Positions 1 through 64,000 of a DNA stretch of 64,000 bases are shown piece by piece. Each line of letters starts with the position of its first letter. Position 1 is the stretch's first letter. The notes beneath the pieces are model-generated. The model was given only the letters and a program-made list of their open reading frames with translations. It was not told the DNA's origin and ran no database searches. The stretch is from Rhodovulum bhavnagarense (lineage in GTDB: Bacteria; Pseudomonadota; Alphaproteobacteria; Rhodobacterales; Rhodobacteraceae): NCBI RefSeq assembly GCF_004343505.1, contig NZ_SLXU01000001.1, positions 186,001 through 250,000 of the forward strand, written 5' to 3'. The translations under genes were made by a program, and so were the position numbers.

Positions 1-176
1 TCAAAGCGGATCAGCCGCGCGCGGTCGGACCAGAACACCTCGTCGCCGCGATTGAAGGCCACATGCCATGTCTCGGCGCCCGCCGCCGCCAGCCCCCCGG
101 CGAGCCGGTCAAAGAACGGGCCGTGTGGCCCCTGGAGAAAAAGAAAGCGCCGGTACTTGCCCAAAACTTGTCCCAT
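1..176 (-). CDS. Capsule polysaccharide export/biosynthesis protein, N-terminal part (KpsS/LipB-like)
   Basis: The gene runs leftwards off the window edge; only its first 58 codons are present. The product begins MGQVLGKYRRFLFLQGPHG, continues with PFFDRLAGGLAAAGAETWHV, and then has FNRGDEVFW. The FLFLQGPHGPFF...L...G..VWRVxFNxGD pattern is the usual N-terminus of the capsule polysaccharide synthesis/export family (KpsS, LipB), cytoplasmic glycosyltransferases that add Kdo linkers to the lipid anchor of group 2 capsules. The start is the ATG read on the minus strand at 176-174; the ribosome binding site is weak. It is divergent from ribE with about 180 bp between. Function is assigned by family resemblance of a short fragment only. 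Confidence 0.7.
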   Translation of the reverse strand, partial: MGQVLGKYRRFLFLQGPHGPFFDRLAGGLAAAGAETWHVAFNRGDEVFWSDRARLIRF

Positions 177-358
177 CACACCATATGGCGCCAACTTTTG
201 CGCGCGTGAAAGCCCAGTTTGCGCGGGCGCTGGCAATTCGGTGTCGTTTTGCCATGGATCATGGGCCTTGGCAGGGCGGCTTTAGGGCGCGTCTGCGGCT
301 TGCCCTTCGGTCGCGCAAGGTCTAGGTCAGGCTCCATCACGCCCAAGGAGGCCGCGCC

Positions 359-964
359 ATGTTCACAGGTATCATCACCGGTATCGGCACCGTTCGCACC
401 CTGACCCAAAAAGGCGACCTGACCGCGCGGATCGCCTGCGACTACGCGCCCGAGAGTATCGATATTGGCGCCTCGATCGCCTGTGACGGGGTCTGCCTGA
501 CCGTGATCGACCGCGGCAGCGACGGACAAGGCGGCTGGTTCGAGGTTTCCGTGTCCGGTGAGACGGTGTCGAAGACGACTCTGGGTGGGTGGCAACCGGG
601 CGCGCGGCTCAACCTTGAACGCGCCCTTAAGGTCGGGGACGAACTGGGCGGTCATATCGTATCGGGACATGTTGACGGCGTCGCCGAGATCACCGCGATG
701 GCCCAGGAGGGCGACAGCACTCGCATCACCTTTCGCGCGCCGGACGAATTGGCGAAATTTATCGCGCCAAAGGGTTCGGTTGCGCTCAACGGCGTCTCGC
801 TGACGGTCAACGAGGTCGAGGGGCCGTGTTTCGGGGTGAATTTCATTCCTCACACCAAGCAGGCGACGACTTTTGGCGGGGCGGCCGTCGGCGACAAGGT
901 CAACCTTGAGATCGACACGCTGGCCCGCTATGTCGCGCGCCTGCAAGACTGGAACGCGGCATGA
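359..964 (+). CDS. ribE: Riboflavin synthase alpha chain
   Basis: Converts two molecules of 6,7-dimethyl-8-ribityllumazine to riboflavin plus the pyrimidinedione in the cytosol. The 201-aa product has the family start MFTGIITGIG and the second-barrel signature GGHIVSGHVDG at residues 97-107, so both lumazine-binding beta barrels (about 1-92 and 98-195) are complete. An AAGGAGG ribosome binding site lies at 345-351, eight bases before the ATG. The stop overlaps the ribB start (ATGA, 961-964), which indicates translational coupling. It is first in the ribE-ribB-ribH-nusB operon. I see no FMN riboswitch sequence in the 180-bp leader region. Confidence 0.96.
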   Translation: MFTGIITGIGTVRTLTQKGDLTARIACDYAPESIDIGASIACDGVCLTVIDRGSDGQGGWFEVSVSGETVSKTTLGGWQPGARLNLERALKVGDELGGHIVSGHVDGVAEITAMAQEGDSTRITFRAPDELAKFIAPKGSVALNGVSLTVNEVEGPCFGVNFIPHTKQATTFGGAAVGDKVNLEIDTLARYVARLQDWNAA

Positions 965-2061
965 GCGACGAGCATTACAAAGACGCCATATCCTCGATCG
1001 AGGAAATCATCGAGGATGCCCGCAACGGACGGATGTTCATCCTCGTCGATCATGAGGATCGTGAGAACGAGGGCGACCTCGTGATCCCCGCGCAGATGGC
1101 CACGCCCGAAGCGATCAATTTCATGGCGACCCACGGGCGCGGGTTGATCTGTCTCAGTCTTCCCGGTGAACGGGTGGACGCGCTGGGCCTGCCCTTGATG
1201 GCCTCGACCAATTCCTCGCGCCACGAGACAGCCTTTACCGTGTCGATCGAGGCGCGCGAGGGCGTTACCACCGGTATATCGGCCCATGACCGTGCGCGAA
1301 CCGTGGCGGTTGCGATCGATGCGGGCAAGGGCGCGGGCGATATCGCCACGCCCGGCCATATCTTTCCGCTGCGTGCCCGCGACGGCGGTGTGCTGGTGCG
1401 CGCGGGCCATACCGAGGCGGCAGTCGATGTCGCGCGTCTGGCGGGGCTAAACCCGTCGGGCGTCATCTGCGAGATCATGAACGAGGACGGCACGATGGCG
1501 CGGCTGCCTGACCTCGTTGGCTTTGCCCAGCGTCACGGGCTCAAGATCGGGACGATTTCCGACCTGATCGGCTATCGCCGGCGCCACGACAACCTCGTGA
1601 ACGAAAGTGCGGTTCGGCCCGTGAGTTCGGCCTATGGCGGCGACTGGCTGATGCGGATTTATACCGACGAGACGCAGGGCGCAGAGCACGTCGTGCTGAC
1701 CAAGGGCGATATCTCTACGCCAGAGCCCGTTCTGGTTAGGATGCACGCACTGGACCCCTTGCAGGATGTTCTGGGTCTCGGCCCCCATGGACCCTGCGAG
1801 TTGGGCCGCGCGATGGATATCATCGCGGCCGAGGGGCGTGGCGCGGTGGTGCTATTGCGCGATACCACGATGAAGCTGATCCACGACGCTGCCGTCTCGC
1901 CGCAGACGCTGCGGCAATACGGGCTTGGCGCGCAGATCCTTGCCGCGCTGGGCCTGCACAAGCTGATCCTGCTGACCAATTCTCCCCTGCCCAAGGTCAT
2001 CGGGCTGGAGGCCTACGGGTTGTCCATCGAGGGAACCCGCCAGATCGAAGGAAAGAGCTGA
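961..2061 (+). CDS. ribB: 3,4-dihydroxy-2-butanone 4-phosphate synthase with degenerate GTP cyclohydrolase II-like domain
   Basis: The N-terminal half (about residues 1-205) is a complete DHBP synthase, which makes the four-carbon unit of riboflavin from ribulose 5-phosphate. It has the acidic loop DHEDRENEGDLV, THGRGLICL, and GHTEAAVDVARLAGL followed by the CEIMNEDG loop. The C-terminal half (about 215-366) aligns in position with GTP cyclohydrolase II, but the zinc-binding block (normally C...G...S.RCDC) reads HALDPLQDVLGLGPHGPCEL and lacks the cysteine cluster. So the GTP cyclohydrolase activity is probably lost and the protein acts as RibB. It overlaps ribE by four bases and is followed by ribH after a three-base gap. 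Confidence 0.93.
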   Translation: MSDEHYKDAISSIEEIIEDARNGRMFILVDHEDRENEGDLVIPAQMATPEAINFMATHGRGLICLSLPGERVDALGLPLMASTNSSRHETAFTVSIEAREGVTTGISAHDRARTVAVAIDAGKGAGDIATPGHIFPLRARDGGVLVRAGHTEAAVDVARLAGLNPSGVICEIMNEDGTMARLPDLVGFAQRHGLKIGTISDLIGYRRRHDNLVNESAVRPVSSAYGGDWLMRIYTDETQGAEHVVLTKGDISTPEPVLVRMHALDPLQDVLGLGPHGPCELGRAMDIIAAEGRGAVVLLRDTTMKLIHDAAVSPQTLRQYGLGAQILAALGLHKLILLTNSPLPKVIGLEAYGLSIEGTRQIEGKS

Positions 2062-2064
2062 CCC

Positions 2065-2607
2065 ATGGCCGAGCAGGACCCCCACCAAATGCTTGAGTTG
2101 CCGCAATTCGACAAGCCGGTGAAGCTGTTGATCGCGGTGGCTCCATTCTACCGTGACATTGCCGATATGCTGATCGCGGGCGCGCGGGCCAGGCTGGACG
2201 AGGCCGGTGCCGCCCACGACTTGGTCGAGGTGCCCGGTGCGCTGGAACTGCCCTCGGCGATCGCGCTGGCGCACCGCATGTCGAATTATGACGGCTTTGT
2301 CGCGCTGGGCTGTGTGATCCGCGGAGAAACCACGCATTATGACACCGTTTGCAATGACAGTTCGCGCGGCCTGATGCTGTTAGGGATGCAGGGGGCGCTG
2401 ATCGGGAACGGTATCTTGACGGTGGAAAATCACGAGCAGGCCGTTCGCCGGGCCGATCCCGCCGACATGGACAAGGGCGGTGGTGCCGCGGCCGCGGCGT
2501 TGCACCTGGTCGCGCTTGCCCGCCGCTGGGGCGGCGAGACGCGCGGCGTCGGATTCAAGCCGGCCGCCGGCACTGTCCAGATCGCTGAAGGCGGGGAGCG
2601 CGCATGA
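2065..2607 (+). CDS. ribH: 6,7-dimethyl-8-ribityllumazine synthase
   Basis: Condenses the RibB product with 5-amino-6-ribitylaminouracil; the product is the substrate of RibE. The 180-aa protein shows the family blocks VEVPGALELPSAI and GCVIRGETTHYD, with the catalytic-region histidine at about residue 91, and the phosphate-binding NGILTVEN segment. The length is slightly above the usual 150-160 aa because of short terminal extensions. It starts three bases after ribB, and its stop overlaps the nusB start (ATGA), so the four genes are one coupled operon. Confidence 0.96.
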   Translation: MAEQDPHQMLELPQFDKPVKLLIAVAPFYRDIADMLIAGARARLDEAGAAHDLVEVPGALELPSAIALAHRMSNYDGFVALGCVIRGETTHYDTVCNDSSRGLMLLGMQGALIGNGILTVENHEQAVRRADPADMDKGGGAAAAALHLVALARRWGGETRGVGFKPAAGTVQIAEGGERA

Positions 2608-3077
2608 ACAGCTCGCGCAAACAGGACAAGCGCCAGATGCGTTCGACCGCCCGGCTTCACGCCGTTCAGGCCCTGTTCCAGATGGAACATTCCGGTCAAA
2701 GCGTTGATACCGTGCGTCGCGAGTTCGAGGATTGGCGTTTTGGCATCGGCTATGACGAGGGCGAGGAGCTGGCCGAGGGTGATATCGACCTGTTCCGCGC
2801 CACGCTTGAGGGGGCGGTGACCTGGCAGGCGAAGATTGACCAGATGACCGATCGCGCACTGGTGGCAAAATGGCCCATCGCCCGGATCGACCCGACGCTC
2901 AGGGCGCTGTTTCGCGCCGCGGGGGCCGAACTGGTTGCCGAGGATGTCCCGCCGAAGGTCGTCATCAGCGAATATGTCGACGTGGCCAAGGCGTTTTTCC
3001 CCGAGGGCCGCGAGCCGAAATTCGTCAATGCCGTTCTCGATCACATGGCGCGCGAGGCCCGGCCAGAGGCATTCTGA
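2604..3077 (+). CDS. nusB: Transcription antitermination factor NusB
   Basis: RNA-binding antitermination factor that acts with NusE (S10) on rRNA operons. The 157-aa product begins with a basic MNSSRKQDKRQMRSTARLHA, then VQALFQMEHSG, and ends with the typical PPKVVISEYVDVAKAF..PEFVNAVLD-like block (here EPKFVNAVLDHMA). It overlaps ribH by four bases. Placement after ribH is the common alphaproteobacterial arrangement. No obvious intrinsic terminator follows before the convergent GST gene. Confidence 0.94.
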   Translation: MNSSRKQDKRQMRSTARLHAVQALFQMEHSGQSVDTVRREFEDWRFGIGYDEGEELAEGDIDLFRATLEGAVTWQAKIDQMTDRALVAKWPIARIDPTLRALFRAAGAELVAEDVPPKVVISEYVDVAKAFFPEGREPKFVNAVLDHMAREARPEAF

Positions 3078-3160
3078 CTGCGGGTAATCGGCTGCACCTG
3101 CTTGGGCTGCTCTCGTCGCCGGACACTTCGTGCGCGCGCTTAAAGGCAGGAATGGTACCC

Positions 3161-3862
3161 TCAGCAGGTGAGGCGGGCAGCCAGGCCGTCGCGCAACCGG
3201 CGGTGATAGGCGACAAGCGGCGCGCGCGACTGGACTGCACGTTTCAGCGGCGTGTCAAGCGGCGGAACCAGCACGTTTTCGAGAAAACCGAACAGGCTGG
3301 CATCCACACCCGAGGGCGCTGGGCCAAAGACATGGGGCCCATCGCCAAGCATGGTTACAACCGCCTCCAGCGCCTCTTCGGCAATAGCGAGTATCTCGCC
3401 GGGGGTGTGTCGGCCCATTCCCTGACCATTCAGCGCCCGAGCAACCTTGCGGCGCACCATCGCAAAAACGGCCCGGCCCATCGGCTTGGGCAGGCGGCCG
3501 AAAAACGCCTCTCGGATCGGTTCCGGGCTTTCTATCCAGCGGGACTGGACCAGTGCCCAGTAAAGATGTTCTTCTAGGGTGACGCGCAGCATCAGCGCCT
3601 CGGCGCGCTGGCGCGGTGACAGATGCGCATCGGGATCAAAGCCGTGCTGCATGGCCAGGTGATGTTGAATTGCCTGCGAATCGGCGATCGTGCGCCCGCT
3701 GTCTACCAGCAGAGGCAGTTTGCCCTTGGGGGCCTTTCGTGGATCGCCCGTTGCGCGCGTGTAGGGCAACCCGCTCATTTCCATCAGCAGCAGCGCCTTG
3801 ACCGAGAAAGGGCTGGGACTGATCGTGCCCAGAGCGGGGGCAAAGACGTGAAGGGTCAGCAT
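3161..3862 (-). CDS. Glutathione S-transferase family protein
   Basis: A soluble 233-aa thioredoxin-fold plus all-alpha protein. The start MLTLHVFAPALG at 3862 is chosen over an upstream in-frame ATG because it opens directly on the beta1 strand and has a GAAGGCC-like ribosome binding site. The N-terminal domain contains GKLPLLVDSGRTIADSQAI, matching the cis-proline (LP) and glutathione gamma-Glu binding (DS) positions of GSTs. The C-terminal helices contain GDGPHVFGPAPSGVDASLFG, like the Fax/metaxin-type GST branch (FG..PS..DA). The substrate is unknown. It converges on nusB. Confidence 0.85.
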   Translation of the reverse strand: MLTLHVFAPALGTISPSPFSVKALLLMEMSGLPYTRATGDPRKAPKGKLPLLVDSGRTIADSQAIQHHLAMQHGFDPDAHLSPRQRAEALMLRVTLEEHLYWALVQSRWIESPEPIREAFFGRLPKPMGRAVFAMVRRKVARALNGQGMGRHTPGEILAIAEEALEAVVTMLGDGPHVFGPAPSGVDASLFGFLENVLVPPLDTPLKRAVQSRAPLVAYHRRLRDGLAARLTC

Positions 3863-4016
3863 GGATGGCCTTCGGGATGTGATCGGCACGGTGTGCAGAC
3901 GGGCAAGTTGCCTGAAATTCCGGCGCTCGACCAGTGCGGGCGCGGCTGGTTTCAAGTTTTTTCTTGGAATCTTTCTATTAATGCCTACCTAATGGAAGCA
4001 AGCGAAGGAGATATTC

Positions 4017-4346
4017 ATGCCTCGACTCGTGCGCCTGTACATTCACCATTCCCTTATCGGATTTGCGCTGTCGGGCGTGTTCGTTGGGATGCTGCTTTAC
4101 TTCAACGTTGTCAATCTGTGGCATCTGGTATCCCATTCCTCCTCGGGCTGGCTTGCGGTGGCAATGCTCTTTCTCTTCAACGGGATCGTTTTCTCGGGGG
4201 TTCAGTTCGGGATCGCGGTGATGTCGATGGGTGTGGCCGACGATGACGACAGGGGCCGTCGCAACAGCGGCCCGTCACGCGGCATGGCCGAGGCCATGGT
4301 GCCGATCCCGGTGCCGGTGCGCGATGGGCGGCGTCGGCTGCGCTAA
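4017..4346 (+). CDS. Small conserved membrane protein, unknown function
   Basis: A 109-aa protein with two predicted membrane helices: about residues 12-35 (GFALSGVFVGMLLYFNVVNLW) is not given in full here but is clearly hydrophobic, and about 44-68 contains GWLAVAMLFLFNGIVFSGV. They are followed by an acidic DDDD stretch and a basic, proline-containing cytoplasmic tail. A strong GAAGGAG ribosome binding site lies seven bases before the ATG. The gene stands alone, ends in a candidate intrinsic terminator at 4377-4400, and is followed by the structured region proposed to be 6S RNA. I do not recognise a named family. Confidence 0.75.
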   Translation: MPRLVRLYIHHSLIGFALSGVFVGMLLYFNVVNLWHLVSHSSSGWLAVAMLFLFNGIVFSGVQFGIAVMSMGVADDDDRGRRNSGPSRGMAEAMVPIPVPVRDGRRRLR

Positions 4347-4376
4347 TACTTTACCTTCAGACGTGATGCACCAACT

Positions 4377-4400
4377 GGCGGTTCCTTGGGCCGCCTTTTT
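4377..4400 (+). terminator. Candidate intrinsic terminator
   Basis: GGCGG (4377-4381) pairs with CCGCC (4391-4395) across a nine-base loop and is followed by TTTTT. The stem is short, but its position 30 bases after the stop of the small membrane protein fits. Confidence 0.6.
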
Positions 4401-4505
4401 CCTTGCGACTTCGTTTGGGTCCAGGTCCGTTGGCGGTCATGGCGACGATAAGCTGATGGCGCGGGCGGGGGATGGGGCGGGACCACCACGACCGTTGAGG
4501 CAACG

Positions 4506-4660
4506 AATTCCCGAGGACCTGTATACACAGGTGGGCGCCAGGTAACCGGGCCAGGACCCGGACAGAGCCAGCTCCCTCGGATTTGCTTAAGGCCACCGGA
4601 ATTTGACCTCTTCACGAGATGGGCAGTACCCGCCTGCCAGACACATAGGGCGCGGGGTGC
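4506..4660 (+). ncRNA. ssrS: Candidate 6S RNA (ssrS)
   Basis: This gene-free gap (4347-4708) folds, on the plus strand, into one long rod. CCCG at 4510-4513 pairs with CGGG at 4653-4656, and CCT 4518-4520 with AGG 4647-4649. CAGGTGGG 4528-4535 pairs with CCCGCCTG 4629-4636; one pair is G-U, which favours the plus strand. GGT 4541-4543 pairs with ACC 4606-4608, and CCGG 4546-4549 with CCGG 4596-4599. CCG 4558-4560 pairs with CGG 4578-4580, and GAG 4565-4567 with CTC 4572-4574. The 3' side of the central open region holds a small CTC-TTCAC-GAG hairpin. Closing stem, central bubble with a mini-hairpin, and apical arm match the layout of 6S RNA. Primary-sequence identity is not proven and the ends are approximate. 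Confidence 0.45.
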
Positions 4661-4682
4661 AGGGCTGCAAGGCTTGTCATGT

Positions 4683-4697
4683 GTTCACATAATGTTC
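4683..4697 (+). promoter_or_regulatory. LexA (SOS) box
   Basis: GTTC-ACATAAT-GTTC is an exact match to the alphaproteobacterial LexA operator GTTC-N7-GTTC. It ends 11 bases before the chosen mmcB start codon, a position where LexA would block transcription. Confidence 0.85.
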
Positions 4698-4708
4698 ATC
4701 ATGTGCCC

Positions 4709-5161
4709 ATGACCGAGTCCCCCCTTTCCCTTGCCCCCGGACAGCTTCTGGCGCGGGGTGTCTGCCGACATCTGCGCGCCCTGGGTTTTGCCTGCATCGA
4801 GGAACTCGTGCCCTCGCGGGGGCTGCGGGTGGACGTGATGGCGCTGGGGCCCAAGGGTGAAATCTGGGTCGTTGAATGCAAATCGAGCCGCGCCGATTTC
4901 ACAGCGGACCGGAAATGGCGCGGCTATCTTGATTGGTGCGACCGGTTCTTCTGGGCGGTTGGGGCCGATTTTCCGCTTGACCTGTTGCCGGACGAGGGCG
5001 GGGTGATCCTGGCCGATGGTTATGGCGCTGAACTGGTACGCGATGCCCCCGAAATCAGGCTGGCCTCTGCGCGGCGGCGCGTTGTGACGCGGACCTTTGC
5101 CCGCCACGCGGCATTGCGTTTGCAAAGCCTGCGCGATCCCAGGCTCAGCCCTTTGACCTAG
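4709..5161 (+). CDS. mmcB: MmcB family DNA repair protein
   Basis: The 150-aa product resembles MmcB (former DUF1052), a nuclease-fold DNA repair protein induced by mitomycin C in Caulobacter. The core has a restriction-endonuclease-like pattern: acidic LRVDVMALGPKGEIWVVECKSSRADF, split here as LRVDVMA (D) and EIWVVECKSS (E-x-K), then a tryptophan-rich WRGYLDWCDRFFWAV segment. The start MTESPLSLAP at 4709 is preferred to the in-frame ATG at 4679, because that one would overlap the LexA box. There is no clear ribosome binding site, so the message may be nearly leaderless. It converges on and overlaps the next gene by 17 bases. Confidence 0.85.
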   Translation: MTESPLSLAPGQLLARGVCRHLRALGFACIEELVPSRGLRVDVMALGPKGEIWVVECKSSRADFTADRKWRGYLDWCDRFFWAVGADFPLDLLPDEGGVILADGYGAELVRDAPEIRLASARRRVVTRTFARHAALRLQSLRDPRLSPLT

Positions 5162-5369
5162 CCGGGCGCCCGTCCTTGCCGCTCTCGCCCATGCCGCGGG
5201 CGCGCACCGCGGCAGCGCGGATTTCCTCGGCGATTTCCTCGGCCTCTTCGGGGGTGAAATCCATCGGCAATTCCAGCCCCTCACCCTCGATATAGAGGCG
5301 CACCATCCCCAGGCTCGTCGGCCCGATCTGAAGGTTTGCGGCAAACTCGCTTTGCTTGTCGATGCCCAT
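5145..5369 (-). CDS. Small conserved protein (DUF6324-like)
   Basis: A 74-aa soluble protein, MGIDKQSEFAANLQIGPTSL at the start, followed by MVRLYIEGEGLELPMDF and a glutamate-rich helix EEAEEIAEEIRAAAVRAR. It looks like the small Rhodobacterales family I know as DUF6324, whose function is unknown. Its 3' end overlaps the 3' end of mmcB by 17 bases on the opposite strand, so the two messages are complementary there. Confidence 0.75.
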   Translation of the reverse strand: MGIDKQSEFAANLQIGPTSLGMVRLYIEGEGLELPMDFTPEEAEEIAEEIRAAAVRARGMGESGKDGRPARSKG

Positions 5370-5459
5370 CGCGCGGCCCTTTCGCGGAACTCAGGTCGTC
5401 GGGGTAGCGCGTCGCGCGCCCAGTGGCAAGGGCGGGCGGGATAGGTGGCGTATCGGGGC

Positions 5460-5488
5460 TTGCATTGCCTGGTTAGGGGCGCTAAACG
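5460..5488 (+). promoter_or_regulatory. Candidate sigma-70 promoter for tRNA-His
   Basis: TTGCAT (5460-5465), a 17-base spacer, then TAAACG (5483-5488). Transcription would start a few bases before the tRNA. Confidence 0.45.
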
Positions 5489-5499
5489 GCGCAAACCGG

Positions 5500-5576
5500 G
5501 CCGCCTTAGCTCAGTTGGTTAGAGCGCTGGATTGTGGATCCAGAGGTCCCCCGTTCAAGCCGGGGAGGCGGTACCA
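5500..5576 (+). tRNA. tRNA-His (GTG)
   Basis: The full cloverleaf is visible: acceptor GCCGCCT/AGGCGGT, D stem GCTC/GAGC, anticodon stem CTGGA/TCCAG with loop TTGTGGA (anticodon GTG), T stem CCCCG/CGGGG with TTCAAGC, and an encoded CCA. The first acceptor pair is G1-U72 and position 73 is A, not the C73 of most bacterial tRNA-His. This is the unusual form known from a group of alphaproteobacteria with a matching divergent histidyl-tRNA synthetase. The genomic base before the tRNA is G. Confidence 0.97.
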
Positions 5577-5662
5577 CCTCTTTTTCTCGCACCGATACGT
5601 TACTTGCGCGCGGGTACGATTCGCCCCCAGAGCGGTGCAAACCGCCGAGCAGGGAGGGCCCG

Positions 5663-6274
5663 ATGCTGGATCGAGGGATGCGCCGATTGATCGACCCGCC
5701 GCTGGACCGGCTGGGCCGGTTGCTCGCCAGCCGAGGTGTGGGCGCGGATGCGGTGACGTTGATCGGGACGGTGCTGGGTTTGATGGCCGCTGCGCTGATC
5801 GCGTTGGGCCACAGTGGCATTGCCTTGCTTCCGCTCTTGGCCAGTCGACTGGCCGATGGGCTGGACGGGGCCGTGGCGCGGGCCACGGCAAAGACCGATT
5901 TCGGCGGCTTTCTGGATATAACCTGTGACTTCCTGTTCTACGGTGCGATCCCACTGGGATTCGTCGTGATGGACCCTGCGGCGAATGGCGCGGCGGGGGC
6001 GTTTCTTTTGACCAGCTTTTATTTCAACGGGGCAACGTTCCTAGGCTTTGCCATTCTCGCAGAGCGACGCGGGATGGAAACTCGGGCGCGTGGGATGAAA
6101 TCGCTTTATTTCACCGGCGGGCTGCTGGAAGGGACCGAGACCATCGCCTTTTTCGTGGTGCTCTGCCTTTGGCCGGACTGGTTCGTTCCGCTTGCCTGGG
6201 GGTTCGGCGCGCTTTGTTTCATCACGGCGCTGTCGCGCGTGGTTCTGGCGAAAAAGGTATTTCCGCCGGGATAG
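5663..6274 (+). CDS. CDP-alcohol phosphatidyltransferase family protein
   Basis: An integral membrane enzyme of phospholipid synthesis type; it transfers a phosphoalcohol from a CDP-linked lipid or alcohol. The catalytic motif is visible as DGLDGAVARATAKTDFGGFL, followed by DITCD: D-x2-D-G-x2-A-R-x7-G-x3-D-x3-D, one residue shorter in the middle than the classical spacing. The 203-aa protein has about six hydrophobic segments. The start MLDRGMRRLI at 5663 has an AGGGAGGG ribosome binding site; the upstream in-frame ATG lies inside tRNA-His. The alcohol substrate is not evident. Confidence 0.85.
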   Translation: MLDRGMRRLIDPPLDRLGRLLASRGVGADAVTLIGTVLGLMAAALIALGHSGIALLPLLASRLADGLDGAVARATAKTDFGGFLDITCDFLFYGAIPLGFVVMDPAANGAAGAFLLTSFYFNGATFLGFAILAERRGMETRARGMKSLYFTGGLLEGTETIAFFVVLCLWPDWFVPLAWGFGALCFITALSRVVLAKKVFPPG

Positions 6275-6278
6275 ATCT

Positions 6279-6296
6279 GATTTTCCTGCGAAAATC
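6279..6296. terminator. Hairpin between convergent genes
   Basis: GATTTTC (6279-6285) and GAAAATC (6290-6296) form a seven-base stem with loop CTGC. It lies between the convergent phosphotransferase and DUF6476-like genes and may act in both directions. A close relative is at 25984-26004. Confidence 0.5.
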
Positions 6297-6304
6297 GAGA
6301 TATT

Positions 6305-6610
6305 TTACCGCGCGATCACGATGGTCTGGCGCAGATCGCCGGTGGTGGCGTCGTAGATCAGGATGCGATCATCCCCTGTGACCACCGCGACCCAATCGCG
6401 TCCGCGTGTAAAGGCCATGGGCTGGGCGCCCTCGGGCAATACCAGGCTGTCAGGCAGCGGCAGCGCGTCATCGCCGCCCGGCATACGGATGACAAACAGC
6501 GCCACGATCACTAGAAACCCGCCAATCATCGTCACCATCAAGAGCGTGACGAGCGTTCGCAGCAGTTTCAGGTTCGGGGGCAGGTCCTCCGTTTCGGGGG
6601 TTTCGTTCAT
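6305..6610 (-). CDS. Small membrane-anchored protein (DUF6476-like)
   Basis: A 101-aa protein with one N-terminal membrane helix (about 18-42, containing TLLMVTMIGGFLVIVALFVI). It is followed by an extracytoplasmic segment whose DWVAVVTGDDRILIYDATTG resembles a single beta-propeller blade. The start MNETPETEDL at 6610 has a GAGG ribosome binding site seven bases upstream. The family looks like DUF6476 of Rhodobacterales, function unknown. Its start codon shares the tetranucleotide CATG with the start of divergent rluD, so there is no intergenic space. Confidence 0.8.
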   Translation of the reverse strand: MNETPETEDLPPNLKLLRTLVTLLMVTMIGGFLVIVALFVIRMPGGDDALPLPDSLVLPEGAQPMAFTRGRDWVAVVTGDDRILIYDATTGDLRQTIVIAR

Positions 6611-7637
6611 GTCCGTGCCTCGCCGCCTTGCCGTTACCATCGGGCCGAACCCGCCCGACCGCCTTGATAAGGCGCTTGCCCGAGATGTGCCAGAGGCTGC
6701 GGGGCTGACTCGTTCTCGCCTGGCAAAGCTGATCGCGCAGGGTGGTGTCAGCCGGGATTCGACACCGCTCACCGAGCCGCGCACCAGGGTAAGCGAAGGG
6801 GACATCATCCAGATCGTCATTGCCGAGCCTGCCGAGGTCTCTGCGCGGCCAGAGGATATCCCGTTGAGCATCGTCTACGAGGACATGGCCCTGATCGTCG
6901 TGAACAAACCTGTGGGAATGGTCGTGCATCCCGCGCCGGGCAACTCCTCTGGTACGCTGGTCAACGCGCTTCTGGCCCATTGCGGCGACAGCCTGTCGGG
7001 GATCGGCGGCGAGCGCCGCCCGGGTATCGTTCACCGAATCGACAAGGATACTAGTGGCCTTCTGGTCGTGGCCAAGACCGACAAGGCCCATGCGGGGCTT
7101 GCCGCGCAATTCGCCTCCCATAGCGTCGAGCGCCGCTATCGGGCGGTGGTCTTCGGCCTGCCCGATCCCGCGCAGCCGCGCCTGCGCGGCCTTGCCGGGG
7201 TCAGCGCCGAGCCGGGCGGAACTCTGCGCATCGCCACCCAGATCGGGCGCCATCGCACCGACCGCCAGCGCCAGGCGGTGCTGGCCACGGGCGGGCGCCA
7301 TGCGGTGACGCGGATGCGCGTGGTCGAGGCGTTTGGCACGCCCCCCGCCGCGGCGCTGGTCGAGTGCTGGCTGGAAACCGGGCGCACCCACCAGATCCGC
7401 GTACACATGGCCCATATCGGCCACGGTCTGATCGGCGATACGGTCTATGGCGGGCGGCGCAGATTGTCGGCGCACGCGGTCGGCGTGATGGCCGCCGCCG
7501 CAGCGGCCGCCTTTCCGCGCCAGGCGCTGCACGCCGCCACGCTGGGGTTCATTCATCCCGAAACCGGCGAAAGCCTGCATTTCGTGGCGTCCCTGCCACC
7601 CGACATGACGGGGCTGATCAACGCGCTGCGTGGCTGA
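6609..7637 (+). CDS. rluD: RluA/RluD family 23S rRNA pseudouridine synthase
   Basis: Makes pseudouridines in large-subunit rRNA. The 342-aa protein has an N-terminal S4 RNA-binding domain (LTRSRLAKLIAQGGVSRDS) and the catalytic block GIVHRIDKDTSGLLVVAKTD, where the aspartate of HRIDKDTSG is the nucleophile. GRTHQIRVHMAHIGHGLIGD near the C-terminus is also diagnostic. The start at 6609 (MSVPRRLAVT) is divergent from, and overlaps, the DUF6476-like start codon, so its promoter must lie inside that gene. RluD (positions 1911/1915/1917) is the likeliest member, but RluC-type specificity is not excluded. Confidence 0.9.
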   Translation: MSVPRRLAVTIGPNPPDRLDKALARDVPEAAGLTRSRLAKLIAQGGVSRDSTPLTEPRTRVSEGDIIQIVIAEPAEVSARPEDIPLSIVYEDMALIVVNKPVGMVVHPAPGNSSGTLVNALLAHCGDSLSGIGGERRPGIVHRIDKDTSGLLVVAKTDKAHAGLAAQFASHSVERRYRAVVFGLPDPAQPRLRGLAGVSAEPGGTLRIATQIGRHRTDRQRQAVLATGGRHAVTRMRVVEAFGTPPAAALVECWLETGRTHQIRVHMAHIGHGLIGDTVYGGRRRLSAHAVGVMAAAAAAAFPRQALHAATLGFIHPETGESLHFVASLPPDMTGLINALRG

Positions 7638-7731
7638 AACACTCCCGCAATCCTGCGTGAGTGGCTGACATATTCCCCGGTTTGTACCGGAATTACGTCC
7701 TTGCTTGATGTAAGGATAAAAGAACCAAAAC

Positions 7732-7759
7732 TTGAACCGTCCGGTTCAGTTGTTAGATT
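7732..7759 (+). promoter_or_regulatory. Candidate rpoH promoter with overlapping dyad
   Basis: TTGAAC (7732-7737), a 16-base spacer and TAGATT (7754-7759) form a possible promoter. A perfect dyad GAACCG-TC-CGGTTC spans 7734-7747, inside the promoter. The start codon lies about 55 bases downstream. Confidence 0.4.
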
Positions 7760-7814
7760 GATCCGCAAGGCCAAGGGAATTTACCCGCAAGATCGAGGGA
7801 GTGACAGGAACCCC

Positions 7815-8711
7815 ATGAGCACATATGCCAATCTTCCTGCCCCGTCGCCAGAGCAGGGGCTCAACCGCTATCTTCAGGAAATCCGGAAGTTTCCGCTTCT
7901 GGAACCCGAAGAGGAATACATGCTGGCCAAGCGTTGGGTCGATCACCACGACACCGAGGCCGCGCATCGCATGGTTACCTCGCACCTGCGCCTGGCGGCC
8001 AAGATCGCCATGGGCTATCGCGGCTATGGCCTGCCCCAGGCCGAGGTGATTTCCGAGGCCAATGTCGGCCTGATGCAGGCGGTCAAGCGCTTCGATCCCG
8101 AAAAGGGCTTTCGCCTGGCCACCTACGCGATGTGGTGGATCCGCGCCGCGATCCAGGAATACATCCTGCGGTCGTGGAGCCTGGTCAAGCTTGGCACGAC
8201 CAGCGCCCAGAAAAAGCTGTTCTTCAACCTGCGCAAGGCCAAGGCTCGTATCGGCGCGTTGGAAGAGGGCGACCTGCGCCCCGAGAACGTGGCGCGGATC
8301 GCCAACGATCTTAACGTCACCGAGGAAGAGGTCATCTCGATGAATCGCCGCCTGTCGGGGGGCGATGCGTCGCTGAACGCCATGGTGGGCGGCGGAGACG
8401 CCGACACAACGACCGAATGGCAGGACTGGTTGGAAGACGAGGATGCCAACCAGGCCGAGGCCTATGCCGAGCGCGACGAACTGGAAAGTCGCCGCGCCCT
8501 TCTGGCAGAGGCGATGGGCGTGCTCAACGACCGAGAAAAGGACATCCTGGTACAGCGGCGCCTGCAGGATCAGCCCGTAACGCTGGAAGAGCTTTCAGGC
8601 CTCTACAATGTCAGCCGTGAGCGGATCCGCCAGATCGAGGTGCGCGCCTTCGAAAAGCTGCAAAAACGCATGCAGGAGCTGGCGCGCGAAAAGGGCATGG
8701 CGCCTGTCTGA
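7815..8711 (+). CDS. rpoH: RNA polymerase heat-shock sigma factor (sigma-32)
   Basis: Directs RNA polymerase to heat-shock and related stress promoters. The 298-aa protein begins MSTYANLPAPSPEQGLNRYL and carries the region 2 block HLRLAAKIAMGYRGYGLPQA, ATYAMWWIRAAIQEYILRSW, the RpoH box QKKLFFNLRKAKARI, and the region 4 helix-turn-helix TLEELSGLYNVSRERIRQIE. The GTGACAGGAAC leader contains a weak AGGA ribosome binding site. Rhodobacterales often hold two RpoH copies; this sequence resembles the RpoHI type. An in-frame start 38 codons upstream is rejected because it precedes the family N-terminus and covers the promoter region. Confidence 0.95.
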   Translation: MSTYANLPAPSPEQGLNRYLQEIRKFPLLEPEEEYMLAKRWVDHHDTEAAHRMVTSHLRLAAKIAMGYRGYGLPQAEVISEANVGLMQAVKRFDPEKGFRLATYAMWWIRAAIQEYILRSWSLVKLGTTSAQKKLFFNLRKAKARIGALEEGDLRPENVARIANDLNVTEEEVISMNRRLSGGDASLNAMVGGGDADTTTEWQDWLEDEDANQAEAYAERDELESRRALLAEAMGVLNDREKDILVQRRLQDQPVTLEELSGLYNVSRERIRQIEVRAFEKLQKRMQELAREKGMAPV

Positions 8712-8795
8712 CCCCACCGCAAGGTTGCGGCAGGTCAAGGCGCGCGCCGCGTATTTTTCCTAGGCTGTCAGTCGGCAAACAGAAGGAGTGACAGG

Positions 8796-9230
8796 ATGAA
8801 ACCCGTGCGAACCCTTATACTGATCGCCAGCGAGCACCAGGCGCGGCTATTGTCCAATGACGGGCCCGGTCTCGGGGTGAACGAGGTGGCCGCGTTCGAC
8901 AAGCCTGGACAGGCGCGCTATGCCGATACGCCCGGCCGCGGGCAGGCCGCGCCGGGCACTGCGCGTCACGGGTTCGACCGCTCGTCGTCCGAGCGGGAGC
9001 AGAACCGTGAAGCCTTTGCCACCGATGTCTTGGACATCGCCGGTCGTGAATGGGGCCGCGGCGGCTATGATCGCTTCGTGCTCAGCGCGCCGCCGGAGAT
9101 GCTGGGGGCTTTGCGCGCGCGCCTCGATGGGCCGTTGCGCGATGCGCTTGCCGGCGATCTGAACAAGGATCTCCTGGGGGTTGAGATCGCCGACCTGCCT
9201 CGCCATTTCGAGGATGTGATCGTTTTTTGA
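8796..9230 (+). CDS. Host attachment protein family (baeRF-like)
   Basis: A 144-aa soluble protein, MKPVRTLILIASEHQARLLS at the start, with ADTPGRGQAAPGTARHGFD and an ending GVEIADLPRHFEDVIVF. This layout (nucleotide-like N-terminal strand, central R/H-rich loop, C-terminal DLxxH/F) matches the Host_attach family (PF10116), named from an Agrobacterium plant-attachment gene and related to archaeal release-factor-like folds. The role outside plant hosts is unknown. The ribosome binding site AGAAGGAG lies eight bases upstream. It follows rpoH in the same direction and could be stress-linked. Confidence 0.8.
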   Translation: MKPVRTLILIASEHQARLLSNDGPGLGVNEVAAFDKPGQARYADTPGRGQAAPGTARHGFDRSSSEREQNREAFATDVLDIAGREWGRGGYDRFVLSAPPEMLGALRARLDGPLRDALAGDLNKDLLGVEIADLPRHFEDVIVF

Positions 9231-9278
9231 ACCGGGGCCGCGCTGGACCGGTCCTTGGTCCTAGCCATGGAGGCACGC

Positions 9279-9575
9279 ATGACCGATGCACCTGATCCGA
9301 CCTCGAACCCTTCGCCTTCGCTCAAACCTGTCGACAAATCCGCAGCCTGGCGCCGTGGTGCCTGGATGCTGGTCTTGTTGATCCTGTTCTCGATCGCCCA
9401 TTCCGTTCTCGCGGCGACGGCGGTCCTGCAATTTGGCTGGCTGTTGTTCACGGGCAAGGCAAATCCGAACATTTCCGATTTCGGTGAAAAACTTGGAAAC
9501 TGGCTTGCAATGAACGCGCGCTTTCAGGCGGTGGCAAGCGAGGACAAGCCTTTCCCGTGGAACGAATGGAAATGA
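9279..9575 (+). CDS. DUF4389 membrane protein
   Basis: A 98-aa protein starting MTDAPDPTSNPSPSLKPVDK with one long hydrophobic region (about 27-55, WMLVLLILFSIAHSVLAATA, then VLQFGWLLFTG). The ending NAFRF-like NARFQAVASEDKPFPWNEW is typical of DUF4389 proteins, whose function is unknown. The start at 9279 is preferred to an in-frame start eight codons upstream because GGAGG sits five bases before it. It converges on pepF. Confidence 0.8.
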   Translation: MTDAPDPTSNPSPSLKPVDKSAAWRRGAWMLVLLILFSIAHSVLAATAVLQFGWLLFTGKANPNISDFGEKLGNWLAMNARFQAVASEDKPFPWNEWK

Positions 9576-9624
9576 CCGGACGGATGGGGGCTCTGCCCCC
9601 GTCGCCCGTATCCGGGCGACTCCC

Positions 9625-9696
9625 CCGGGATATTTGACCCAAAGCATTTGACGCAGGAATGCCTCGAGGCCCTGCTTTGGTCGAAATATCCCCGCC
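9625..9696. repeat. Inverted pair of the dispersed GGRTATTT element
   Basis: Two copies of the dispersed intergenic element face each other. The plus copy is at 9627-9644 (GGGATATTTGACCCAAAG); the minus copy is at 9671-9693 (read on minus: GGGGATATTTCGACCAAAGC). Together they form an imperfect 22-base stem with a 27-base loop between the convergent DUF4389 and pepF genes, suited to a bidirectional terminator. Confidence 0.65.
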
Positions 9697-9745
9697 GGAG
9701 GCTTCCACGCGGCGCCCTCGATGGGCGGTCGCGTGGAAGTTCGTC

Positions 9746-11569
9746 TCAGGCCTCCATCGCCTCAAGCTCGTCGATCATGCCTTCGATCATCGACAGCCCC
9801 TTGCCCCAGAAGGCCGGGTCACTGGCATCCAGCCCGAAAGGCGCCAGAAGATCCTTGTGGTGCTTGGAGCCGCCGGCCTTGAGCATGTCGAAATACTTGT
9901 CCTGGAAATCCGCGCCGCTTTCCTCGTAGACGGCGTAAAGCGCGTTCACGAGGCCATCGCCGAAAGCATAGGCATAGACGTAGAAGGGCGAGTGGACGAA
10001 ATGCGGGATGTAGGCCCAGAAGGTTTCATAGCCCTCCATGAACTCGAAGACCGGGCCGAGGCTTTCGCCCTGCACGCTCATCCAGATGTCGTTGATGTCC
10101 TCGGGGGTCAGTTCGCCGCCGCGCCGCGCCTCGTGCAGCTTGCACTCGAAGTCGTAGAAAGCGATCTGTCGGACGACCGTGTTGATCATGTCCTCGACCT
10201 TGCCTGCCAGCAGGGTCTTTTTCTGCGCCGATGTTTCGGCGCCCGCCAAAAGCTTGCGGAAGGTCAGCATCTCGCCGAAGACGGAGGCTGTCTCGGCCAG
10301 GGTCAGCGGGGTTGAGGACAGGAGTTCGCCCTGGCCGGCGGCCAGTACCTGGTGAACGCCATGGCCCAACTCATGGGCCAGCGTCATCACGTCCCGCGGT
10401 TTGCCCAGGTAGTTCAGCATCACGTAGGGGTGTACGTCCGTCACCGTGGGGTGGGCGAAGGCGCCGGGCGCCTTGCCGGGCTTCACGCCCGCGTCGATCC
10501 AGCCCTTGCCGAAGAACGGTTCGGCGATCTCGGCCATTTTCGGCGAGAAATCGGCATATGCGTCCAGAACCGTCGTCTTCGCCGCCTCCCAGTCCACGGT
10601 TTTCGGCTCTTCGATGGGCAGGGGGGCGTTTCGGTCCCAGACCTGAAGTTTCTCCAGCCCCATCCATTTGGCCTTGAGCGCGTAATAGCGATGCGAGAGG
10701 CGCGGATAGGCGGTGACGACCGCGTTGCGCAAGGCCTCGACCACCTCGGGTTCGACATGGTTGGCCAGGTGCCGCCCGGTCTGCGGGGTGGGCATTTTGC
10801 GCCAGCGGTCCTCGATTTCCTTTTCCTTGGCCAGCGTGTTGTGGACGCGGGCGAAGGTCTTGATGTTGGCGCCGAAGACGCTGGCCAGTTCGCGGGCGGC
10901 GGCCTCGCGCTTCGCACGGTCGGTGTCGGTCAGGAAGTTCAGCGTGCCCTCGATGTTGTAGGCCTCGCCCTCCACCTCGAATTCCAGCCCGGCAATGGTT
11001 TCGTCGAAGAGCTTGTTCCAGGCGGATGCCCCCACGACGGACTGGTCGTGCAGGAACTTTTCCAATTCGTCCGACAACTGGTAGGGGCGCATCGCGCGCA
11101 GCCGGTCGAATACGGGTTTATAGCGAGCCAAATCGGTATTCGCGGCAAAGAGCGAATCCAGCCGTGCATCTTCGATCCGGTTGATTTCAAGCGTGAAAAA
11201 GACCAGCGGTGTGGTAAAGGCAGTGATCTTGTCCTGGCAGTCGGACAGGAACTTTGCGCGCTCTGCATCCATCGTGTTCTGGTAATAGCGCAACCCGGCA
11301 AAGGACATGATCCGTCCCGAGATCCGGTCGATCGCCTCGTAACGGTCGATGCAGGTCAGCCAGGCGTCGGCGTCCAGGTCGGCCAGCTTGCCCTCGTAAT
11401 CGGTGGCGAAGGCGGCGCATTCGGTTTCCAGCCAGCCCATGTCGCGGGCGATTTCGGGCGCGTCGGGGGCTGCGTAAAGATCGCCGAGATCCCATTCGGG
11501 CAGCCTGCCCAGATCGGCGCCTCCGCTGGCATTTGCGTCGTGGACGGGGGCGGGCGGGGTGATGCGCAT
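9746..11569 (-). CDS. pepF: M3 family oligoendopeptidase F
   Basis: A cytosolic zinc metallopeptidase that cleaves short peptides. The 607-aa length is normal for PepF. The zinc site HELGH is at residues 399-403 within MTLAHELGHGVHQVL, and the third ligand region is LAETASVFGEMLTF about 27 residues on. The C-terminal YAYAFGDGLVNALY segment is also typical of the family. The start ATG at 11569 has a GAGGTTTCCC leader. Transcription leads away from the convergent DUF4389 gene. Confidence 0.95.
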   Translation of the reverse strand: MRITPPAPVHDANASGGADLGRLPEWDLGDLYAAPDAPEIARDMGWLETECAAFATDYEGKLADLDADAWLTCIDRYEAIDRISGRIMSFAGLRYYQNTMDAERAKFLSDCQDKITAFTTPLVFFTLEINRIEDARLDSLFAANTDLARYKPVFDRLRAMRPYQLSDELEKFLHDQSVVGASAWNKLFDETIAGLEFEVEGEAYNIEGTLNFLTDTDRAKREAAARELASVFGANIKTFARVHNTLAKEKEIEDRWRKMPTPQTGRHLANHVEPEVVEALRNAVVTAYPRLSHRYYALKAKWMGLEKLQVWDRNAPLPIEEPKTVDWEAAKTTVLDAYADFSPKMAEIAEPFFGKGWIDAGVKPGKAPGAFAHPTVTDVHPYVMLNYLGKPRDVMTLAHELGHGVHQVLAAGQGELLSSTPLTLAETASVFGEMLTFRKLLAGAETSAQKKTLLAGKVEDMINTVVRQIAFYDFECKLHEARRGGELTPEDINDIWMSVQGESLGPVFEFMEGYETFWAYIPHFVHSPFYVYAYAFGDGLVNALYAVYEESGADFQDKYFDMLKAGGSKHHKDLLAPFGLDASDPAFWGKGLSMIEGMIDELEAMEA

Positions 11570-11716
11570 GGGAAACCTCTTTGTTGTGTTTGCACTAGAG
11601 ATAGAGTGCCGGGGTAGGGACCTTCAAGGGACATGGGGCCGGTCGTGCCGCATGGACAGCGGGCCCGGCTGTCTCTAGGACGGCCACTGACATTCCAAGC
11701 CGTCCGAGGATTTCCG

Positions 11717-12232
11717 ATGACAACCTGTTCGCTGTGCGGCGCCGAGGGCGCGTCCGATTACACCGTGGCCCCGCGCGAGGACGTGATCGCGCTTTGCGAC
11801 ATCTGCCGTACCGCTGCGCAGGCGGGGCCGCAGGATGGCCCGCATTGGCAATGCCTGCACGAAGCGGTCTGGAGCGAAATTCCCGCCGTGCAGGTCGTGG
11901 CCTATCGTCTGCTCAAGGCGCTGGATACTGCGCCCTGGGCGCATGAGCTTCTGGATATCGCCTATCTCGACCCTGAACTGCTGGCCTGGGCCGAGGCCGG
12001 CCTGTCGGGCCAGCCCGAGATCATCCATCGTGACAGCAACGGGGCGGTTCTTGCATCGGGTGACACGGTGACGCTGATCAAGGATTTGCCGGTCAAGGGA
12101 GCGGGCTTTACCGCCAAGCGTGGCACGGCGGTGCGCAACATCTCGTTGGTGCAAGACAATCCCGGCCAGATCGAGGGCCGCGTCGAAGGCCAGCGTATCG
12201 TCATCCTGACCGAATTCGTTAAGAGGTCGTGA
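11717..12232 (+). CDS. PhnA domain protein (YjdM-like)
   Basis: A 171-aa protein. It begins with a zinc-ribbon MTTCSLCGAEG (CxxC), has a second CDIC pair around residue 30, and ends with the PhnA C-terminal SH3-like domain (SGDTVTLIKDLPVKGAG, then RGTAVRNISL and EGQRIVILTEFVKR). Despite the name, proteins of this family are not shown to degrade phosphonates. The start at 11717 has GAGGA six bases upstream; an in-frame ATG 28 codons earlier lacks one. It diverges from pepF and converges on the lipase gene. Confidence 0.9.
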   Translation: MTTCSLCGAEGASDYTVAPREDVIALCDICRTAAQAGPQDGPHWQCLHEAVWSEIPAVQVVAYRLLKALDTAPWAHELLDIAYLDPELLAWAEAGLSGQPEIIHRDSNGAVLASGDTVTLIKDLPVKGAGFTAKRGTAVRNISLVQDNPGQIEGRVEGQRIVILTEFVKRS

Positions 12233-12296
12233 ACGCCGCGCGGGCGGACTCGTCGAGGCCTTCGCCCATGTGCGGGATGCCATGGCGCGCGGGGGC

Positions 12297-13250
12297 TCAG
12301 GCCGGGGCGGGCTGGCTGGAATGGGTGCGGAAATGCGCAGCGGTCATGTCGAAGACGCGGCTGCGGATTGCCGGCCGTTCCATCATCACCTCGTGACGCG
12401 CGCCCTCGATGAGTTCCAGCCGGCCGCCTGGCCATCCGGCCATCCGGTCGCGAATCGCCTCGGGGCAGACGATCCTCTCGTCGGTGCCGAGCCATGTCAG
12501 CGCAGGGCAGGCGGGGGCGGGCAGGCGTGCCAGGTCGCGCAATTCGCGAAGCGCCTCGTGCAGCCAGGTCAGGCTGGGGCCGTTCAGCACCAGTTCGGGA
12601 TGTTCGATCAACTGGTGGCGCATGTAGGCGAACATCTCGGGGTCGCTGGTCAGGTCGTTATCCTCGAACGCGTTTTGCAACACGAAGCCATCGCCGGCCT
12701 TGCCCGGGGTGAAACAACCGCCCAGCCCCAGCGGGCGGCTTGCGGCGCTGACCAGCCAGGCCGCTGGGCGAAGCAGTGGCGGCATCAGGATGCCCCACAT
12801 CGGCGCGGTAAAGACGGCGGCGGCGACATCCAGCCCGCGCATTAATGCGCGCAGCCCGATCGCCCCGCCCATCGAATGCCCTAACAGGAAAAACGGTCTG
12901 GGCAGATCCAACGCCAGCGCGGCGGTGTAAACGGCGTCAAGGTCGCGCTGATAGGCGTCAAAGCGTTCGACATGTCCTACCCGCGGATGGTCGTGCAGTC
13001 GGTCGGCCAGACCCTGACCGCGCCAGTCCACCGCCAATGTCGCCAAACCGCGCGCCCGAAAATCGACCGCGGCTCGGCCGTATTTCTCGGCATATTCGGT
13101 GCGTCCGCAGGCGAGCAGGACCGTACCACCGGGCGCATCCCGACCCCAGGCGGCGATCCGCAATCGCACGCCGTCCGAGGCCCTCAGCCAACGTGCAAAC
13201 CCGTCCGACGGGCCGCAGGCGACATCCGAGAACAGCGGCGCAGGGCCCAC
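12297..13250 (-). CDS. Alpha/beta hydrolase (lysophospholipase/monoacylglycerol lipase type)
   Basis: The 317-aa protein has the nucleophile elbow GHSMGG (in FFLLGHSMGGAIGLRALM), an early strand TVLLACGRTEYAEKYG and DWRGQGLADR, the usual oxyanion/aspartate layout of the PldB/monoglyceride lipase group. The catalytic histidine is likely in GARHEVMMERP near the end and the acid in TWLGTDERIV. It follows the SCP2 gene by 11 bases, so both are probably one transcript: a lipid-binding protein and a lipid hydrolase. Confidence 0.85.
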   Translation of the reverse strand: MGPAPLFSDVACGPSDGFARWLRASDGVRLRIAAWGRDAPGGTVLLACGRTEYAEKYGRAAVDFRARGLATLAVDWRGQGLADRLHDHPRVGHVERFDAYQRDLDAVYTAALALDLPRPFFLLGHSMGGAIGLRALMRGLDVAAAVFTAPMWGILMPPLLRPAAWLVSAASRPLGLGGCFTPGKAGDGFVLQNAFEDNDLTSDPEMFAYMRHQLIEHPELVLNGPSLTWLHEALRELRDLARLPAPACPALTWLGTDERIVCPEAIRDRMAGWPGGRLELIEGARHEVMMERPAIRSRVFDMTAAHFRTHSSQPAPA

Positions 13251-13261
13251 CGTTTGGACGC

Positions 13262-13549
13262 TCAGGTAAAGATCTGGGCCAGCTTCATCGCCATGCCCAT
13301 ATCGCCATCGATCCTGAGCTTGCCGGTCATGAAGGCCGCGGTGGGGTTCATGTCGCCCTCAAGCATGGCACGAAAGGTGTCAAGCGTGGCGCTGAGGGTT
13401 ACGTCGGCATCCGCCTCGCCAAGCCGTGCGCCTTGCGAATCGATAACGATGGCGCCCTCGTCCTCGATGTCGAACTTTGCCACCCCCTCGATGCCGCCGT
13501 CGATTTTCTCGCGCAGCACCTCAAGCGCCTTTTCCAGGGTCTCGCTCAT
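13262..13549 (-). CDS. SCP2 sterol-binding domain protein
   Basis: A 95-aa single-domain protein of the SCP2 family: MSETLEKALEVLREKIDGGI at the start, then KFDIEDEGAIVIDS, LSATLDTFRAMLEGDMNPTA and AFMTGKLRIDGDMGMAMKLA. The last two blocks are the classical SCP2 lipid-tunnel signature. Such proteins bind sterols or fatty acyl chains. The start at 13549 has GGAGGAA seven bases upstream; longer in-frame starts run into the promoter region shared with the divergent TPR gene. It is the first gene of a two-gene operon with the hydrolase. Confidence 0.9.
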   Translation of the reverse strand: MSETLEKALEVLREKIDGGIEGVAKFDIEDEGAIVIDSQGARLGEADADVTLSATLDTFRAMLEGDMNPTAAFMTGKLRIDGDMGMAMKLAQIFT

Positions 13550-13619
13550 TACTATTCCTCCGAAATGTGATCGCGGGGCTGTCGCCGGCCCCGCGAAACG
13601 CGCTAATGTCCCACTTGTT

Positions 13620-14180
13620 ATGGCTATGACGTCGTCACTTCTCAATGCTTTCGTTGCGGCATGTTTCGCGGCGGCCTGCCATGGCGCGCCTGTTCATGCC
13701 GACGTGTCCCGGACGGACGCCTTGCTGGAAGAGTTGCGCCGGCCCGATCTTCCGAATTGGAAAAATGTCGAAGAGGCGCTTTGGTCGGAGTGGTCGAAAT
13801 CGGGGTCGGCGGCGATGGATCTTCTGCTGGAGCGTGGCCGCGCCGCCATAGAGGCCGAGGATTGGGGCATGGCGATCGCGCACCTGACCGCGCTCACCGA
13901 TCATGCGCCCGGCTTTGCCGAGGGGTTCAATGCCCGCGCCCTGGCCTATTTCAAGTCGGGTCTGTTTGGCCCGGCACTGGACGACCTGGCCCGTGCGCTG
14001 ACGCTCAACCCTGATCATTTCGCCGCGCTGATGGGCCTTGGGACCATCCTCGAAGACACCGGGCGCGATGCTGCCGCGCTTGCCGCCTACAGGGCGGCGC
14101 GCGCTATACATCCCCACGATCCTGACCTAGAAGAAGCCGTGAACCGGCTGGAGCCCAAGGTATCTGGTCAGGCGCTCTGA
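13620..14180 (+). CDS. Exported tetratricopeptide repeat protein
   Basis: A 186-aa protein with an N-terminal signal peptide (MAMTSSLLNAFVAACFAAAC, probable cleavage after HADV or GAPVHA). It has three TPR-like units in LLERGRAAIEAEDWGMAIAH, FNARALAYFKSGLFGPALDD and LMGLGTILEDTGRDAAALAA. It probably acts as a periplasmic scaffold; partners are unknown. Two ATGs (13620 and 13626) are possible and neither has a good ribosome binding site. It starts a co-directional run TPR - helicase - S4 - ferredoxin - carD. Confidence 0.8.
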   Translation: MAMTSSLLNAFVAACFAAACHGAPVHADVSRTDALLEELRRPDLPNWKNVEEALWSEWSKSGSAAMDLLLERGRAAIEAEDWGMAIAHLTALTDHAPGFAEGFNARALAYFKSGLFGPALDDLARALTLNPDHFAALMGLGTILEDTGRDAAALAAYRAARAIHPHDPDLEEAVNRLEPKVSGQAL

Positions 14181-14202
14181 GGCGTGGGCGAAAGGGCAGC
14201 GA

Positions 14203-17010
14203 ATGGCGACGGAAGCGAGGGTCACCGCGGTCCTCGGGCCGACGAATACCGGCAAGACGCATTACGCGATCGAACGGATGCTGGCGCATCGGACCGGCGT
14301 GATCGGCCTGCCGCTGCGGCTGCTTGCGCGCGAGGTCTATGACCGGATCGTGGCCCTGCGTGGGCCATCCGTGGTGGCACTGGTCACCGGCGAGGAACGG
14401 ATCTTGCCCGAACGCACCCAGTACTGGGTCTGCACGGTCGAGGCGATGCCCGTCGGAATTGGGGCCGATTTCCTGGCAGTGGACGAGATCCAGCTTTGTG
14501 CCGATCCCGAGAGGGGACATGTCTTTACCGACAGGCTGTTGAATGCGCGCGGTTTGCACGAGACCTTGTTTCTCGGTGCCGAAACGATGCGCGGGGCGAT
14601 CGCGGGGCTGGTGCCCGGGGCGCAATTCATGCGCCGCGAGCGGTTTTCCGAACTGACTTATACCGGATCGAAAAAAATCAGCCGGATGCCGCCGCGCGCG
14701 GCGATCGTGGGGTTCTCGGTCGATACGGTCTATGCCAATGCTGAACTGATTCGCCGCCAAAAAGGCGGCTGCGCGGTGGTGATGGGCGCGCTGTCGCCGC
14801 GCACCCGCAACGCCCAGGTCGAACTCTACCAGAACGGTGATGTCGATTACCTGGTGGCGACAGATGCCATTGGCATGGGGCTGAATCTGGATGTCAGGCA
14901 TGTCGCCTTCTCCAGCCTGACGAAATTCGACGGCCGCCGGATGCGTCCCTTGGCCCCCAATGAACTGGCCCAGATCGCGGGCCGGGCAGGGCGCCATACC
15001 CAAAGTGGCACCTTCGGCGTCACGGGCGAGGCGCCAGCGCTGGACCCCGAAGTGGCAGAGGCGATCACCGAGAACCGCTTTGCCCCCATCCGCAAGCTGC
15101 AATGGCGCAATGCGCGGCTGGACTTTGGCACGCCCGAGCGGCTGATCGCCGCGCTTGAGACCCCGGCCAGTAACGATTGGTTGGCCCGCGCGCGCGAGGC
15201 GGACGACCTGCATGCGCTCAAGGTGCTGAGTGCCGATCCCGAATTGCGTGCCCGGCTGCGCGCGCCTGCCGATGTGCGGCTCTTGTGGGATGTGTGCCGT
15301 ATTCCCGATTTTCGCGGGATTTCTGCTGCCGAACATACCGGCATGCTGGAACGCATCTTCGGGTTCATCCAGGATCAAGGCCGGGTGCCCGACGATTGGC
15401 TGGCCGGGCAGGTGCGTCGGATCGACCGGACCGAAGGCGACATTGACACGCTTTCGAAACGGCTGGCCTATATCCGCACCTGGACATATGTCGCACAGCG
15501 CACGGGCTGGGTCGCGGACGAAGCCCATTGGCGCGGCGTCACCCGCGCGGTAGAAGACCGCCTGTCGGATGCGCTGCACGGCGCACTGACGCAAAGATTT
15601 GTTGACCGGCGGACATCTGTCCTGCTCCGCCGGTTGAAGCAGAAGGAGAGCCTTGTGGCCGAGGTCAACGACAAGGGTGAGGTAACGGTCGAGGGGGAAT
15701 TCATCGGCCGGCTTGAGGGGTTTCGCTTTCGCCAGGACGCGTCCAGCAGCCCCGATGAGGCCAAGATGCTGCGCCAGACCGCGCTTGCAGCCCTTGGGCC
15801 AGAATTCAGCCTGCGGGCCGACCGCCTGTACAACGCCCCGGATACGGAACTGGATTTCACCGAACAGGGTGGGCTGATGTGGGGGGAGCTTGCCGTCGGC
15901 AAGCTGGTGGCCGGTGCCGATCCTCTGAAGCCGACGGTGGCCGCCTTTGTCGACGACGAGGCCGGGTCGGATGTCGCAGAAAAGGTCCGCCGGCGCCTTC
16001 AACATTTCATCGACCGCAAGATCGCCACTCTGTTCGAGCCGCTTTTGACCCTTCAGCGCGATGAGGCGCTGTCGGGCCTTGCGCGTGGTTTCGGGTTCCG
16101 CATGGTCGAGGCTATGGGCATCCTGCCGCGTGATCGCGTCGCCCAAGAGGTCAAGGACCTGGATCAGGATGCGCGAAGCGCGCTGCGAAAGCATGGGTTG
16201 CGGTTCGGACAATATACGATCTTCATGCCGCTTTTGCTGAAGCCTGCACCGACGCGTCTGCGGCTGGTGCTGTTTTCGCTGTTCAAGGGGCTGGACGAGT
16301 TTCCCGAAAGCCCGCCGCCCGGCCTGGTGACGATCCCGGTCGTGGATGGTCTGCCCGAGGATTATCATGCCTTGTCGGGCTACCGTACCGCGGGGGCCCG
16401 TGCGATCCGCATCGACATGCTGGAACGGCTGGCCGACATGCTGCGCGCTGAGGATTCGCGCGGCGGGTTCGAGGCAAAGGCCGACATGCTGTCGATCACG
16501 GGCATGACGCTGGAACAGTTCGCCGACCTGATGCAGGGACTTGGCTATCAGGCCGAACGGGGCGAGCGGCCCAAGGTCAAACCGGCCCCCGAGGCGCTGG
16601 CGGAAACGCCCCCGGCCGAGGGCGCGGTGACCGAGCCAGAGTTGGAGGGCGGCACGCAGGACCCCGCGCCCCAACAGAGCGAACAGGCAAAGCCCGCCGG
16701 GCCAGATGTCGATGAGGACGGCGCGGCACAACAGGCCGCGCCCGCAGGGGAGGTGAGCGAGGCGCCGCCCGAGATCGAGGTTTACTACACTTTCGCATGG
16801 GCCCCTCGGCGCAAGCCAGGCCAGCGTCCGCGCGGCGACCGGCCCCAGGGCAAGGGCAAACCGCGTGGCAAGCCGGGGCCCAAGGGCAAGGGGGGCGCGC
16901 GTCCCGACAAGACGCAATCTTTCGAATCTCGCCCGCCCCGCAAGGAAAAACCGATCGACCCCGACAACCCCTTCGCCGCCGCGTTGATGGGCTTGAAGGA
17001 CAAGAAATAG
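14203..17010 (+). CDS. Suv3-like DExH RNA helicase
   Basis: A 935-aa superfamily 2 helicase. Walker A is GPTNTGKTHYA at residues 11-21 and motif II is DEIQ (in FLAVDEIQLC). Motif VI is QIAGRAGRH. The Suv3 C-terminal region follows to about residue 780. Suv3 is the mitochondrial degradosome helicase; alphaproteobacterial homologues are expected to unwind RNA for decay, but the substrate is not known. The last 150 residues are a low-complexity tail, first proline/glutamate-rich, then Gly/Lys/Arg-rich (RRKPGQRPRGDRPQGKGKPR), probably a disordered RNA-binding extension. The S4 gene starts three bases after its stop. Confidence 0.9.
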   Translation: MATEARVTAVLGPTNTGKTHYAIERMLAHRTGVIGLPLRLLAREVYDRIVALRGPSVVALVTGEERILPERTQYWVCTVEAMPVGIGADFLAVDEIQLCADPERGHVFTDRLLNARGLHETLFLGAETMRGAIAGLVPGAQFMRRERFSELTYTGSKKISRMPPRAAIVGFSVDTVYANAELIRRQKGGCAVVMGALSPRTRNAQVELYQNGDVDYLVATDAIGMGLNLDVRHVAFSSLTKFDGRRMRPLAPNELAQIAGRAGRHTQSGTFGVTGEAPALDPEVAEAITENRFAPIRKLQWRNARLDFGTPERLIAALETPASNDWLARAREADDLHALKVLSADPELRARLRAPADVRLLWDVCRIPDFRGISAAEHTGMLERIFGFIQDQGRVPDDWLAGQVRRIDRTEGDIDTLSKRLAYIRTWTYVAQRTGWVADEAHWRGVTRAVEDRLSDALHGALTQRFVDRRTSVLLRRLKQKESLVAEVNDKGEVTVEGEFIGRLEGFRFRQDASSSPDEAKMLRQTALAALGPEFSLRADRLYNAPDTELDFTEQGGLMWGELAVGKLVAGADPLKPTVAAFVDDEAGSDVAEKVRRRLQHFIDRKIATLFEPLLTLQRDEALSGLARGFGFRMVEAMGILPRDRVAQEVKDLDQDARSALRKHGLRFGQYTIFMPLLLKPAPTRLRLVLFSLFKGLDEFPESPPPGLVTIPVVDGLPEDYHALSGYRTAGARAIRIDMLERLADMLRAEDSRGGFEAKADMLSITGMTLEQFADLMQGLGYQAERGERPKVKPAPEALAETPPAEGAVTEPELEGGTQDPAPQQSEQAKPAGPDVDEDGAAQQAAPAGEVSEAPPEIEVYYTFAWAPRRKPGQRPRGDRPQGKGKPRGKPGPKGKGGARPDKTQSFESRPPRKEKPIDPDNPFAAALMGLKDKK

Positions 17011-17013
17011 CGC

Positions 17014-17403
17014 GTGCCCGCCGATCCGTCGACAGCGGGTGCGCCGCGCATCCGCCTGGACAAATGGCTGTGGCAGGCGCGTTTCTTCAAGACGCGGACG
17101 CTGGCGGCCAGGGTCGTCGCGGGTGGCCATGTTCGGGTCAACAGTGTCAAGATCGACAAACCCGGCGCCCGCGTCGGTCCGGGCGACACCCTGACCTTTG
17201 CCCAGGGGCGCGATATCCGGGTGGTGCGTATCCTGGCACCGGGTACTCGCCGCGGACCCGCGACCGAGGCATGCACCCTCTACGAGGACTTGACCCCGAT
17301 CAAGGACACGACACCCCCCGCCCCGCGATACGAGGGCGGCGGGCGCCCCACCAAGAAGGCGCGACGCGAGATCGAGCGCGGAACCTGTCCGCCGTTTGAA
17401 TGA
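17014..17403 (+). CDS. S4 domain RNA-binding protein (Hsp15-like)
   Basis: A 129-aa protein with an S4 domain at about residues 11-75 (RIRLDKWLWQARFFKTRTLA, then GGHVRVNSVKIDKPG) and a basic C-terminus (GRPTKKARREIER). It is the heat-shock protein 15 (HslR) type, which binds stalled 50S-nascent chain complexes in Escherichia coli. The start codon is GTG at 17014, with only four bases between it and the end of the helicase gene, so it is probably translationally coupled. An association with the RNA helicase is suggested by position only. Confidence 0.85.
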   Translation: MPADPSTAGAPRIRLDKWLWQARFFKTRTLAARVVAGGHVRVNSVKIDKPGARVGPGDTLTFAQGRDIRVVRILAPGTRRGPATEACTLYEDLTPIKDTTPPAPRYEGGGRPTKKARREIERGTCPPFE

Positions 17404-17475
17404 GCATCCCGCCGCTTGAATGATCGAACGCCCTGTTTTAGCTAGGGGCCCACACGAAAGAACGAGAGTCCGCAC

Positions 17476-17814
17476 ATGACCTATGTCGTTACAGACAATT
17501 GCATCGCCTGCAAATATACCGACTGTGTCGAAGTCTGCCCCGTGGACTGTTTCTACGAGGGTGAGAACATGCTGGTGATCCATCCCGATGAGTGCATTGA
17601 TTGCGGCGTGTGCGAACCCGAATGCCCGGCCGACGCCATCCGTCCCGACACCGAGCCGGACATGGACGAATGGGTGGAATTCAATCGCAAATATGCCGAG
17701 ATCTGGCCCTGCCTGATCACCCGCAAGGACCCGTTGCCCGAGGCGACAGAGCGGGACGGCGAAACCGGCAAGCGTGAAAAGTATTTCTCCGAACAGCCGG
17801 GCGAGGGCGGCTGA
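17476..17814 (+). CDS. fdxA: Seven-iron ferredoxin
   Basis: A 112-aa FdxA-type ferredoxin carrying one [3Fe-4S] and one [4Fe-4S] cluster. The first motif is [17 protein letters not shown], where the second cysteine position holds the usual spacing C-x7-C-x3-CP, and the second is [12 protein letters not shown]. The C-terminal segment [20 protein letters not shown] is characteristic of the AvFdI/FdxA branch. It acts as a low-potential electron carrier; the partner is not evident. Its own promoter probably lies in the 72-bp gap before it. Confidence 0.93.
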
Positions 17815-18090
17815 GGGCGATTCGCCCTTCTCGCCCCCCGTTTGCCCCTGTTGGTGCGGGAAATAGGTTTTACCTTCAGGGGGTTGCCCCTGCCTAAGCG
17901 GTGCGGTGCTTTCCTTTGGTGGGCATTTCTGTTATCAATCCGTCAGATATGGCCGACCGAAACCTGACCGCATCGCGGGGCTGCTCGCTTGTGGTGCGAA
18001 ATTTCAGTGCCCGAGACACCACATGACCGGAAAGCCCGTTTCCGGCAGGTGCCTCTCGCTCTGCCAGGGGTCCCTGCGAGGAAGAACTGA

Positions 18091-18600
18091 ATGACCAAGA
18101 CCAAGAAATCCGAGTTTCGCCCCAATGACTTTGTCGTCTACCCGGCGCACGGGGTGGGCAAGATCGTTTCGATCGAAGAACAGGAAATCGCCGGCATCCC
18201 GCTGGAGCTGTTCGTGATTTCTTTCGAGAAGGACAAGATGACCCTGCGCGTGCCGACCAACAAGGCGACCGAGGTAGGGATGCGGTCGCTATCCACGCCC
18301 GACGTGGTCTCGAAGGCGATGGACGTCCTCAAGGGCAAGGCCAAGGTGAAACGTGCGATGTGGTCGCGCCGCGCCCAGGAATACGAGCAGAAGATCAACT
18401 CGGGCGACCTGATCTCGATCGCCGAGGTGGTGCGCGACCTGCACCGCACCGACGACCAGCGCGAACAGAGCTATTCCGAGCGCCAGCTCTACGAGGCCGC
18501 GCTTGAACGTCTGACCCGCGAGGTCGCCGCCGTTTCCGGGGCCGACGAGATGTCTGCGCAAAAGCAGGTGGACGAGGTTCTGGTCTCGCGCGCGGCCTGA
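18091..18600 (+). CDS. carD: CarD family transcription regulator
   Basis: A 169-aa CdnL/CarD protein that binds the RNA polymerase beta subunit and stabilises open complexes at housekeeping promoters. The N-terminal RNA polymerase-interacting Tudor-like domain is DFVVYPAHGVGKIVSIEEQE and the C-terminal helical DNA-binding domain contains VKRAMWSRRAQEYEQKINSG. GAGGAAG precedes the ATG by seven bases. The 276-bp upstream gap contains a small hairpin CAGGGG-GTTG-CCCCTG (about 17877-17892), but I see no other feature there. The gene ends in a strong terminator. Confidence 0.95.
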   Translation: MTKTKKSEFRPNDFVVYPAHGVGKIVSIEEQEIAGIPLELFVISFEKDKMTLRVPTNKATEVGMRSLSTPDVVSKAMDVLKGKAKVKRAMWSRRAQEYEQKINSGDLISIAEVVRDLHRTDDQREQSYSERQLYEAALERLTREVAAVSGADEMSAQKQVDEVLVSRAA

Positions 18601-18642
18601 TCGACACCCGCTTGCGCCGGCCTTGTGCCGGGATCACCATTG

Positions 18643-18672
18643 AAACCGCGGCCTGTCGGGCCGCGGTTTTTT
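18643..18672 (+). terminator. Intrinsic terminator of carD
   Basis: AACCGCGGCC (18644-18653) pairs with GGCCGCGGTT (18659-18668) around a five-base loop and runs into TTTTTT. The A-rich left flank could also serve the convergent gene. Confidence 0.92.
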
Positions 18673-18684
18673 GTTGTGTCGTTT

Positions 18685-19386
18685 CTAGGTGGCCTCGATG
18701 TCGATCGATTGAAGCACCTCTGGCTCGATTACCTCGACGCCGGCAAGCGCATCCTTGAGTTCCTGCGCCGATTGTTCGAGAAGCGGGAAGGTCCGGTAAT
18801 GGCAGGGGATCACCGTCTTGAAATCGAAGAAGGTCCGTGCCGCATAGGCCGCCCGCCTCATGTCCATGGTGAAATGCCCGCCCGCGCACAGGATGCCGAT
18901 ATCGGGGGCGTGCAGGTCGTTGAAGATTTCCATGTCCGCCATCACGTCGGTATCGCCCGTCACATAGATCGTGTGCCCCTCGCCCGAGATCATGAATCCG
19001 GCCTCGCCACCGGTATAGACCGGCCCGTCCGGCCCCGGCACCGATGAAGAATGGACCGCGTTCACCAGCGTGACCGCGACATCGCCCAGATGCACCGTGC
19101 CGCCCTTGTTGAAACCGATTACATCGATCGCCTCTTTTTGCTGCCACCAGGTCATCAGATCGTAGATTCCGACCGCGGGGATCGCCAGCTCGCGCGCGAT
19201 CGCCACCGCATCGGCGACGTGATCACCATGCCCGTGACTCACAAGCACATGGGTCGCGCCGCTGATCGCCTCGGCGCGGCGGGCTTCGGGGAAGATCGGG
19301 TTGCCGCTGAGCCAGGGATCGACCAGCAGCACCTGACCGCCGATCTCTATACGAAAGCCGGAATGGCCGAGCCAGGTGATTTTCAT
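18685..19386 (-). CDS. UPF0173 metal-dependent hydrolase (metallo-beta-lactamase fold)
   Basis: A 233-aa MBL-fold protein of the UPF0173 family. It starts MKITWLGHSGFRIEIGGQVL and contains the metal motif SHGHGDHVAD (HxHxDH) and TGDTDVMADM, the fourth metal aspartate region. Members are widespread and their substrate is unknown; they resemble RNase Z/UlaG-like phosphoesterases. The ATG at 19386 is chosen over one two codons earlier because GGGAG is six bases upstream of it. It diverges from the ceramidase-like gene. Confidence 0.92.
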   Translation of the reverse strand: MKITWLGHSGFRIEIGGQVLLVDPWLSGNPIFPEARRAEAISGATHVLVSHGHGDHVADAVAIARELAIPAVGIYDLMTWWQQKEAIDVIGFNKGGTVHLGDVAVTLVNAVHSSSVPGPDGPVYTGGEAGFMISGEGHTIYVTGDTDVMADMEIFNDLHAPDIGILCAGGHFTMDMRRAAYAARTFFDFKTVIPCHYRTFPLLEQSAQELKDALAGVEVIEPEVLQSIDIEAT

Positions 19387-19442
19387 GGACATCTCCCTAT
19401 CTGAACCTCTGTCGGAGCATAGCAAGGAGCAGCGCGATTGCC

Positions 19443-20093
19443 ATGGACTGGATGCGCCCGATCGATGCCTATTGCGAACGCAGCGACCCATCTTTCTGGG
19501 CCGAGCCGGTCAATGCCTTGACAAATGCCGCGTTCCTGGTGGCAGCCGCGGTGATGTGGCCGCGCGTGGCCGGGATGCCTATGGCGCGCGCGCTTTGCGT
19601 GGTGCTGGGGCTGATCGGTATCGGCAGCTTCCTGTTTCACAGCCTGGCCAACGCTGTGGCGGGGTTGGCCGATGTGCTGCCGATTCTGGGTTTCATCCTG
19701 CTTTACCTGTACGTGGCGCATCGGCGCTTCTGGGGGTTGGGGCGCTGGTCCGCGCTGACCTTGAGCGCGGCCTTTCTGCCCTATGCGGCGGTGCTTGCGC
19801 CGCTCTTCGGGATGTTGCCCGGCTTGGGCAGCTCGGCCGGATATGCGCCGGTTGCCCTGTTGATCGGGATCCATGCCCTCTTGCTGCGCGGTCGGGCGCC
19901 TGCCACCGCCGCGGGGCTGGGCCTGGGGGCGGGCGTGCTGAGTGTCTCGATTGTCTTTCGCAGCCTGGACGAGCCGCTTTGCGCCGCGATCCCGTTGGGC
20001 ACACATTTCCTGTGGCATGTCCTGAATGCGATCATGCTTGCCTGGGTGATCGAGGTTTACCGCCGACACGAAACCGCGTGCGCCCAATCCTGA
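19443..20093 (+). CDS. Ceramidase-like integral membrane protein
   Basis: A 216-aa protein with about seven membrane helices. The start MDWMRPIDAYCERSDPSFWA and EPVNALTNAAFLVAAA match the alkaline ceramidase domain (YCE..DPSFWAEPVNALTN), whose E and the later GIGSFLFHSLAN and THFLWHVLNA histidines form the zinc site of the CREST superfamily. The motif residues appear present, so hydrolysis of a ceramide-like or other amide-linked lipid is possible. Sphingolipid substrates in this organism are not shown. Ribosome binding site AAGGAG lies 13 bases upstream, a long spacing. Confidence 0.85.
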   Translation: MDWMRPIDAYCERSDPSFWAEPVNALTNAAFLVAAAVMWPRVAGMPMARALCVVLGLIGIGSFLFHSLANAVAGLADVLPILGFILLYLYVAHRRFWGLGRWSALTLSAAFLPYAAVLAPLFGMLPGLGSSAGYAPVALLIGIHALLLRGRAPATAAGLGLGAGVLSVSIVFRSLDEPLCAAIPLGTHFLWHVLNAIMLAWVIEVYRRHETACAQS

Positions 20094-20123
20094 GGGCGCA
20101 CGTGACGGCAGGGGAAGGGCCAT

Positions 20124-20145
20124 GGGTATTTTTCCCAAGAAGAAG
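20124..20145 (+). repeat. Dispersed intergenic element copy
   Basis: GGGTATTTTTCCCAAGAAGA plus AG; copy of the element also at 26017, 36924, 52634 and 59350. It sits between the convergent ceramidase-like and purU genes. Confidence 0.7.
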
Positions 20146-20205
20146 AAGCTGCCGGTTTGCCATGAAAGCATGCGCAAGACAGGGGCGGCGCGTGACGCGC
20201 GACGA

Positions 20206-21066
20206 TCAGCCCGGCATGAACACCACGGTCTTGTGTCCGTTCGGCAGAACCCGGCGTTGCAGGTGGAGCCGCACGGCACGGGCCAGAACGCGGCTTTCGA
20301 TGTCGCGGCCGACCGCAACGTAGTCATCGGCGGATAGCGCGTGGTTCACGCGTTCGGTTTCCTGTTCGATGATCGGGCCTTCGTCGAGATCGGCGGTCAC
20401 GTAATGCGCAGTGGCGCCGATCAGCTTTACCCCCCGTTCATAAGCCTGGTGATAAGGCTTGGCCCCCTTGAAGGAGGGCAGGAACGAATGGTGGATGTTG
20501 ATCACCCGGCCCGCGAGCGCGCGGCTGAGGTCATCGGAAAGCACCTGCATGTAGCGCGCCAGAACCACCAGTTCGGCGCCCGTTTCTTCGACCAGCGCCT
20601 TGAGCCTGGCCTCTTGCTCGGGCTTGTTCTGTGTTGTCACGGGCCAATGGTGATAGGGGATGGCGTTGGCCTCGGCGGTGGGGCGGCTATCATCGTGGTT
20701 GGAAACGATCGCCACGACCTCGGCCTGCATCCAGCCCACGCGGATCTGGTAGAGAAGGTGCAGCAGGGCATGGTCGAACTTTGAAACCATCAGGATGATC
20801 CGGGGCCGCCGGTCGGCACTGACGACTTCGGCGGTCATGTCATAGCCGTTGATCACCGGGGCAAGGCGGGTGCGCAGTTCTTCGGCCTCCGCCGGGGTTT
20901 CGGTATCGAAAGCCACGCGCATGAAGAACCGCCCGGTTTCGGTGTCGCGGAACTGAGAGCTTTCGCGGATGTTGCCACCCAGCGCGGTGATCGCGTTCGA
21001 GACGGTGGCCACGATTCCGCGCTGGTCTGCGCAGGTCAGCGTCAGGATGAAATCTGTCGAGGTCAT
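20206..21066 (-). CDS. purU: Formyltetrahydrofolate deformylase
   Basis: Hydrolyses 10-formyltetrahydrofolate to tetrahydrofolate and formate, supplying formate and balancing one-carbon pools. The 286-aa protein has an N-terminal ACT domain (FILTLTCADQRGIVATVSNA) and a C-terminal formyltransferase-like domain. Catalytic asparagine and histidine lie in GRVINIHHSFLPSFKG and the aspartate in TADLDEGPIIEQ. The length is standard. It points away from gatC, and its 3' end carries the dispersed element. Confidence 0.95.
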   Translation of the reverse strand: MTSTDFILTLTCADQRGIVATVSNAITALGGNIRESSQFRDTETGRFFMRVAFDTETPAEAEELRTRLAPVINGYDMTAEVVSADRRPRIILMVSKFDHALLHLLYQIRVGWMQAEVVAIVSNHDDSRPTAEANAIPYHHWPVTTQNKPEQEARLKALVEETGAELVVLARYMQVLSDDLSRALAGRVINIHHSFLPSFKGAKPYHQAYERGVKLIGATAHYVTADLDEGPIIEQETERVNHALSADDYVAVGRDIESRVLARAVRLHLQRRVLPNGHKTVVFMPG

Positions 21067-21251
21067 CGGAAAAATTGCCTTTCTGGGATCGGGGCACGGC
21101 CCGTCTTGGGATAGCCCGGCCCGGATTTCAAGCGCCTTTCCGGTTGCGGCATTCCGCGGTCCGGCCGCGACGGGTGCGGGTGCTCTTGCAGCGCGGCCGG
21201 TGCGGGGCTAAACGCTGGGGCGAGATTTCAGGCACAAGAAAAGGCGGCCCC

Positions 21252-21539
21252 ATGTCCATCGACATCGACACCGCGCGGCGGGTGGCGCACCTGGCCCGTA
21301 TCGCCGTGCAAGAGGACGACCTGCCCGAACTGGCGCGCGAGCTGTCGGGTATCCTGACCTTCATGGAGCAGTTGAACGAGGTCGATGTCGAGGGCGTCGA
21401 ACCGATGACCTCGGTCACGCCGATGCGTCTGAAACGGCGCGAGGACATCGTCACCGATGGCGGCATGCAAGGCAAGATCCTGTCGAACGCGCCCGATGCC
21501 CGCGAAGGATTTTTCGCCGTGCCCAAGGTGGTGGAGTAA
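21252..21539 (+). CDS. gatC: Glutamyl-tRNA(Gln)/aspartyl-tRNA(Asn) amidotransferase subunit C
   Basis: The 95-aa small subunit of the GatCAB amidotransferase, which converts misacylated Glu-tRNA(Gln) (and Asp-tRNA(Asn)) to the correct form. [20 protein letters not shown], then [20 protein letters not shown] and a C-terminal [11 protein letters not shown] are the family signatures. It lies five bases upstream of gatA in one operon; gatB is not in the window. Confidence 0.95.
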
Positions 21540-21544
21540 GACCG

Positions 21545-23032
21545 ATGAGCGATCTGACCAAGCTGACCCTGGCCGGTGCGCGCGATGCGCTGCGCAAGGC
21601 CGAGACCACTTCGGTTGCCCTGACCGAGGCGTGTCTGGCGGAAATCGAGGACGCTGGCGCCCTGAACGCCTTTGTTCACATGACACCCGAGATCGCGATT
21701 GATCAGGCGCGTGCGGCGGATGCCCGGATCGCGGCGGGTGAGGCGCCGGCGATGTGCGGTATGCCCTTGGGGATCAAGGACCTCTTCTGCACGCGCGAGG
21801 TCCCGTCCCAGGCCGCGTCGCATATCCTGAACGGGTTCCGGCCCGAGTATGAATCCACCGTCACCCAGAAGCTTTGGGATGCCGGGGCAGTGATGCTGGG
21901 CAAGCTGAACATGGACGAGTTCGCGATGGGCAGCAGCAACGAGAGCAGCGTTTACGGCAATGCGGTCAATCCCTGGCGGCGCGACGATGATGACGCGCCG
22001 CTTACGCCCGGCGGCAGTTCGGGCGGCTCGGCTGCGGCCGTGGCCGCGGATATGTGCCTGGCCGCTACCGGGACCGACACGGGTGGGTCCATCCGGCAAC
22101 CGGCGGCGTTCACCGGCATCGTGGGGCTGAAGCCCACATATGGGCGTTGCTCGCGCTGGGGGGTCGTGGCCTTTGCCTCGTCGCTGGACCAGGCCGGACC
22201 GATGACCAAGACGGTACGCGATGCCGCGATCATGCTGGGCGCGATGGCCGGGCATGACCCCAAGGATTCCACCAGTGCCGATCTGGTCGTTCCCGATTTC
22301 GAGGCCGCGATTACCGGCGACATTCGCGGCAAGAAGATCGGCATCCCGCGGGAATACCGGATGGACGGCATGCCTGCCGAGATAGAGAAGCTGTGGGCCG
22401 ATGGCGCCGCGATGCTGCGTGATGCGGGGGCCGAGATCGTCGACATCTCGCTGCCCCATACCAAATACGCGCTGCCCGCCTATTACGTGATTGCCCCGGC
22501 CGAGGCGTCCAGCAACCTGGCGCGCTATGACGGGGTGCGCTATGGTCACCGCGCCAAGCTCGCCCAGGGCGACGGCATCGTGCAGATGTACGAAAAGACC
22601 CGCGCCGAGGGGTTCGGCCCGGAGGTGCAACGTCGGGTCATGATCGGCACCTACGTTCTGTCGGCGGGCTTCTACGACGCCTATTACAACCGCGCCCGCA
22701 AGGTCCGCACGCTGATCAAGCGCGACTTCGAGACCGTCTTTGCCGAGGGGATCGACGCGATCCTGACGCCGGCCACGCCGTCCGCCGCCTTCGGCCTGGG
22801 CGAGATGGCAGAGGCCGACCCGGTGCAGATGTATCTCAACGACGTGTTCACGGTGACGGTGAACCTGGCCGGCCTGCCGGGCATCGCGGTGCCCGCAGGG
22901 CTGGACGCGAAGGGGCTGCCGCTTGGGCTGCAACTGATCGGGCGGCCTTGGGAAGAGGGCGATCTGCTGAATACCGCCGAGGTGTTGGAACGCGCGGCCG
23001 GGTTTGTTTCCAAGCCGTCGAAATGGTGGTAA
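21545..23032 (+). CDS. gatA: Glutamyl-tRNA(Gln) amidotransferase subunit A
   Basis: The 495-aa catalytic amidase subunit that releases ammonia from glutamine. The amidase signature is present: LGIKDLFC supplies the lysine, [13 protein letters not shown] the cis-serine region, and [20 protein letters not shown] the nucleophilic serine in GGSIR. The length is typical. It is translated directly after gatC (ATG five bases from the gatC stop). The downstream lipoprotein gene starts 47 bases after the stop and may be cotranscribed. Confidence 0.97.
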
Positions 23033-23079
23033 AAGGCGCGTCGAAATCGTTGCAGAACGACAAGAGCAGGATCGATCCG

Positions 23080-23742
23080 ATGCGCAAGGCTTACCCGGTG
23101 CTGGCCATGCTGGCGCTGGTCGCATGTTCGCCCGAGGTGCCCGATTCCGCCGCAGGCGTCGGGTTTGGCAGTTATGACAACTACGCCGCACAGCGCGAGC
23201 GCGCGCTTGCCAGCGAGATGACCGTGCGCGCGCCGCAACAAGCAGGCGTGCCATCCGCCGATGCACTATCCGAGGCGTTTCCCTTGCCGGCCAGCGGCGA
23301 GACCCGGGGGGCTGAGGCAGACCCTTTGACCGCCGTCATTGATGTCAATAACCCCGGCATTTCCGACGAACAGAGTTTTGACGCCGTGGCCTCGCGCGAG
23401 ACGATCCAGAGCGATCGCGAGCGGCTCGAGGCGCAGCGCCAGCAATATACGTTTATAGAACCTGAACCGCTGCCGCCGCGACAGGGTGGGGTGGGGCCGA
23501 ATATCGTGCAATACGCGCTATCGACCACCAACGCACCGGGTGAGGCGCGGTATCGCCGCGGGGGGCTGACCGGCATGTCGCGGTTCCAGAAGGCTTGTGC
23601 GAAATACCCCTCGTCCGATCTTGCGCAACAGGCCTTCCTGTCCGCGGGCGGACCCGAGCGCGACAAGCTGGGGCTCGACCCCGATGGCGATGGATTCGCG
23701 TGCTATTGGGATCCCACGCCCTTCAGGGCAGCGGTGAACTAG
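23080..23742 (+). CDS. Lipoprotein with C-terminal excalibur-like calcium-binding motif
   Basis: A 220-aa protein beginning MRKAYPVLAMLALVACSPEV. LVAC is a lipobox, so cysteine 16 should be lipidated and the protein anchored in a membrane facing the periplasm. The middle is low-complexity and probably disordered. The end DKLGLDPDGDGFACYWDPTP matches the DxDxDGxxCE-like excalibur motif, with alanine-cysteine at its core. A role at the cell envelope is inferred. It is followed four bases later by an amidase gene, which suggests a peptidoglycan-related pair. Confidence 0.8.
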   Translation: MRKAYPVLAMLALVACSPEVPDSAAGVGFGSYDNYAAQRERALASEMTVRAPQQAGVPSADALSEAFPLPASGETRGAEADPLTAVIDVNNPGISDEQSFDAVASRETIQSDRERLEAQRQQYTFIEPEPLPPRQGGVGPNIVQYALSTTNAPGEARYRRGGLTGMSRFQKACAKYPSSDLAQQAFLSAGGPERDKLGLDPDGDGFACYWDPTPFRAAVN

Positions 23743-23746
23743 GCGC

Positions 23747-24436
23747 ATGGGCGCGATCTGGCGCCCGTCGCCCAATCATGGGGCCAGGCGTGGCGGCGCG
23801 CGGCCCGACATGGTGGTTGTTCATTACACGGGTATGGTGGATATGGCCGCTGCACTGGCGCGGCTTTGCGACCCCGAGGCCGAGGTGTCGGCCCATTACC
23901 TGATCGCGCGCGACGGGCGGCTTTTCCAACTGGTCAGTGAAGAGCGGCGAGCCTGGCATGCGGGGGTTGGGTGCTGGGGTATGCTGGACGATGTCAATTC
24001 CCATTCGATCGGAATCGAGTTGGACAATGACGGGGCAACACCTTTTGCCGCGCCCCTGATGGCACGGCTGGAGACCGTCCTTCAGACGATCATGCGCCGT
24101 TGGGCAATCCCGCCCGCGCGGGTGATCGCGCATTCCGACATGGCGCCGGGGCGCAAGGCCGATCCTGGGCGCCGGTTCGACTGGCAGAGGTTGGCCCGCC
24201 AGGGACTGGCGGTCTGGCCCAGTGCAGGACCGAGGCTTGTGCCCGATGCGGTAGCCTTCGCGGCGGAGGCGACGCGGTTCGGCTACGGGATGGCGTGGGC
24301 GCCCGAGGCGGTGCTGGACGCGTTTCGCCAGCGCTTTCGTCCCGCCATGCGCGGCCCCCTCGATTCTGTCGATATGGCCTTGATGAGCGATCTTGCGCGC
24401 CGCTTTCCCGTTGACCAGGGTCTCGCGGCCCCCTAG
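23747..24436 (+). CDS. N-acetylmuramoyl-L-alanine amidase (AmpD-type)
   Basis: A 229-aa Amidase_2 domain protein that cleaves the bond between N-acetylmuramic acid and the stem peptide. Zinc ligands and catalytic residues are seen in MVVVHYTGM (first His), GVGCWGMLDDVNSHSIGIEL (conserved N/S and E) and IAHSDMAPGRKADPG (second His and the Asp of the K-x-D-P-G motif). No signal peptide is visible, so it is probably a cytoplasmic peptidoglycan-recycling enzyme of AmpD type. The 3' end of the gene contains the -35 region of rnpB. Confidence 0.92.
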   Translation: MGAIWRPSPNHGARRGGARPDMVVVHYTGMVDMAAALARLCDPEAEVSAHYLIARDGRLFQLVSEERRAWHAGVGCWGMLDDVNSHSIGIELDNDGATPFAAPLMARLETVLQTIMRRWAIPPARVIAHSDMAPGRKADPGRRFDWQRLARQGLAVWPSAGPRLVPDAVAFAAEATRFGYGMAWAPEAVLDAFRQRFRPAMRGPLDSVDMALMSDLARRFPVDQGLAAP

Positions 24437-24439
24437 ATC
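24411..24439 (+). promoter_or_regulatory. Promoter of rnpB
   Basis: TTGACC (24411-24416), a 17-base spacer and TAGATC (24434-24439). The predicted transcription start about seven bases later coincides with the first pair of RNase P RNA helix P1 at 24446. The -35 box and most of the spacer lie inside the amidase coding region. Confidence 0.75.
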
Positions 24440-24445
24440 GTATGG

Positions 24446-24817
24446 GCGCGGATGGCCGGATGGCCGCGGGCGGTCACGTCCGAGGAAAGTCCGGACTCCA
24501 CGGAGCAACGGTGCCGGGTAACGCCCGGCGGGGGCAACCCCAGGGAAAGCGCCACAGAGAACAGACCGCCCCTGTGCGCAGGGGTAAGGGTGAAACGGTG
24601 GGGTAAGAGCCCACCGCGGGACTGGTAACAGGACCGGCACGGCAAGCCCCACCGGGAGCAATGCCGAATAGGGACCCCGCGCGGGCAATCCGCAGGGCGG
24701 CTTCGGCCCAGGGGTCCGGGTTGGCAGCTAGACGTGCATCGGTAACGGTGCGCCTAGAGGAATGGTCATCCAGGGGCGTAAGCCCCGGACAGAATCCGGC
24801 TTACAGGCCGTCCGCGC
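24446..24817 (+). ncRNA. rnpB: RNase P RNA
   Basis: Catalytic RNA that matures tRNA 5' ends. The universal core is present: GAGGAAAGTCCGGACTCC near the 5' end, ACAGAGAACAGACCGCC and GGTAAGGGTGAAACGGTGGG in the middle, and ACAGAATCCGGCTTACAG near the 3' end. Helix P1 is formed by GCGCGGATGG (24446-24455) and CCGTCCGCGC (24808-24817). The size and helices fit the bacterial A type of alphaproteobacteria. Confidence 0.97.
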
Positions 24818-24916
24818 GCGACATCCCGAACCTTGGGGGCTGTGCCAAGCCAGGCTAGGCTGGTCCTTGGTGGGCGAGCCTGCCCGCAACCGCGCCAGGA
24901 AGAGAGGGAAGACGCG

Positions 24917-25633
24917 ATGAGTTTTCTGAAAACGATGGCCAGCCTGGCCGTGGGTTTTGCCGCGGCCAAGGGAATCGACAAGTTCCAGAGCCTGGGCGGC
25001 GGTGCGGGGCTTGCCAGTTCGATGAAGTCGGCTGCTGCGAGCGGTAATATTGGCAATCATATCGGTGCGCTGCTGGTGCGGATGCAGGTGCCGGGCGGGG
25101 CAGATGGCCTGAAAGACAATGTCAAGTGGCTGGGCGACAAGGCGCGGGCCACGGGCGATAGCGCGATGATGGGGATCGCCGGGCTGATGGCGGCGCTGGG
25201 GGGCGCGCAATGGGCAGGGTCGGGCAATGCCAAGGATATCCTGAACGCCATGGGTGACGGCACGCCGCCCGGTGCCACCCTCGAGGCCCAGTCACGCCTG
25301 TTGATCCGGGCGATGATCCAGGCCGCCAAGGCGGATGGCGCGATCGACGCGGGCGAGCGCGCGCATATCATGGAGGTCCTGGGCGATGCGACCCCCGCGG
25401 AACGTGCCTATGTCGAGGGCGAGATGGATCGCCCCGTCGATATCGAGGCGTTGGTGGCAGAGACCGGCAGCTATCAGCGAACAGCGGTCTACGCGGTGTC
25501 CGTCATCACCGCCAACGTGCTTAACCCCGCCGAGATCGCCTATCTCGACCGGCTTGCCGCCGCACTGCACCTGGGTCAGGCTGCACGGCAGAGAATTCAC
25601 AAGGCGATGCGCCTGCCGCAGGTTCTGTCATAG
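24917..25633 (+). CDS. DUF533 / YebE-like TerB-fold protein
   Basis: A 238-aa protein. The N-terminal part (MSFLKTMASLAVGFAAAKGI at the start) is Gly/Ala-rich and possibly membrane-associated. The C-terminal part (about 130-238), with LLIRAMIQAAKADGAIDAGE, RAHIMEVLGDATPAERAYVE and the ending LHLGQAARQRIHKAM, is the DUF533 (YebE) domain of the TerB-like helical fold. Function is unknown. The start at 24917 has GAGAGGGAAG upstream; an in-frame ATG 28 codons earlier lies against the rnpB 3' end and is unlikely. Confidence 0.85.
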   Translation: MSFLKTMASLAVGFAAAKGIDKFQSLGGGAGLASSMKSAAASGNIGNHIGALLVRMQVPGGADGLKDNVKWLGDKARATGDSAMMGIAGLMAALGGAQWAGSGNAKDILNAMGDGTPPGATLEAQSRLLIRAMIQAAKADGAIDAGERAHIMEVLGDATPAERAYVEGEMDRPVDIEALVAETGSYQRTAVYAVSVITANVLNPAEIAYLDRLAAALHLGQAARQRIHKAMRLPQVLS

Positions 25634-25645
25634 CGGGATATCCGC

Positions 25646-25673
25646 TTGACTCGGGGCTGGGTATCGGTAAAAC
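25646..25673 (+). promoter_or_regulatory. Candidate promoter of rpmG
   Basis: TTGACT (25646-25651), a 16-base spacer, then TAAAAC (25668-25673), about 57 bases before the rpmG start. The -10 match is partial. Confidence 0.4.
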
Positions 25674-25730
25674 GCGGGCTTCATGGAATTCATCGGGCGG
25701 CACCGGCCGCCCGCGCGACGGAGATGAGAC

Positions 25731-25898
25731 ATGGCGAAGCCGACGACCATCAAGATCCGCCTGAACTCGACCGCGGGCACCGGGCATTTTTACGTGACCA
25801 AGAAAAACGCCCGCACGATGACCGAGAAGATGGTGATCAAGAAATACGACCCTGTCGTGCGCAAGCACGTCGAGTACAAGGAAGGCAAGATCAAGTAA
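25731..25898 (+). CDS. rpmG: 50S ribosomal protein L33
   Basis: A 55-aa ribosomal protein: [20 protein letters not shown], then [20 protein letters not shown] and [15 protein letters not shown]. It is the cysteine-free (C-) form of L33, so it needs no zinc. GGAGATGAG precedes the ATG. The gene is single and ends in a strong intrinsic terminator. Confidence 0.97.
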
Positions 25899-25920
25899 TC
25901 TTGTCCTTCATCGGATTTCG

Positions 25921-25954
25921 AAAGGCCGCATCACCTGGTGCGGCCTTTTTCTTT
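25921..25954 (+). terminator. Intrinsic terminator of rpmG
   Basis: AAAGGCCGCA (25921-25930) pairs with TGCGGCCTTT (25939-25948) around an eight-base loop, followed by TTCTTT. Confidence 0.9.
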
Positions 25955-25983
25955 CTGTGCGCCGACGGTCATTGTGAAAAGAT

Positions 25984-26004
25984 CGATTTTTCTACGAAAA
26001 ATCG
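25984..26004. repeat. GATTTTTC hairpin next to the dispersed element
   Basis: CGATTTTTC (25984-25992) and GAAAAATCG (25996-26004) form a nine-base stem with loop TAC. It is related to the hairpin at 6279-6296 and lies 13 bases before a copy of the dispersed element. Confidence 0.65.
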
Positions 26005-26016
26005 GGCCTCCGGCAG

Positions 26017-26038
26017 GGGTATTGGGACCAAGAAGAAG
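26017..26038 (+). repeat. Dispersed intergenic element copy
   Basis: GGGTATTGGGACCAAGAAGA followed by AGG, preceded by GCCTCCGGCAG as in the minus copy at 9671-9702. It lies between convergent rpmG and the Bax1-like gene. Confidence 0.75.
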
Positions 26039-26050
26039 GTGTAGGCGCGC

Positions 26051-26081
26051 AAAGTAAAAGGGCCGGTGTCGCCACCGGCCC
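26051..26081 (-). terminator. Intrinsic terminator of the Bax1-like gene
   Basis: On the minus strand GGGCCGGTG pairs with CACCGGCCC (26073-26081 and 26060-26068, loop of four) and is followed by TTTTACTTT. Confidence 0.85.
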
Positions 26082-26106
26082 CGATCGGGTCTCTGTCTGG
26101 GCGAGA

Positions 26107-26853
26107 TTACTCGCGGTTGCCGAGAAACTGCAGCAGGAACATGAAGAGGTTGATGAAGTCGAGATAGAGGTTGAGCGCCCCCATGATCGCCGATTTCGCC
26201 AGCCATTCGCCGTCCATGGCATGAGCATGCTGGATGTAATCGGTCTTGATCCTCTGGGTGTCATAGGCGGTCAGCCCGGCAAAGATCAGAACGCCGATGA
26301 TCGAGATGGCGAACATCACCGCCGGAGAGGCAAGGAAGATGTTCACGATCGAGGCGACGACCAGGCCGATCACACCCATGATAAGGAACGAGCCCCAGCC
26401 CGAGATGTCCTTTTTCGTGGTGTAGCCCCACAGCGACAGCCCGGCAAAGGCGATCGCGGTGATCAGGAAGGTCTGAACGATCGACACGCCCGTGAACACC
26501 AGGAAGATCGAGCTGAGCGACAACCCCATCAGCGTGGCGAAGCCGTAGAAATAGACCTGCGCCGCAGCGGCGGAGAGGCGGTTGACCACCGCACCGAAGG
26601 CAAAGACCATGATCAGCGGGGCGAACATGATCAGCCATTTCAGCGGCGAGGCATAGATCGCCTGGCCCAGGGCCGAAAGCGTGCCATCGGGTGTTACTGC
26701 CAGGCCCGAGATCGCCCAGGCCGCAAGACCGGTGATCAGCATGCCCACGGACATGGTGCCGTAGACCTTGTTCATGTGGGCGCGAAGCCCCTCGTCAATC
26801 TGCGCGGTGCGGACACCAGCCTGACCGGCGCGGATCGTGTTGTAGTCAGCCAT
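26107..26853 (-). CDS. Bax inhibitor-1/YccA family membrane protein
   Basis: A 248-aa protein with seven hydrophobic helices of the BI-1 (TMBIM/YccA) family. Visible blocks include MNKVYGTMSVGMLITGLAAW, GLSLSSIFLVFTG, FAGLTAYDTQRIKTDYIQHA (the conserved D of the family pore) and ALNLYLDFINLFMFLLQFLG. The family forms pH-sensitive calcium leak channels in some bacteria or protects FtsH substrates (YccA). The start MADYNTIRAG at 26853 has AAGGAGG seven bases upstream. The gene has its own terminator (26051-26081). Confidence 0.93.
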   Translation of the reverse strand: MADYNTIRAGQAGVRTAQIDEGLRAHMNKVYGTMSVGMLITGLAAWAISGLAVTPDGTLSALGQAIYASPLKWLIMFAPLIMVFAFGAVVNRLSAAAAQVYFYGFATLMGLSLSSIFLVFTGVSIVQTFLITAIAFAGLSLWGYTTKKDISGWGSFLIMGVIGLVVASIVNIFLASPAVMFAISIIGVLIFAGLTAYDTQRIKTDYIQHAHAMDGEWLAKSAIMGALNLYLDFINLFMFLLQFLGNRE

Positions 26854-27016
26854 CGACTGCCTCCTTGATGGTCCATTACCGGCGGGCAAGCACAATCAGC
26901 CCCGCCATTGCACCGAAATATCGGCGAGGGCGGGGCTGTTTTCAAGGCATCAGCGGGGTTTGCCCGCGCAAAAGTTATCCAACTCGCGCCCGGCCTAACC
27001 GGTCGCCACCTGGCTG

Positions 27017-27235
27017 TCAGCGCAGCCAGTTCGATGGCACGTCCCAGAGCGGGCGCCGCGCCTCGGCGCGGGCGGCTGCACGGCTGAGGCCGATGTCGCG
27101 CAGCATCGCGTCATCGAGTTCGGCAAGCCGGCGGCGTTGGCGCGCAACGCTGAATGCGGCCAAGATGCGCCGGGGCAGGGCACCCGGCAGCAGGGAATGG
27201 GCGTGGAGGCGGATATTCGCGGTGATATGCGCCAT
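27017..27235 (-). CDS. DUF1127 small arginine-rich protein
   Basis: A 72-aa protein ending in the DUF1127/YjiS motif: RQRRRLAELDDAMLRDIGLS, then RAAARAEARRPLWDVPSNW. Small proteins of this family in Rhodobacter and Agrobacterium bind RNA or affect stress, phosphate and one-carbon metabolism. Here the function is not known. AGAGGT lies six bases before the ATG. It is transcribed divergently from a LysR regulator across a 124-bp gap, an arrangement that suggests control by that regulator. Confidence 0.88.
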   Translation of the reverse strand: MAHITANIRLHAHSLLPGALPRRILAAFSVARQRRRLAELDDAMLRDIGLSRAAARAEARRPLWDVPSNWLR

Positions 27236-27313
27236 GGGAATACCTCTTTTGCTATCTTGATGGGTCTTGTGTGTACCATCAGCGTTCTTGATCTATATGC
27301 CGTGCCGTGCTTT

Positions 27314-27328
27314 ATTCTTCAAGTGAAT
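27314..27328. promoter_or_regulatory. Candidate LysR operator (T-N11-A)
   Basis: ATTC-TTCAAGT-GAAT is a 15-base dyad with the T-N11-A core of LysR-type sites, 32 bases before the LysR start and in the gap shared with the DUF1127 gene. Confidence 0.5.
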
Positions 27329-27359
27329 GATAATGATATTTTGAATCAGGAATGGTGAT

Positions 27360-28211
27360 ATGCCGCGCAACCTGGACATGACCGCTCTGCGCTCTTTCGT
27401 GGCGGTTGCTGAGGCCGACGGGGTCACGCGAGCGGCGGGTTTTCTAAACCTCACGCAATCTGCGGTTTCGATGCAGATCAAGCGCCTGGAGGAAGCCCTT
27501 GGACTGGCGCTTTTCGACCGGGCGGGGCGCAAGTTGGTACTGACGGGCGCCGGCGAACAGCTATTGGGCTATGCGCGCCGCCTGCTCGCGCTGAATGACG
27601 AGGTCTTTGCCCGCCTGACGGCGCAGGAATACGAGGGCGAGATCGTGCTGGGCGTGCCGCACGACATCGTCTACCCGGAAATCCCGAGGGTTCTGAACCG
27701 GTTCGCCGCGGAATATCCGCGGGTGAAGGTGCAGCTTTTGTCGTCTTTCACCACGCGGTTGCGCGAACAGTTCGCCCGTGGCGAGGCCGATATCGTGCTG
27801 GGCACCGAGGATTCGGTGGGGCCGGGCGGCGAGACGCTGACCGAACGCTCTTTGATCTGGGTTGGCGCGATCGGCGGGCAGGCGTGGAAATCGCGGCCGC
27901 TGCGGCTGGCTTATGAACATAACTGCATCTTTCGCAAGCGGGTGCAGGCGGCGCTGGACCGCGCCGGCATCCCGTGGGAAATGGCAGTCGAAAGCGAATC
28001 AACCCGCACCATCGAAGCCAGCGTCAGCGCGGACCTGGCCGTGCATACGGTGGTCGAGGGGACCGAACCGCCCTATGTCGAGCGTATCCAACACGGCGGG
28101 GCCCTGCCGGATCTGACGACGACCAGGATCAACCTTTACGTCTCTGAGGTTTCGGGCGGGCCGGTCGCGGATGAGTTGGCCGCCCTGATCCGCCAGGCCT
28201 ATGCGGGCTGA
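27360..28211 (+). CDS. LysR family transcriptional regulator
   Basis: A 283-aa regulator: the winged helix-turn-helix is at about residues 6-65 (MTALRSFVAVAEADGVTRAA, then FLNLTQSAVSMQIKRLEEAL), and the periplasmic-binding-fold effector domain at about 90-280. The effector is not evident. It is divergent from the DUF1127 gene and overlaps the 3' end of the quinone reductase gene by 13 bases on the other strand. The promoter region is unusually AT-rich for this window, with the dyad at 27314-27328. Confidence 0.93.
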   Translation: MPRNLDMTALRSFVAVAEADGVTRAAGFLNLTQSAVSMQIKRLEEALGLALFDRAGRKLVLTGAGEQLLGYARRLLALNDEVFARLTAQEYEGEIVLGVPHDIVYPEIPRVLNRFAAEYPRVKVQLLSSFTTRLREQFARGEADIVLGTEDSVGPGGETLTERSLIWVGAIGGQAWKSRPLRLAYEHNCIFRKRVQAALDRAGIPWEMAVESESTRTIEASVSADLAVHTVVEGTEPPYVERIQHGGALPDLTTTRINLYVSEVSGGPVADELAALIRQAYAG

Positions 28212-29170
28212 TCCATGCAGATCACGACCTTGCCCGTCGCCTTGCGAGTTCTCAGCAAGTCAAGCCCTTCGGCTGAACGCTCCAGCGGCAGGGTATGGCT
28301 GACATGGGGGCGCAACAGGCCCTCGTCATACCATTGAAACAGCGTCGCAAGGCTGTCGGTTAGCACCTCGGGGCGGAAGGCCAGGTAGCCGCCCCAGTAA
28401 AGCCCCATCACGGTAAGGTTCTTGACCAGCAGGTGATTCGCCTTGATCCGGGGGGCATCGCCGCTGGCAAAGCCGATGACGAGGATCCGTGCCTCTGGAT
28501 TGCAGGCGCGCATCGCGGCGGTGAACTGATCGCCTCCCACCGGGTCATAGACGACATCCGCGCCCCCAAGCGCCAGAACGGCATCGCGCAAATCCGCGTG
28601 GTCGGTGTCGATCAGGTGATCGGCCCCGGCGCGTTCAGCCACCGCAAGCCGTTCGGCCCCGCGAGCACAGGCGATGACCCGCGCGCCCATGCGTTTGCCG
28701 ATCTCCACCGCGGTCAGCCCGACGCCACCCGCAGCGCCCAGCACCAGGAGTGTCTCGCCTGCTTGCAGGCGCGCCTTGTGGTCCAGTGCAACATGGGAGG
28801 TACCGTAGGCCACCTGAAAGGCGGCGGCGTCTGCAAAGGTCATTGCCTCGGGCAGCGGGACGCAGCGGGCGGCCGGGAAACAGCCCTGTTCGGCCAGCCC
28901 TCCCGATCCGGCAAAGACCGCAACGCGCCGCCCGGTCAGCTCGGCATCCACTTCGGGTCCCACGGCCTCGACCGTGCCGGCCAGTTCCATGCCAAGGGTC
29001 ACGGGCAGGGGCGGGCGTTCCTGGTACTTGCCCTCGATCATCAGCAAATCGGCAAAATTCAGCCCGCACGCTGCGATCCGTAACCTGACCTCGCGGGGCC
29101 CCGGGATGGGTGTGGGGGTTTCGACCAGGGTCGGGGGGCTGCCATAGGCGGGGATCTGGAAACGCTTCAC
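28199..29170 (-). CDS. Zinc-less quinone/alcohol oxidoreductase (MDR superfamily, QOR type)
   Basis: A 323-aa NADPH-dependent oxidoreductase. The N-terminal GroES-like part has CGLNFADLLMIEGKYQERPP and the Rossmann part has LLVLGAAGGVGLTAVEIGKR (GxxGGVG nucleotide site) and GADVVYDPVGGDQF. Zinc-binding cysteines are absent, as in QOR and acrylyl-CoA reductase-like members; the substrate is open. The start is taken as GTG at 29170 (VKRFQIPAYG), with GAGGA five bases upstream. The longer in-frame ATG would run through the 323-bp divergent control region. Confidence 0.88.
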   Translation of the reverse strand: MKRFQIPAYGSPPTLVETPTPIPGPREVRLRIAACGLNFADLLMIEGKYQERPPLPVTLGMELAGTVEAVGPEVDAELTGRRVAVFAGSGGLAEQGCFPAARCVPLPEAMTFADAAAFQVAYGTSHVALDHKARLQAGETLLVLGAAGGVGLTAVEIGKRMGARVIACARGAERLAVAERAGADHLIDTDHADLRDAVLALGGADVVYDPVGGDQFTAAMRACNPEARILVIGFASGDAPRIKANHLLVKNLTVMGLYWGGYLAFRPEVLTDSLATLFQWYDEGLLRPHVSHTLPLERSAEGLDLLRTRKATGKVVICMDQPA

Positions 29171-29272
29171 GTGGTCCTCGGGTATCGTTTCGCCCGCCAC
29201 CCTAGCCCCGGCCCAGCCGGGATGCCAGACGGGAGAGTTTGGTGAATTGCATCGAATTTGCGCAGGGTGGCT

Positions 29273-29315
29273 TTGCAAAATGCAATGCGCATCGGCGGAT
29301 TTTTGCGCTATGCAA
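29273..29315. promoter_or_regulatory. Two TTGC-N5-GCAA dyads, possible enhancer sites
   Basis: TTGCAAAATGCAA (29273-29285) and TTGCGCTATGCAA (29303-29315) share the form TTGC-N5-GCAA, with centres 30 bp apart. They lie about 150-180 bp upstream of the sigma-54 promoter, where an enhancer-binding protein would be expected. They are also 100-145 bp upstream of the divergent reductase. The rest of the 323-bp gap (29171-29493) is AT-rich with no gene seen. Confidence 0.45.
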
Positions 29316-29447
29316 CCCGGGCGTGCGCGCGACTCGGCCGATTTTTCTGTTTCTGAAATCTGTCCTTTTGCGATGATTTTTGAAATAATAATATAAAACA
29401 AAGGGTTTCATTTCAAATTTCGATCGATGGTGACGTGTCTGGTGCGG

Positions 29448-29464
29448 TTGGCACGCTATTTGCT
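29448..29464 (+). promoter_or_regulatory. Sigma-54 promoter
   Basis: TTGGCACGCTATTTGCT matches the sigma-54 consensus TTGGCACG-N4-TTGCW at every fixed position (-24 TGGCAC, -12 TTGC). Transcription would start near 29475, about 19 bases before the regulator's ATG and just ahead of its ribosome binding site. Confidence 0.8.
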
Positions 29465-29493
29465 CACATACGTCCGACAGGAGGAGTTCAAAG

Positions 29494-29856
29494 ATGAAAC
29501 ACCCCGTGGATGTGCATGTCGGCAAGCGGATTCGTCATCGTCGCTGGATGGTGGGCATGACCCAGCAGCAACTGGCGGCACGCGTCGGTATCAAGTTCCA
29601 GCAAATTCAGAAATACGAAACCGGCATGAACCGAGTAAGCGCGTCGCGGCTTTGGGATATCTCCGAGGCGTTGGATGTGCCGGTCAGCTTTTTCTTCGAG
29701 GGGCTGGACGACAAGGGGCGTGCAGCCGGCACAAGCGTTCAGGACGATATTCTCAGCGACAAGGAAGCGCTGGAGCTGGTCCGGTCCTATTACGCGATTC
29801 CCGAGAATCAGCGCCGTCGGCTGTTCGAACTGGCCCGCGTGCTCTCGGATGCCTGA
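29494..29856 (+). CDS. XRE family transcriptional regulator (PraR-like)
   Basis: A 120-aa helix-turn-helix regulator: VHVGKRIRHRRWMVGMTQQQ, then RVGIKFQQIQKYETGMNRVS, SRLWDISEALDVPVSFFFEG. This closely resembles the alphaproteobacterial PraR type (HVGxRIRxRR..GM.Q..L......FQQIQKYE.G.NRV..SRL), which represses quorum-sensing genes in Rhizobium. A role here is not shown. The leader carries AGGAGGAG seven bases before the ATG and a consensus sigma-54 promoter immediately upstream, unusual for such a regulator. Confidence 0.9.
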   Translation: MKHPVDVHVGKRIRHRRWMVGMTQQQLAARVGIKFQQIQKYETGMNRVSASRLWDISEALDVPVSFFFEGLDDKGRAAGTSVQDDILSDKEALELVRSYYAIPENQRRRLFELARVLSDA

Positions 29857-29928
29857 GAGCATCGCTTGACGGCGGGGGCCGGGCGGGGCTACCGGGCGGG
29901 CAATCCCGCTCACCCGACCGGAGGCCCC

Positions 29929-30732
29929 ATGCGATCCCATCCCGACTCTGAAAGCCTGATTGCCACGGCCCACGCCCTGGCAGATGCCGCGCGTCATGCC
30001 ACGCTGGCCCATTTCCGCACGGCCCGCCTGGGGGTCGAGGACAAGGGCGCGGCCGGATTCGACCCGGTCACCGCCGCCGATCGACAGGCTGAGGCGGTGA
30101 TGCGCGAGATCCTTGCCGAGCGGCGCCCCGAGGACGGGGTGTTGGGCGAGGAAATGGGTACTGTCGCAGGTCAAAGCGGGCTGACCTGGGTGCTGGACCC
30201 GATCGACGGGACGCGTGGATTCCTGTCGGGTACGCCGACCTGGGGTGTGCTGGTGGCGGTCTCGGATGCGGGTGGGCCGCTTTTCGGTATCATAGACCAG
30301 CCCTATATCGGCGAGCGATTCGAGGGCGGGTTGGGCCGGGCCCGCTTGAGCGGACCGCGCGGCGCCTGCGCGCTGCGCGCGCGCGCGCCGCGGCCGCTGT
30401 CAGAGGCGGTTCTGTTCACCACGTTTCCCGAGGTCGGCACCCCGGCCGAAGGCGCGGCCTTTGGCGCGTTATCCGCCCGCGCGCGGCTGACGCGCTATGG
30501 CCTGGATTGCTATGCCTACGCGCTGGTGGCGCTGGGCCAGATCGATCTCGTCGTCGAGGCGGGGCTGCACCCCTATGACATCCACGCGCCAATCGCGGTC
30601 ATCGAAGCCGCGGGCGGCATCGTCACCGATTGGCAAGGTGGACGCGCGCATCGCGGCGGGCGGGTCATCGCGGCGGCCAATGCCGATATCCATGCCGAGG
30701 CCCTAGAGGTGTTGCGCGCGGCGCATCTCTAG
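29929..30732 (+). CDS. hisN: Inositol monophosphatase family protein, probable histidinol-phosphatase
   Basis: A 267-aa Mg-dependent phosphatase. Metal ligands appear in DPVTAADRQAE, GVLGEEMGTV and the DPIDGT motif (WVLDPIDGTRGFLSGTPTWG). TRGF after DPIDG is typical of the HisN-type histidinol-phosphatases rather than SuhB or CysQ. The last motif is AGLHPYDIHAPIAVIEAAGG. HisN does the eighth step of histidine synthesis; substrate assignment is by motif. The start at 29929 has GGAGG upstream. Its TAG stop lies in a CTAG shared with the stop of guaD on the other strand. Confidence 0.85.
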   Translation: MRSHPDSESLIATAHALADAARHATLAHFRTARLGVEDKGAAGFDPVTAADRQAEAVMREILAERRPEDGVLGEEMGTVAGQSGLTWVLDPIDGTRGFLSGTPTWGVLVAVSDAGGPLFGIIDQPYIGERFEGGLGRARLSGPRGACALRARAPRPLSEAVLFTTFPEVGTPAEGAAFGALSARARLTRYGLDCYAYALVALGQIDLVVEAGLHPYDIHAPIAVIEAAGGIVTDWQGGRAHRGGRVIAAANADIHAEALEVLRAAHL

Positions 30733-32075
30733 GCCGGCGGCAGGCCGATATCGGACCCGCTAACGGTTTCGTTTCCCTTGGGTGGGATTTGCCGTCGATG
30801 GCCGTCGACCCAGACGGCGGCAATGGCACGGTCGTCGCCCATCATGATGGTTGGAAAGATCGCCTCCCATAGCTCGTTGGCGCGCGCGCTGCGCTGGGCG
30901 ATGGCCGGCGTCGAGGCCAGGTCTATGGCCACCAGGTCGGCCTCCATTCCCGGCGCGATGTTGCCGATCCTGTCGCCCAGACCCAGCGCGCGGGCAGACC
31001 CCGCCGTTGCCAGCCACCACAGTTCGGCCGGGTGCAAGGCCGCGCCGCGCAATTGCGCGATCTCGTAGGCCGCCGCCATGGTGCGCAGCATGGAAAAGGA
31101 CGACCCGCCCCCGGTATCGGTGGCCAGCCCGATCCGCTGGCCATCGGCGGCAAGCCCGGCCATGTCGAACAGGCCCGAGCCGATGAAGGTGTTCGAGGTC
31201 GGGCAATGGATCAGCGACGATCCGCTTTCGCGCAGATGCTGCCGCTCGCGGCCCGTCAGGTGGATGGCATGGCCAAACAGCGCGCCCGGCCCGGTCAGCC
31301 CCGCACGTTCGTAGACATCAAGGTAATCGCGCGCCTGCGGATAGAGGGCGCGCACCCAGTCCAGCTCCTCCAGCTGTTCGCATAGGTGCGTCTGCATCAG
31401 GCAGTCGGGATGGGCGGCCCAGAGCGCGCCCAGTGCCTCTAGCTGTTCGGGCGTAGAGGTCGGGGCAAAGCGGGGCGTGATCGCATAGATGGCCCGTCCC
31501 CTTTTGTGCCAACGCGCGATCAGCGCGGCGCTTTCTTCATGGGCGCGCTGGGCGGTATCGATCAGCCCCTCGGGCGCGTTGCGGTCCATGCAGGTCTTGC
31601 CGCCCGCCACACGCATCCCGCGCGCCTCGGCGGCGGCGAACAGGGCCTCGACACTGGCCGGGTGGGTGGTGCAGAAGCTTGCCACGCTGGTCGTGCCATG
31701 GGCCAGCAGCAGGTCGAGATAGCGGTTGGCGATCTCTTCGGCATAGGCCCGATCGCCAAAGCGCATTTCCTCGGGAAAGGTATAGTCGTTCAGCCAGTCG
31801 ATTAGTCGTTTGCCCCAACTTGCAATGATTGCGGTTTGCGGCATGTGGGCATGTGCATCCACGAACCCGGCCGAGATCAGGTGCCCGCTCATATCCGTTA
31901 GCCGCGCATCGGGATGGGCCGCGCGCAGCGCCGCGGCAGGCCCGTGCCCGATGATGCGTCCACCCGAGATCAGCACCGAACCCTGCCTCTCGATCCGCGC
32001 GGCCGCCACGCCCTCGGTGATCGGGTCTCCATGAAAGGACAGCACCTGTCCCAGGATCAGTTCCTGCCGGTCCAT
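30729..32075 (-). CDS. guaD: Guanine deaminase
   Basis: Deaminates guanine to xanthine in purine salvage and catabolism. The 448-aa amidohydrolase has the metal site GFVDAHAHMPQT (HxH), QTHLCEQLEELD (His), GHAIHLTGRE (His) and ATDTGGGSSFSM (Asp). The GuaD signature PGFVDTHVHxPQ-like block is conserved. ATG at 32075 is chosen over an ATG two codons earlier because AGAGGG then sits six bases upstream. Its stop codon shares CTAG (30729-30732) with hisN. It diverges from mgtE. Confidence 0.92.
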   Translation of the reverse strand: MDRQELILGQVLSFHGDPITEGVAAARIERQGSVLISGGRIIGHGPAAALRAAHPDARLTDMSGHLISAGFVDAHAHMPQTAIIASWGKRLIDWLNDYTFPEEMRFGDRAYAEEIANRYLDLLLAHGTTSVASFCTTHPASVEALFAAAEARGMRVAGGKTCMDRNAPEGLIDTAQRAHEESAALIARWHKRGRAIYAITPRFAPTSTPEQLEALGALWAAHPDCLMQTHLCEQLEELDWVRALYPQARDYLDVYERAGLTGPGALFGHAIHLTGRERQHLRESGSSLIHCPTSNTFIGSGLFDMAGLAADGQRIGLATDTGGGSSFSMLRTMAAAYEIAQLRGAALHPAELWWLATAGSARALGLGDRIGNIAPGMEADLVAIDLASTPAIAQRSARANELWEAIFPTIMMGDDRAIAAVWVDGHRRQIPPKGNETVSGSDIGLPPA

Positions 32076-32204
32076 TCTCATCCCTCTTGGCGCTGCCTTG
32101 CAGGCAGACTAGGCCCCGGCGGCGGTGGCGTAAATCGTCCTTGCGGGCTGTTGTGCCGGCACGGCTTTGGCTATGTTGCCACCGAAGCGGAGGCCGAGGC
32201 GGAC

Positions 32205-33590
32205 ATGAACGAAACAGCGATCGAGCAAACCATCCCCGAGGACGAGGGCTACGCGCTGGACAGTCGTACCGTGGCCGCGATCCGGCTGGCCGTGGCCGCG
32301 GGAGACCGGACGCGGTTGGGCGCCTTGCTGGAGCCGTTGCACCCGGCCGATATCGCTGACTTGCTGGAACAGATCGATAGCGGGCACCGGCGCGAGATCC
32401 TGCTTTTGGGGGCGGGGTTCTTTGACGGCGCAATCCTGAGCGAGCTTGACGAAAGCCTGCGCGAGGAAGTCATTTCCTTCATGCCGAGCGATGTCCTCGC
32501 CGAGGCTGTGCGCGATCTCGACTCGGACGATGTTGTCGACCTTCTTGAGGACCTTGGCGCACCCCAGCAAGAAGTGATCCTCGGCGCGCTGGAAACCGCC
32601 GATCGGGTCGCAGTGGAACAGGCGCTGACCTATCCCGAGTTCTCGGCCGGCCGCCTGATGCAGCGCGAAGTGGTACGCGCGCCCGAACACTGGACCGTTG
32701 GCGAGGCCATCGATCACCTGCGCGCCAACGAAGAGGCGTTGCCAGACCAGTTCTATCACGTGATCGTGGTCGATCCGGGAATGCGCCCGGTGGGTTATGT
32801 GACGCTAGGCAAGCTCTTGTCCTCGCGCAGGTCGGTCCGGCTGAGCGAATTGTTCGAGGACAGTTTCCGCACGATCCCGGTTACCCAGCCCGAATCCGAG
32901 GTGGCCTATGCATTCAACCAGTATCACCTGATCTCGGCGCCGGTTGTGGACGATGCCGGGCGGCTGGTCGGTGTGGTCACCATCGACGACGCGATGAACG
33001 TGCTGGACGAAGAACACGAGGAAGACATCCTGCGCCTGGCCGGTGTCGGTGAAAGCAGCCTGTCGGACCGCGTCGTCGAAACCACGCGCCAGCGGTTTCC
33101 CTGGCTGTTCGTCAACCTGATGACGGCGATCGTCGCTTCGCTGGTCATCGCCCAGTTCGAAGGCGCCATCGCGCAGGTGGTGGCCCTGGCCGTGTTGATG
33201 CCGATCATCGCCTCGATGGGGGGCAATGCGGGCACACAGTCGTTGACCGTCGCGGTACGCGCGCTGGCCACCAAGGACTTGACCGGATCGAATGTCTGGC
33301 GCGTGGTCCGGCGCGAGGTAGCGGTGGGCCTGATCAACGGTGCGATATTTGCACTTGTTATGGGGTGCGTGGGCCTGGTCTGGTTCGGTTCGGCGGCGCT
33401 CGGTGGGGTGATCGCGGCGGCAATGGTGATCAACCTTGGGGTCGCGGCGCTGGCGGGTATCCTGATTCCCGTGACGCTGGACCGGCTTGGGGTCGATCCC
33501 GCCCTGGCCTCTGGAACATTCGTGACCACGGTTACCGACGTGGTCGGCTTCTTTGCCTTTCTCGGGTTGGCCTCGGTGGTTTTGTTGTGA
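32205..33590 (+). CDS. mgtE: Magnesium transporter MgtE
   Basis: A 461-aa Mg2+ channel of the inner membrane. Regions: N domain of helical repeats (about 20-140, LLEPLHPADIADLLEQIDSG), two CBS domains (about 145-265, which sense cytosolic Mg2+), a connecting helix, and five transmembrane helices (about 295-461) with the pore motif MPIIASMGGNAGTQSLTVAV. GGNAGTQ is the family signature. The stop overlaps the GTG start of the cyclo-ligase gene by three bases of GTGA. Confidence 0.95.
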   Translation: MNETAIEQTIPEDEGYALDSRTVAAIRLAVAAGDRTRLGALLEPLHPADIADLLEQIDSGHRREILLLGAGFFDGAILSELDESLREEVISFMPSDVLAEAVRDLDSDDVVDLLEDLGAPQQEVILGALETADRVAVEQALTYPEFSAGRLMQREVVRAPEHWTVGEAIDHLRANEEALPDQFYHVIVVDPGMRPVGYVTLGKLLSSRRSVRLSELFEDSFRTIPVTQPESEVAYAFNQYHLISAPVVDDAGRLVGVVTIDDAMNVLDEEHEEDILRLAGVGESSLSDRVVETTRQRFPWLFVNLMTAIVASLVIAQFEGAIAQVVALAVLMPIIASMGGNAGTQSLTVAVRALATKDLTGSNVWRVVRREVAVGLINGAIFALVMGCVGLVWFGSAALGGVIAAAMVINLGVAALAGILIPVTLDRLGVDPALASGTFVTTVTDVVGFFAFLGLASVVLL

Positions 33591-34138
33591 GCGCGGAAAA
33601 GGCAGCGCTGAGGCGCATGGCACGGGAACGCCGCGCTGCGGCGCATGGTGGGGTGCGGGGGGCGGCGGCCTGTGCGCGGCTGATCGATCACCTGGGCCCC
33701 AGCCTGGGTCGGCCCATGGCGGGTTACATGCCGATACGCACCGAACTGGACCCGCGTCCGGCAATGGTCAAACTTTCCGCTTGCGGCGTCGTTGCCCTGC
33801 CGGTGATCGAGGCAGCGGCGAAGCCACTGCGATTCCGACGCTGGACGCCCGGCTGTGCCACGGTCGCCGGGCCTTTTGGCGTCGAGGTGCCCGTCGAGGG
33901 GCAAGACATCGTGCCCGAGGTGTTGATCGTGCCGTTATTGGCCTTTGACAGGACCGGCGCGCGGCTGGGCTATGGCGGCGGGTTCTATGACCGCACGCTG
34001 GCCCAACTGCGGTCGCGTGGTCCGGTTCTGGCGGTGGGCCTGGCCTATGCGGCGCAGGAATTGCCGCACCTTCCCTCGGAACCGACCGATCAGCCGCTGG
34101 ATGCGATCGTGACCGAGGAGGGGGTGATCGCGTTCTGA
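33587..34138 (+). CDS. 5-formyltetrahydrofolate cyclo-ligase
   Basis: Converts 5-formyl-THF to 5,10-methenyl-THF with ATP (YgfA/Fau/MTHFS). The 183-aa protein has basic MARERRAAAHG near the start, a central GYMPIRTELDP, and the ATP/folate block FDRTGARLGYGGGFYDRTLA, which is diagnostic. The GTG start at 33587 overlaps the mgtE stop (GTGA), giving translational coupling. The same window encodes PurU, so two formyl-THF enzymes are here, though not in one operon. In many bacteria this gene follows 6S RNA; here it does not. Confidence 0.92.
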   Translation: MSAEKAALRRMARERRAAAHGGVRGAAACARLIDHLGPSLGRPMAGYMPIRTELDPRPAMVKLSACGVVALPVIEAAAKPLRFRRWTPGCATVAGPFGVEVPVEGQDIVPEVLIVPLLAFDRTGARLGYGGGFYDRTLAQLRSRGPVLAVGLAYAAQELPHLPSEPTDQPLDAIVTEEGVIAF

Positions 34139-34201
34139 GCGACACGGAAACAGACAGCTTCCTCTTGCCAGCGTCCGCGTCGCGGCCTAGGCCTGCATCT
34201 C

Positions 34202-35014
34202 ATGAAAATGATGTTTCTCGGTGATGTGATGGGCCGCGCGGGCCGGGTCGCAGTGGCAGAGCACCTGCCGCGCCTGCGCGCGGAATGGGGGCTCGATTTC
34301 GTCGTGGTCAACGGCGAAAACGCCACGTCGGGCGCGGGGCTGACGCCGGCCCATGCTCAGGCAATCCTGGCGGCGGGGGCCGATTGCGTGACACTCGGCG
34401 ATCATGCCTTTGATCAGAAGGACATGCTGTCCTTCATCGACAAGGAACCGCGCATCCTGCGCCCGCTGAACTATGCCAAGGGCGCGCCGGGCAGTGGGGG
34501 GCGCCTGTTCGCGGCCACGAGCGGGCGCAAGGTGCTGGTGACGCAGGTCCTGGGGCAGGTTTTCATGAAGCGGCCCTTTGACGATCCGTTCTCCGCGATG
34601 GACCAGGTGCTAAGGGCGCATCCGCTGGGCGGGCTGGCCCAGGCCGCGATCGTCGACATGCATTGCGAGGCCACCTCGGAAAAGATGGCGATGGGTCATT
34701 TCTGTGACGGTCGTGCCAGCCTGGTGGTCGGCACCCATACCCATGTGCCCACGGGCGATGCCCAGATCCTGTCCGGCGGCACGGGCTATCTGACCGATGC
34801 GGGGATGTGCGGCGATTACGACTCCGTCATCGGCATGGACAAGGCCGAACCGATGCGCCGCTTTGTCACCGGCATGTCCAAGGGGCGCTTTACCCCCGCG
34901 ATGGGCGAGGCGACACTGTCGGGGGTCTATGTCGAGACCGACGACCGCACCGGGCGGGCCACCCGCATAGCCATGGTGCGCCAGGGTGGACGGCTAGAGC
35001 AGGCAGGCCCCTGA
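34202..35014 (+). CDS. ymdB: YmdB-type metallophosphoesterase (TIGR00282)
   Basis: A 270-aa calcineurin-like phosphoesterase. Metal-binding residues are in MKMMFLGDVMGRAGR (GD), VVVNGENATSG (N/E), TLGDHAFDQKD (D-H), DMHCEATSEKMAMGH and VVGTHTHVPTGDAQ (H-H). Members hydrolyse 2',3'-cyclic nucleotides, and in Bacillus YmdB switches biofilm and motility states. The role in alphaproteobacteria is not established. It is the third co-directional gene after mgtE and the cyclo-ligase, 63 bp downstream. Confidence 0.9.
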   Translation: MKMMFLGDVMGRAGRVAVAEHLPRLRAEWGLDFVVVNGENATSGAGLTPAHAQAILAAGADCVTLGDHAFDQKDMLSFIDKEPRILRPLNYAKGAPGSGGRLFAATSGRKVLVTQVLGQVFMKRPFDDPFSAMDQVLRAHPLGGLAQAAIVDMHCEATSEKMAMGHFCDGRASLVVGTHTHVPTGDAQILSGGTGYLTDAGMCGDYDSVIGMDKAEPMRRFVTGMSKGRFTPAMGEATLSGVYVETDDRTGRATRIAMVRQGGRLEQAGP

Positions 35015-35100
35015 AACCTGTGGCTTGCGTGAACTGTTCGCTTGTGCCCCCTTCGAGCGAAGGTAAAGATGCCGTCTGACGGAAACCCAAGGGCCCGCCG

Positions 35101-36879
35101 ATGATCTCATTGCCCCTTTCGGAAACCGGCATGGCGATCATGTCGCTTGTTGTCGTGGCCGTGATGTTCGTCCTCTTCGTGCGCGAACGTTACCCTGCCG
35201 AGGTGATCGCGCTGTCGGGGGCGACGGTGATGCTGGTGCTCGGCATCTTGCCCTATGAGCGGGCGCTTGAGGTTCTGTCCAACCCCGCTCCGTGGACCAT
35301 CGCGGCGATGTTCTTGGTCATGGGGGCATTGGTGCGCACCGGCGCGCTGGATTGGGTGACGCAGGCGGCAGAGCGCAATGTGCGCCGCAGCCCCCGCCGG
35401 GCGATCGCGGGATTGATGGCCTTTGTCATCGGCGCCTCGGCGGTGGTGTCGAACACGCCCGTCGTGGTGGTGATGATCCCTGTTTTCGTGCAATTGTCGC
35501 GCAGCCTCGGGGTTTCGGCCTCCAAGCTTCTGATCCCGCTGAGCTACGGGGCGATTCTTGGCGGGACGCTGACGCTGATCGGCACCTCGACCAACCTTCT
35601 GGTCGACGGGGTGGCGCGCGCCTACGGGCTGGCGCCTTTTACCATCTTCGAGGTCACGCCCCTGGCGGTGATCCTCGTGGCCTGGGGAATGATCTACCTG
35701 CGCCTGTTCGGCCCGCGCCTGTTACCCGACCGCGACAGCATGGCGAACCTGTTATCCGACAAGTCCAAGATGAAATTCTTTACCGAGGCGGTGATCCCGC
35801 CCGACAGCAACCTCATCGGTCGGGAGGTTCTGGGCGTGCAACTGTTCAAGCGCGAGGGCGTGCGCCTGATCGACGTGATCCGGGGCAATGAATCGCTGCG
35901 CCGCGACCTTGCAGGGGTCACGCTCCAGGTTGGCGATCGGGTTGTCCTGCGTACCCAGATGACCGAGTTGCTGTCGTTGCAACGCGACAAGAGCTTGCGA
36001 CGCGTCGACCAGGTCTCGGCGGTTGAAACCTCGACGGTCGAGGTGCTGATCTCGCCGGGCTGCAAGATGATCGGCCAGACGCTGGGCACGCTTCGCCTGC
36101 GCCGCAGATATGGCGTCTACACGCTGGCCGCGCATCGGCGTAACCAGAATATCGGGCAAAAGCTGGACGATCTCGTCGTGCGGGTGGGCGACACGTTGTT
36201 GCTGGAGGGGGCGCCGGCCGATATCAAGCGTCTGGCCGCGGATATGGGCCTGGTCGATATCTCGCAGCCCTCGGGCCGGGCCTACCGGCGCAAGCACGCG
36301 CCGATCGCGATCGTAGCGCTGTTCGGGATCGTGGCTCTGGCCGCGCTGGGCGTGGCACCGATCCTGATGCTGGCGGTTCTCGCGGTGGCCTTGGTTCTGT
36401 TGACGCGCTGCGTGGATGCTGAAGAGGCATTTTCCTTTGTCGACGGACGGCTGCTGGCACTGATCTTTTCGATGCTGACGGTGGGGGCGGCGCTGGAAGC
36501 CTCGGGCGCGGTGCGGCTGATCGTTGATGCGGCCGCGCCCGCGCTGGACGGTTTGCCGCCGTTTTTCATCGTCTGGGCGATCTACCTGCTGACCTCGGTC
36601 TTGACCGAGCTGGTGTCGAACAACGCGGTGGCCGTGGTCGTTACGCCTGTGGCCATCGGGCTGGCCCAGGCCCTGGGGGTCGATCCCAGGCCGCTGGTGG
36701 TGGCGGTGATGGTGGCGGCCTCGGCCAGTTTCGCAACGCCGATCGGCTATCAGACCAACATGATGGTCTATGGGCCGGGCGGTTATCGTTTTGTCGATTT
36801 CATGCGTGTGGGCATCCCGTTGAACCTGAGCGTCGGGATTCTGGCCTCGGCGCTCATCCCGCTTTTCTGGCCGCTGTGA
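35101..36879 (+). CDS. SLC13-family permease with two TrkA-C domains
   Basis: A 592-aa transporter of the DASS/ArsB-like fold. Membrane helices occupy about 1-205 and 400-592; between them sit two RCK_C (TrkA-C) domains (about 215-300 and 305-390). Family motifs are VVSNTPVVVVMIPVFVQLSR, GGTLTLIGTSTNLLVDGVAR and, near the end, VSNNAVAVVVTPVAIGLAQA with ASFATPIGYQTNMMVYGPGG. Substrate could be a dicarboxylate, sulfate or a metal oxyanion; it cannot be told from sequence. A second, different member lies tail to tail at 36958-38739. Confidence 0.9.
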   Translation: MISLPLSETGMAIMSLVVVAVMFVLFVRERYPAEVIALSGATVMLVLGILPYERALEVLSNPAPWTIAAMFLVMGALVRTGALDWVTQAAERNVRRSPRRAIAGLMAFVIGASAVVSNTPVVVVMIPVFVQLSRSLGVSASKLLIPLSYGAILGGTLTLIGTSTNLLVDGVARAYGLAPFTIFEVTPLAVILVAWGMIYLRLFGPRLLPDRDSMANLLSDKSKMKFFTEAVIPPDSNLIGREVLGVQLFKREGVRLIDVIRGNESLRRDLAGVTLQVGDRVVLRTQMTELLSLQRDKSLRRVDQVSAVETSTVEVLISPGCKMIGQTLGTLRLRRRYGVYTLAAHRRNQNIGQKLDDLVVRVGDTLLLEGAPADIKRLAADMGLVDISQPSGRAYRRKHAPIAIVALFGIVALAALGVAPILMLAVLAVALVLLTRCVDAEEAFSFVDGRLLALIFSMLTVGAALEASGAVRLIVDAAAPALDGLPPFFIVWAIYLLTSVLTELVSNNAVAVVVTPVAIGLAQALGVDPRPLVVAVMVAASASFATPIGYQTNMMVYGPGGYRFVDFMRVGIPLNLSVGILASALIPLFWPL

Positions 36880-36923
36880 AGCGCCTCTTACCGGTGCCGG
36901 ACCGTAGGGCGAGGCCGGGATCT

Positions 36924-36945
36924 GGGTATTTGGGCCAAGAAGAAG
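36924..36945 (+). repeat. Dispersed intergenic element copy
   Basis: GGGTATTTGGGCCAAGAAGA followed by AG, between the two convergent SLC13 permease genes. Confidence 0.75.
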
Positions 36946-36957
36946 CGCAGGGCCGGT

Positions 36958-38739
36958 TTACAAGGGCCAGAAGACCAGGATAGCGGGCACCGAGACCGCG
37001 ACGACCAGGAGTTCGAGCGGCAGCCCCATGCGCCAGTAATCGCCGAAACGATATCCGCCGGGCCCCAGGATCAGGGTGTTGTTCTTGTGGCCGATGGGCG
37101 TGAGAAAGGCACAGGAGGCCGCGACCGCCACCGCCATGAGGAAGGGATCGGGATCGACGCCGAGGCCTTGGGCCATCTGGATGCCGACCGGGGCGGCGAC
37201 CACGGTGGTGGCGGTGTTGTTGAGCACGTCCGACAGCGTCATCGTCACCACCATAAGCACCGTCAGGATCGCCCATGCGGGCCAGCCCGCGGTGAGTGCG
37301 ACGAGGCTGTTGGCGATCAGTTGCGTCCCGCCCGAGGCATCCAGCGCGGTGCCAAGCGGGATCATCGAGCCCAACAGGACCACAACCGGCCATTCCACAT
37401 GGTCATAGACCTCGGAGAGCGGCAGGATGCGGAATGCCATATACCCCACCACCACCAGCCCGAGTGCAATCGGCAGGTAGACGATACCGAGACTGGCCGC
37501 CGCCACCGCGGCCACAAACAGGCCCACCGCGATCCAAGTCTTGCGCGTATCGGTCACGGCCAGGCCGCGATCGGCAAGTGTCAGGCAGCCCAGCCAGTCG
37601 ACCACGTCATGCGCCGTATCCTCTGGTGTCAGCAACAAGAGGATATCGCCCGGGCGGATGCGGGTTTTGCGAATCTGCTGGCGGATCGGTCTGCCCTTGC
37701 GGGATATGCCCAGTAGTACCGTGCGTTGGCGCCAGGCCAGCCCGATGGATTGCGCAGTCTTTCCGGTAATGCGCGACTGGTCGGGCACGACCACCTCGAC
37801 GATGGACAGGCCGGCCGCCTCGGCGCGCAGTTTCTCTGCGCCCTCGCGATCGACGAAATCGAGTGACATCGCGTTGCGGAACTCGTCCAGCGCGTCGGGC
37901 GTGGCCTCTATGACCAGCGCATCGCCCGCCCTGAGCGGCGTCGCCCGTTGTGGCCCGTAGCGGCGTTTGCCGTCTCGTACCAGGCCCAGGATCGCGACAT
38001 CGTCCTTTTCGGCCTGATCGTCGAGGTCGCCCAGCCTCTGGCCGATCAGCCTGGACTCCGCCGGCACGGTCAGTTCGGCGATATACTGCGCGAATTCCGC
38101 CATCGGGTCCTTGGCATGGGTGATGTGTTCGCCTCGCGGGATCAGCCGCCAGCCGATCAGCGCCACGAAGACCAGCCCGGCCAGGGCTGCCGCCCCGCCC
38201 ACCGGGGCGAAGTCGAACATCTTGAACGGGGCGCCCAGGCTGTCCTCGCGGATGCCGGAAATGATGATGTTGGGCGGCGTGCCGATCAGCGTGACCATGC
38301 CGCCCAGGATCGTGGCAAAGGCCAGCGGCATCAGGGACAGGCCCGGTGCGCGCCCCGCCTTGCGCGCGGTGGCGATGTCCACCGGCATCAGCAGCGCCAG
38401 TGCCGCCACGTTGTTCATGAAGGCCGACAGGACCCCGCCGATCCCCCCCATGATCGCGATATGGCTGCCCAGGCCCCGGGCGCTGTCCACCAGCGTGCGG
38501 GTGATCAGGTAGACCGCGCCGGACCGCACCAGCCCCGCCGACACGATCAGCACCAGTGCCACCACCAGCGTGGCCGGGTGCCCGAAGCCGGCGAACGCGT
38601 CGGCCGCCGGCAACACGCCCAGCACGACGGCCACCAGAAGCGCGGTAAAGGCCACCAGGTCATAGCGCCACCGGCCCCACAGCAGTGCGGCAAAGACGGC
38701 GCCGAACAGCGCGAACAGGATGATCTGGTCGTGGGTCAT
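36958..38739 (-). CDS. SLC13-family permease with two TrkA-C domains (second copy)
   Basis: A 593-aa protein with the same plan as its neighbour: helices, two central TrkA-C domains (about 210-385), helices. Motifs are SAFMNNVAALALLMPVDIAT, GGMVTLIGTPPNIIISGIRE and, at the end, LSDVLNNTATTVVAAPVGIQ with CAFLTPIGHKNNTLILGPGG. Sequence differs widely from the first copy, so this is an old paralogue pair, not a recent duplication. The start MTHDQIILFA at 38739 has GGGAGG seven bases upstream; a longer in-frame start runs into the divergent yebC gene. Substrate is unknown. Confidence 0.9.
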   Translation of the reverse strand: MTHDQIILFALFGAVFAALLWGRWRYDLVAFTALLVAVVLGVLPAADAFAGFGHPATLVVALVLIVSAGLVRSGAVYLITRTLVDSARGLGSHIAIMGGIGGVLSAFMNNVAALALLMPVDIATARKAGRAPGLSLMPLAFATILGGMVTLIGTPPNIIISGIREDSLGAPFKMFDFAPVGGAAALAGLVFVALIGWRLIPRGEHITHAKDPMAEFAQYIAELTVPAESRLIGQRLGDLDDQAEKDDVAILGLVRDGKRRYGPQRATPLRAGDALVIEATPDALDEFRNAMSLDFVDREGAEKLRAEAAGLSIVEVVVPDQSRITGKTAQSIGLAWRQRTVLLGISRKGRPIRQQIRKTRIRPGDILLLLTPEDTAHDVVDWLGCLTLADRGLAVTDTRKTWIAVGLFVAAVAAASLGIVYLPIALGLVVVGYMAFRILPLSEVYDHVEWPVVVLLGSMIPLGTALDASGGTQLIANSLVALTAGWPAWAILTVLMVVTMTLSDVLNNTATTVVAAPVGIQMAQGLGVDPDPFLMAVAVAASCAFLTPIGHKNNTLILGPGGYRFGDYWRMGLPLELLVVAVSVPAILVFWPL

Positions 38740-38863
38740 GGGCGGGCCTCCCGCCCCAGCCAAGCGGATCGGCGCGGCAATTGCAACGGCGCGCGGGCTT
38801 GCGGGGGCGGGTGGCCCTGACATATAGAGACCCCCGTCGATTTCAGCCGTCAAAGAGGGTTCC

Positions 38864-39604
38864 ATGGCAGGCCATTCCAAATGGGCGAATATCCAGCACC
38901 GCAAGGGCCGTCAGGATGCGGCGCGCTCCAAGCTGTTCTCCAAGCTCAGCAAGGAGATCACCGTCGCGGCCAAGATGGGAGACCCCGATCCCGACAAGAA
39001 TCCGCGCCTGCGGTTGGCGATCAAGGAAGCCAAGGCCAGTTCGATGCCCAAGGACAATATCGAACGCGCCATCAAGAAGGCGACCGGAGGCGAGGGCGAG
39101 GCCTATGAGGAAATCCGTTACGAAGGCTACGGGCCGAACGGGGTTGCGGTGATTGTCGAGGCGATGACCGACAACCGCAACCGCACCGCGTCCAACGTGC
39201 GTTCGACCTTCACCAAGAATGGCGGCAACCTAGGCGAGACCGGCTCTGTTGCCTTCATGTTCGAGCGCAAGGGAGAGATCGTCTATCCGGCCTCGGCGGG
39301 CGATCCGGACACGGTGATGTTGGCCGCGATCGAGGCGGGCGCGGAAGATGTGGAAAGTTCCGAGGACGGTCACACCGTCTATTGCGCCGATACCGACCTC
39401 AACGAGGTCTCGACCGCGCTGGAGGCCGAACTGGGCGAGAGCGAGTCGACCCGGTTGATCTGGAAGCCCTCGACGACCACCGAGCTTGACCTCGAAGCCA
39501 TGCAAAAGCTGATGAAGCTGGTCGATGCGCTGGAGGATGACGATGACGTGCAGCGCGTGACCACCAATTTCGAGGCCAGTGACGAGGTTCTCGCCCAGCT
39601 TTGA
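38864..39604 (+). CDS. yebC: YebC/PmpR family DNA-binding/translation factor
   Basis: A 246-aa protein of the YebC/TACO1 family. [20 protein letters not shown] and [20 protein letters not shown] are the hallmark N-terminal blocks; [20 protein letters not shown] and [11 protein letters not shown] follow. Family members were first described as transcription regulators (PmpR) and more recently as factors that relieve ribosome stalling at proline stretches. AGAGGG precedes the ATG. It diverges from the SLC13 permease. Confidence 0.95.
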
Positions 39605-39704
39605 GCCAGCCTTGAGCCCGCGCGGGGGTGAACGCGCGCACTGTTTGGCGGGATATTGTCCATGGCCCCTTGCGTCCGGGCTGCGCTTGCGATCACATCG
39701 CGCC

Positions 39705-40622
39705 ATGGCCGATAATGTGGGACCAGAACAGGGGCAAAGCCCCCTGAACGGCATCCTGTGGATGCTGGCGACGGGTGCAAGCTTTGTCGGTGTTCTGGTT
39801 TGCGTCAAGATCGTGGGCGATGCCGTGCCCGCGCCCGAAGCGGCGTTCCTGCGGTTTCTGTTCGGGCTTGTCTTTCTGGTGCCGACGTTGGTCGCGCTTA
39901 TGCGGGATGGTATCGGCCGCGGGGCGCTGATGCTGCATGGGTGGCGGGGGCTGGTCCATGCGGCTGGCGTGATCTGCTGGTTCTACGCGATGACCCGCAT
40001 CCCGTTGGCCGAGGTGACGGCGATGAATTATCTCAATCCGGTCTATGTCACCATCGGTGCCGCGCTGGTCTTTGGCGAGCGGCTGGCGCTGCGCCGGATA
40101 ATCGCCATCGTCGTTGCGTTCGCGGGGGTTCTGGTGATCCTGCGGCCGGGATTTCGTGAGGTCTCTGACGGGCATATCGCGATGCTGTTCACTGCGCTGT
40201 TCTTTGGGGCCTCCTACCTTTTGGCCAAGAAGCTGAGCGAGCGTGAAAGCGCTGCGGTCGTGGTGGCGATGATGTCGGTGACGGTGACGGTGTTGCTTGC
40301 GCCGATTGCGATCGCGGTCTGGGTCTGGCCCACGCCGGGCCAGGCGGTATGGCTTTTTCTGGTCGCTGCATTCGGGACGGCAGGACATTACACCATGACG
40401 CGCGCGTTTCGCGCCGCGCCGCTTACGGTGACCCAGCCGGTGACGTTTTTGCAACTGGTCTGGGCGGTGCTGCTGGGGTGGCTGGTGTTCGAGGAACCGG
40501 TGGATATCTGGGTTCTGCTGGGGGGTGTGATGATCGTGGGGGCGGTGGTGTTCATCACCTGGCGCGAGGCGGTGACGCGCCGGCAGACCCGCACGCCGCC
40601 GCCCGAGGCCACAAAGATGTGA
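39705..40622 (+). CDS. DMT/EamA family transporter
   Basis: A 305-aa inner-membrane protein with ten helices in two EamA repeats (about 15-145 and 160-295). Visible blocks include AAFLRFLFGLVFLVPTLVAL, YAMTRIPLAEVTAMNYLNPV and, in the second repeat, GTAGHYTMTRAFRAAPLTVT. This resembles S-adenosylmethionine or metabolite uptake members (SAM/RhaT-like), but the substrate cannot be deduced. The start MADNVGPEQG at 39705 is chosen because the upstream in-frame ATG lies inside yebC. Confidence 0.88.
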   Translation: MADNVGPEQGQSPLNGILWMLATGASFVGVLVCVKIVGDAVPAPEAAFLRFLFGLVFLVPTLVALMRDGIGRGALMLHGWRGLVHAAGVICWFYAMTRIPLAEVTAMNYLNPVYVTIGAALVFGERLALRRIIAIVVAFAGVLVILRPGFREVSDGHIAMLFTALFFGASYLLAKKLSERESAAVVVAMMSVTVTVLLAPIAIAVWVWPTPGQAVWLFLVAAFGTAGHYTMTRAFRAAPLTVTQPVTFLQLVWAVLLGWLVFEEPVDIWVLLGGVMIVGAVVFITWREAVTRRQTRTPPPEATKM

Positions 40623-40664
40623 ATATGGCTTGCCGTCTGCCCGGCGGTGACCTAGTTGCCGGCG

Positions 40665-41231
40665 ATGCCCGACGACCTGTCCCTTTCCGTCCGCGATGGC
40701 CTGCCCGATGCACTGTGTGTCTTGCTGCGCGAATATCCTCGCGACCTGTGGGAAAGCCATGTGCGCTTCGACGGGCTGACGCGGTTCTGGCTGGAGCGGC
40801 ACATGATGTTCCGCCGGCTGCTTGACGGGATGACCGCGCAGACACAGGGGTTACTGGATCGCCGCATCGCGCCAGAGCGGGCGCGACATGCGGCCGGGCG
40901 GCAGGCGCAGATGTTGCTGACGCAGCTTCATGCGCACCACAAGGTCGAGGATATGCATTATTTTCCTCGCCTCTCGGCTTTGGCGCCTGGGCTGGCACGC
41001 GGTTTCGACATGCTGGACCACGATCACCATGTTTTGGATGTCTGCTTGCATGGGCTGGTCGATACCACCAACCGGATGCTTCGGGCCGAACCGATCCGTT
41101 TGCATGACCGCGCCGGGGCCTTGAATGACGACCTGGTCCGGTTTTCCCTGTTCCTTGACCGCCATCTTCTGGACGAAGAAGAGCTGGTGGTGCCGATTAT
41201 CCTTGAAAACGGCGCAGTTCTAGACGGTTAA
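40665..41231 (+). CDS. Hemerythrin HHE domain protein
   Basis: A 188-aa four-helix protein with an iron-binding pattern: ERHMMFRRLLDG, LHAHHKVEDMHYFPRLSALA, LDHDHHVLDVCLHG and FLDRHLLDEEELVVPIILEN. The spacing H...H-x3-E...H-x3-H...H-x4-E is that of di-iron hemerythrin domains, used to sense or carry O2, NO or iron. The start is uncertain: ATG at 40665 or TTG at 40656, neither with a good ribosome binding site. It is co-directional with a DUF465 gene 85 bp downstream. Confidence 0.85.
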   Translation: MPDDLSLSVRDGLPDALCVLLREYPRDLWESHVRFDGLTRFWLERHMMFRRLLDGMTAQTQGLLDRRIAPERARHAAGRQAQMLLTQLHAHHKVEDMHYFPRLSALAPGLARGFDMLDHDHHVLDVCLHGLVDTTNRMLRAEPIRLHDRAGALNDDLVRFSLFLDRHLLDEEELVVPIILENGAVLDG

Positions 41232-41315
41232 GGCCCGCGGTTTGATCGGTATCAAGGACGCCTGCGGACGCGGTTTCATACCCTAGAACGCAACCATGGA
41301 TGACAGGAGTCCCGC

Positions 41316-41561
41316 ATGACCCACACCCCGCACGAACTGGCCGTGGATTTCCCCGACAAGGTGGACCAGATTCACCGGCTCAAGGTGGATGATCCGCATT
41401 TCGCGCGTCTCTTCGATGAATATCACGAGATCAACGGTGCGGTGCATCGTGCCGAAACCGATATCGAGCCGACCGACGATTTGCACCTCACCGAGATGCG
41501 CAAGAAACGCATGCACCTCAAGGATCAGATCGCGCAAGTCCTCGCGCGCGCACCCGCCTGA
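41316..41561 (+). CDS. YdcH/DUF465 family protein
   Basis: An 81-aa helical-hairpin protein: MTHTPHELAVDFPDKVDQIH, then LKVDDPHFARLFDEYHEING, and LTEMRKKRMHLKDQIAQVLA. These match DUF465 (F..L...D..F..L...Y...N..I.R.E, KK..LKD.I). Function is unknown. AGGAG lies seven bases before the ATG. It converges on the CoxG-like gene. Confidence 0.92.
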   Translation: MTHTPHELAVDFPDKVDQIHRLKVDDPHFARLFDEYHEINGAVHRAETDIEPTDDLHLTEMRKKRMHLKDQIAQVLARAPA

Positions 41562-41602
41562 ACCTGACGCGACGATCCTCCCGCCAGGGGCCGGACGTGC
41601 CG

Positions 41603-42088
41603 TCAGCCCTTGGCGGTTTCGGTCTCTGGCGGCCCGGCGGGTTCTGGCGGACCTTCCACGGCGATCTGTAAATTCTCGAAAAACTGGTCGGCCAGTTTTT
41701 TCGCGGTGCCGTGGATCAGCCGCGAACCAAGCTGGGCAAGCTTGCCGCCGACCTCGGCGTGAACGTCGTAACTCAGCTCGGTACCCTCTTCGGTTGAGTT
41801 CAGCCGTACATCGGCCCGCCCCTTGGCAAAGCCTGCGACACCGCCCTTGCCTTCGCCAGCGATGCTATAGCTTTGCCCGGTTACGATATCCGAGACCGTA
41901 ACGACGCCTTTGAAGGTGGCTTTTACCGGGCCGACCTTCTGTTTCACAACCGCGTCGAACCCGTCCTCGAACGTGCCCTCCAGTTCCTCGCAGCCGGGAA
42001 TGCAAGAGCGCAGTGTTTGCGGGTCAGTGAGTTGCGCCCACACCGTCGTGCGGTCTGCCGCGATGACGCGGCTGCCGGTCAGTTCCAT
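41603..42088 (-). CDS. CoxG/SRPBCC family protein (CO dehydrogenase subunit G-like)
   Basis: A 161-aa START-like lipid/ligand-binding fold: MELTGSRVIAADRTTVWAQL, then DPQTLRSCIPGCEELEG, KVGPVKATFKGVVTVSD and LSYDVHAEVGGKLAQLGSRL. It is the CoxG family, found with molybdenum hydroxylases in some gene clusters, where it may help membrane recruitment. No cox genes are in this window, so the name says little about its role. The short proline-rich C-terminus is poorly conserved in general. Confidence 0.88.
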   Translation of the reverse strand: MELTGSRVIAADRTTVWAQLTDPQTLRSCIPGCEELEGTFEDGFDAVVKQKVGPVKATFKGVVTVSDIVTGQSYSIAGEGKGGVAGFAKGRADVRLNSTEEGTELSYDVHAEVGGKLAQLGSRLIHGTAKKLADQFFENLQIAVEGPPEPAGPPETETAKG

Positions 42089-42146
42089 TCATGTCCTCCC
42101 TGGTCTCCCAGGGCAGAGTAGGGCCGGGCCGGGGCAGAGGTCAAAA

Positions 42147-43550
42147 CTATTCGGCAACCTCGTAGGGCAGCACGCCGCGCCGGTCGGCATACACACTCAG
42201 GCGCCGCTCCAGTGGCGGCACCGCGCGCTGATGGCAGTGGCGCCTTTCGCAGATCCGGCAGGAAATCCCGATCGGCTCGAACGCGGCGGCATTGTCGAGA
42301 TCCAGGTCGTCGGTATAAACCAGTTCATGCGCGTGCCGGACCTCGCAGCCCAGCCCGATAGCAAAGCGGCGCACCGGTGCGCCCCAGGCCCCGCCGGGTT
42401 TGCTGACTTCGCGGGCGAGGCAGAAATAGCGTACCCCATCCGGCGTTTCGGCCAGTTGGCGCAGGAACCGCCCCGGTGTTTCAAAGGCGCGGTGCACGTT
42501 CCATAGCGGGCATGCCCCCCCGTAGCGGGCAAATTGCAGCGGCGCGGCAGAATGGCGCTTGGTGATCGTGCCGGCTTGGTCGACCCGGACGAAATAGAAG
42601 GGTAATCCCTTCGCGCCGGGCCTTTGCAGGGTGGATAACCGATGCGCCACCTGTTCGATCGATGCGCCAAATCGGTCAGCCAGCAATTCCAGGTCATGCC
42701 GGGTGACCCGCGCCGCCTCAAGAAACCGTGTATAGGGCAGCAATGCCGCCCCGGCGAAATAGTTGGCCATGCCGATGCGTGCGATTGCGCGTGCCTCGGG
42801 GCTTTGGAACCGCGCCAGGTCAAGCGTGGCCTCCAAAAGCTTTGATTGCGTCAATAGTGCAAGCTGGTGAAGAAGCTGAAAGCGCCGTGTGGGGCCGCTG
42901 AGCCGCGAGGACAAGATCAATGTCCGGCTATCCGCATGATAGTCTCGCAGCCCATCAATATCTTGGTATCTTAGGGTTATACCAGATTTCTCAAGCTCTT
43001 TGGCGGCGCGCTGTTCGGGGTCTGGATCGCGGTCATCCGGTCGCATGAAATGCTCTGCGGCATGGTCGACTGCATCTATGTAATTATCGCAATAGTGAAA
43101 GAAATCGCGCACCTCTTCCCACGGCGAGGGGCTCAGGGCGGCATCCTCACGGCCCAGTGCCTCGTCTAGCGAGGCAAGGCGTTCATGGCTTTGCCGATAG
43201 GCGCGATGCAGTTCCAGGAAGGCGCGAGCCAGTGCGGGCGCATTCGAGGCGGCAAGACGTAGATCGGCCAGCGGTGGCGCGGTGTCGCCAAAGACCGGGT
43301 CGGCAAGGGCCTCGCGCATGTCGCTGACCAACCGCTCGCCGTCGCCCGCCGATAACTCGGTCACGTCAAATCCGAATTCCGAGGCCAGCGCCAGAAGGAC
43401 AGCCGAAGAGACCGGACGGTTGTTGTTTTCCATCTGGTTGAGATAGGGCAGGGACACGCCCAGTTTCGCGGCGAATGCCTTTTGCGTGAGGCCTAGGCGC
43501 GTGCGCGTTTCGCGCAGTTTGACCCCGGCATAGAGTTTTCGGACCGGCAC
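42147..43550 (-). CDS. pccR: Short-chain fatty acyl-CoA regulator (ScfR family, PccR-like)
   Basis: A 467-aa regulator. An XRE helix-turn-helix is at about residues 6-62 (KLRETRTRLGLTQKAFAAKL, then YLNQMENNNRPVSSAVL). An IrrE/peptidase-like region follows (about 150-290), then the ScfR C-terminal domain with the cysteine cluster ISCRICERRHCHQRAVPPLE. In Rhodobacter sphaeroides PccR activates propionyl-CoA carboxylase genes and is encoded divergently from pccB, exactly as here. The start is GTG at 43550, with GGAG eight bases upstream. The acyl-CoA effector is inferred from the family. Confidence 0.9.
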   Translation of the reverse strand: MPVRKLYAGVKLRETRTRLGLTQKAFAAKLGVSLPYLNQMENNNRPVSSAVLLALASEFGFDVTELSAGDGERLVSDMREALADPVFGDTAPPLADLRLAASNAPALARAFLELHRAYRQSHERLASLDEALGREDAALSPSPWEEVRDFFHYCDNYIDAVDHAAEHFMRPDDRDPDPEQRAAKELEKSGITLRYQDIDGLRDYHADSRTLILSSRLSGPTRRFQLLHQLALLTQSKLLEATLDLARFQSPEARAIARIGMANYFAGAALLPYTRFLEAARVTRHDLELLADRFGASIEQVAHRLSTLQRPGAKGLPFYFVRVDQAGTITKRHSAAPLQFARYGGACPLWNVHRAFETPGRFLRQLAETPDGVRYFCLAREVSKPGGAWGAPVRRFAIGLGCEVRHAHELVYTDDLDLDNAAAFEPIGISCRICERRHCHQRAVPPLERRLSVYADRRGVLPYEVAE

Positions 43551-43595
43551 AGCACGAGCTCCGGGTTTGCGGATTAGCTAACGGTGTGCCTATCC

Positions 43596-43615
43596 TTTGC
43601 AAATCTCCTGCGCAA
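43596..43615. promoter_or_regulatory. Candidate PccR operator near pccR
   Basis: TTTGCAAA-TCTC-CTGCGCAA: one perfect TTTGCAAA half and, after four bases, a degraded second half. The form TTTGCAAA-N4-TTTGCAAA is the PccR motif as I recall it from Rhodobacter. It lies 46 bases upstream of the pccR start and suits autoregulation. Confidence 0.6.
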
Positions 43616-43884
43616 GAGATCAGGGTCCTGGCTGGGTGTGCGGCCCCTGCGCGGCGTGCAATCCGGTGTCAAAAGGCGATACTCGGCCATCGCGCCAAAC
43701 GAGACGGCCAGCGTCTTCGCCAAGGGTGGTCGGGCGCCACCTTGCATAGCCAGTAGCGCGCCAGCCCATGTCGACGCATGTCACCGCCCCGACCGCGCCA
43801 CATAACGGGCGCGAGGACGCGCGGCCTGGAACCGGCCATGATGAGGCGGGTTGCCCATCCCCGGGGGCATGTCTGCCAGGCGCG

Positions 43885-43948
43885 TTTGCAGGAAATTTTG
43901 CAATTTTGCATTTTGCGGCAAGAGTTGTGTCAAGTATTTGCAAATATT
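43885..43948. promoter_or_regulatory. Cluster of TTTGCAAA-like PccR boxes before pccB
   Basis: TTTGCA (43885-43890), TTTTGCAA (43896-43903), TTTTGCAT (43904-43911) and a perfect dyad TATTTGCAAATA (43935-43946). They lie 70-135 bases before pccB. The remainder of the 468-bp gap (43551-44018) shows no gene. Confidence 0.6.
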
Positions 43949-44018
43949 CCGAAAGCTTCTTTTATGTCGCGATGCCCCCCGTTAGGTTGCCGCAAATTTC
44001 CGAGAGGGGCCAGCACCG

Positions 44019-45551
44019 ATGAAGGATATCCTGAACGAGCTTGAACGCCGCCGCGAGATCGCGCGCCAGGGGGGTGGCGCGAAACGTGTCGAGAGTCAGC
44101 ACAGCAAGGGCAAGCTGACCGCGCGCGAGCGGGTCGAACTCTTGCTCGACGAAGGTAGTTTCGAAGAATTCGACATGTTCATGGCCCATCGCTGCACCGA
44201 TTTCAGCATGCAGGATAACCGGCCCTATGGCGATGGTGTCATCACCGGCTGGGGGACGATCAATGGCCGCCAGGTCTATGTCTTTTCCCAGGACTTTACC
44301 GTGCTGGGCGGATCCGTATCGAACACCCATGCGCAAAAGATCTGCAAGATCATGGATATGGCGGTGCAGAACGGCGCCCCGGTGATCGGCATCAACGATT
44401 CTGGCGGCGCACGCATCCAGGAAGGCGTCGATAGCCTGGCCGGCTATGGCGAGGTGTTCCAGCGTAATATCGAGGCGTCTGGCGTCGTGCCCCAGATCAG
44501 CCTCATCATGGGGCCGTGCGCGGGTGGTGCGGTCTACAGCCCGGCGATGACCGATTTCATCTTCATGGTGCGGGATTCGTCCTACATGTTCGTGACCGGG
44601 CCTGACGTGGTGAAAACCGTTACCAACGAACAGGTCACCGCCGAGGAGCTGGGCGGTGCCTCGACCCATGCCAGGAAAAGCTCGGTCGCCGACGGGGCCT
44701 TTGAAAACGATGTCGAGGCGCTTTACGAGGTGCGCCGGCTGGTCGATTTCCTGCCGCTGAACAACCGTGAAAAGCCCCCCGTCCGGCCCTTTTTCGACGA
44801 TCCCGAGCGCATTGACGCCAGTCTCGACACGTTGGTGCCCGACAATCCCAACGTGCCCTATGACATGAAGGAACTGATCCTCAAGATCGCTGACGAGGGC
44901 GATTTCTTCGAGATTCAGCAGGAATTTGCGGGTAACATCATTACCGGGTTCATCCGCCTCGAGGGGCAGACCGTGGGCGTGGTGGCCAACCAGCCGATGG
45001 TGCTGGCGGGTGTTCTGGACATCGACAGTGCGCGCAAGGCGGCCCGGTTCGTCCGGTTCTGCGATGCATTCGAAATCCCGATCCTGACGCTGGTGGACGT
45101 GCCGGGCTTTCTGCCGGGGACCAGCCAGGAATATAACGGTGTCATCAAGCACGGTGCCAAGCTCTTGTTCGCCTATGGCGAGGCGACGGTGCCAAAAGTC
45201 ACGGTCATCACCCGCAAAGCCTATGGCGGGGCCTATGTCGTGATGAGTTCCAAGCACTTGCGCGGTGACATCAACTATGCCTGGCCCACCTCGGAAATCG
45301 CGGTGATGGGGGCAAAGGGTGCGACGGAAATCCTGTATCGTTCGGAGTTGGGCGATGCCGACAAGATCGCCCAGCGGACCAAGGAATACGAGGATGCCTT
45401 TGCCAATCCTTTCGTCGCGGCCGAGCGCGGGTTCATAGACGAGGTGATCCAGCCCCGTTCCACCCGTCGCCGGGTCAGCCGGGCCTTTGCCGCGCTGCGC
45501 GGCAAGAAACGGCAGATGCCTTGGAAGAAACACGACAACATTCCGCTTTGA
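44019..45551 (+). CDS. pccB: Propionyl-CoA carboxylase beta subunit (carboxyltransferase)
   Basis: Transfers carboxyl from biotin to propionyl-CoA to form (S)-methylmalonyl-CoA; it acts as a dodecamer with PccA. The 510-aa protein has [20 protein letters not shown] at the start, the acyl-CoA oxyanion loop [30 protein letters not shown], and the biotin-binding C-terminal half [37 protein letters not shown]. The aspartate in the VDVPGFLPG region that sets propionyl preference is normal. It is divergent from pccR and followed by small genes before pccA. Confidence 0.95.
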
Positions 45552-45562
45552 GGAATTGGCGC

Positions 45563-46321
45563 ATGGCGTTGCAGCATGATATCGAACAGGCTCTATCAGA
45601 GCCCGAGATCACGGGCCTGGATGTCTCTGTCCTTGAGCAGGGCGATCTGCTTAACATCGTGCTCCAACGCTCCGAGGTGCTGTTCGACGTTCCGCGCGCC
45701 GGGCAGGTGATCCGGGCCTGGCGCGAGGGTGACGAGGGGCCGATCCGTGCGCAGGTGGACCGCCTTGGTGGGGATATCGCGCGCCGGGCGGCCGCGGTGA
45801 TCTGGCGGGAATTTCAGGCGCTGCGCCCTGATCTTGACCAGATCCGGCCCAAGCGGATCGCCGATATCGGCGCGGGATATGCCTTTTTCGACCTGTTTGC
45901 AGCAAGGGCATACGGTGCAAGGCTTTTGCTGATTGACCTTGAAAGCAACGAGGCTCGGCACTTCGGGTTCCAAAAAGAGGGCGCGGCCTATTCCTCGCTG
46001 GCGGTAGCGCGTCGGTTTCTGGAATGCAATGGCGTCGCCGCCGACGATATCCGCACGCTCAACCCGCGCGATGCAGATCCGCTTGCGGCGGGCGAGGTGG
46101 ACCTTGCGGTCAGTTTTCTGTCCTGCGGGTTCCACTATCCCGTCGATACCTATCTCGCCTTTTTCGAGCAGGCCGTGAAGCCGGGCGGGGCGGTGATCGT
46201 GGACTTGCGCGATCGTGCGGCGGCTGAGCAGGCCGAGGCCCTTGCCGCGCTTGGCCATCTGCGTGATCTCTCCGCGCCGGACAAGGCGCGGCGGGTCATG
46301 CTGATCCGCGGCAGTGCCTGA
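45563..46321 (+). CDS. SAM-dependent methyltransferase-like protein
   Basis: A 252-aa protein with a Rossmann-type methyltransferase core at about residues 85-235: motif I RIADIGAGYAFFDLFAARAY, motif post-I LLLIDLESNEARHFGF, then EVDLAVSFLSCGFHYPVDTY and AVKPGGAVIVDLRDRAAAEQ. Substrate is unknown. The AGGA ribosome binding site and an 11-base gap to pccB suggest cotranscription. Whether it serves propionyl-CoA metabolism or only sits in the locus cannot be told. Confidence 0.8.
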   Translation: MALQHDIEQALSEPEITGLDVSVLEQGDLLNIVLQRSEVLFDVPRAGQVIRAWREGDEGPIRAQVDRLGGDIARRAAAVIWREFQALRPDLDQIRPKRIADIGAGYAFFDLFAARAYGARLLLIDLESNEARHFGFQKEGAAYSSLAVARRFLECNGVAADDIRTLNPRDADPLAAGEVDLAVSFLSCGFHYPVDTYLAFFEQAVKPGGAVIVDLRDRAAAEQAEALAALGHLRDLSAPDKARRVMLIRGSA

Positions 46322-46497
46322 GAGGGATGTCTGGTGCGATGCCCGCCTTGCCTTTTCTTCCCGCCGACCGGCGCTGCGTCCTCACTCATCAGCCGGAAAG
46401 GTTTCTGACCATGAGGCAATATCTTTCGGTGGGATGCTCACCCATGGGGGGGGCTGCGTTTTTTTCGCCACAGCGGGGCAGGCAGCGCGATGAAAAG

Positions 46498-46514
46498 CGT
46501 GCATTGCTTGCACG
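46498..46514. repeat. Perfect inverted repeat CGTGCA-N5-TGCACG
   Basis: CGTGCA-TTGCT-TGCACG lies in the 286-bp gap (46322-46607) between the methyltransferase and the 43-aa lipoprotein. It may be an operator or a weak transcript-end hairpin. A T-run near 46460 and no gene are the only other items I see there. Confidence 0.4.
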
Positions 46515-46607
46515 TTTGGGTATCATCGCGAAAGGTTACGGAAGTGTGACCTGTATCTTGACCGGGGTGGAATGCGTGTCCGCCCTTAACAGTAACGGGA
46601 GTTTCGG

Positions 46608-46739
46608 ATGTCCAAGAGCATCAAGACCCTTCTGGCTGTGTCCCTCGTCGCCTTCGTGGCGGCCTGTGCCCAGCAGGAAGAAGTCGTTTACGTCGAGCCC
46701 GCGCCGATCCCGGCCGAGCCGACCTACAACAAGTACTGA
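46608..46739 (+). CDS. Small lipoprotein (43 aa)
   Basis: A very short gene with GGGAG seven bases upstream of ATG. The product starts MSKSIKTLLAVSLVAFVAAC and then AQQEEVVYVEPAPIPAEPTY-NKY. VAAC is a clear lipobox, giving a mature peptide of about 24 residues, acidic and proline-rich. Small lipoproteins of this type are common in Rhodobacterales but have no known function. A GC-rich hairpin follows (46749-46769). Confidence 0.75.
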   Translation: MSKSIKTLLAVSLVAFVAACAQQEEVVYVEPAPIPAEPTYNKY

Positions 46740-46748
46740 CCGGGGTCA

Positions 46749-46769
46749 GGGGCGGGTCTTTCCCGCCCC
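46749..46769 (+). terminator. GC-rich hairpin after the 43-aa lipoprotein
   Basis: GGGGCGGG (46749-46756) pairs with CCCGCCCC (46762-46769) around TCTTT. There is no T-run, so termination would be weak or Rho-assisted. Confidence 0.55.
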
Positions 46770-46808
46770 GCCTTCCGGCATGTCCTTCTCTGTTACGGGG
46801 GAAGTGGC

Positions 46809-47168
46809 ATGCTGAAGCATCGCGGGTTTCCGGGGCGCCTGCCCGGCACCGATTTCCAGTTTACCATCCGCCGCGCGAACAAGGACGGGGCAACCCCCCT
46901 GGTTGCGCGAGAGAGATACGCCGACCGCCGCGCGCCTGACCGGCGTGCCGATTCCGCCTTTCTCGCGGCTCTTTGGGAACATTTCGGAGATGAACCTTTC
47001 GCGCGCGGCAATCTCGATGCCGGTCGGCTGTCATGGTTTTTCGGTCGCGAGGTCGTTCCCGCCGAGGACCCCTTTGATCCCCAAAGCTATGACGCCTTGC
47101 TGCGTATCGACGTGGCCCGCGCACGGGCCAGCTTTCCCGATCTGTTCGAAGGGGAGGATTGGGCGTGA
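46809..47168 (+). CDS. Hypothetical protein in the pcc locus
   Basis: A 119-aa soluble protein, acidic at the C-terminus: MLKHRGFPGRLPGTDFQFTI at the start, FLAALWEHFGDEPFARGNLD in the middle, DALLRIDVARARASFPDLFE near the end. It has no signal peptide, membrane segment or family that I recognise. GGGGGAAG precedes the ATG and the codon use (GC3) matches the neighbours, so it is probably real. Its location between pccB and pccA suggests, but does not show, a link to propionate use. Confidence 0.65.
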   Translation: MLKHRGFPGRLPGTDFQFTIRRANKDGATPLVARERYADRRAPDRRADSAFLAALWEHFGDEPFARGNLDAGRLSWFFGREVVPAEDPFDPQSYDALLRIDVARARASFPDLFEGEDWA

Positions 47169-47478
47169 TCCTGCTGAGCCAGATCCACAACCGGCGGGAA
47201 TGTGCCGAAACCTCGGAATCGCGCAGTCGGGGTATTTTGCCGTCCACTGAATGGCGTCATTCTCGCGGCAGGGATCGGGGCGCCCTCCCCGGTATCCCCG
47301 CGGTCAAAATCGGCCGCACCCCTTCCCCAACTGCCTGGCTCGCCCCCCGGCGGGTCAGGCCTTTGGCTGCCAGTGCATATTGGCGGGGCGCTGCTGGTCT
47401 GCATCTGCCCCGTTCCCCTTTTGCCCGGCGCGCGCTAGACTTCAGTTCCGTGCAAAATGCCATAGGAGGCAGGGTAGA
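47169..47478. other. Gap without a supported gene
   Basis: These 310 bases lie between the 119-aa gene and the glycine-zipper lipoprotein. A GTG-started 78-codon frame (47202-47438) and other frames are open, but none has a convincing start signal, family resemblance or hydrophobic pattern. I see no strong promoter or repeat. Confidence 0.4.
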
Positions 47479-47679
47479 ATGGGTTATTTCAAAGCGATCG
47501 GAGCAGTATGCGCCCTGGCGCTGCTGGGGGGCTGCATGTCCAATGACGGCGAACGCGCGCTGGCCGGGGCCGCGGCGGGGGCCGTTGTCGCCGATGTCCT
47601 GGATGAAAGCGCGCTGGTCGGCGCCGCGGTTGGTGCGGCGGTCGGGGCGACTTGCGACGACATGGGCGTGTGCAACTGA
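47479..47679 (+). CDS. Small glycine-zipper lipoprotein
   Basis: A 66-aa protein. Signal peptide and lipobox are in MGYFKAIGAVCALALLGGCM (LLGGC), and the mature part is a glycine/alanine-zipper helix (ERALAGAAAGAVVADVLDES, then ALVGAAVGAAVGATCDDMGV) like the YMGG/OmpA-type glycine zippers that insert in membranes. AGGAGG lies nine bases before the ATG. The outer-membrane or inner-membrane location is not clear. A terminator hairpin follows before pccA. Confidence 0.78.
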   Translation: MGYFKAIGAVCALALLGGCMSNDGERALAGAAAGAVVADVLDESALVGAAVGAAVGATCDDMGVCN

Positions 47680-47727
47680 TCTGAACCGGCGGGCCTTCGG
47701 GCTGGCCGAGCACGAGTATGACAGGGT

Positions 47728-47767
47728 CACCGGGGCCAAGAACCCCGGTGGCCCTTTGTTTTGTGAG
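47728..47767 (+). terminator. Intrinsic terminator before pccA
   Basis: CACCGGGG (47728-47735) pairs with CCCCGGTG (47743-47750) around a seven-base loop, followed by the T-rich GCCCTTTGTTTTG. It lies 45 bases before the pccA start, so pccA may have a separate promoter or be served by read-through. Confidence 0.7.
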
Positions 47768-47811
47768 CGCCGGGGCGGCGACGCCCGGGCGAAACGCTGG
47801 AAGGGACTGAC

Positions 47812-49812
47812 ATGTTCGACAAGATCCTGATCGCCAACCGGGGCGAGATCGCCTGCCGGGTCATCAAGACCGCCCGCAAGATGGGCATCAAGACGGTGGC
47901 GGTCTATTCCGACGCCGACCGCCATGCGCTGCACGTCCAGATGGCCGACGAGGCCATTCATATCGGCCCACCCCCGGCGAACCAGTCCTATATCGTGATC
48001 GACAAGGTAATGGCCGCGATCAAGGAAAGTGGCGCGCAGGCGGTTCATCCTGGCTATGGCTTCCTGTCGGAAAACAAGCTGTTCGCCGAGGCGCTTGAAA
48101 AGGCCGAGGTGGCCTTTATCGGGCCGCCCGCGAATGCGATCGAGGCGATGGGCGACAAGATCACCTCGAAAAAGCTGGCGCAAGAGGCCGGGGTTTCGAC
48201 CGTGCCGGGCTATATGGGCCTGATCGAGGATGCCGACGAGGCGGTGAAGATTTCCGGGGAAATCGGCTACCCGGTGATGATCAAGGCCTCCGCGGGCGGC
48301 GGCGGCAAGGGCATGCGCATCGCCTGGAACGACGACGAGGCGCGCGAGGGCTTTCAGTCGTCCAAGAACGAGGCCGCGAACAGCTTTGGCGACGACCGCA
48401 TCTTCATCGAGAAATTCGTCACCCAACCGCGCCACATCGAGATCCAGGTGCTGGCCGACAGCCACGGCAACTGCATCTACCTGGGCGAACGCGAATGCTC
48501 GATCCAGCGCCGCAACCAGAAGGTCATCGAAGAGGCGCCCAGCCCCTTCCTTGACGAGGCGACGCGCAAGGCGATGGGCGAACAGGCCTGCGCGCTGGCG
48601 CGTGCGGTGGGCTATGCGTCCGCCGGTACCGTCGAATTCATCGTGGATGGCCAGCGTAATTTCTATTTCCTGGAAATGAACACCCGGCTGCAGGTGGAAC
48701 ACCCGGTGACCGAACTGATCACCGGCATCGACCTTGTCGAACAGATGATCCGCGTCGCCGCCGGCGAGAAACTGTCGATTACCCAGGACGACGTGAAACT
48801 GAACGGCTGGGCGATGGAAAGCCGGCTTTACGCCGAAGACCCCTATCGCAACTTCCTGCCCTCCATCGGGCGGCTGACGCGCTATCGCCCGCCGGCGGAA
48901 TCGGCGCATGACTCGGCGGTGGTGCGCAACGATACCGGCGTCTACGAGGGCGGCGAGATCAGCATGTATTACGACCCGATGATCGCCAAGCTGTGCACCT
49001 GGGCGCCCACCCGCGCGCAGGCCATAGAGGAAATGCGCACCGCGCTGGATGCCTTCGAGGTCGAAGGGATCGGTCACAACCTGCCGTTCCTCAGTGCCGT
49101 GATGGATCACCCGCGTTTCTGTTCGGGCGAGATCACCACCGCCTTTATCGCAGAGGAATATCCCGAGGGGTTTGCCGGTGTGACCTTGCCCGCCCCGGAA
49201 CTGCGCCGCGTGGCCGCGGCTGCGGCCGCGATGTTCCGCGTGGCCGAGATTCGTCGTGCGCGCATCTCGGGGCGGATGGACAATCACGAGCGCACCGTGG
49301 GCAAGGATTGGGTCGTGGTCGCGCAAGGCGCGCGTTTCGAGCTGAGCATCGACGCCGATCGGGAGGGCGCGACCGTGAGCTTTGTCGAGGGCGACAGCCT
49401 GCGTGTCACCTCGGACTGGACGCCGGGACAGTCGCTCGCACGTCTCGAACTTGACGGCGACCCGCTGGTTCTCAAGGTAGGCAAGGCATCGAACGGATTC
49501 CGCATCCGCACCCGCGGGGCGGATATGAAGGTGGCGGTCTATACCCCCCGCCAGGCGGAACTGGCCGCGTTGATGCCCGAGAAACTGCCGCCCGACACCT
49601 CGAAACTGCTGCTCTGCCCGATGCCGGGCCTGATCGTGAAGATCGACGTCGAAGAGGGCCAGGAGGTGCAGGAGGGCCAGGCACTATGCACCGTCGAGGC
49701 GATGAAGATGGAAAATATCCTGCGCGCCGAGCGCAAGGGAATCGTCACCAAGATCAACGCATGTCCCGGCGACAGCCTTGCCGTGGATGACGTGATCATG
49801 GAGTTCGAGTGA
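47812..49812 (+). CDS. pccA: Propionyl-CoA carboxylase alpha subunit (biotin carboxylase/BCCP)
   Basis: A 666-aa biotin-dependent carboxylase subunit. Biotin carboxylase (1-450) has MFDKILIANRGEIACRVIKT, the ATP-grasp glycine loop KASAGGGGKGMRI and EMNTRLQVEHPVTELITGID. The BT domain lies at about 500-585, and the biotinyl domain (590-666) carries the biotin lysine in VEAMKMENIL. It carboxylates its own biotin and hands it to PccB. GGAAGGGA precedes the ATG. A perfect GCGACCGGC/GCCGGTCGC hairpin (49870-49896) lies beyond the stop, overlapping the end of the convergent DUF4174 gene. Confidence 0.96.
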   Translation: MFDKILIANRGEIACRVIKTARKMGIKTVAVYSDADRHALHVQMADEAIHIGPPPANQSYIVIDKVMAAIKESGAQAVHPGYGFLSENKLFAEALEKAEVAFIGPPANAIEAMGDKITSKKLAQEAGVSTVPGYMGLIEDADEAVKISGEIGYPVMIKASAGGGGKGMRIAWNDDEAREGFQSSKNEAANSFGDDRIFIEKFVTQPRHIEIQVLADSHGNCIYLGERECSIQRRNQKVIEEAPSPFLDEATRKAMGEQACALARAVGYASAGTVEFIVDGQRNFYFLEMNTRLQVEHPVTELITGIDLVEQMIRVAAGEKLSITQDDVKLNGWAMESRLYAEDPYRNFLPSIGRLTRYRPPAESAHDSAVVRNDTGVYEGGEISMYYDPMIAKLCTWAPTRAQAIEEMRTALDAFEVEGIGHNLPFLSAVMDHPRFCSGEITTAFIAEEYPEGFAGVTLPAPELRRVAAAAAAMFRVAEIRRARISGRMDNHERTVGKDWVVVAQGARFELSIDADREGATVSFVEGDSLRVTSDWTPGQSLARLELDGDPLVLKVGKASNGFRIRTRGADMKVAVYTPRQAELAALMPEKLPPDTSKLLLCPMPGLIVKIDVEEGQEVQEGQALCTVEAMKMENILRAERKGIVTKINACPGDSLAVDDVIMEFE

Positions 49813-49882
49813 GCGATGCGGCCTCTCCAGCACCGCGCCTTGTGCGCGGCTTTCCGGGGCGGCCGGTGCGCGACCGGCAGGT

Positions 49883-50344
49883 TCAACGCCGGTCGCGTAT
49901 TTCCTGCTGGCGGAGCGGCATCTTGTCGATCGAGCGGGACAATTCGCGCACATCCCAAGGGAAGGGTTTGCGCAACCTCACATCCCCGTCCTTGCCTATC
50001 AGCACCAGCATGAAGCCGCGTGGCCGCAGCCCCGTGCGCAGCGCGCTGGGCGCGGAAGGGTCGGTATCTACGATCACGACGACATCGCGCAGGGCCAGGT
50101 CATCGATACGTTCCGTCAGCAATGCCATCTGCTGGCGGTATCTCGGGTCCGCCGGGCTGTCGGCGAAAACCACGACGGGACGGGCCAGCCAGTGGAAATC
50201 CTCGATGGCGATATCCTGCGCCTCGAGCACCACCGTGGGATCGGCCTGCCAGCGGGCGAGCGGCGTGGCCTCCTCTGCGGCTTGGGCCCTTGGCGAAATG
50301 GCCGCGAGCGCGGCGATGGCGAGTGATGCGAGACGACTGTTCAT
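49883..50344 (-). CDS. DUF4174 exported protein
   Basis: A 153-aa protein with a signal peptide (MNSRLASLAIAALAAISPRA, cleavage near AQA-AEE) and a thioredoxin-like DUF4174 domain: ARPVVVFADSPADPRYRQQM, VVVIVDTDPSAPSALRTGLR, RGFMLVLIGKDGDVRLRKPF. There is no CxxC, so it is not a thiol oxidoreductase. Periplasmic location is predicted; function is unknown. It lies opposite in direction between pccA and scpA. Confidence 0.88.
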   Translation of the reverse strand: MNSRLASLAIAALAAISPRAQAAEEATPLARWQADPTVVLEAQDIAIEDFHWLARPVVVFADSPADPRYRQQMALLTERIDDLALRDVVVIVDTDPSAPSALRTGLRPRGFMLVLIGKDGDVRLRKPFPWDVRELSRSIDKMPLRQQEIRDRR

Positions 50345-50440
50345 GACCCCTCCTGACGGGCCTCATATAGGCCACCGGGGGCGGAAAGCGAAGGCTGACC
50401 CTGCCTTTGTCGCAGGGCCACGAAAAGAAGGAACGATCCG

Positions 50441-52573
<2,133 letters not shown>

Positions 52574-52633
52574 CAGGCAGCGTCGGTCACCGCCCTTGCC
52601 CGCGCGGCGCGCGGGCACCGGGCGGTGCGCCAT

Positions 52634-52655
52634 GGGTATTGGGGCCAAGAAGAAG
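52634..52655 (+). repeat. Dispersed intergenic element copy
   Basis: GGGTATTGGGGCCAAGAAGA followed by AG, between convergent scpA and ygfZ. Confidence 0.75.
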
Positions 52656-52709
52656 GGCCGCGGCGTGCCTGGGCCTTCGGCATGGAGACGGATGAGTGCC
52701 GGGGCGGTC

Positions 52710-53468
52710 TCAGGCGGGATCGAGGTGCAGCACCGCATCGCCCGCCTGCATCGGTCCGCTTGCCCTGTCAAAGCGCAGGTAGGCAAGCGCCCGGCCGTCG
52801 GATTGGGTAAACAGGGTGCCGGCCGGTTTGCCCTGTGCCATGATCGCGGTGCCGACCGGGGCGGCACCTTCGATCCTGACGGTCGCCAGGCCCTTTTTCA
52901 GGTCGGTCTTGTGTTTCATCCGGGCGGTGACCTCTTGGCCGACATAGCAGCCCTTGTGAAAATCGACGCCGTTGAGCCGTTCGAATCCGGCCTCAAGGAT
53001 GTAGGTTTCGCCTGGGATCAGTTCGATCCCCGTCTCGGGGATGCCATGGGTCACGCGCAGGCCATCCCAGTCGGTGGTTTCGGGGCCCGCGGCGGCGATG
53101 CGGTAAGCGCGCCAGCCCAGTGCCGGCGCGCGCGGGTCGGCGAGGGCATCGGCAGGCGCGGGGCCAAGGCCGCGGATCACGTGCAGGCCGGTTCGTGCGA
53201 TTTCGACTGCCGAGCGCAGCCTGTACATTGACAGGCGTCGGGCCAGATCCTCGGCCAGGCAGGTTTTCACGTCCAGCAGGAGCGCGTCCGCGATTGCCGT
53301 GACGAAGAAATCGGCGATGTATTTTCCCTGCGGTGTCAGCAACGCGGCATAGACCAGCCGTCCGTCGAGGTCGCGCATGTCATTGCTGACCAGCCCTTGC
53401 AGGAAATGCACCCGATCCTCGCCGGTGATGCGGAACACGGTGCGGTCGGTGGCGGTTTCGCCCTGCAT
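52710..53468 (-). CDS. ygfZ: Folate-binding Fe-S cluster assembly protein YgfZ
   Basis: A 252-aa GcvT-like folate-binding protein needed for iron-sulfur and MiaB-type enzymes. The diagnostic motif KGCYVGQEVTARMKHKT (in FHKGCYVGQE) holds the conserved cysteine; FLQGLVSNDM and TPQGKYIADFFV are also typical. The start MQGETATDRT at 53468 is chosen because GGAGG lies five bases upstream; two earlier in-frame ATGs lack one. It lies just downstream of the ABC exporter gene, 60 bp apart, in the same direction. Confidence 0.92.
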   Translation of the reverse strand: MQGETATDRTVFRITGEDRVHFLQGLVSNDMRDLDGRLVYAALLTPQGKYIADFFVTAIADALLLDVKTCLAEDLARRLSMYRLRSAVEIARTGLHVIRGLGPAPADALADPRAPALGWRAYRIAAAGPETTDWDGLRVTHGIPETGIELIPGETYILEAGFERLNGVDFHKGCYVGQEVTARMKHKTDLKKGLATVRIEGAAPVGTAIMAQGKPAGTLFTQSDGRALAYLRFDRASGPMQAGDAVLHLDPA

Positions 53469-53528
53469 GTCGCCCTCCATATCGGTTTCGCTGTCGCGGC
53501 CCGGCCCTTTTGCAGATCGGGCCACCGC

Positions 53529-55334
53529 TCAGGTTTCCGAGGCGAATTGCAGCTTGTAAAGCCCTGCGTAAAGTCCGCCCCGGGCAAGCAATGCCTCGTG
53601 TGGACCTTCCTCCACGACGCGGCCCTTGTCCATCACCACGATCTTGTTGGCGTTGCGCACGGTTGCCAGCCGGTGCGCGATGACCAGCGTCGTGCGGCCT
53701 CTTGCGAGACGGTCCAGCGCCTCTTGCACCGTCTTTTCCGATTGTGCGTCAAGTGCCGAGGTCGCCTCGTCCATCAGCAGGATCGGGGCGTCGCGCAACA
53801 GCGCGCGGGCAATCGCGACGCGCTGGCGCTGTCCCCCCGACAGGTTGGAACCACGCGGACCGGCGGGGCTGTCGATGCCATCGGGCAGTGCGCCCAGGAA
53901 GTCGCGGACATGAGCGGCGCGCAGCACAGCCTCGAGCCGTGCGGGCGGCACGTCCTGGCCGAGGCAGATGTTTTCGCGGATGGTTTCGTCGAAGAGCGGT
54001 GCATCCTGGGTGACGACCGAGAAGAGGTCGCGCAGGTCGTTCAGGTCCAGCCGGTCGATCCGGGTGCCGCCCAAGGTGATTTCGCCGCTTTGCGGGTCCA
54101 GAAGACGGGTCAGAAGCCCGAAAACCGTGGTCTTGCCCGCCCCCGACGGGCCGACCAGCGCGGTCACCTCGCCCGCCCGCGCGGTAAGGTCGAGACCTTG
54201 CAGAACGGGCTGTTCGCCGTATGAGAACCCGACATTGCGCAACCTGATCTCGGTCGATGCCGGGCCGCGGTGCTGGACGGGGCTGGCCGGGCTGGTGATG
54301 CGCGGCGGCATGTCGAACAGCCGATAGAGCCGTTCGAGGCTGGCTGCCGCTGTCTGCCACTGGCCGGAAATGTTGCCGAGCTTGCGCAGGGGCTGGAAGG
54401 TCAGCGCCATCGCGGTGAAAAAGCTCATGAACTCGCCTACCGTGCGTTCGCCGGCCAGGATTTCGCGCCCGCCGACCATCAGCACCAGGAAAAAGCCCAG
54501 GCCCGTCACGATGTCGATCATTGCCGGGATGGAGGTTGTGATGGCGCGGATCTTGACCTGGGCGATCACGATGGCCTCGACGATCCGTTCGAACCGGGTC
54601 ATCTGGTAGTCTTCCATCCGGTTCAGCTTGATCGGGATGATCCCGTGGAATATCTCGTCCAGCCGCGTGGTGCGGTCGCTGGATTGCGCGCGCATCGTCG
54701 CGGTCTTGCGCCGGACATAGCGCTGGGCGAGCAGGGCTGGCAGGATCAGAAGCGGCACGCCGATCATCGCCATGAACGTCCAACTCGGGGCGACGGACAC
54801 TGCCACCGCAAAAAGCGCGATAAGCGCGACGCTGTCGCGCCCGGCGCCGGTGATCAGCAGGGTCCAGACCTGTTGCACGGCCAGCGTGTCGCCCTGGACC
54901 CGTTCGATCAGGGCGCCCGGGGGATTGTCCTGGAAAAACCGCCCGTCAAGGGCAAGCAAGTGACGCAAAAGGTTGACCTGCATGGCCGAGGAACTGCGCA
55001 TCGCCACATCGGCAAGGAGTGTCTGGTGCAGGATCGTCGTAATCGCGCGCAAGAAGAACAACCCGAGGATGCCCAGCCCGACCCAGAGAATGAGTGCAGC
55101 CTCGCCGCCCACGAAGACCCGGTCGAAAAGGGGTTCGAGCATCCAGCTAAGAAAGCCCAGCGTGCTACCCTCGATGGTCAGCAAGAGAAAGGCAATGGCG
55201 ATCTTGCCGATATGCTGGCGCAGGTAGTCGCGCCAAAGCCGTGCGAACAGCCGCGACGAGCGGTAATCGCCCGCGATATCCTCGGGTCTGCGTGGAAAGG
55301 GGGCGCGGTCGGGGATGATGCTGGGATCGGTCAA
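53529..55334 (-). CDS. ABC exporter, fused permease and ATPase (MsbA-like)
   Basis: A 601-aa half-transporter. Six transmembrane helices (about 25-310) precede an ATPase with Walker A GPSGAGKTTVFGLL, signature LSGGQRQRVAIARALL, Walker B ILLMDEATSALD and the H-loop IAHRLATVR. It is of the lipid/multidrug exporter group (MsbA or LmrA-like); substrate unknown. The best start is TTG at 55334 (encoding MTDPSIIPDR); no ATG or GTG in frame fits, and an ATG at 55490 would overlap the start of the divergent aminotransferase. A ribosome binding site is not obvious, so the start is uncertain. Confidence 0.9.
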   Translation of the reverse strand: MTDPSIIPDRAPFPRRPEDIAGDYRSSRLFARLWRDYLRQHIGKIAIAFLLLTIEGSTLGFLSWMLEPLFDRVFVGGEAALILWVGLGILGLFFLRAITTILHQTLLADVAMRSSSAMQVNLLRHLLALDGRFFQDNPPGALIERVQGDTLAVQQVWTLLITGAGRDSVALIALFAVAVSVAPSWTFMAMIGVPLLILPALLAQRYVRRKTATMRAQSSDRTTRLDEIFHGIIPIKLNRMEDYQMTRFERIVEAIVIAQVKIRAITTSIPAMIDIVTGLGFFLVLMVGGREILAGERTVGEFMSFFTAMALTFQPLRKLGNISGQWQTAAASLERLYRLFDMPPRITSPASPVQHRGPASTEIRLRNVGFSYGEQPVLQGLDLTARAGEVTALVGPSGAGKTTVFGLLTRLLDPQSGEITLGGTRIDRLDLNDLRDLFSVVTQDAPLFDETIRENICLGQDVPPARLEAVLRAAHVRDFLGALPDGIDSPAGPRGSNLSGGQRQRVAIARALLRDAPILLMDEATSALDAQSEKTVQEALDRLARGRTTLVIAHRLATVRNANKIVVMDKGRVVEEGPHEALLARGGLYAGLYKLQFASET

Positions 55335-55488
55335 GAGCTGGGCCGGGTTCGGGACGCGCCATCGGGGACGCCTGAACCCGATAGCCCGAAAGCCGCGCCC
55401 GGCGCAAGTATTCGGCCAGCCGGGCCGATTGACGGGCCAGTCGGGCGGGCCTAACAGGTTGGTGTCTCGCCCATCCCCGGAGAACGAC

Positions 55489-56688
55489 ATGCCCCTGAGC
55501 CACGGCCGCCCCTACCTTGCCATTCCCGGCCCCTCGGTAATACCCGACCGGGTTTTGCAAGCCATGCATCGCCCCGCCCCCGAAATCCATGGCGGCGCGA
55601 TGGTGCAGTTGCTGGAAAGCCTTCTGCCCGATCTGCGGGCGGTGGCGCGGACCCGGCACAAGGTGGCGATGTATATCTCGAACGGACATGGCGCTTGGGA
55701 GGCGGGTTTGGTCAACGTTCTGGCACGCGGCGACAAGGTGCTGGCGCTTGCCACGGGGCGGTTCGGTCATGGCTGGGCCGAACTGGCCGCAGGTCTGGGC
55801 GCCGATGTCGAGGTAATGGATTTCGGCAATCGCGCCCCGGTCGACATGGATCGCGTCGCCGCCAGGCTGGCCGAGGATCGCGCCCATCATATTCGCGCCA
55901 TCATGGCCGTTCATGTCGATACCGCCACCAGCGTCAAGAACGATATCGCGGGTTTGCGCACGGTCCTGGATGCGGCCGGTCACCCGGCCCTTTTGATGGT
56001 CGATTGCATCGCCTCGCTGGCTTGCGACCGGTTCGAAATGGATGGCTGGGGCGTCGATGTCATGGTCGCGGCCTGTCAGAAGGGTCTGATGGTGCCACCC
56101 GGTCTGGGCTTTGTTTTTTTCAATGACAAGGCAGAGGCTGCGCGCGCCCGCGCCGACATGGCAACGCCCTATTGGGACTGGCGGATGCGCGCCGATCCCG
56201 AGGAATTCTACCAGTATTTCTGGGGCACTGCGCCGACACATCACCTTTATGGGCTGCGCGCGGCTCTCGACATGCTGGTACACGATGAGGGAATCGAGGC
56301 CGCCTGGGCGCGGCACGAACGGCTTGCCCGTGCCGTCTGGGCGGCGATCGGGGCCTGGGGGGCGGGCGGCCCGATGCAGGCCAATATCGCCGCGCCCGCG
56401 CAGCGCAGCCATGCAGTGACCGCGGTTCAGCTTGGCGCGCCCGCCGGGACCGCCCTGCGCGACTGGCTCAGCGGGACGGCGGGTGTGACGCTGGGGATCG
56501 GGCTTGGGATGGCTGCCAGGGACGATCCAGCCTGGCACGGCTATTTCCGCATCGCCCATATGGGCCATGTCAATGCGCATATGGTGCTGGGCGCCCTCGG
56601 CAGTATCGAGGCGGGCCTGGTGGCACTCGACATCCCCCATGGCAAGGGTGCGCTCGAGGCTGCGGCGGCCGTGGTTGCGGGCGGCTGA
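55489..56688 (+). CDS. Class V aminotransferase, alanine-glyoxylate/serine-glyoxylate type
   Basis: A 399-aa PLP enzyme. The start HGRPYLAIPGPSVIPDRVLQ and APEIHGGAMVQLL, AMYISNGHGAWEAGLVNVLA, and the PLP lysine in MVAACQKGLMVPPGLGFVFF match the SGAT/AGAT family of aminotransferases. In methylotrophs this type handles glyoxylate to glycine; in other bacteria it may use taurine or sulfur amino acids. Assignment is to family only. GGAG lies six bases before the ATG. It is divergent from the ABC exporter. Confidence 0.88.
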   Translation: MPLSHGRPYLAIPGPSVIPDRVLQAMHRPAPEIHGGAMVQLLESLLPDLRAVARTRHKVAMYISNGHGAWEAGLVNVLARGDKVLALATGRFGHGWAELAAGLGADVEVMDFGNRAPVDMDRVAARLAEDRAHHIRAIMAVHVDTATSVKNDIAGLRTVLDAAGHPALLMVDCIASLACDRFEMDGWGVDVMVAACQKGLMVPPGLGFVFFNDKAEAARARADMATPYWDWRMRADPEEFYQYFWGTAPTHHLYGLRAALDMLVHDEGIEAAWARHERLARAVWAAIGAWGAGGPMQANIAAPAQRSHAVTAVQLGAPAGTALRDWLSGTAGVTLGIGLGMAARDDPAWHGYFRIAHMGHVNAHMVLGALGSIEAGLVALDIPHGKGALEAAAAVVAGG

Positions 56689-56708
56689 GGCGTTTTGCAA
56701 CTGCAAGG

Positions 56709-56742
56709 GCCGCACCCTCTGGATGCGGCCCTGAACGCAGTC
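56709..56742 (+). terminator. Hairpin between convergent genes
   Basis: AGGGCCGCA (near 56707-56715) pairs with TGCGGCCCT (near 56724-56732) in the gap between the aminotransferase and DUF6858-like genes. No strong T-run follows, so it may be Rho-assisted. Confidence 0.5.
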
Positions 56743-56757
56743 GGTCGGCGGGGAGTA

Positions 56758-57150
56758 TCAGGCCTTGTCGACCAGGTCGCGGCACCAGGTTTCCATTTCC
56801 CTGGTGGCCACTTCCATCGGCGGTTCCATGAACGAGATATGGAAGCGATCGCCCAGGTCGGCCACCCCGATAGAACGCGGGCGCACGGCCAGGACATGGG
56901 CATTGGGCAGGGCCACGCCAAAACAGAACACGATATTGCGCGCGTCCTTGATATCCTCGGCGATGGTGCCGTCGATGCTCTTGGTGTGGCTGTAATGGTC
57001 GAATGTGGCGATGTAGGCCACCTTGGGATGGGCGTCGATCCGCGCCTTCAGGCGATCGAGGATGTCGTCCACGCTGGTGCAGGTGGTTTCAGACTTGTCC
57101 AGGTCCAGGTCGAAGACCGGGTATTTCTCCATCAGAAGGGTCTGTCTCAT
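56758..57150 (-). CDS. Small conserved protein (DUF6858-like)
   Basis: A 130-aa soluble protein: MRQTLLMEKYPVFDLDLDKS, then TSVDDILDRLKARIDAHPKV, AYIATFDHYSHTKSIDG and FCFGVALPNAHVLAVRPRSI. I believe this is the DUF6858 family of alphaproteobacteria, of unknown function. It has conserved histidines and cysteines (FDHYSHT, VFCFG) that could bind metal. Gap 57151-57359 downstream of hisC contains only a possible 43-codon frame. Confidence 0.78.
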   Translation of the reverse strand: MRQTLLMEKYPVFDLDLDKSETTCTSVDDILDRLKARIDAHPKVAYIATFDHYSHTKSIDGTIAEDIKDARNIVFCFGVALPNAHVLAVRPRSIGVADLGDRFHISFMEPPMEVATREMETWCRDLVDKA

Positions 57151-57217
57151 GTCATGTCCTGACTTTTGGTGGGTCGACAGGCGGGCTTGGCCACCCTCGG
57201 GCCATTACTTGCATCTT

Positions 57218-57349
57218 TTAGTCAGGTTTTGCGATGGGGGATCGGCCTCCATCACGGGGATGTGAGGGCGTTTCCACCGCCCGCTTCGACCGGGCCGGCA
57301 CCTGCCAAAAGATCCCCCGCTCGCGGAAACAGGCGCGCGGGTCCGACAT
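57218..57349 (-). CDS. Possible 43-aa peptide downstream of the aminotransferase
   Basis: An ATG at 57349, 10 bases after the hisC-like stop with GAGG nearby, opens 43 codons: MSDPRACFRERGIFWQVPAR at the start. The first half has GC-rich third positions like real genes, the second half does not. It could be a small coupled gene or the remnant of a longer one. No family resemblance. Confidence 0.25.
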   Translation of the reverse strand: MSDPRACFRERGIFWQVPARSKRAVETPSHPRDGGRSPIAKPD

Positions 57350-57359
57350 CACGCGTGCC

Positions 57360-58466
57360 TCATCCGCGTGCCGCGGCCAGAGCCTTGGGCAGTTCCTCTT
57401 CGAGAACGTCGAGCTGGTCCTCGGGGCCTGCCGAAACGCGAATGCAGCGGTCGAGCGTTGCCACCCCCGGCATCCGCACGAACACGTCCAACTCTGCCAA
57501 TTCGCGCAATACACGGCGGGCGAATTCGCCATCTGCGTGGCAATCCACAGCCACGAAATTGGTGGCCGATGGCAGCGCGCTCAGCGCGTTGTCAGAGGCG
57601 ATGCGCGCGATCCGGGCGCGGGCATCTGCGACCTGCGCGCAGACTTCGGCCAGCCAGGCCTTGTCCTGCAACGAGGCAAGCGCACCGGCCTGGCTGATCC
57701 GGCACATGCCGAAATGATTACGCACCTTGTCGAAGGCCGCGATCAGCGGCGGCGCCCCGATCGCATAGCCCACCCGCGCGCCGGCCAGCCCGTGCGCCTT
57801 GGAAAAGGTGCGAAAGCGGATCACGCGCGGATCGTCAGCGTCGATCGGGGGCGCGGTGCCCTCGGGGGCGAACTCGATATAGGCCTCGTCCAGGATCATC
57901 AGCGTGCCCTCGGGGACCGCCTCGATCATTGCCCGGATCTTCTCGGCGCCGTGCCAACTTCCCATCGGGTTGTCGGGATTGGCCAGGTAGACAAGCTTTG
58001 CCCCCACCTCGGCCGCCTTGTCCAGCAGGGCCTGTCCATCCTCGTGATCGCCTGCGTAAGGAACCTTGTGCAGCACGCCCCCAAAGCCCGTGACATGGTA
58101 GTTGAAGGTCGGATAGGCACCCGCCGAGGTCACCACGGGGTCGCCCGGCGCCACCACCATGCGCACGAGATAGCCCAAAAGGCCGTCGATCCCTTCGCCC
58201 ACCATGATGTTTTCCGGCGTCACGCCCAGATCGGCGGCGAGCGCCGCACGCAAATCGTGGTTCTGGGCATCGCCATATTTCCAGACCTCCCGGGCGGCCC
58301 GCGTCATCGCTGCCAGCGCCAGGGGCGAGGGTCCGAACAGGCTTTCATTCGCGCCCAGGCGCGCGCGAAACGGCCGGCCGCGGGTGCGTTCCTGTGTTTC
58401 AGGGCCGACAAAGGGCACGGTGGCGGGCAAGCTGGCGACAAGCGGGGTATAGCGAGGTCCGGTCAT
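57360..58466 (-). CDS. hisC: Histidinol-phosphate aminotransferase-like PLP enzyme
   Basis: A 368-aa class I/II aminotransferase. RARLGANESLFGPSPLALAA (N/E substrate and PLP loop), LVYLANPDNPMGSWHG (NPDNP), LMILDEAYIEFAPEG (D/Y) and the PLP lysine FSKAHGLAGARVGYAIG match the HisC family. Its phosphate loop residue pattern could also suit aromatic or other substrates, so the HisC function is not certain. It is divergent from the alpha/beta hydrolase, and a 17-bp tandem repeat lies in the gap. Confidence 0.8.
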   Translation of the reverse strand: MTGPRYTPLVASLPATVPFVGPETQERTRGRPFRARLGANESLFGPSPLALAAMTRAAREVWKYGDAQNHDLRAALAADLGVTPENIMVGEGIDGLLGYLVRMVVAPGDPVVTSAGAYPTFNYHVTGFGGVLHKVPYAGDHEDGQALLDKAAEVGAKLVYLANPDNPMGSWHGAEKIRAMIEAVPEGTLMILDEAYIEFAPEGTAPPIDADDPRVIRFRTFSKAHGLAGARVGYAIGAPPLIAAFDKVRNHFGMCRISQAGALASLQDKAWLAEVCAQVADARARIARIASDNALSALPSATNFVAVDCHADGEFARRVLRELAELDVFVRMPGVATLDRCIRVSAGPEDQLDVLEEELPKALAAARG

Positions 58467-58508
58467 GGATCAGAGATGACCTCGAATCGTGCCGCTCCGC
58501 AAGGCCGC

Positions 58509-58542
58509 GTCTTGCGGTCGGGCAGGTCTTGCGGTCGGGCAG
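58509..58542. repeat. 17-bp tandem direct repeat
   Basis: GTCTTGCGGTCGGGCAG occurs twice head to tail (58509-58525, 58526-58542) in the gap between hisC and the alpha/beta hydrolase. Confidence 0.75.
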
Positions 58543-58585
58543 GGGCCTGCCTACCCTTGCGCGCAACACCGCAAAGGAGTCCGAC

Positions 58586-59335
58586 ATGACAGCACCAGCC
58601 TATCTCGATACGCCCTCGGGCCGCAGGCTGGCCTATCACCGCTTGCCGGGCAAGGGGCCGGGCGTGGTGTTCCTGGGCGGGTTCATGTCCGACATGGAGG
58701 GCACCAAGGCCCGGCACCTCGAAACCTGGGCTCGCGGCTGCGGCCGTTCCTTCCTGCGCTTTGACTATTCCGGGCATGGCCAAAGTTCGGGCGCGTTTGC
58801 CGACGGGTGCATCGGTGACTGGGCGCAGGATGCCGGGGCCGCGCTGAGCGCGCTGACCGAGGGGCCGCAAGTCTTGGTGGGGTCATCCATGGGGGGCTGG
58901 ATCGCGCTCTTGCTGGCGCGCGCGCTGCCCGAGCGGGTGGTTGGCATGGTGGGCATCGCCGCCGCCCCCGATTTCACAGAGGACAGCATGTGGGCGGGCT
59001 TCGCGCGGGATCAGCGCGCCGCGCTTATGGCCGACGGCCGGATCGAGATACCCTCGGGCTATGCCGACAGCCCCTACACGATTACCCGTCGCCTGATCGA
59101 GGAGGGCCGCGAAAATCTCGTGCTGCGCGATCCCTTGCGGCTGCCTTTCCCGGTTCGGTTGTTGCAGGGCACGGCAGACGAGGATGTCGAGATGACCACC
59201 GCCCTGCGCCTGCTGGCGCATATCGACTGCGCGGATGCGCGGCTGACCTTGGTCAAGGGCGCCGATCACCGGTTTTCCGAGCCTGCCGACCTGGCCCTGG
59301 TCGAGCAGGCGATCACGGAGATCCTGCCAGACTGA
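58586..59335 (+). CDS. Alpha/beta hydrolase (ABHD10-like)
   Basis: A 249-aa esterase-fold protein. The nucleophile elbow is GSSMGG (VLVGSSMGGWIALLLARALP), the oxyanion region GVVFLGGFMSDMEGTKA, an aspartate in LQGTADEDVEM and a terminal histidine in GADHRFSEPAD. These are the triad of the ABHD10/palmitoyl-esterase-like group; the natural ester is unknown. AAAGGAGT precedes the ATG. It converges on phaZ with a copy of the dispersed element between. Confidence 0.88.
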   Translation: MTAPAYLDTPSGRRLAYHRLPGKGPGVVFLGGFMSDMEGTKARHLETWARGCGRSFLRFDYSGHGQSSGAFADGCIGDWAQDAGAALSALTEGPQVLVGSSMGGWIALLLARALPERVVGMVGIAAAPDFTEDSMWAGFARDQRAALMADGRIEIPSGYADSPYTITRRLIEEGRENLVLRDPLRLPFPVRLLQGTADEDVEMTTALRLLAHIDCADARLTLVKGADHRFSEPADLALVEQAITEILPD

Positions 59336-59349
59336 GACCGGTCCGCCTT

Positions 59350-59371
59350 CTTCTTCTTGGTGCAAATACCC
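59350..59371 (-). repeat. Dispersed intergenic element copy (minus)
   Basis: On the minus strand GGGTATTTGCACCAAGAAGA followed by AG; between the convergent hydrolase and phaZ genes. Confidence 0.75.
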
Positions 59372-59411
59372 ATGCGCCGCAGGCGCGCCGCGCCTTGGCG
59401 CGGCCTCCCGC

Positions 59412-60680
59412 TCAGACCGGCTTGAACTGCGCCCGTCGTTCTTCGGGGGCGGCGGAATTGCCATCGATGAAGTCCAGCACCAGCGGACGGATGTTGTTGC
59501 GCCAGCTCTTGCCCGCGAAGATGCCGTAATGGCCTGCGCCGGGCTCCAGGTGGCTGGCTTTCTTGTCATCGGGCAGCCCGGTGCAAAGCTCCAGCGCCGC
59601 GATGCACTGGCCCGGCGCCGAAATGTCGTCATTGGCCCCCTCGACGGTCTTGACCGCCACGTCGGTGATCGCGCCGATATCGACGCGTCGACCCGCCACG
59701 GTGAAAGCGTTCCTCGCGATTTCGCGCCGCTTGAAGATGCGTTCGACGGTTGACAGGTAGAATTCTGCCGGCATGTCCATCACGGCGAGGTACTCGTCAT
59801 AAAAGCGGTTATGCTTGTCGTGATCGCCCGCCTCGCCCTTGGCCACCTTCAGGATCTGTTCCGAGAAGGCGCGCGAATGGCGGTCGCTGTTCATCGACAT
59901 GAACGAAGCAAGCTGAAGCAGGCCGGGATATACCAGCCGCCCGGCGCCGGCGTATTTGAAACCGACGCGCTGGATCGCAAGCTGTTCGAGCTGTCCCATC
60001 GTGATGCGGCGGCCGAAATCGGTCACATCCGTAGCGGCGGCGTCGGGATCGATCGGGCCCCCGATCAGCGTCAGCGAACGTGGCTGGGCCGCCGGTTCCT
60101 CGCCCGCCAGGTAGGCGGTGGCCGCCAGCGTCAGGGGCGCGGGCTGGCAAACCGCGATCACATGGGTGTCAGGGCCGAGATGTTTCATGAAATCGACAAG
60201 GTAAAGCGTGTAATCCTCGACATCGAACTTGCCCATCGAGACGGGAATATCGCGCGCATTATGCCAGTCGGTGACGAAGACTTCACAATCGGGCAAGAGG
60301 CTGGCCACCGTGGATCGCAGCAAGGTCGCGTAATGTCCCGACATCGGGGCGACCAGCAAGACGCGGCGGGGTTTTTGCGGGCGGCCATGCACCTGGAACT
60401 GGATGAGATCGCCAAAGGGGCGTGTTACTCTTTTTTCCACCGACACGATATGATCACGACCGTCTTCGCCAACGACGGTATTGATGTTCCAGTCGGGCTT
60501 GGCCACCATGCGGGCAAAGGTGCGCTCGGCGACCTCGCCCCATGCGGCAACCATCTTGAACAGCGGGTTCGGCCACAGGCTGAGCGCGGGATAAGACCCA
60601 AGGGCCAGCGCCGAGGCACCCAGCCACTGGTTGGTGTTACGCGCCGTTTCCATCAGGTCGTAGGTCGCCATGTATTTCAT
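59412..60680 (-). CDS. phaZ: Intracellular polyhydroxyalkanoate depolymerase
   Basis: Mobilises stored PHB granules. The 422-aa protein starts MKYMATYDLMETARNTNQWL and has the intracellular-depolymerase active-site block HVIAVCQPAPLTLAATAYLA, where Cys178 takes the place of a serine nucleophile as in Ralstonia PhaZ1. LIGGPIDPDAAATDVTDF and a C-terminal GAGHYGIFAGKSWRNNI, with the likely histidine, follow. The start at 60680 has AAGGAG six bases upstream; the longer in-frame start runs into the divergent phaC region. Confidence 0.93.
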   Translation of the reverse strand: MKYMATYDLMETARNTNQWLGASALALGSYPALSLWPNPLFKMVAAWGEVAERTFARMVAKPDWNINTVVGEDGRDHIVSVEKRVTRPFGDLIQFQVHGRPQKPRRVLLVAPMSGHYATLLRSTVASLLPDCEVFVTDWHNARDIPVSMGKFDVEDYTLYLVDFMKHLGPDTHVIAVCQPAPLTLAATAYLAGEEPAAQPRSLTLIGGPIDPDAAATDVTDFGRRITMGQLEQLAIQRVGFKYAGAGRLVYPGLLQLASFMSMNSDRHSRAFSEQILKVAKGEAGDHDKHNRFYDEYLAVMDMPAEFYLSTVERIFKRREIARNAFTVAGRRVDIGAITDVAVKTVEGANDDISAPGQCIAALELCTGLPDDKKASHLEPGAGHYGIFAGKSWRNNIRPLVLDFIDGNSAAPEERRAQFKPV

Positions 60681-60778
60681 TCGCCACTCCTTTTCCGATA
60701 GTGTATCGGAGACGCGAGACAGCGATGGCCGGGGAGGCGGCCTTGCTGCGCCTGCAAAGGTAGGGGGGAACGCACGCC

Positions 60779-62581
60779 GTGACAACAGATGATCCTTCGG
60801 CCGGGACAGAACTGCCCGGCGCGAACCTCGAGCGGATGAACGCCAATCTGGCAAGGGTCGAGGAATTGACCGAGAGGCTGGTTTCGGCCGTTTCGCGAAA
60901 GCGGCGTATCGATCCCAACCTCCAGGGGCCTGGGCATGAACTCTACATGAAGGCTGCGGCGGCCTATGTCAGCGAGGTTTTACACAACCCTTCCAAGCTG
61001 ATCGAGCACCAGGTCGCGTACTGGGGCAAGGCGCTGAAACATTACGTCGAGGCTCAGCAGGCGCTGGCGCGGGGCACGTTGCAGGCCCCGCCGGACGAAA
61101 CCCCCCATGATGCGCGCTTTTCCAACCCGTTGTGGAAGACCCATCCCTATTTCAACTTCGTCAAGCAGCAATACCTGATGAACGCCGAGGCCATCGGCCG
61201 CGCGGTCGATGACATAGAGGGGTTGGACCCCGTTGATGCCAAGCGCCTGAAATACTTTACGCGGCAGATCGTCGACCTGTTTTCCCCTTCGAATTTTCTC
61301 GGCACCAACCCCGAGGCCTTGGCCCGCGCGGTCGAGACCGAGGGCCAGTCGCTGGTCGACGGGTTGGAAAACCTTGTGCGCGACATCGAGGCCAACGAGG
61401 GCGAGGTCCTTGTGTCGCTGGCCGATAAGAATGCCTTCCAGGTGGGCGCCAATCTCGGGACGGCGCCGGGCAAGGTGGTCTTTCGCAATCGCCTGATGGA
61501 GCTGATCCAGTATACGCCCGACACGGACGAGGTTCATGCCACGCCGCTGATCATCTTTCCCCCGTGGATCAACAAGTTCTACGTGCTTGACCTGACACCG
61601 CAGAAATCGATGATCCGGTGGCTGGTGGGGCAGGGCTACACGGTTTTTGTCGTCTCCTGGGTAAACCCGGATGCCTCTTATGCCGAGGTCGGGCTGGACG
61701 ATTATGTCCAGGAGGGCTATCTGGCCGCGATCGGCGAGGCCAAGGCATTGACCGGCGAAGACAAGGTCAACGTCGCGGGCTATTGCATCGCGGGTACCAC
61801 GCTGGCGCTGACGCTTGCCTTGATGCGCAAGCGCGGCGATAATTCCGTGCGTTCTGCCACGTTCTTTACGACGCTTACGGATTTTTCCGACCAAGGCGAG
61901 GTGGGGGTCTTTCTGGACGACGATTTCGTTGACGGGATCGAAAGGGAAGTGACCGAGAAGGGCTATCTTGACAGTTTCTTCATGTCGCGCACCTTTTCCT
62001 ACTTGCGATCCAACGATTTGATTTATCGCCCGGCGATCCGTAGCTACATGATGGGCGAGGCGCCCCCCGCCTTTGATCTGCTGTTCTGGAACAGTGATTC
62101 GACCAACCTGCCCGCAAAGATGGTGATCGAGTACCTGCGCGGGCTGTGTCAGCAGGACCGGTTTGCCCGTGACGGTTTTGAAATCTGTGGCGAAAGCGTC
62201 AGGCTTTCGGATGTTCGGGTGCCGGTCTGTGCCGTGGCCTGCGAAACCGATCACATCGCGGCCTGGGCGTCCTCTTACGAGGGTGTGCGACAGATGGGGG
62301 CACGTTCTCGATTGTTCATCCTGTCGCAATCGGGCCATATCGCGGGCATCGTGAACCCGCCCGGGCGCAGGAAATACGGCCATTATGTCAGTGATGCCCC
62401 GATGGCGGGGCTTGACGCCGAGGACTGGCGCGCCACCACCACGTTTCACGAAGGGTCGTGGTGGCCACGATGGGATGACTGGTTGAAACGCCGCTCGGGT
62501 CGCAAGGTTCCAGCGCGTGATCCGGGCAAGGGGCTTTGCGATGCGCCCGGTATCTACGTGACAGGCGAAAAAGATATTTGA
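60779..62581 (+). CDS. phaC: Class I poly(R)-hydroxyalkanoate synthase
   Basis: Polymerises (R)-3-hydroxyacyl-CoA into PHA at the granule surface. The 600-aa length, the N-terminal NPLWKTHPYFNFVKQQYL and the lipase-like box GYCIAG with catalytic Cys336 (in VNVAGYCIAGTTLALTLALM) mark class I. IIFPPWINKFYVLDLTPQKS and a late AWASSYEGVRQMG...GHIAGIVNPP, holding the aspartate and histidine, are also typical. The start is GTG at 60779 with AGGGGGGAA upstream. It is divergent from phaZ; phaP follows 127 bp later. Confidence 0.96.
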   Translation: MTTDDPSAGTELPGANLERMNANLARVEELTERLVSAVSRKRRIDPNLQGPGHELYMKAAAAYVSEVLHNPSKLIEHQVAYWGKALKHYVEAQQALARGTLQAPPDETPHDARFSNPLWKTHPYFNFVKQQYLMNAEAIGRAVDDIEGLDPVDAKRLKYFTRQIVDLFSPSNFLGTNPEALARAVETEGQSLVDGLENLVRDIEANEGEVLVSLADKNAFQVGANLGTAPGKVVFRNRLMELIQYTPDTDEVHATPLIIFPPWINKFYVLDLTPQKSMIRWLVGQGYTVFVVSWVNPDASYAEVGLDDYVQEGYLAAIGEAKALTGEDKVNVAGYCIAGTTLALTLALMRKRGDNSVRSATFFTTLTDFSDQGEVGVFLDDDFVDGIEREVTEKGYLDSFFMSRTFSYLRSNDLIYRPAIRSYMMGEAPPAFDLLFWNSDSTNLPAKMVIEYLRGLCQQDRFARDGFEICGESVRLSDVRVPVCAVACETDHIAAWASSYEGVRQMGARSRLFILSQSGHIAGIVNPPGRRKYGHYVSDAPMAGLDAEDWRATTTFHEGSWWPRWDDWLKRRSGRKVPARDPGKGLCDAPGIYVTGEKDI

Positions 62582-62603
62582 ATGTCGACTTTTGCGAGAA
62601 AAA

Positions 62604-62646
62604 TGCTGCGGTGCAGCAATAAATCTTGAAATGCTGCGGTGCAGCA
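62604..62646. promoter_or_regulatory. Two PhaR operators
   Basis: TGCTGCGGTGCAGCA at 62604-62618 and again at 62632-62646, each a perfect dyad holding CTGC-N3-GCAG, the TGC-rich site bound by Paracoccus PhaR. The centres are 28 bp apart. Confidence 0.88.
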
Positions 62647-62654
62647 TGTATGTT
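62626..62654 (+). promoter_or_regulatory. phaP promoter with an operator in the spacer
   Basis: TTGAAA (62626-62631), a 17-base spacer (62632-62648) and TATGTT (62649-62654). The second PhaR operator fills the spacer, so PhaR binding would block RNA polymerase until PHB is present. Confidence 0.75.
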
Positions 62655-62708
62655 CTTCCCATGATCAAGGCCAAGGCCCGCCCCGGCCGCCACCAAGGAG
62701 ACAGACAA

Positions 62709-63152
62709 ATGGCTGACGCCCAGGACTTTACCAAGATGATGCAGGACATGATGTCGGCGTTCTCGATGGATCCGACCGCCATGCAGGACGCGTTCAAGAC
62801 CCAGGCGACGCTCGCCGAGAAGATGTCGAAAGTTGCGCTCGAGGCCGCCGAGAAATCGACAGAGATCTCGGCCAAGTGGACCAAGGACACCATCACCAAG
62901 TTCGGTGATGTGGCCACCGTCAAAGACGAGCCGACCGATTACACCAAGGCCATGACCGATTTCGCCTCGGCCACCGCCGAGATGGCCGCCGAGAACATGG
63001 CCGCTTTTGCCGAGGTCGCCAAGAAGGTTCAGATGGAAACGGTCGAACTGATGCTGGCCGCCGGCAAGGACTTTTCCGAGGATGCGACCTCTGCCATGAA
63101 AAAGGCCACCACCGAGGCGACCAAGGCCGCCAAGAAGGCCACTGCCGTCTGA
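62709..63152 (+). CDS. phaP: Phasin
   Basis: A 147-aa helical granule-coat protein. MADAQDFTKMMQDMMSAFSM at the start, then TQATLAEKMSKVALEAAEKS, FASATAEMAAENMAAFAEVA and a Lys/Ala-rich C-terminus AMKKATTEATKAAKKATA. The amphipathic, heptad-like Ala/Met/Glu composition and the gene order fit the phasin_2 family. It binds PHB granules and controls their size. AAGGAG precedes the ATG. Two PhaR operators and a promoter lie directly upstream, and a strong terminator follows. Confidence 0.93.
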   Translation: MADAQDFTKMMQDMMSAFSMDPTAMQDAFKTQATLAEKMSKVALEAAEKSTEISAKWTKDTITKFGDVATVKDEPTDYTKAMTDFASATAEMAAENMAAFAEVAKKVQMETVELMLAAGKDFSEDATSAMKKATTEATKAAKKATAV

Positions 63153-63207
63153 TCGGCGGTCAGCCAAGAGTTTCCCGCGACTCCTCCTCCCTGTCGACGG
63201 GTTTCCT

Positions 63208-63239
63208 GGGCGGGCGCGTTGCGCCTGCCCTTTTTTTTT
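63208..63239 (+). terminator. Intrinsic terminator of phaP
   Basis: GGGCGGGCGC and GCGCCTGCCC form a stem with one mismatch around GTT, followed by nine T residues. Confidence 0.93.
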
Positions 63240-63265
63240 GCCAGCGCAGCGCGTAATGTTCATTT

Positions 63266-63284
63266 CACTGCATCTGCGGCAATG
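63266..63284. promoter_or_regulatory. Weak TGC-rich site before phaR
   Basis: CACTGCATCTGCGGCAATGC lies 20-40 bases before the phaR start and holds several TGC/GCA triplets but no exact CTGC-N3-GCAG. It might allow PhaR autoregulation, as in Paracoccus. Confidence 0.3.
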
Positions 63285-63304
63285 CCATGAGGAGGAACCG
63301 GCCT

Positions 63305-63853
63305 GTGACCGACGCGAAAAAGCCGCTGCTGATCAAGCGCTACGCCAGTCGTCGTCTCTACAACACCGAGACAAGCGATTACGTCACGCTTGAAGATATA
63401 GCGCGCGTGATCCGCGAGGGGCGCGAGGTGCAGATCGTCGACCTCAAGAGTGGCGATGACCTGACCCGCCAATACCTGTTGCAGATCATCGCCGAACACG
63501 AAAGCAAGGGCGAAAGCGTCCTGCCGATCAATGTGCTGACCGATCTTGTGCGCAGCTACACCACCTCGGCGCAAAGCGTGGTGCCGCAATTTCTTGCCGC
63601 CAGCTTCGAGATGCTGCGCGAGGGGCAGTCCAAGGTGATGGAAAACATGACTGCCATGAGCCCGATGGCTGCCATGCCCGGCTTTGAGGCGATGCGCGCG
63701 CAGCAAGAGGCCTTCATCAAGGCGATGACCGCGGGCTGGACCGGAGGCAATGCCGCACCCGCCCCGAAATCCGCCGAGGGCGCGGACGAGTTGAACGAGA
63801 TCAAACGTCAGCTTGCCGAGTTGCAGAACAAGCTGTCCAGGATCAACGACTGA
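63305..63853 (+). CDS. phaR: Polyhydroxyalkanoate synthesis repressor PhaR
   Basis: A 182-aa DNA- and PHB-binding repressor. The N-terminal PHB/PHA accumulation DNA-binding domain is PLLIKRYASRRLYNTETSDY, VTLEDIARVIREGREVQIVD, followed by the PHB_acc central helix QYLLQIIAEHESKGESVLP. A coiled-coil-like C-terminus ends NEIKRQLAELQNKLSRIND. PhaR represses phaP until granules titrate it. The start is GTG at 63305 with AGGAGG nine bases upstream; an ATG six codons earlier overlaps that ribosome binding site. Confidence 0.94.
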   Translation: MTDAKKPLLIKRYASRRLYNTETSDYVTLEDIARVIREGREVQIVDLKSGDDLTRQYLLQIIAEHESKGESVLPINVLTDLVRSYTTSAQSVVPQFLAASFEMLREGQSKVMENMTAMSPMAAMPGFEAMRAQQEAFIKAMTAGWTGGNAAPAPKSAEGADELNEIKRQLAELQNKLSRIND

Positions 63854-63880
63854 CACCGGCCCGGCCGGACAGGGGGGAGC

Positions 63881-64000
63881 ATGGCCCAGCCGTCCGGCCG
63901 TTTCACGCTCTGGGGGATAGAGGTCTTTGTCGCCGCTGTAGAAGAGGGCACGCTCTCGGCCGCGGCGCGCCGTCTTGGGGCGAGTGTCTCGGCGGTCTCG
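63881..64000 (+). CDS. LysR family regulator, N-terminal part
   Basis: The first 40 codons of a gene cut by the window end. The product MAQPSGRFTLWGIEVFVAAV then EEGTLSAAARRLGASVSAVS is the classic LysR winged helix-turn-helix start. GGGGGGAG precedes the ATG. Target genes lie outside the window. Confidence 0.85.
   Translation, partial: MAQPSGRFTLWGIEVFVAAVEEGTLSAAARRLGASVSAVS

What the first reader, a model, noticed from the sequence alone, without database searches (positions are those of the whole stretch)
9627..59371. Dispersed intergenic element found only between convergent genes
A conserved word, core GGGTATTTGGRCCAAGAAGA, occurs at 20124, 26017, 36924, 52634 (plus) and 59350 (minus), with degenerate copies at 9627 and 9671. 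Some have GCCTCCGGC upstream. Every copy in this window lies in the gap between two genes that converge, never in divergent or tandem gaps. The word has weak dyad symmetry (TTGGNCCAA) but is not a simple hairpin. I know no named repeat with this sequence. It may be a termination, 3' processing, or RNA-stability signal.
Basis: partly seen in the sequence, partly recalled or inferred. Interest (0 to 1): 0.75.

Follow-up and report, generated by a model that had tools for sequence, protein, structure and literature searches.

The report
Gene-end DNA word with dialects
A 22-letter two-part DNA word sits past the ends of genes, most often where two genes run into each other, in marine and purple bacteria of one family; its spelling differs between relatives and has shifted in place at several sites in one species, which suggests that an unknown cell factor reads it.

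Summary
The word is real and far beyond chance. In this Rhodovulum genome it reads GGGTATTT, three free bases (mostly KNR), CCAAGAAGAAG: 112 copies with up to 3 mismatches. All five window copies lie between convergent genes, but 'never tandem or divergent' fails: in the 0.75 Mb examined it occurs in 20 of 56 convergent, 15 of 221 tandem and 3 of 105 divergent gaps of 60 nt or more. It is polar: 51 of 116 start 25-44 nt past the stop codon of the gene on their strand, and 32 of 102 end within 14 nt of the opposing stop. Relatives carry other spellings with the same inner spacing; matches outside the family were at chance level. Between two close species, all 8 words found in one 400 kb stretch have a partner at the same place in the other species, and 6 of the 8 differ at one and the same letter. 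This fits a trans-acting reader. The word is not simply an intrinsic terminator and does not meet the tests for RAYT-type REPs or uptake sequences. 17 of 47 sites share copied flanks, so it also spreads as cassettes. Best guess: binding site of an unknown DNA-binding protein acting as a polar fence at gene ends; a selfish repeat is the chief rival.

The parts
20124..20145 (+). main-form word GGGTATTT-TTC-CCAAGAAGAAG; gap between a ceramidase-domain gene (19443-20093 +) and a formyl-transferase/ACT-domain gene (20206-21066 -)
   Evidence: Pfam
26017..26038 (+). main-form word (GGGTATTG variant) preceded by a hairpin and GCCTCCGGC; lies between what look, by eye, like ordinary terminators of the ribosomal L33 gene (25731-25898 +) and the Bax1-I gene (26107-26853 -)
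   Evidence: Pfam
36924..36945 (+). main-form word, no mismatch; gap between two convergent CitMHS/TrkA-C transporter genes (35101-36879 +, 36958-38739 -)
   Evidence: Pfam
52634..52655 (+). main-form word; gap between methylmalonyl-CoA mutase (50441-52573 +) and a CAF17/GCV_T-domain gene (52710-53480 -)
   Evidence: Pfam
59350..59371 (-). main-form word on the minus strand, sense to the PHB depolymerase gene (59412-60680 -), facing the alpha/beta hydrolase gene (58586-59335 +)
   Evidence: Pfam
9627..9646 (+). second-form word GGGATATTT-GAC-CCAAAGCA, plus arm of an inverted pair, convergent gap 9576-9745
9673..9692 (-). second-form word GGGATATTT-CGA-CCAAAGCA, minus arm of the same pair; span CCAAAGCA..TGCTTTGG 42 nt

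Best explanation
The word is a short, polar, two-part recognition site (GGGTATTT, three free bases, CCAAGAAGAAG) for an unidentified sequence-specific factor, most likely a DNA-binding protein that contacts two neighbouring major grooves. It is placed behind stop codons, often 25-44 nt behind, and often close to the opposing stop codon, singly or as tail-to-tail pairs. I infer that the bound factor acts as a polar fence: it stops or releases RNA polymerase that has run past a gene's end before it enters the facing gene. Copies spread through the genome with flanking hairpin cassettes and are then kept. As the factor's preference drifts, kept sites change spelling in place, which gives each lineage its dialect. 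Shown by computation: copy number, placement, polarity, near-fixed inner spacing, dialects, positional conservation in one species pair, a shared in-place change. Inferred: existence of the factor, that it binds DNA, and the fence function.
For: (1) 66 + 46 genomic copies with up to 3 mismatches, reversed control 0. (2) Convergent versus tandem gaps of 60 nt or more: 20 of 56 versus 15 of 221, p = 2e-7; versus divergent 3 of 105, p = 4e-8. Words in 104 stretches of other genomes: 46 convergent, 31 tandem-sense, 10 tandem-antisense, 1 divergent, 3 genic, 20 at locus edges, of 111. (3) Polarity: of 116 words 51 start 25-44 nt past the sense stop, none at 20-24; 32 of 102 end within 14 nt of the opposing stop. 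(4) Inner spacing near-fixed: exactly 3 bases in 52 of 54 matches in G296 although 2-7 were allowed, while neighbouring letters differ by genome. (5) Species pair G301/G307: 8 of 8 words of the G301 stretch have an orthologous word in G307; 5 differences at 144 other fixed positions but 6 of 8 at position 14, some in sites with flanks 57-77% identical. Genome-wide TATTTN3CCAGGAAG: 21 in G301, 1 in G307, 0 in G000, 0-4 in the other 13. (6) Tail-to-tail pairs (72, by right halves, spans 18-48 allowed): none under 29; in G000, G295 and G298 18 of 35 span 30-33 and 15 of 35 span 39-44, about one helical turn apart.
Against: No factor was identified. With word arms masked, 17 of 47 sites share flank similarity with a distant word site (0-2 of 47 in five control samples), so copying explains part of the dispersal. 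The two window gaps compared across 16 Rhodovulum genomes hold an intact word only in G000; behind the mutase gene G298 has a degenerate copy and the G295 contig ends there. Antisense placement in tandem gaps is common: 7 of 16 in G000, 10 of 41 in the loci. 54 of 116 words lie 45 nt or more behind the sense stop. The second spacing mode rests on three genomes; the other 37 pairs are 25 at 29-34, 6 at 35-38, 4 at 39-44, 2 at 46-47, and species share ancestry. Position 14 was picked after seeing the data. The TM1040 copy lies between rfbB and rfbD in tandem, awkward for a strong terminator. The fence function has no direct evidence.
Confidence: 0.38

Rival explanations
1. A selfish or semi-selfish short interspersed repeat (REP-like in behaviour) copied by an unknown transposase or recombinase that recognises the word; gaps between convergent genes merely tolerate it best.
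For: Shared flanks at 17 of 47 sites versus 0-2 of 47 controls; two window gaps where only G000 of 16 species has an intact word; inverted pairs; two spellings coexist in G000 and G295 while G297 shows only the second of the spellings searched, 9 matches; exact-form copy numbers 0-101 within one genus.
Against: No Y1_Tnp (REP-associated transposase domain) in five genomes with many words (G295, G298, G305, G020, G086); the one hit, in G000, has no word in its 3.4 kb locus. The centre varies between copies. Words are kept 8 of 8 in the G301/G307 comparison and change spelling in place.
Confidence: 0.28
2. An RNA-level 3'-end signal: RNase E cuts at GU-AUUU and Hfq or a small RNA binds AAGAAGAAG; the word sets mRNA 3' ends or stability.
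For: Polar position behind stop codons; tandem copies more often sense than antisense in the loci, 31 versus 10 (in G000 9 versus 7); AU-rich RNase E sites in R. sphaeroides (passages of PMC6238624). The fit of (AAG)3 to the Hfq ARN motif and of GUAUU to the RNase E consensus RNWUU is recalled.
Against: General factors would not readily explain a shared letter change in one species. Antisense copies are frequent. GG/CC pairing within the word is not compensated in the dialect genomes. The centres of many listed pairs are not complementary (by eye).
Confidence: 0.2
3. Ordinary intrinsic terminators whose U-tract happens to be conserved.
For: Some sites have a strong GC hairpin just upstream (GGGGGCGCTGCCCCC or GCCTCCGGC cassettes). 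The 45 nt before the word fold better than shuffled in 90 of 127 sites. In G000 alone canonical terminators are fewer at word-bearing sense ends, 1 of 30 versus 45 of 359, as if replaced, but convergent sense versus no word gives p = 0.30.
Against: Intervals of the commonest kind (class 1) are no more structured than other gene ends (p = 0.29; all 63 intervals together p = 0.04). In the larger set canonical terminators are 10 of 120 at word-bearing ends versus 112 of 1084. U-run terminators need no fixed CCAAGAAGAAG and no dialects.
Confidence: 0.09
4. A DNA uptake sequence with dialects, as in Neisseriaceae.
For: Dialects, inverted pairs at gene ends, matches outside the family at chance level.
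Against: About 1 copy per 28 kb and 1 genic of 44 in 748 kb, unlike the hundreds to thousands of copies given for uptake sequences in the abstract of PMC2346458 (seen in the listing).
Confidence: 0.05

Closest known systems
REP/BIME elements with RAYT transposases (Enterobacteria, Pseudomonas; description recalled)
   Same: Intergenic, at 3' ends, sometimes in inverted pairs, more than one spelling within a genome
   Different: The single word is not palindromic, its centre varies, and five word-rich genomes lack the Y1_Tnp domain
Neisserial DNA uptake sequences and their dialects (PMC3630211, start of abstract seen in the listing)
   Same: Short word, dialects between relatives, inverted pairs at gene ends (the last recalled for Neisseria)
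   Different: Copy number far lower, longer word, nearly absent from genes
Roadblock termination by DNA-bound proteins, e.g. yeast Reb1p (passages of PMC10310618)
   Same: Works-like comparison: a bound protein that blocks RNA polymerase
   Different: The passages name bacterial roadblocks such as CcpA, CodY, Fis and Tus but none dedicated to gene ends; no factor identified here
Rho-independent terminators
   Same: Gene-end position; some copies follow GC hairpins
   Different: Hairpin not required, no U-run, strict downstream half CCAAGAAGAAG

Membership tests
REP/RAYT system | Y1_Tnp (RAYT) transposase in the genome | tested here: not met
   PF01797 in 1 of 10 genomes (G000); absent from G295, G298, G305, G020, G086, which carry many words
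REP/RAYT system | Each element is itself a palindrome/hairpin | tested here: not met
   Perfect second arm within 70 nt downstream at 6 of 40 G000 sites, the other 34 at the level of the upstream control
REP/RAYT system | Extragenic, multi-copy, often paired | tested here: met
Intrinsic terminator | GC hairpin directly before a U-run | tested here: not met
   Hairpin optional: 47 class-1 intervals not different from 200 controls (p = 0.29); tail is TATTT plus three varied bases, no U-run
Intrinsic terminator | Transcripts end there | not testable with these tools
   No 3'-end data held
DNA uptake sequence | Very high copy number, also inside genes | tested here: not met
   112 copies in 3.15 Mb; 1 genic of 44 with up to 3 mismatches in 748 kb
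DNA uptake sequence | Enhances uptake of DNA | not testable with these tools
   needs a transformation assay
Rfam RNA family | Match to a curated covariance model | tested here: not met
   Only RNase P, a tRNA and 6S in the window at gathering threshold
Small open reading frame (ATG GGT ATT ... AAG AAG AAG) | Open frame through the word in all copies | tested here: not met
   Centres GAA and GAG (13 of 127) put TGA in that frame; many copies lack the ATG

The most novel reading that the evidence does not exclude
Rhodobacterales possess a dedicated, rapidly evolving DNA-binding factor that marks gene ends as polar transcription fences, with lineage-specific spellings that shift in place at kept sites: a bacterial counterpart of roadblock termination with dialects.
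Probability: 0.28. Interest if true: 0.88.

Novelty: new variant of a known kind. Interest (0 to 1): 0.63.

Why it matters
By my strict scan only about 10% of gene ends without the word carry a canonical hairpin plus T-run terminator (112 of 1084), so how transcripts end in these GC-rich genomes is open. A polar gene-end word with dialects gives a concrete handle: the factor that reads it can be fished out with the word itself, and the spelling shift between two close species lets one test recognition and coevolution. If the word proves selfish instead, it is a short repeat family without the usual transposase and with strong site preference.

Tried and rejected
Rejected: RNA hairpin between GGG and CC of the word (the dialect genomes change these letters without compensation). 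Small peptide reading (stops in frame). REP/RAYT membership. Decayed second arms beside single words (none above the upstream control). Replacement of canonical terminators (suggested by G000 alone; not borne out in the larger set). General hairpin requirement. My early reading that G297 had lost the system was wrong: it carries the second spelling. Of 14 viral contigs with a match, four GC-rich ones (L339, L341, L343, L346) look by eye like Rhodobacterales DNA and the other ten, GC 0.31-0.54, look like chance or shared coding matches. Phage records: no match to a 33-base query at E up to 1. De novo word search in 100-200 kb of five other family genomes showed further spellings in G304, G001 and G036 but nothing clear in G003 or G297; G003 has 46 genome-wide matches to the loose pattern and none in the 100 kb I held. 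Literature: seven searches by names or concepts and two by sequence strings showed no description of this word; most were capped listings of the open-licence PMC subset. First count of shared flanks, 23 of 47, included second arms of pairs; masked, it is 17 of 47.
Full report
Observation. The window holds five copies within three mismatches of the stated word; shuffles give none. The window is C1:186001-250000 of a 3.15 Mb genome in 51 contigs. Its genus is Rhodovulum: pair spacers of genus-mates G295, G298 and G300 recur in Rhodovulum records named and printed (L129, L074, L092). Genome-wide there are 66 + 46 copies with up to three mismatches and none of the reversed pattern.

The word. In 127 sites, whose fixed letters were imposed by the search patterns, the three centre bases are mostly K-N-R and conservation stops sharply at both edges. 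Searches with loose spacing show that the spacing is real: of matches to TATTTN{2,7}CCAAGAAG, exactly three bases lie between in 52 of 54 in G296 and 31 of 33 in G304.

Placement. I wrote a simple gene predictor, so gene calls are approximate. In 748 kb (24% of the genome) words with up to three mismatches are 24 convergent, 16 tandem (9 sense, 7 antisense), 3 divergent and 1 genic. By gaps of at least 60 nt: 20 of 56 convergent, 15 of 221 tandem, 3 of 105 divergent.

Polarity. Distance from the sense stop codon to the word: 11 of 116 at 4-19 nt, none at 20-24, 51 at 25-44, 54 at 45 or more. From the end of the word to the opposing stop codon: 32 of 102 at 0-14 nt.

Terminator test. Upstream contexts are a hairpin plus GCCTCCGGCGG, a GGGGGCGCTGCCCCC cassette, or neither. 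The 45 nt before the word fold better than shuffled in 90 of 127 sites; other gene ends also fold better than shuffled. Intervals between stop and word are slightly more structured than other gene ends overall (63 intervals, p = 0.04), not so for the commonest kind (47 intervals, p = 0.29). Canonical hairpin plus T-run terminators: 10 of 120 word-bearing ends and 112 of 1084 others; convergent sense ends alone 5 of 75 versus 47 of 346, p = 0.12. In the L33/Bax1-I gap of the window the word lies between sequences that look, by eye, like the genes' own terminators. Hence the word is not simply the terminator, though a small effect is not excluded.

Pairs. 72 tail-to-tail pairs of right halves occur in 10 of 16 Rhodovulum genomes (spans 18-48 allowed; left halves not required). 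Span CCAAGAAGA..TCTTCTTGG: 43 at 29-34, 7 at 35-38, 19 at 39-44, 3 at 46-47, none below 29. In G000, G295 and G298 there are two clear modes (18 at 30-33, 15 at 39-44, of 35); in the other seven genomes mostly one (25 of 37 at 29-34). Ten bases between modes suggests DNA-level geometry, with the caution that species share ancestry. Single words show no remnant of a second arm: 34 of 40 at control level.

Dialects. In the sites fetched, G128, G086, G011 and G073 read CAAAG, AAAAG, GCAAG and ACAAG, preceded before GTATTT by GA (8 of 8), GA (6 of 6), mixed letters (GA in 3 of 6) and CC (5 of 5). In Rhodovulum G296 and G304 the left half is GAGTATTT in 7 of 8 and 7 of 7 loci read. Plasmid stretches of Ruegeria, Paracoccus, Dinoroseobacter and Sagittula carry further spellings; the 28 plasmid records with a match are all of Rhodobacterales genera. 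Outside the family 3 of 187 class genomes have one match each, chance level. The exact main form is in 14 of 16 Rhodovulum genomes. G297 has none of it and 9 matches of a second spelling, TATTTN3CCAAAGCA, which has 12 matches in G000 and 5 in G295, at least one of the latter genic and probably chance; it is absent from the other 13.

In-place shift. In 400 kb each of G301 and G307 (90.6% identical over 326 kb) 8 of 8 words of G301 have a word at the orthologous place in G307; 2 of the 10 in G307 have none in G301. At position 14, 6 of 8 differ (G in G301, A in G307), against 5 of 144 at the other fixed positions (p = 5e-8, position chosen post hoc). Flanks of several of these sites are 57-77% identical. 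Genome-wide the G spelling counts 21 in G301, 1 in G307 and 0-4 in the other 14. I read this as coevolution with a reader of the word.

Spread. With word arms masked, 17 of 47 sites have a similar flank at a distant word site, against 0-2 of 47 in five control samples. Examples: 31 identical bases at C1:212016 and C2:274316; a 127-base stretch, 82% identical, around two second-form pairs. At deeper range sites turn over: of the two gaps compared in 16 Rhodovulum genomes, behind the mutase gene G000 has the word and G298 a degenerate one (the G295 contig ends there), behind Bax1-I only G000 has it.

Reading. Keeping, polarity, near-fixed spacing and a shared spelling change argue for a factor that binds the word; spread by cassettes argues for a repeat-like origin. 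The two are compatible. The fence function is inference from position only. No factor was found, and no expression data were available. On rechecking I lowered the best explanation slightly (0.40 to 0.38) because the pair-spacing evidence rests on three genomes and antisense tandem copies are frequent.

Literature. Passages of the R. sphaeroides RNase E and PNPase papers (PMC6238624, PMC7866481), of RepRanger (PMC12306157) and of a roadblock review (PMC10310618) were read; none of the passages describes this word.

Noticed in passing
window 4476-4632 (-), 5500-5573 (+), 24448-24819 (+): 6S RNA, a tRNA and RNase P class A RNA at gathering threshold.
   Followed up: no
window 9601-9702: Inverted pair of a second spelling with GGGGGCTCTGCCCCC and GCCTCCGGC cassettes on its two sides; a 127-base stretch, 82% identical, recurs at G000 C1:286182-286305.
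   Followed up: partly
window 35101-38739: Two convergent CitMHS/TrkA-C transporter genes, probably paralogues (66-base inverted repeat at 74%; Pfam), with a word between them.
   Followed up: no
L226 (G000 C30): A 142-codon Y1_Tnp gene, IS200/IS605-like by my reading, with no word-like match in its locus.
   Followed up: partly
L081: Record titled Enemella evansiae carries a Rhodobacterales-like word and cassette; probably contamination or mislabelling.
   Followed up: no
L348, Paracoccus versutus plasmid pBEN: Two direct tandem copies of a cassette ending CTCCGGCGGG-RGTATTTGGGGAACGAAGAAG.
   Followed up: no
L258 (G295 C10 end): Long poly-G run shortly after the mutase gene, probably an assembly artefact at a contig end.
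   Followed up: no
G295, G000, G298 pairs with span 40-44: Spacers of several long pairs contain a near-palindrome like CAAGGGCGCGCCCTTG.
   Followed up: no
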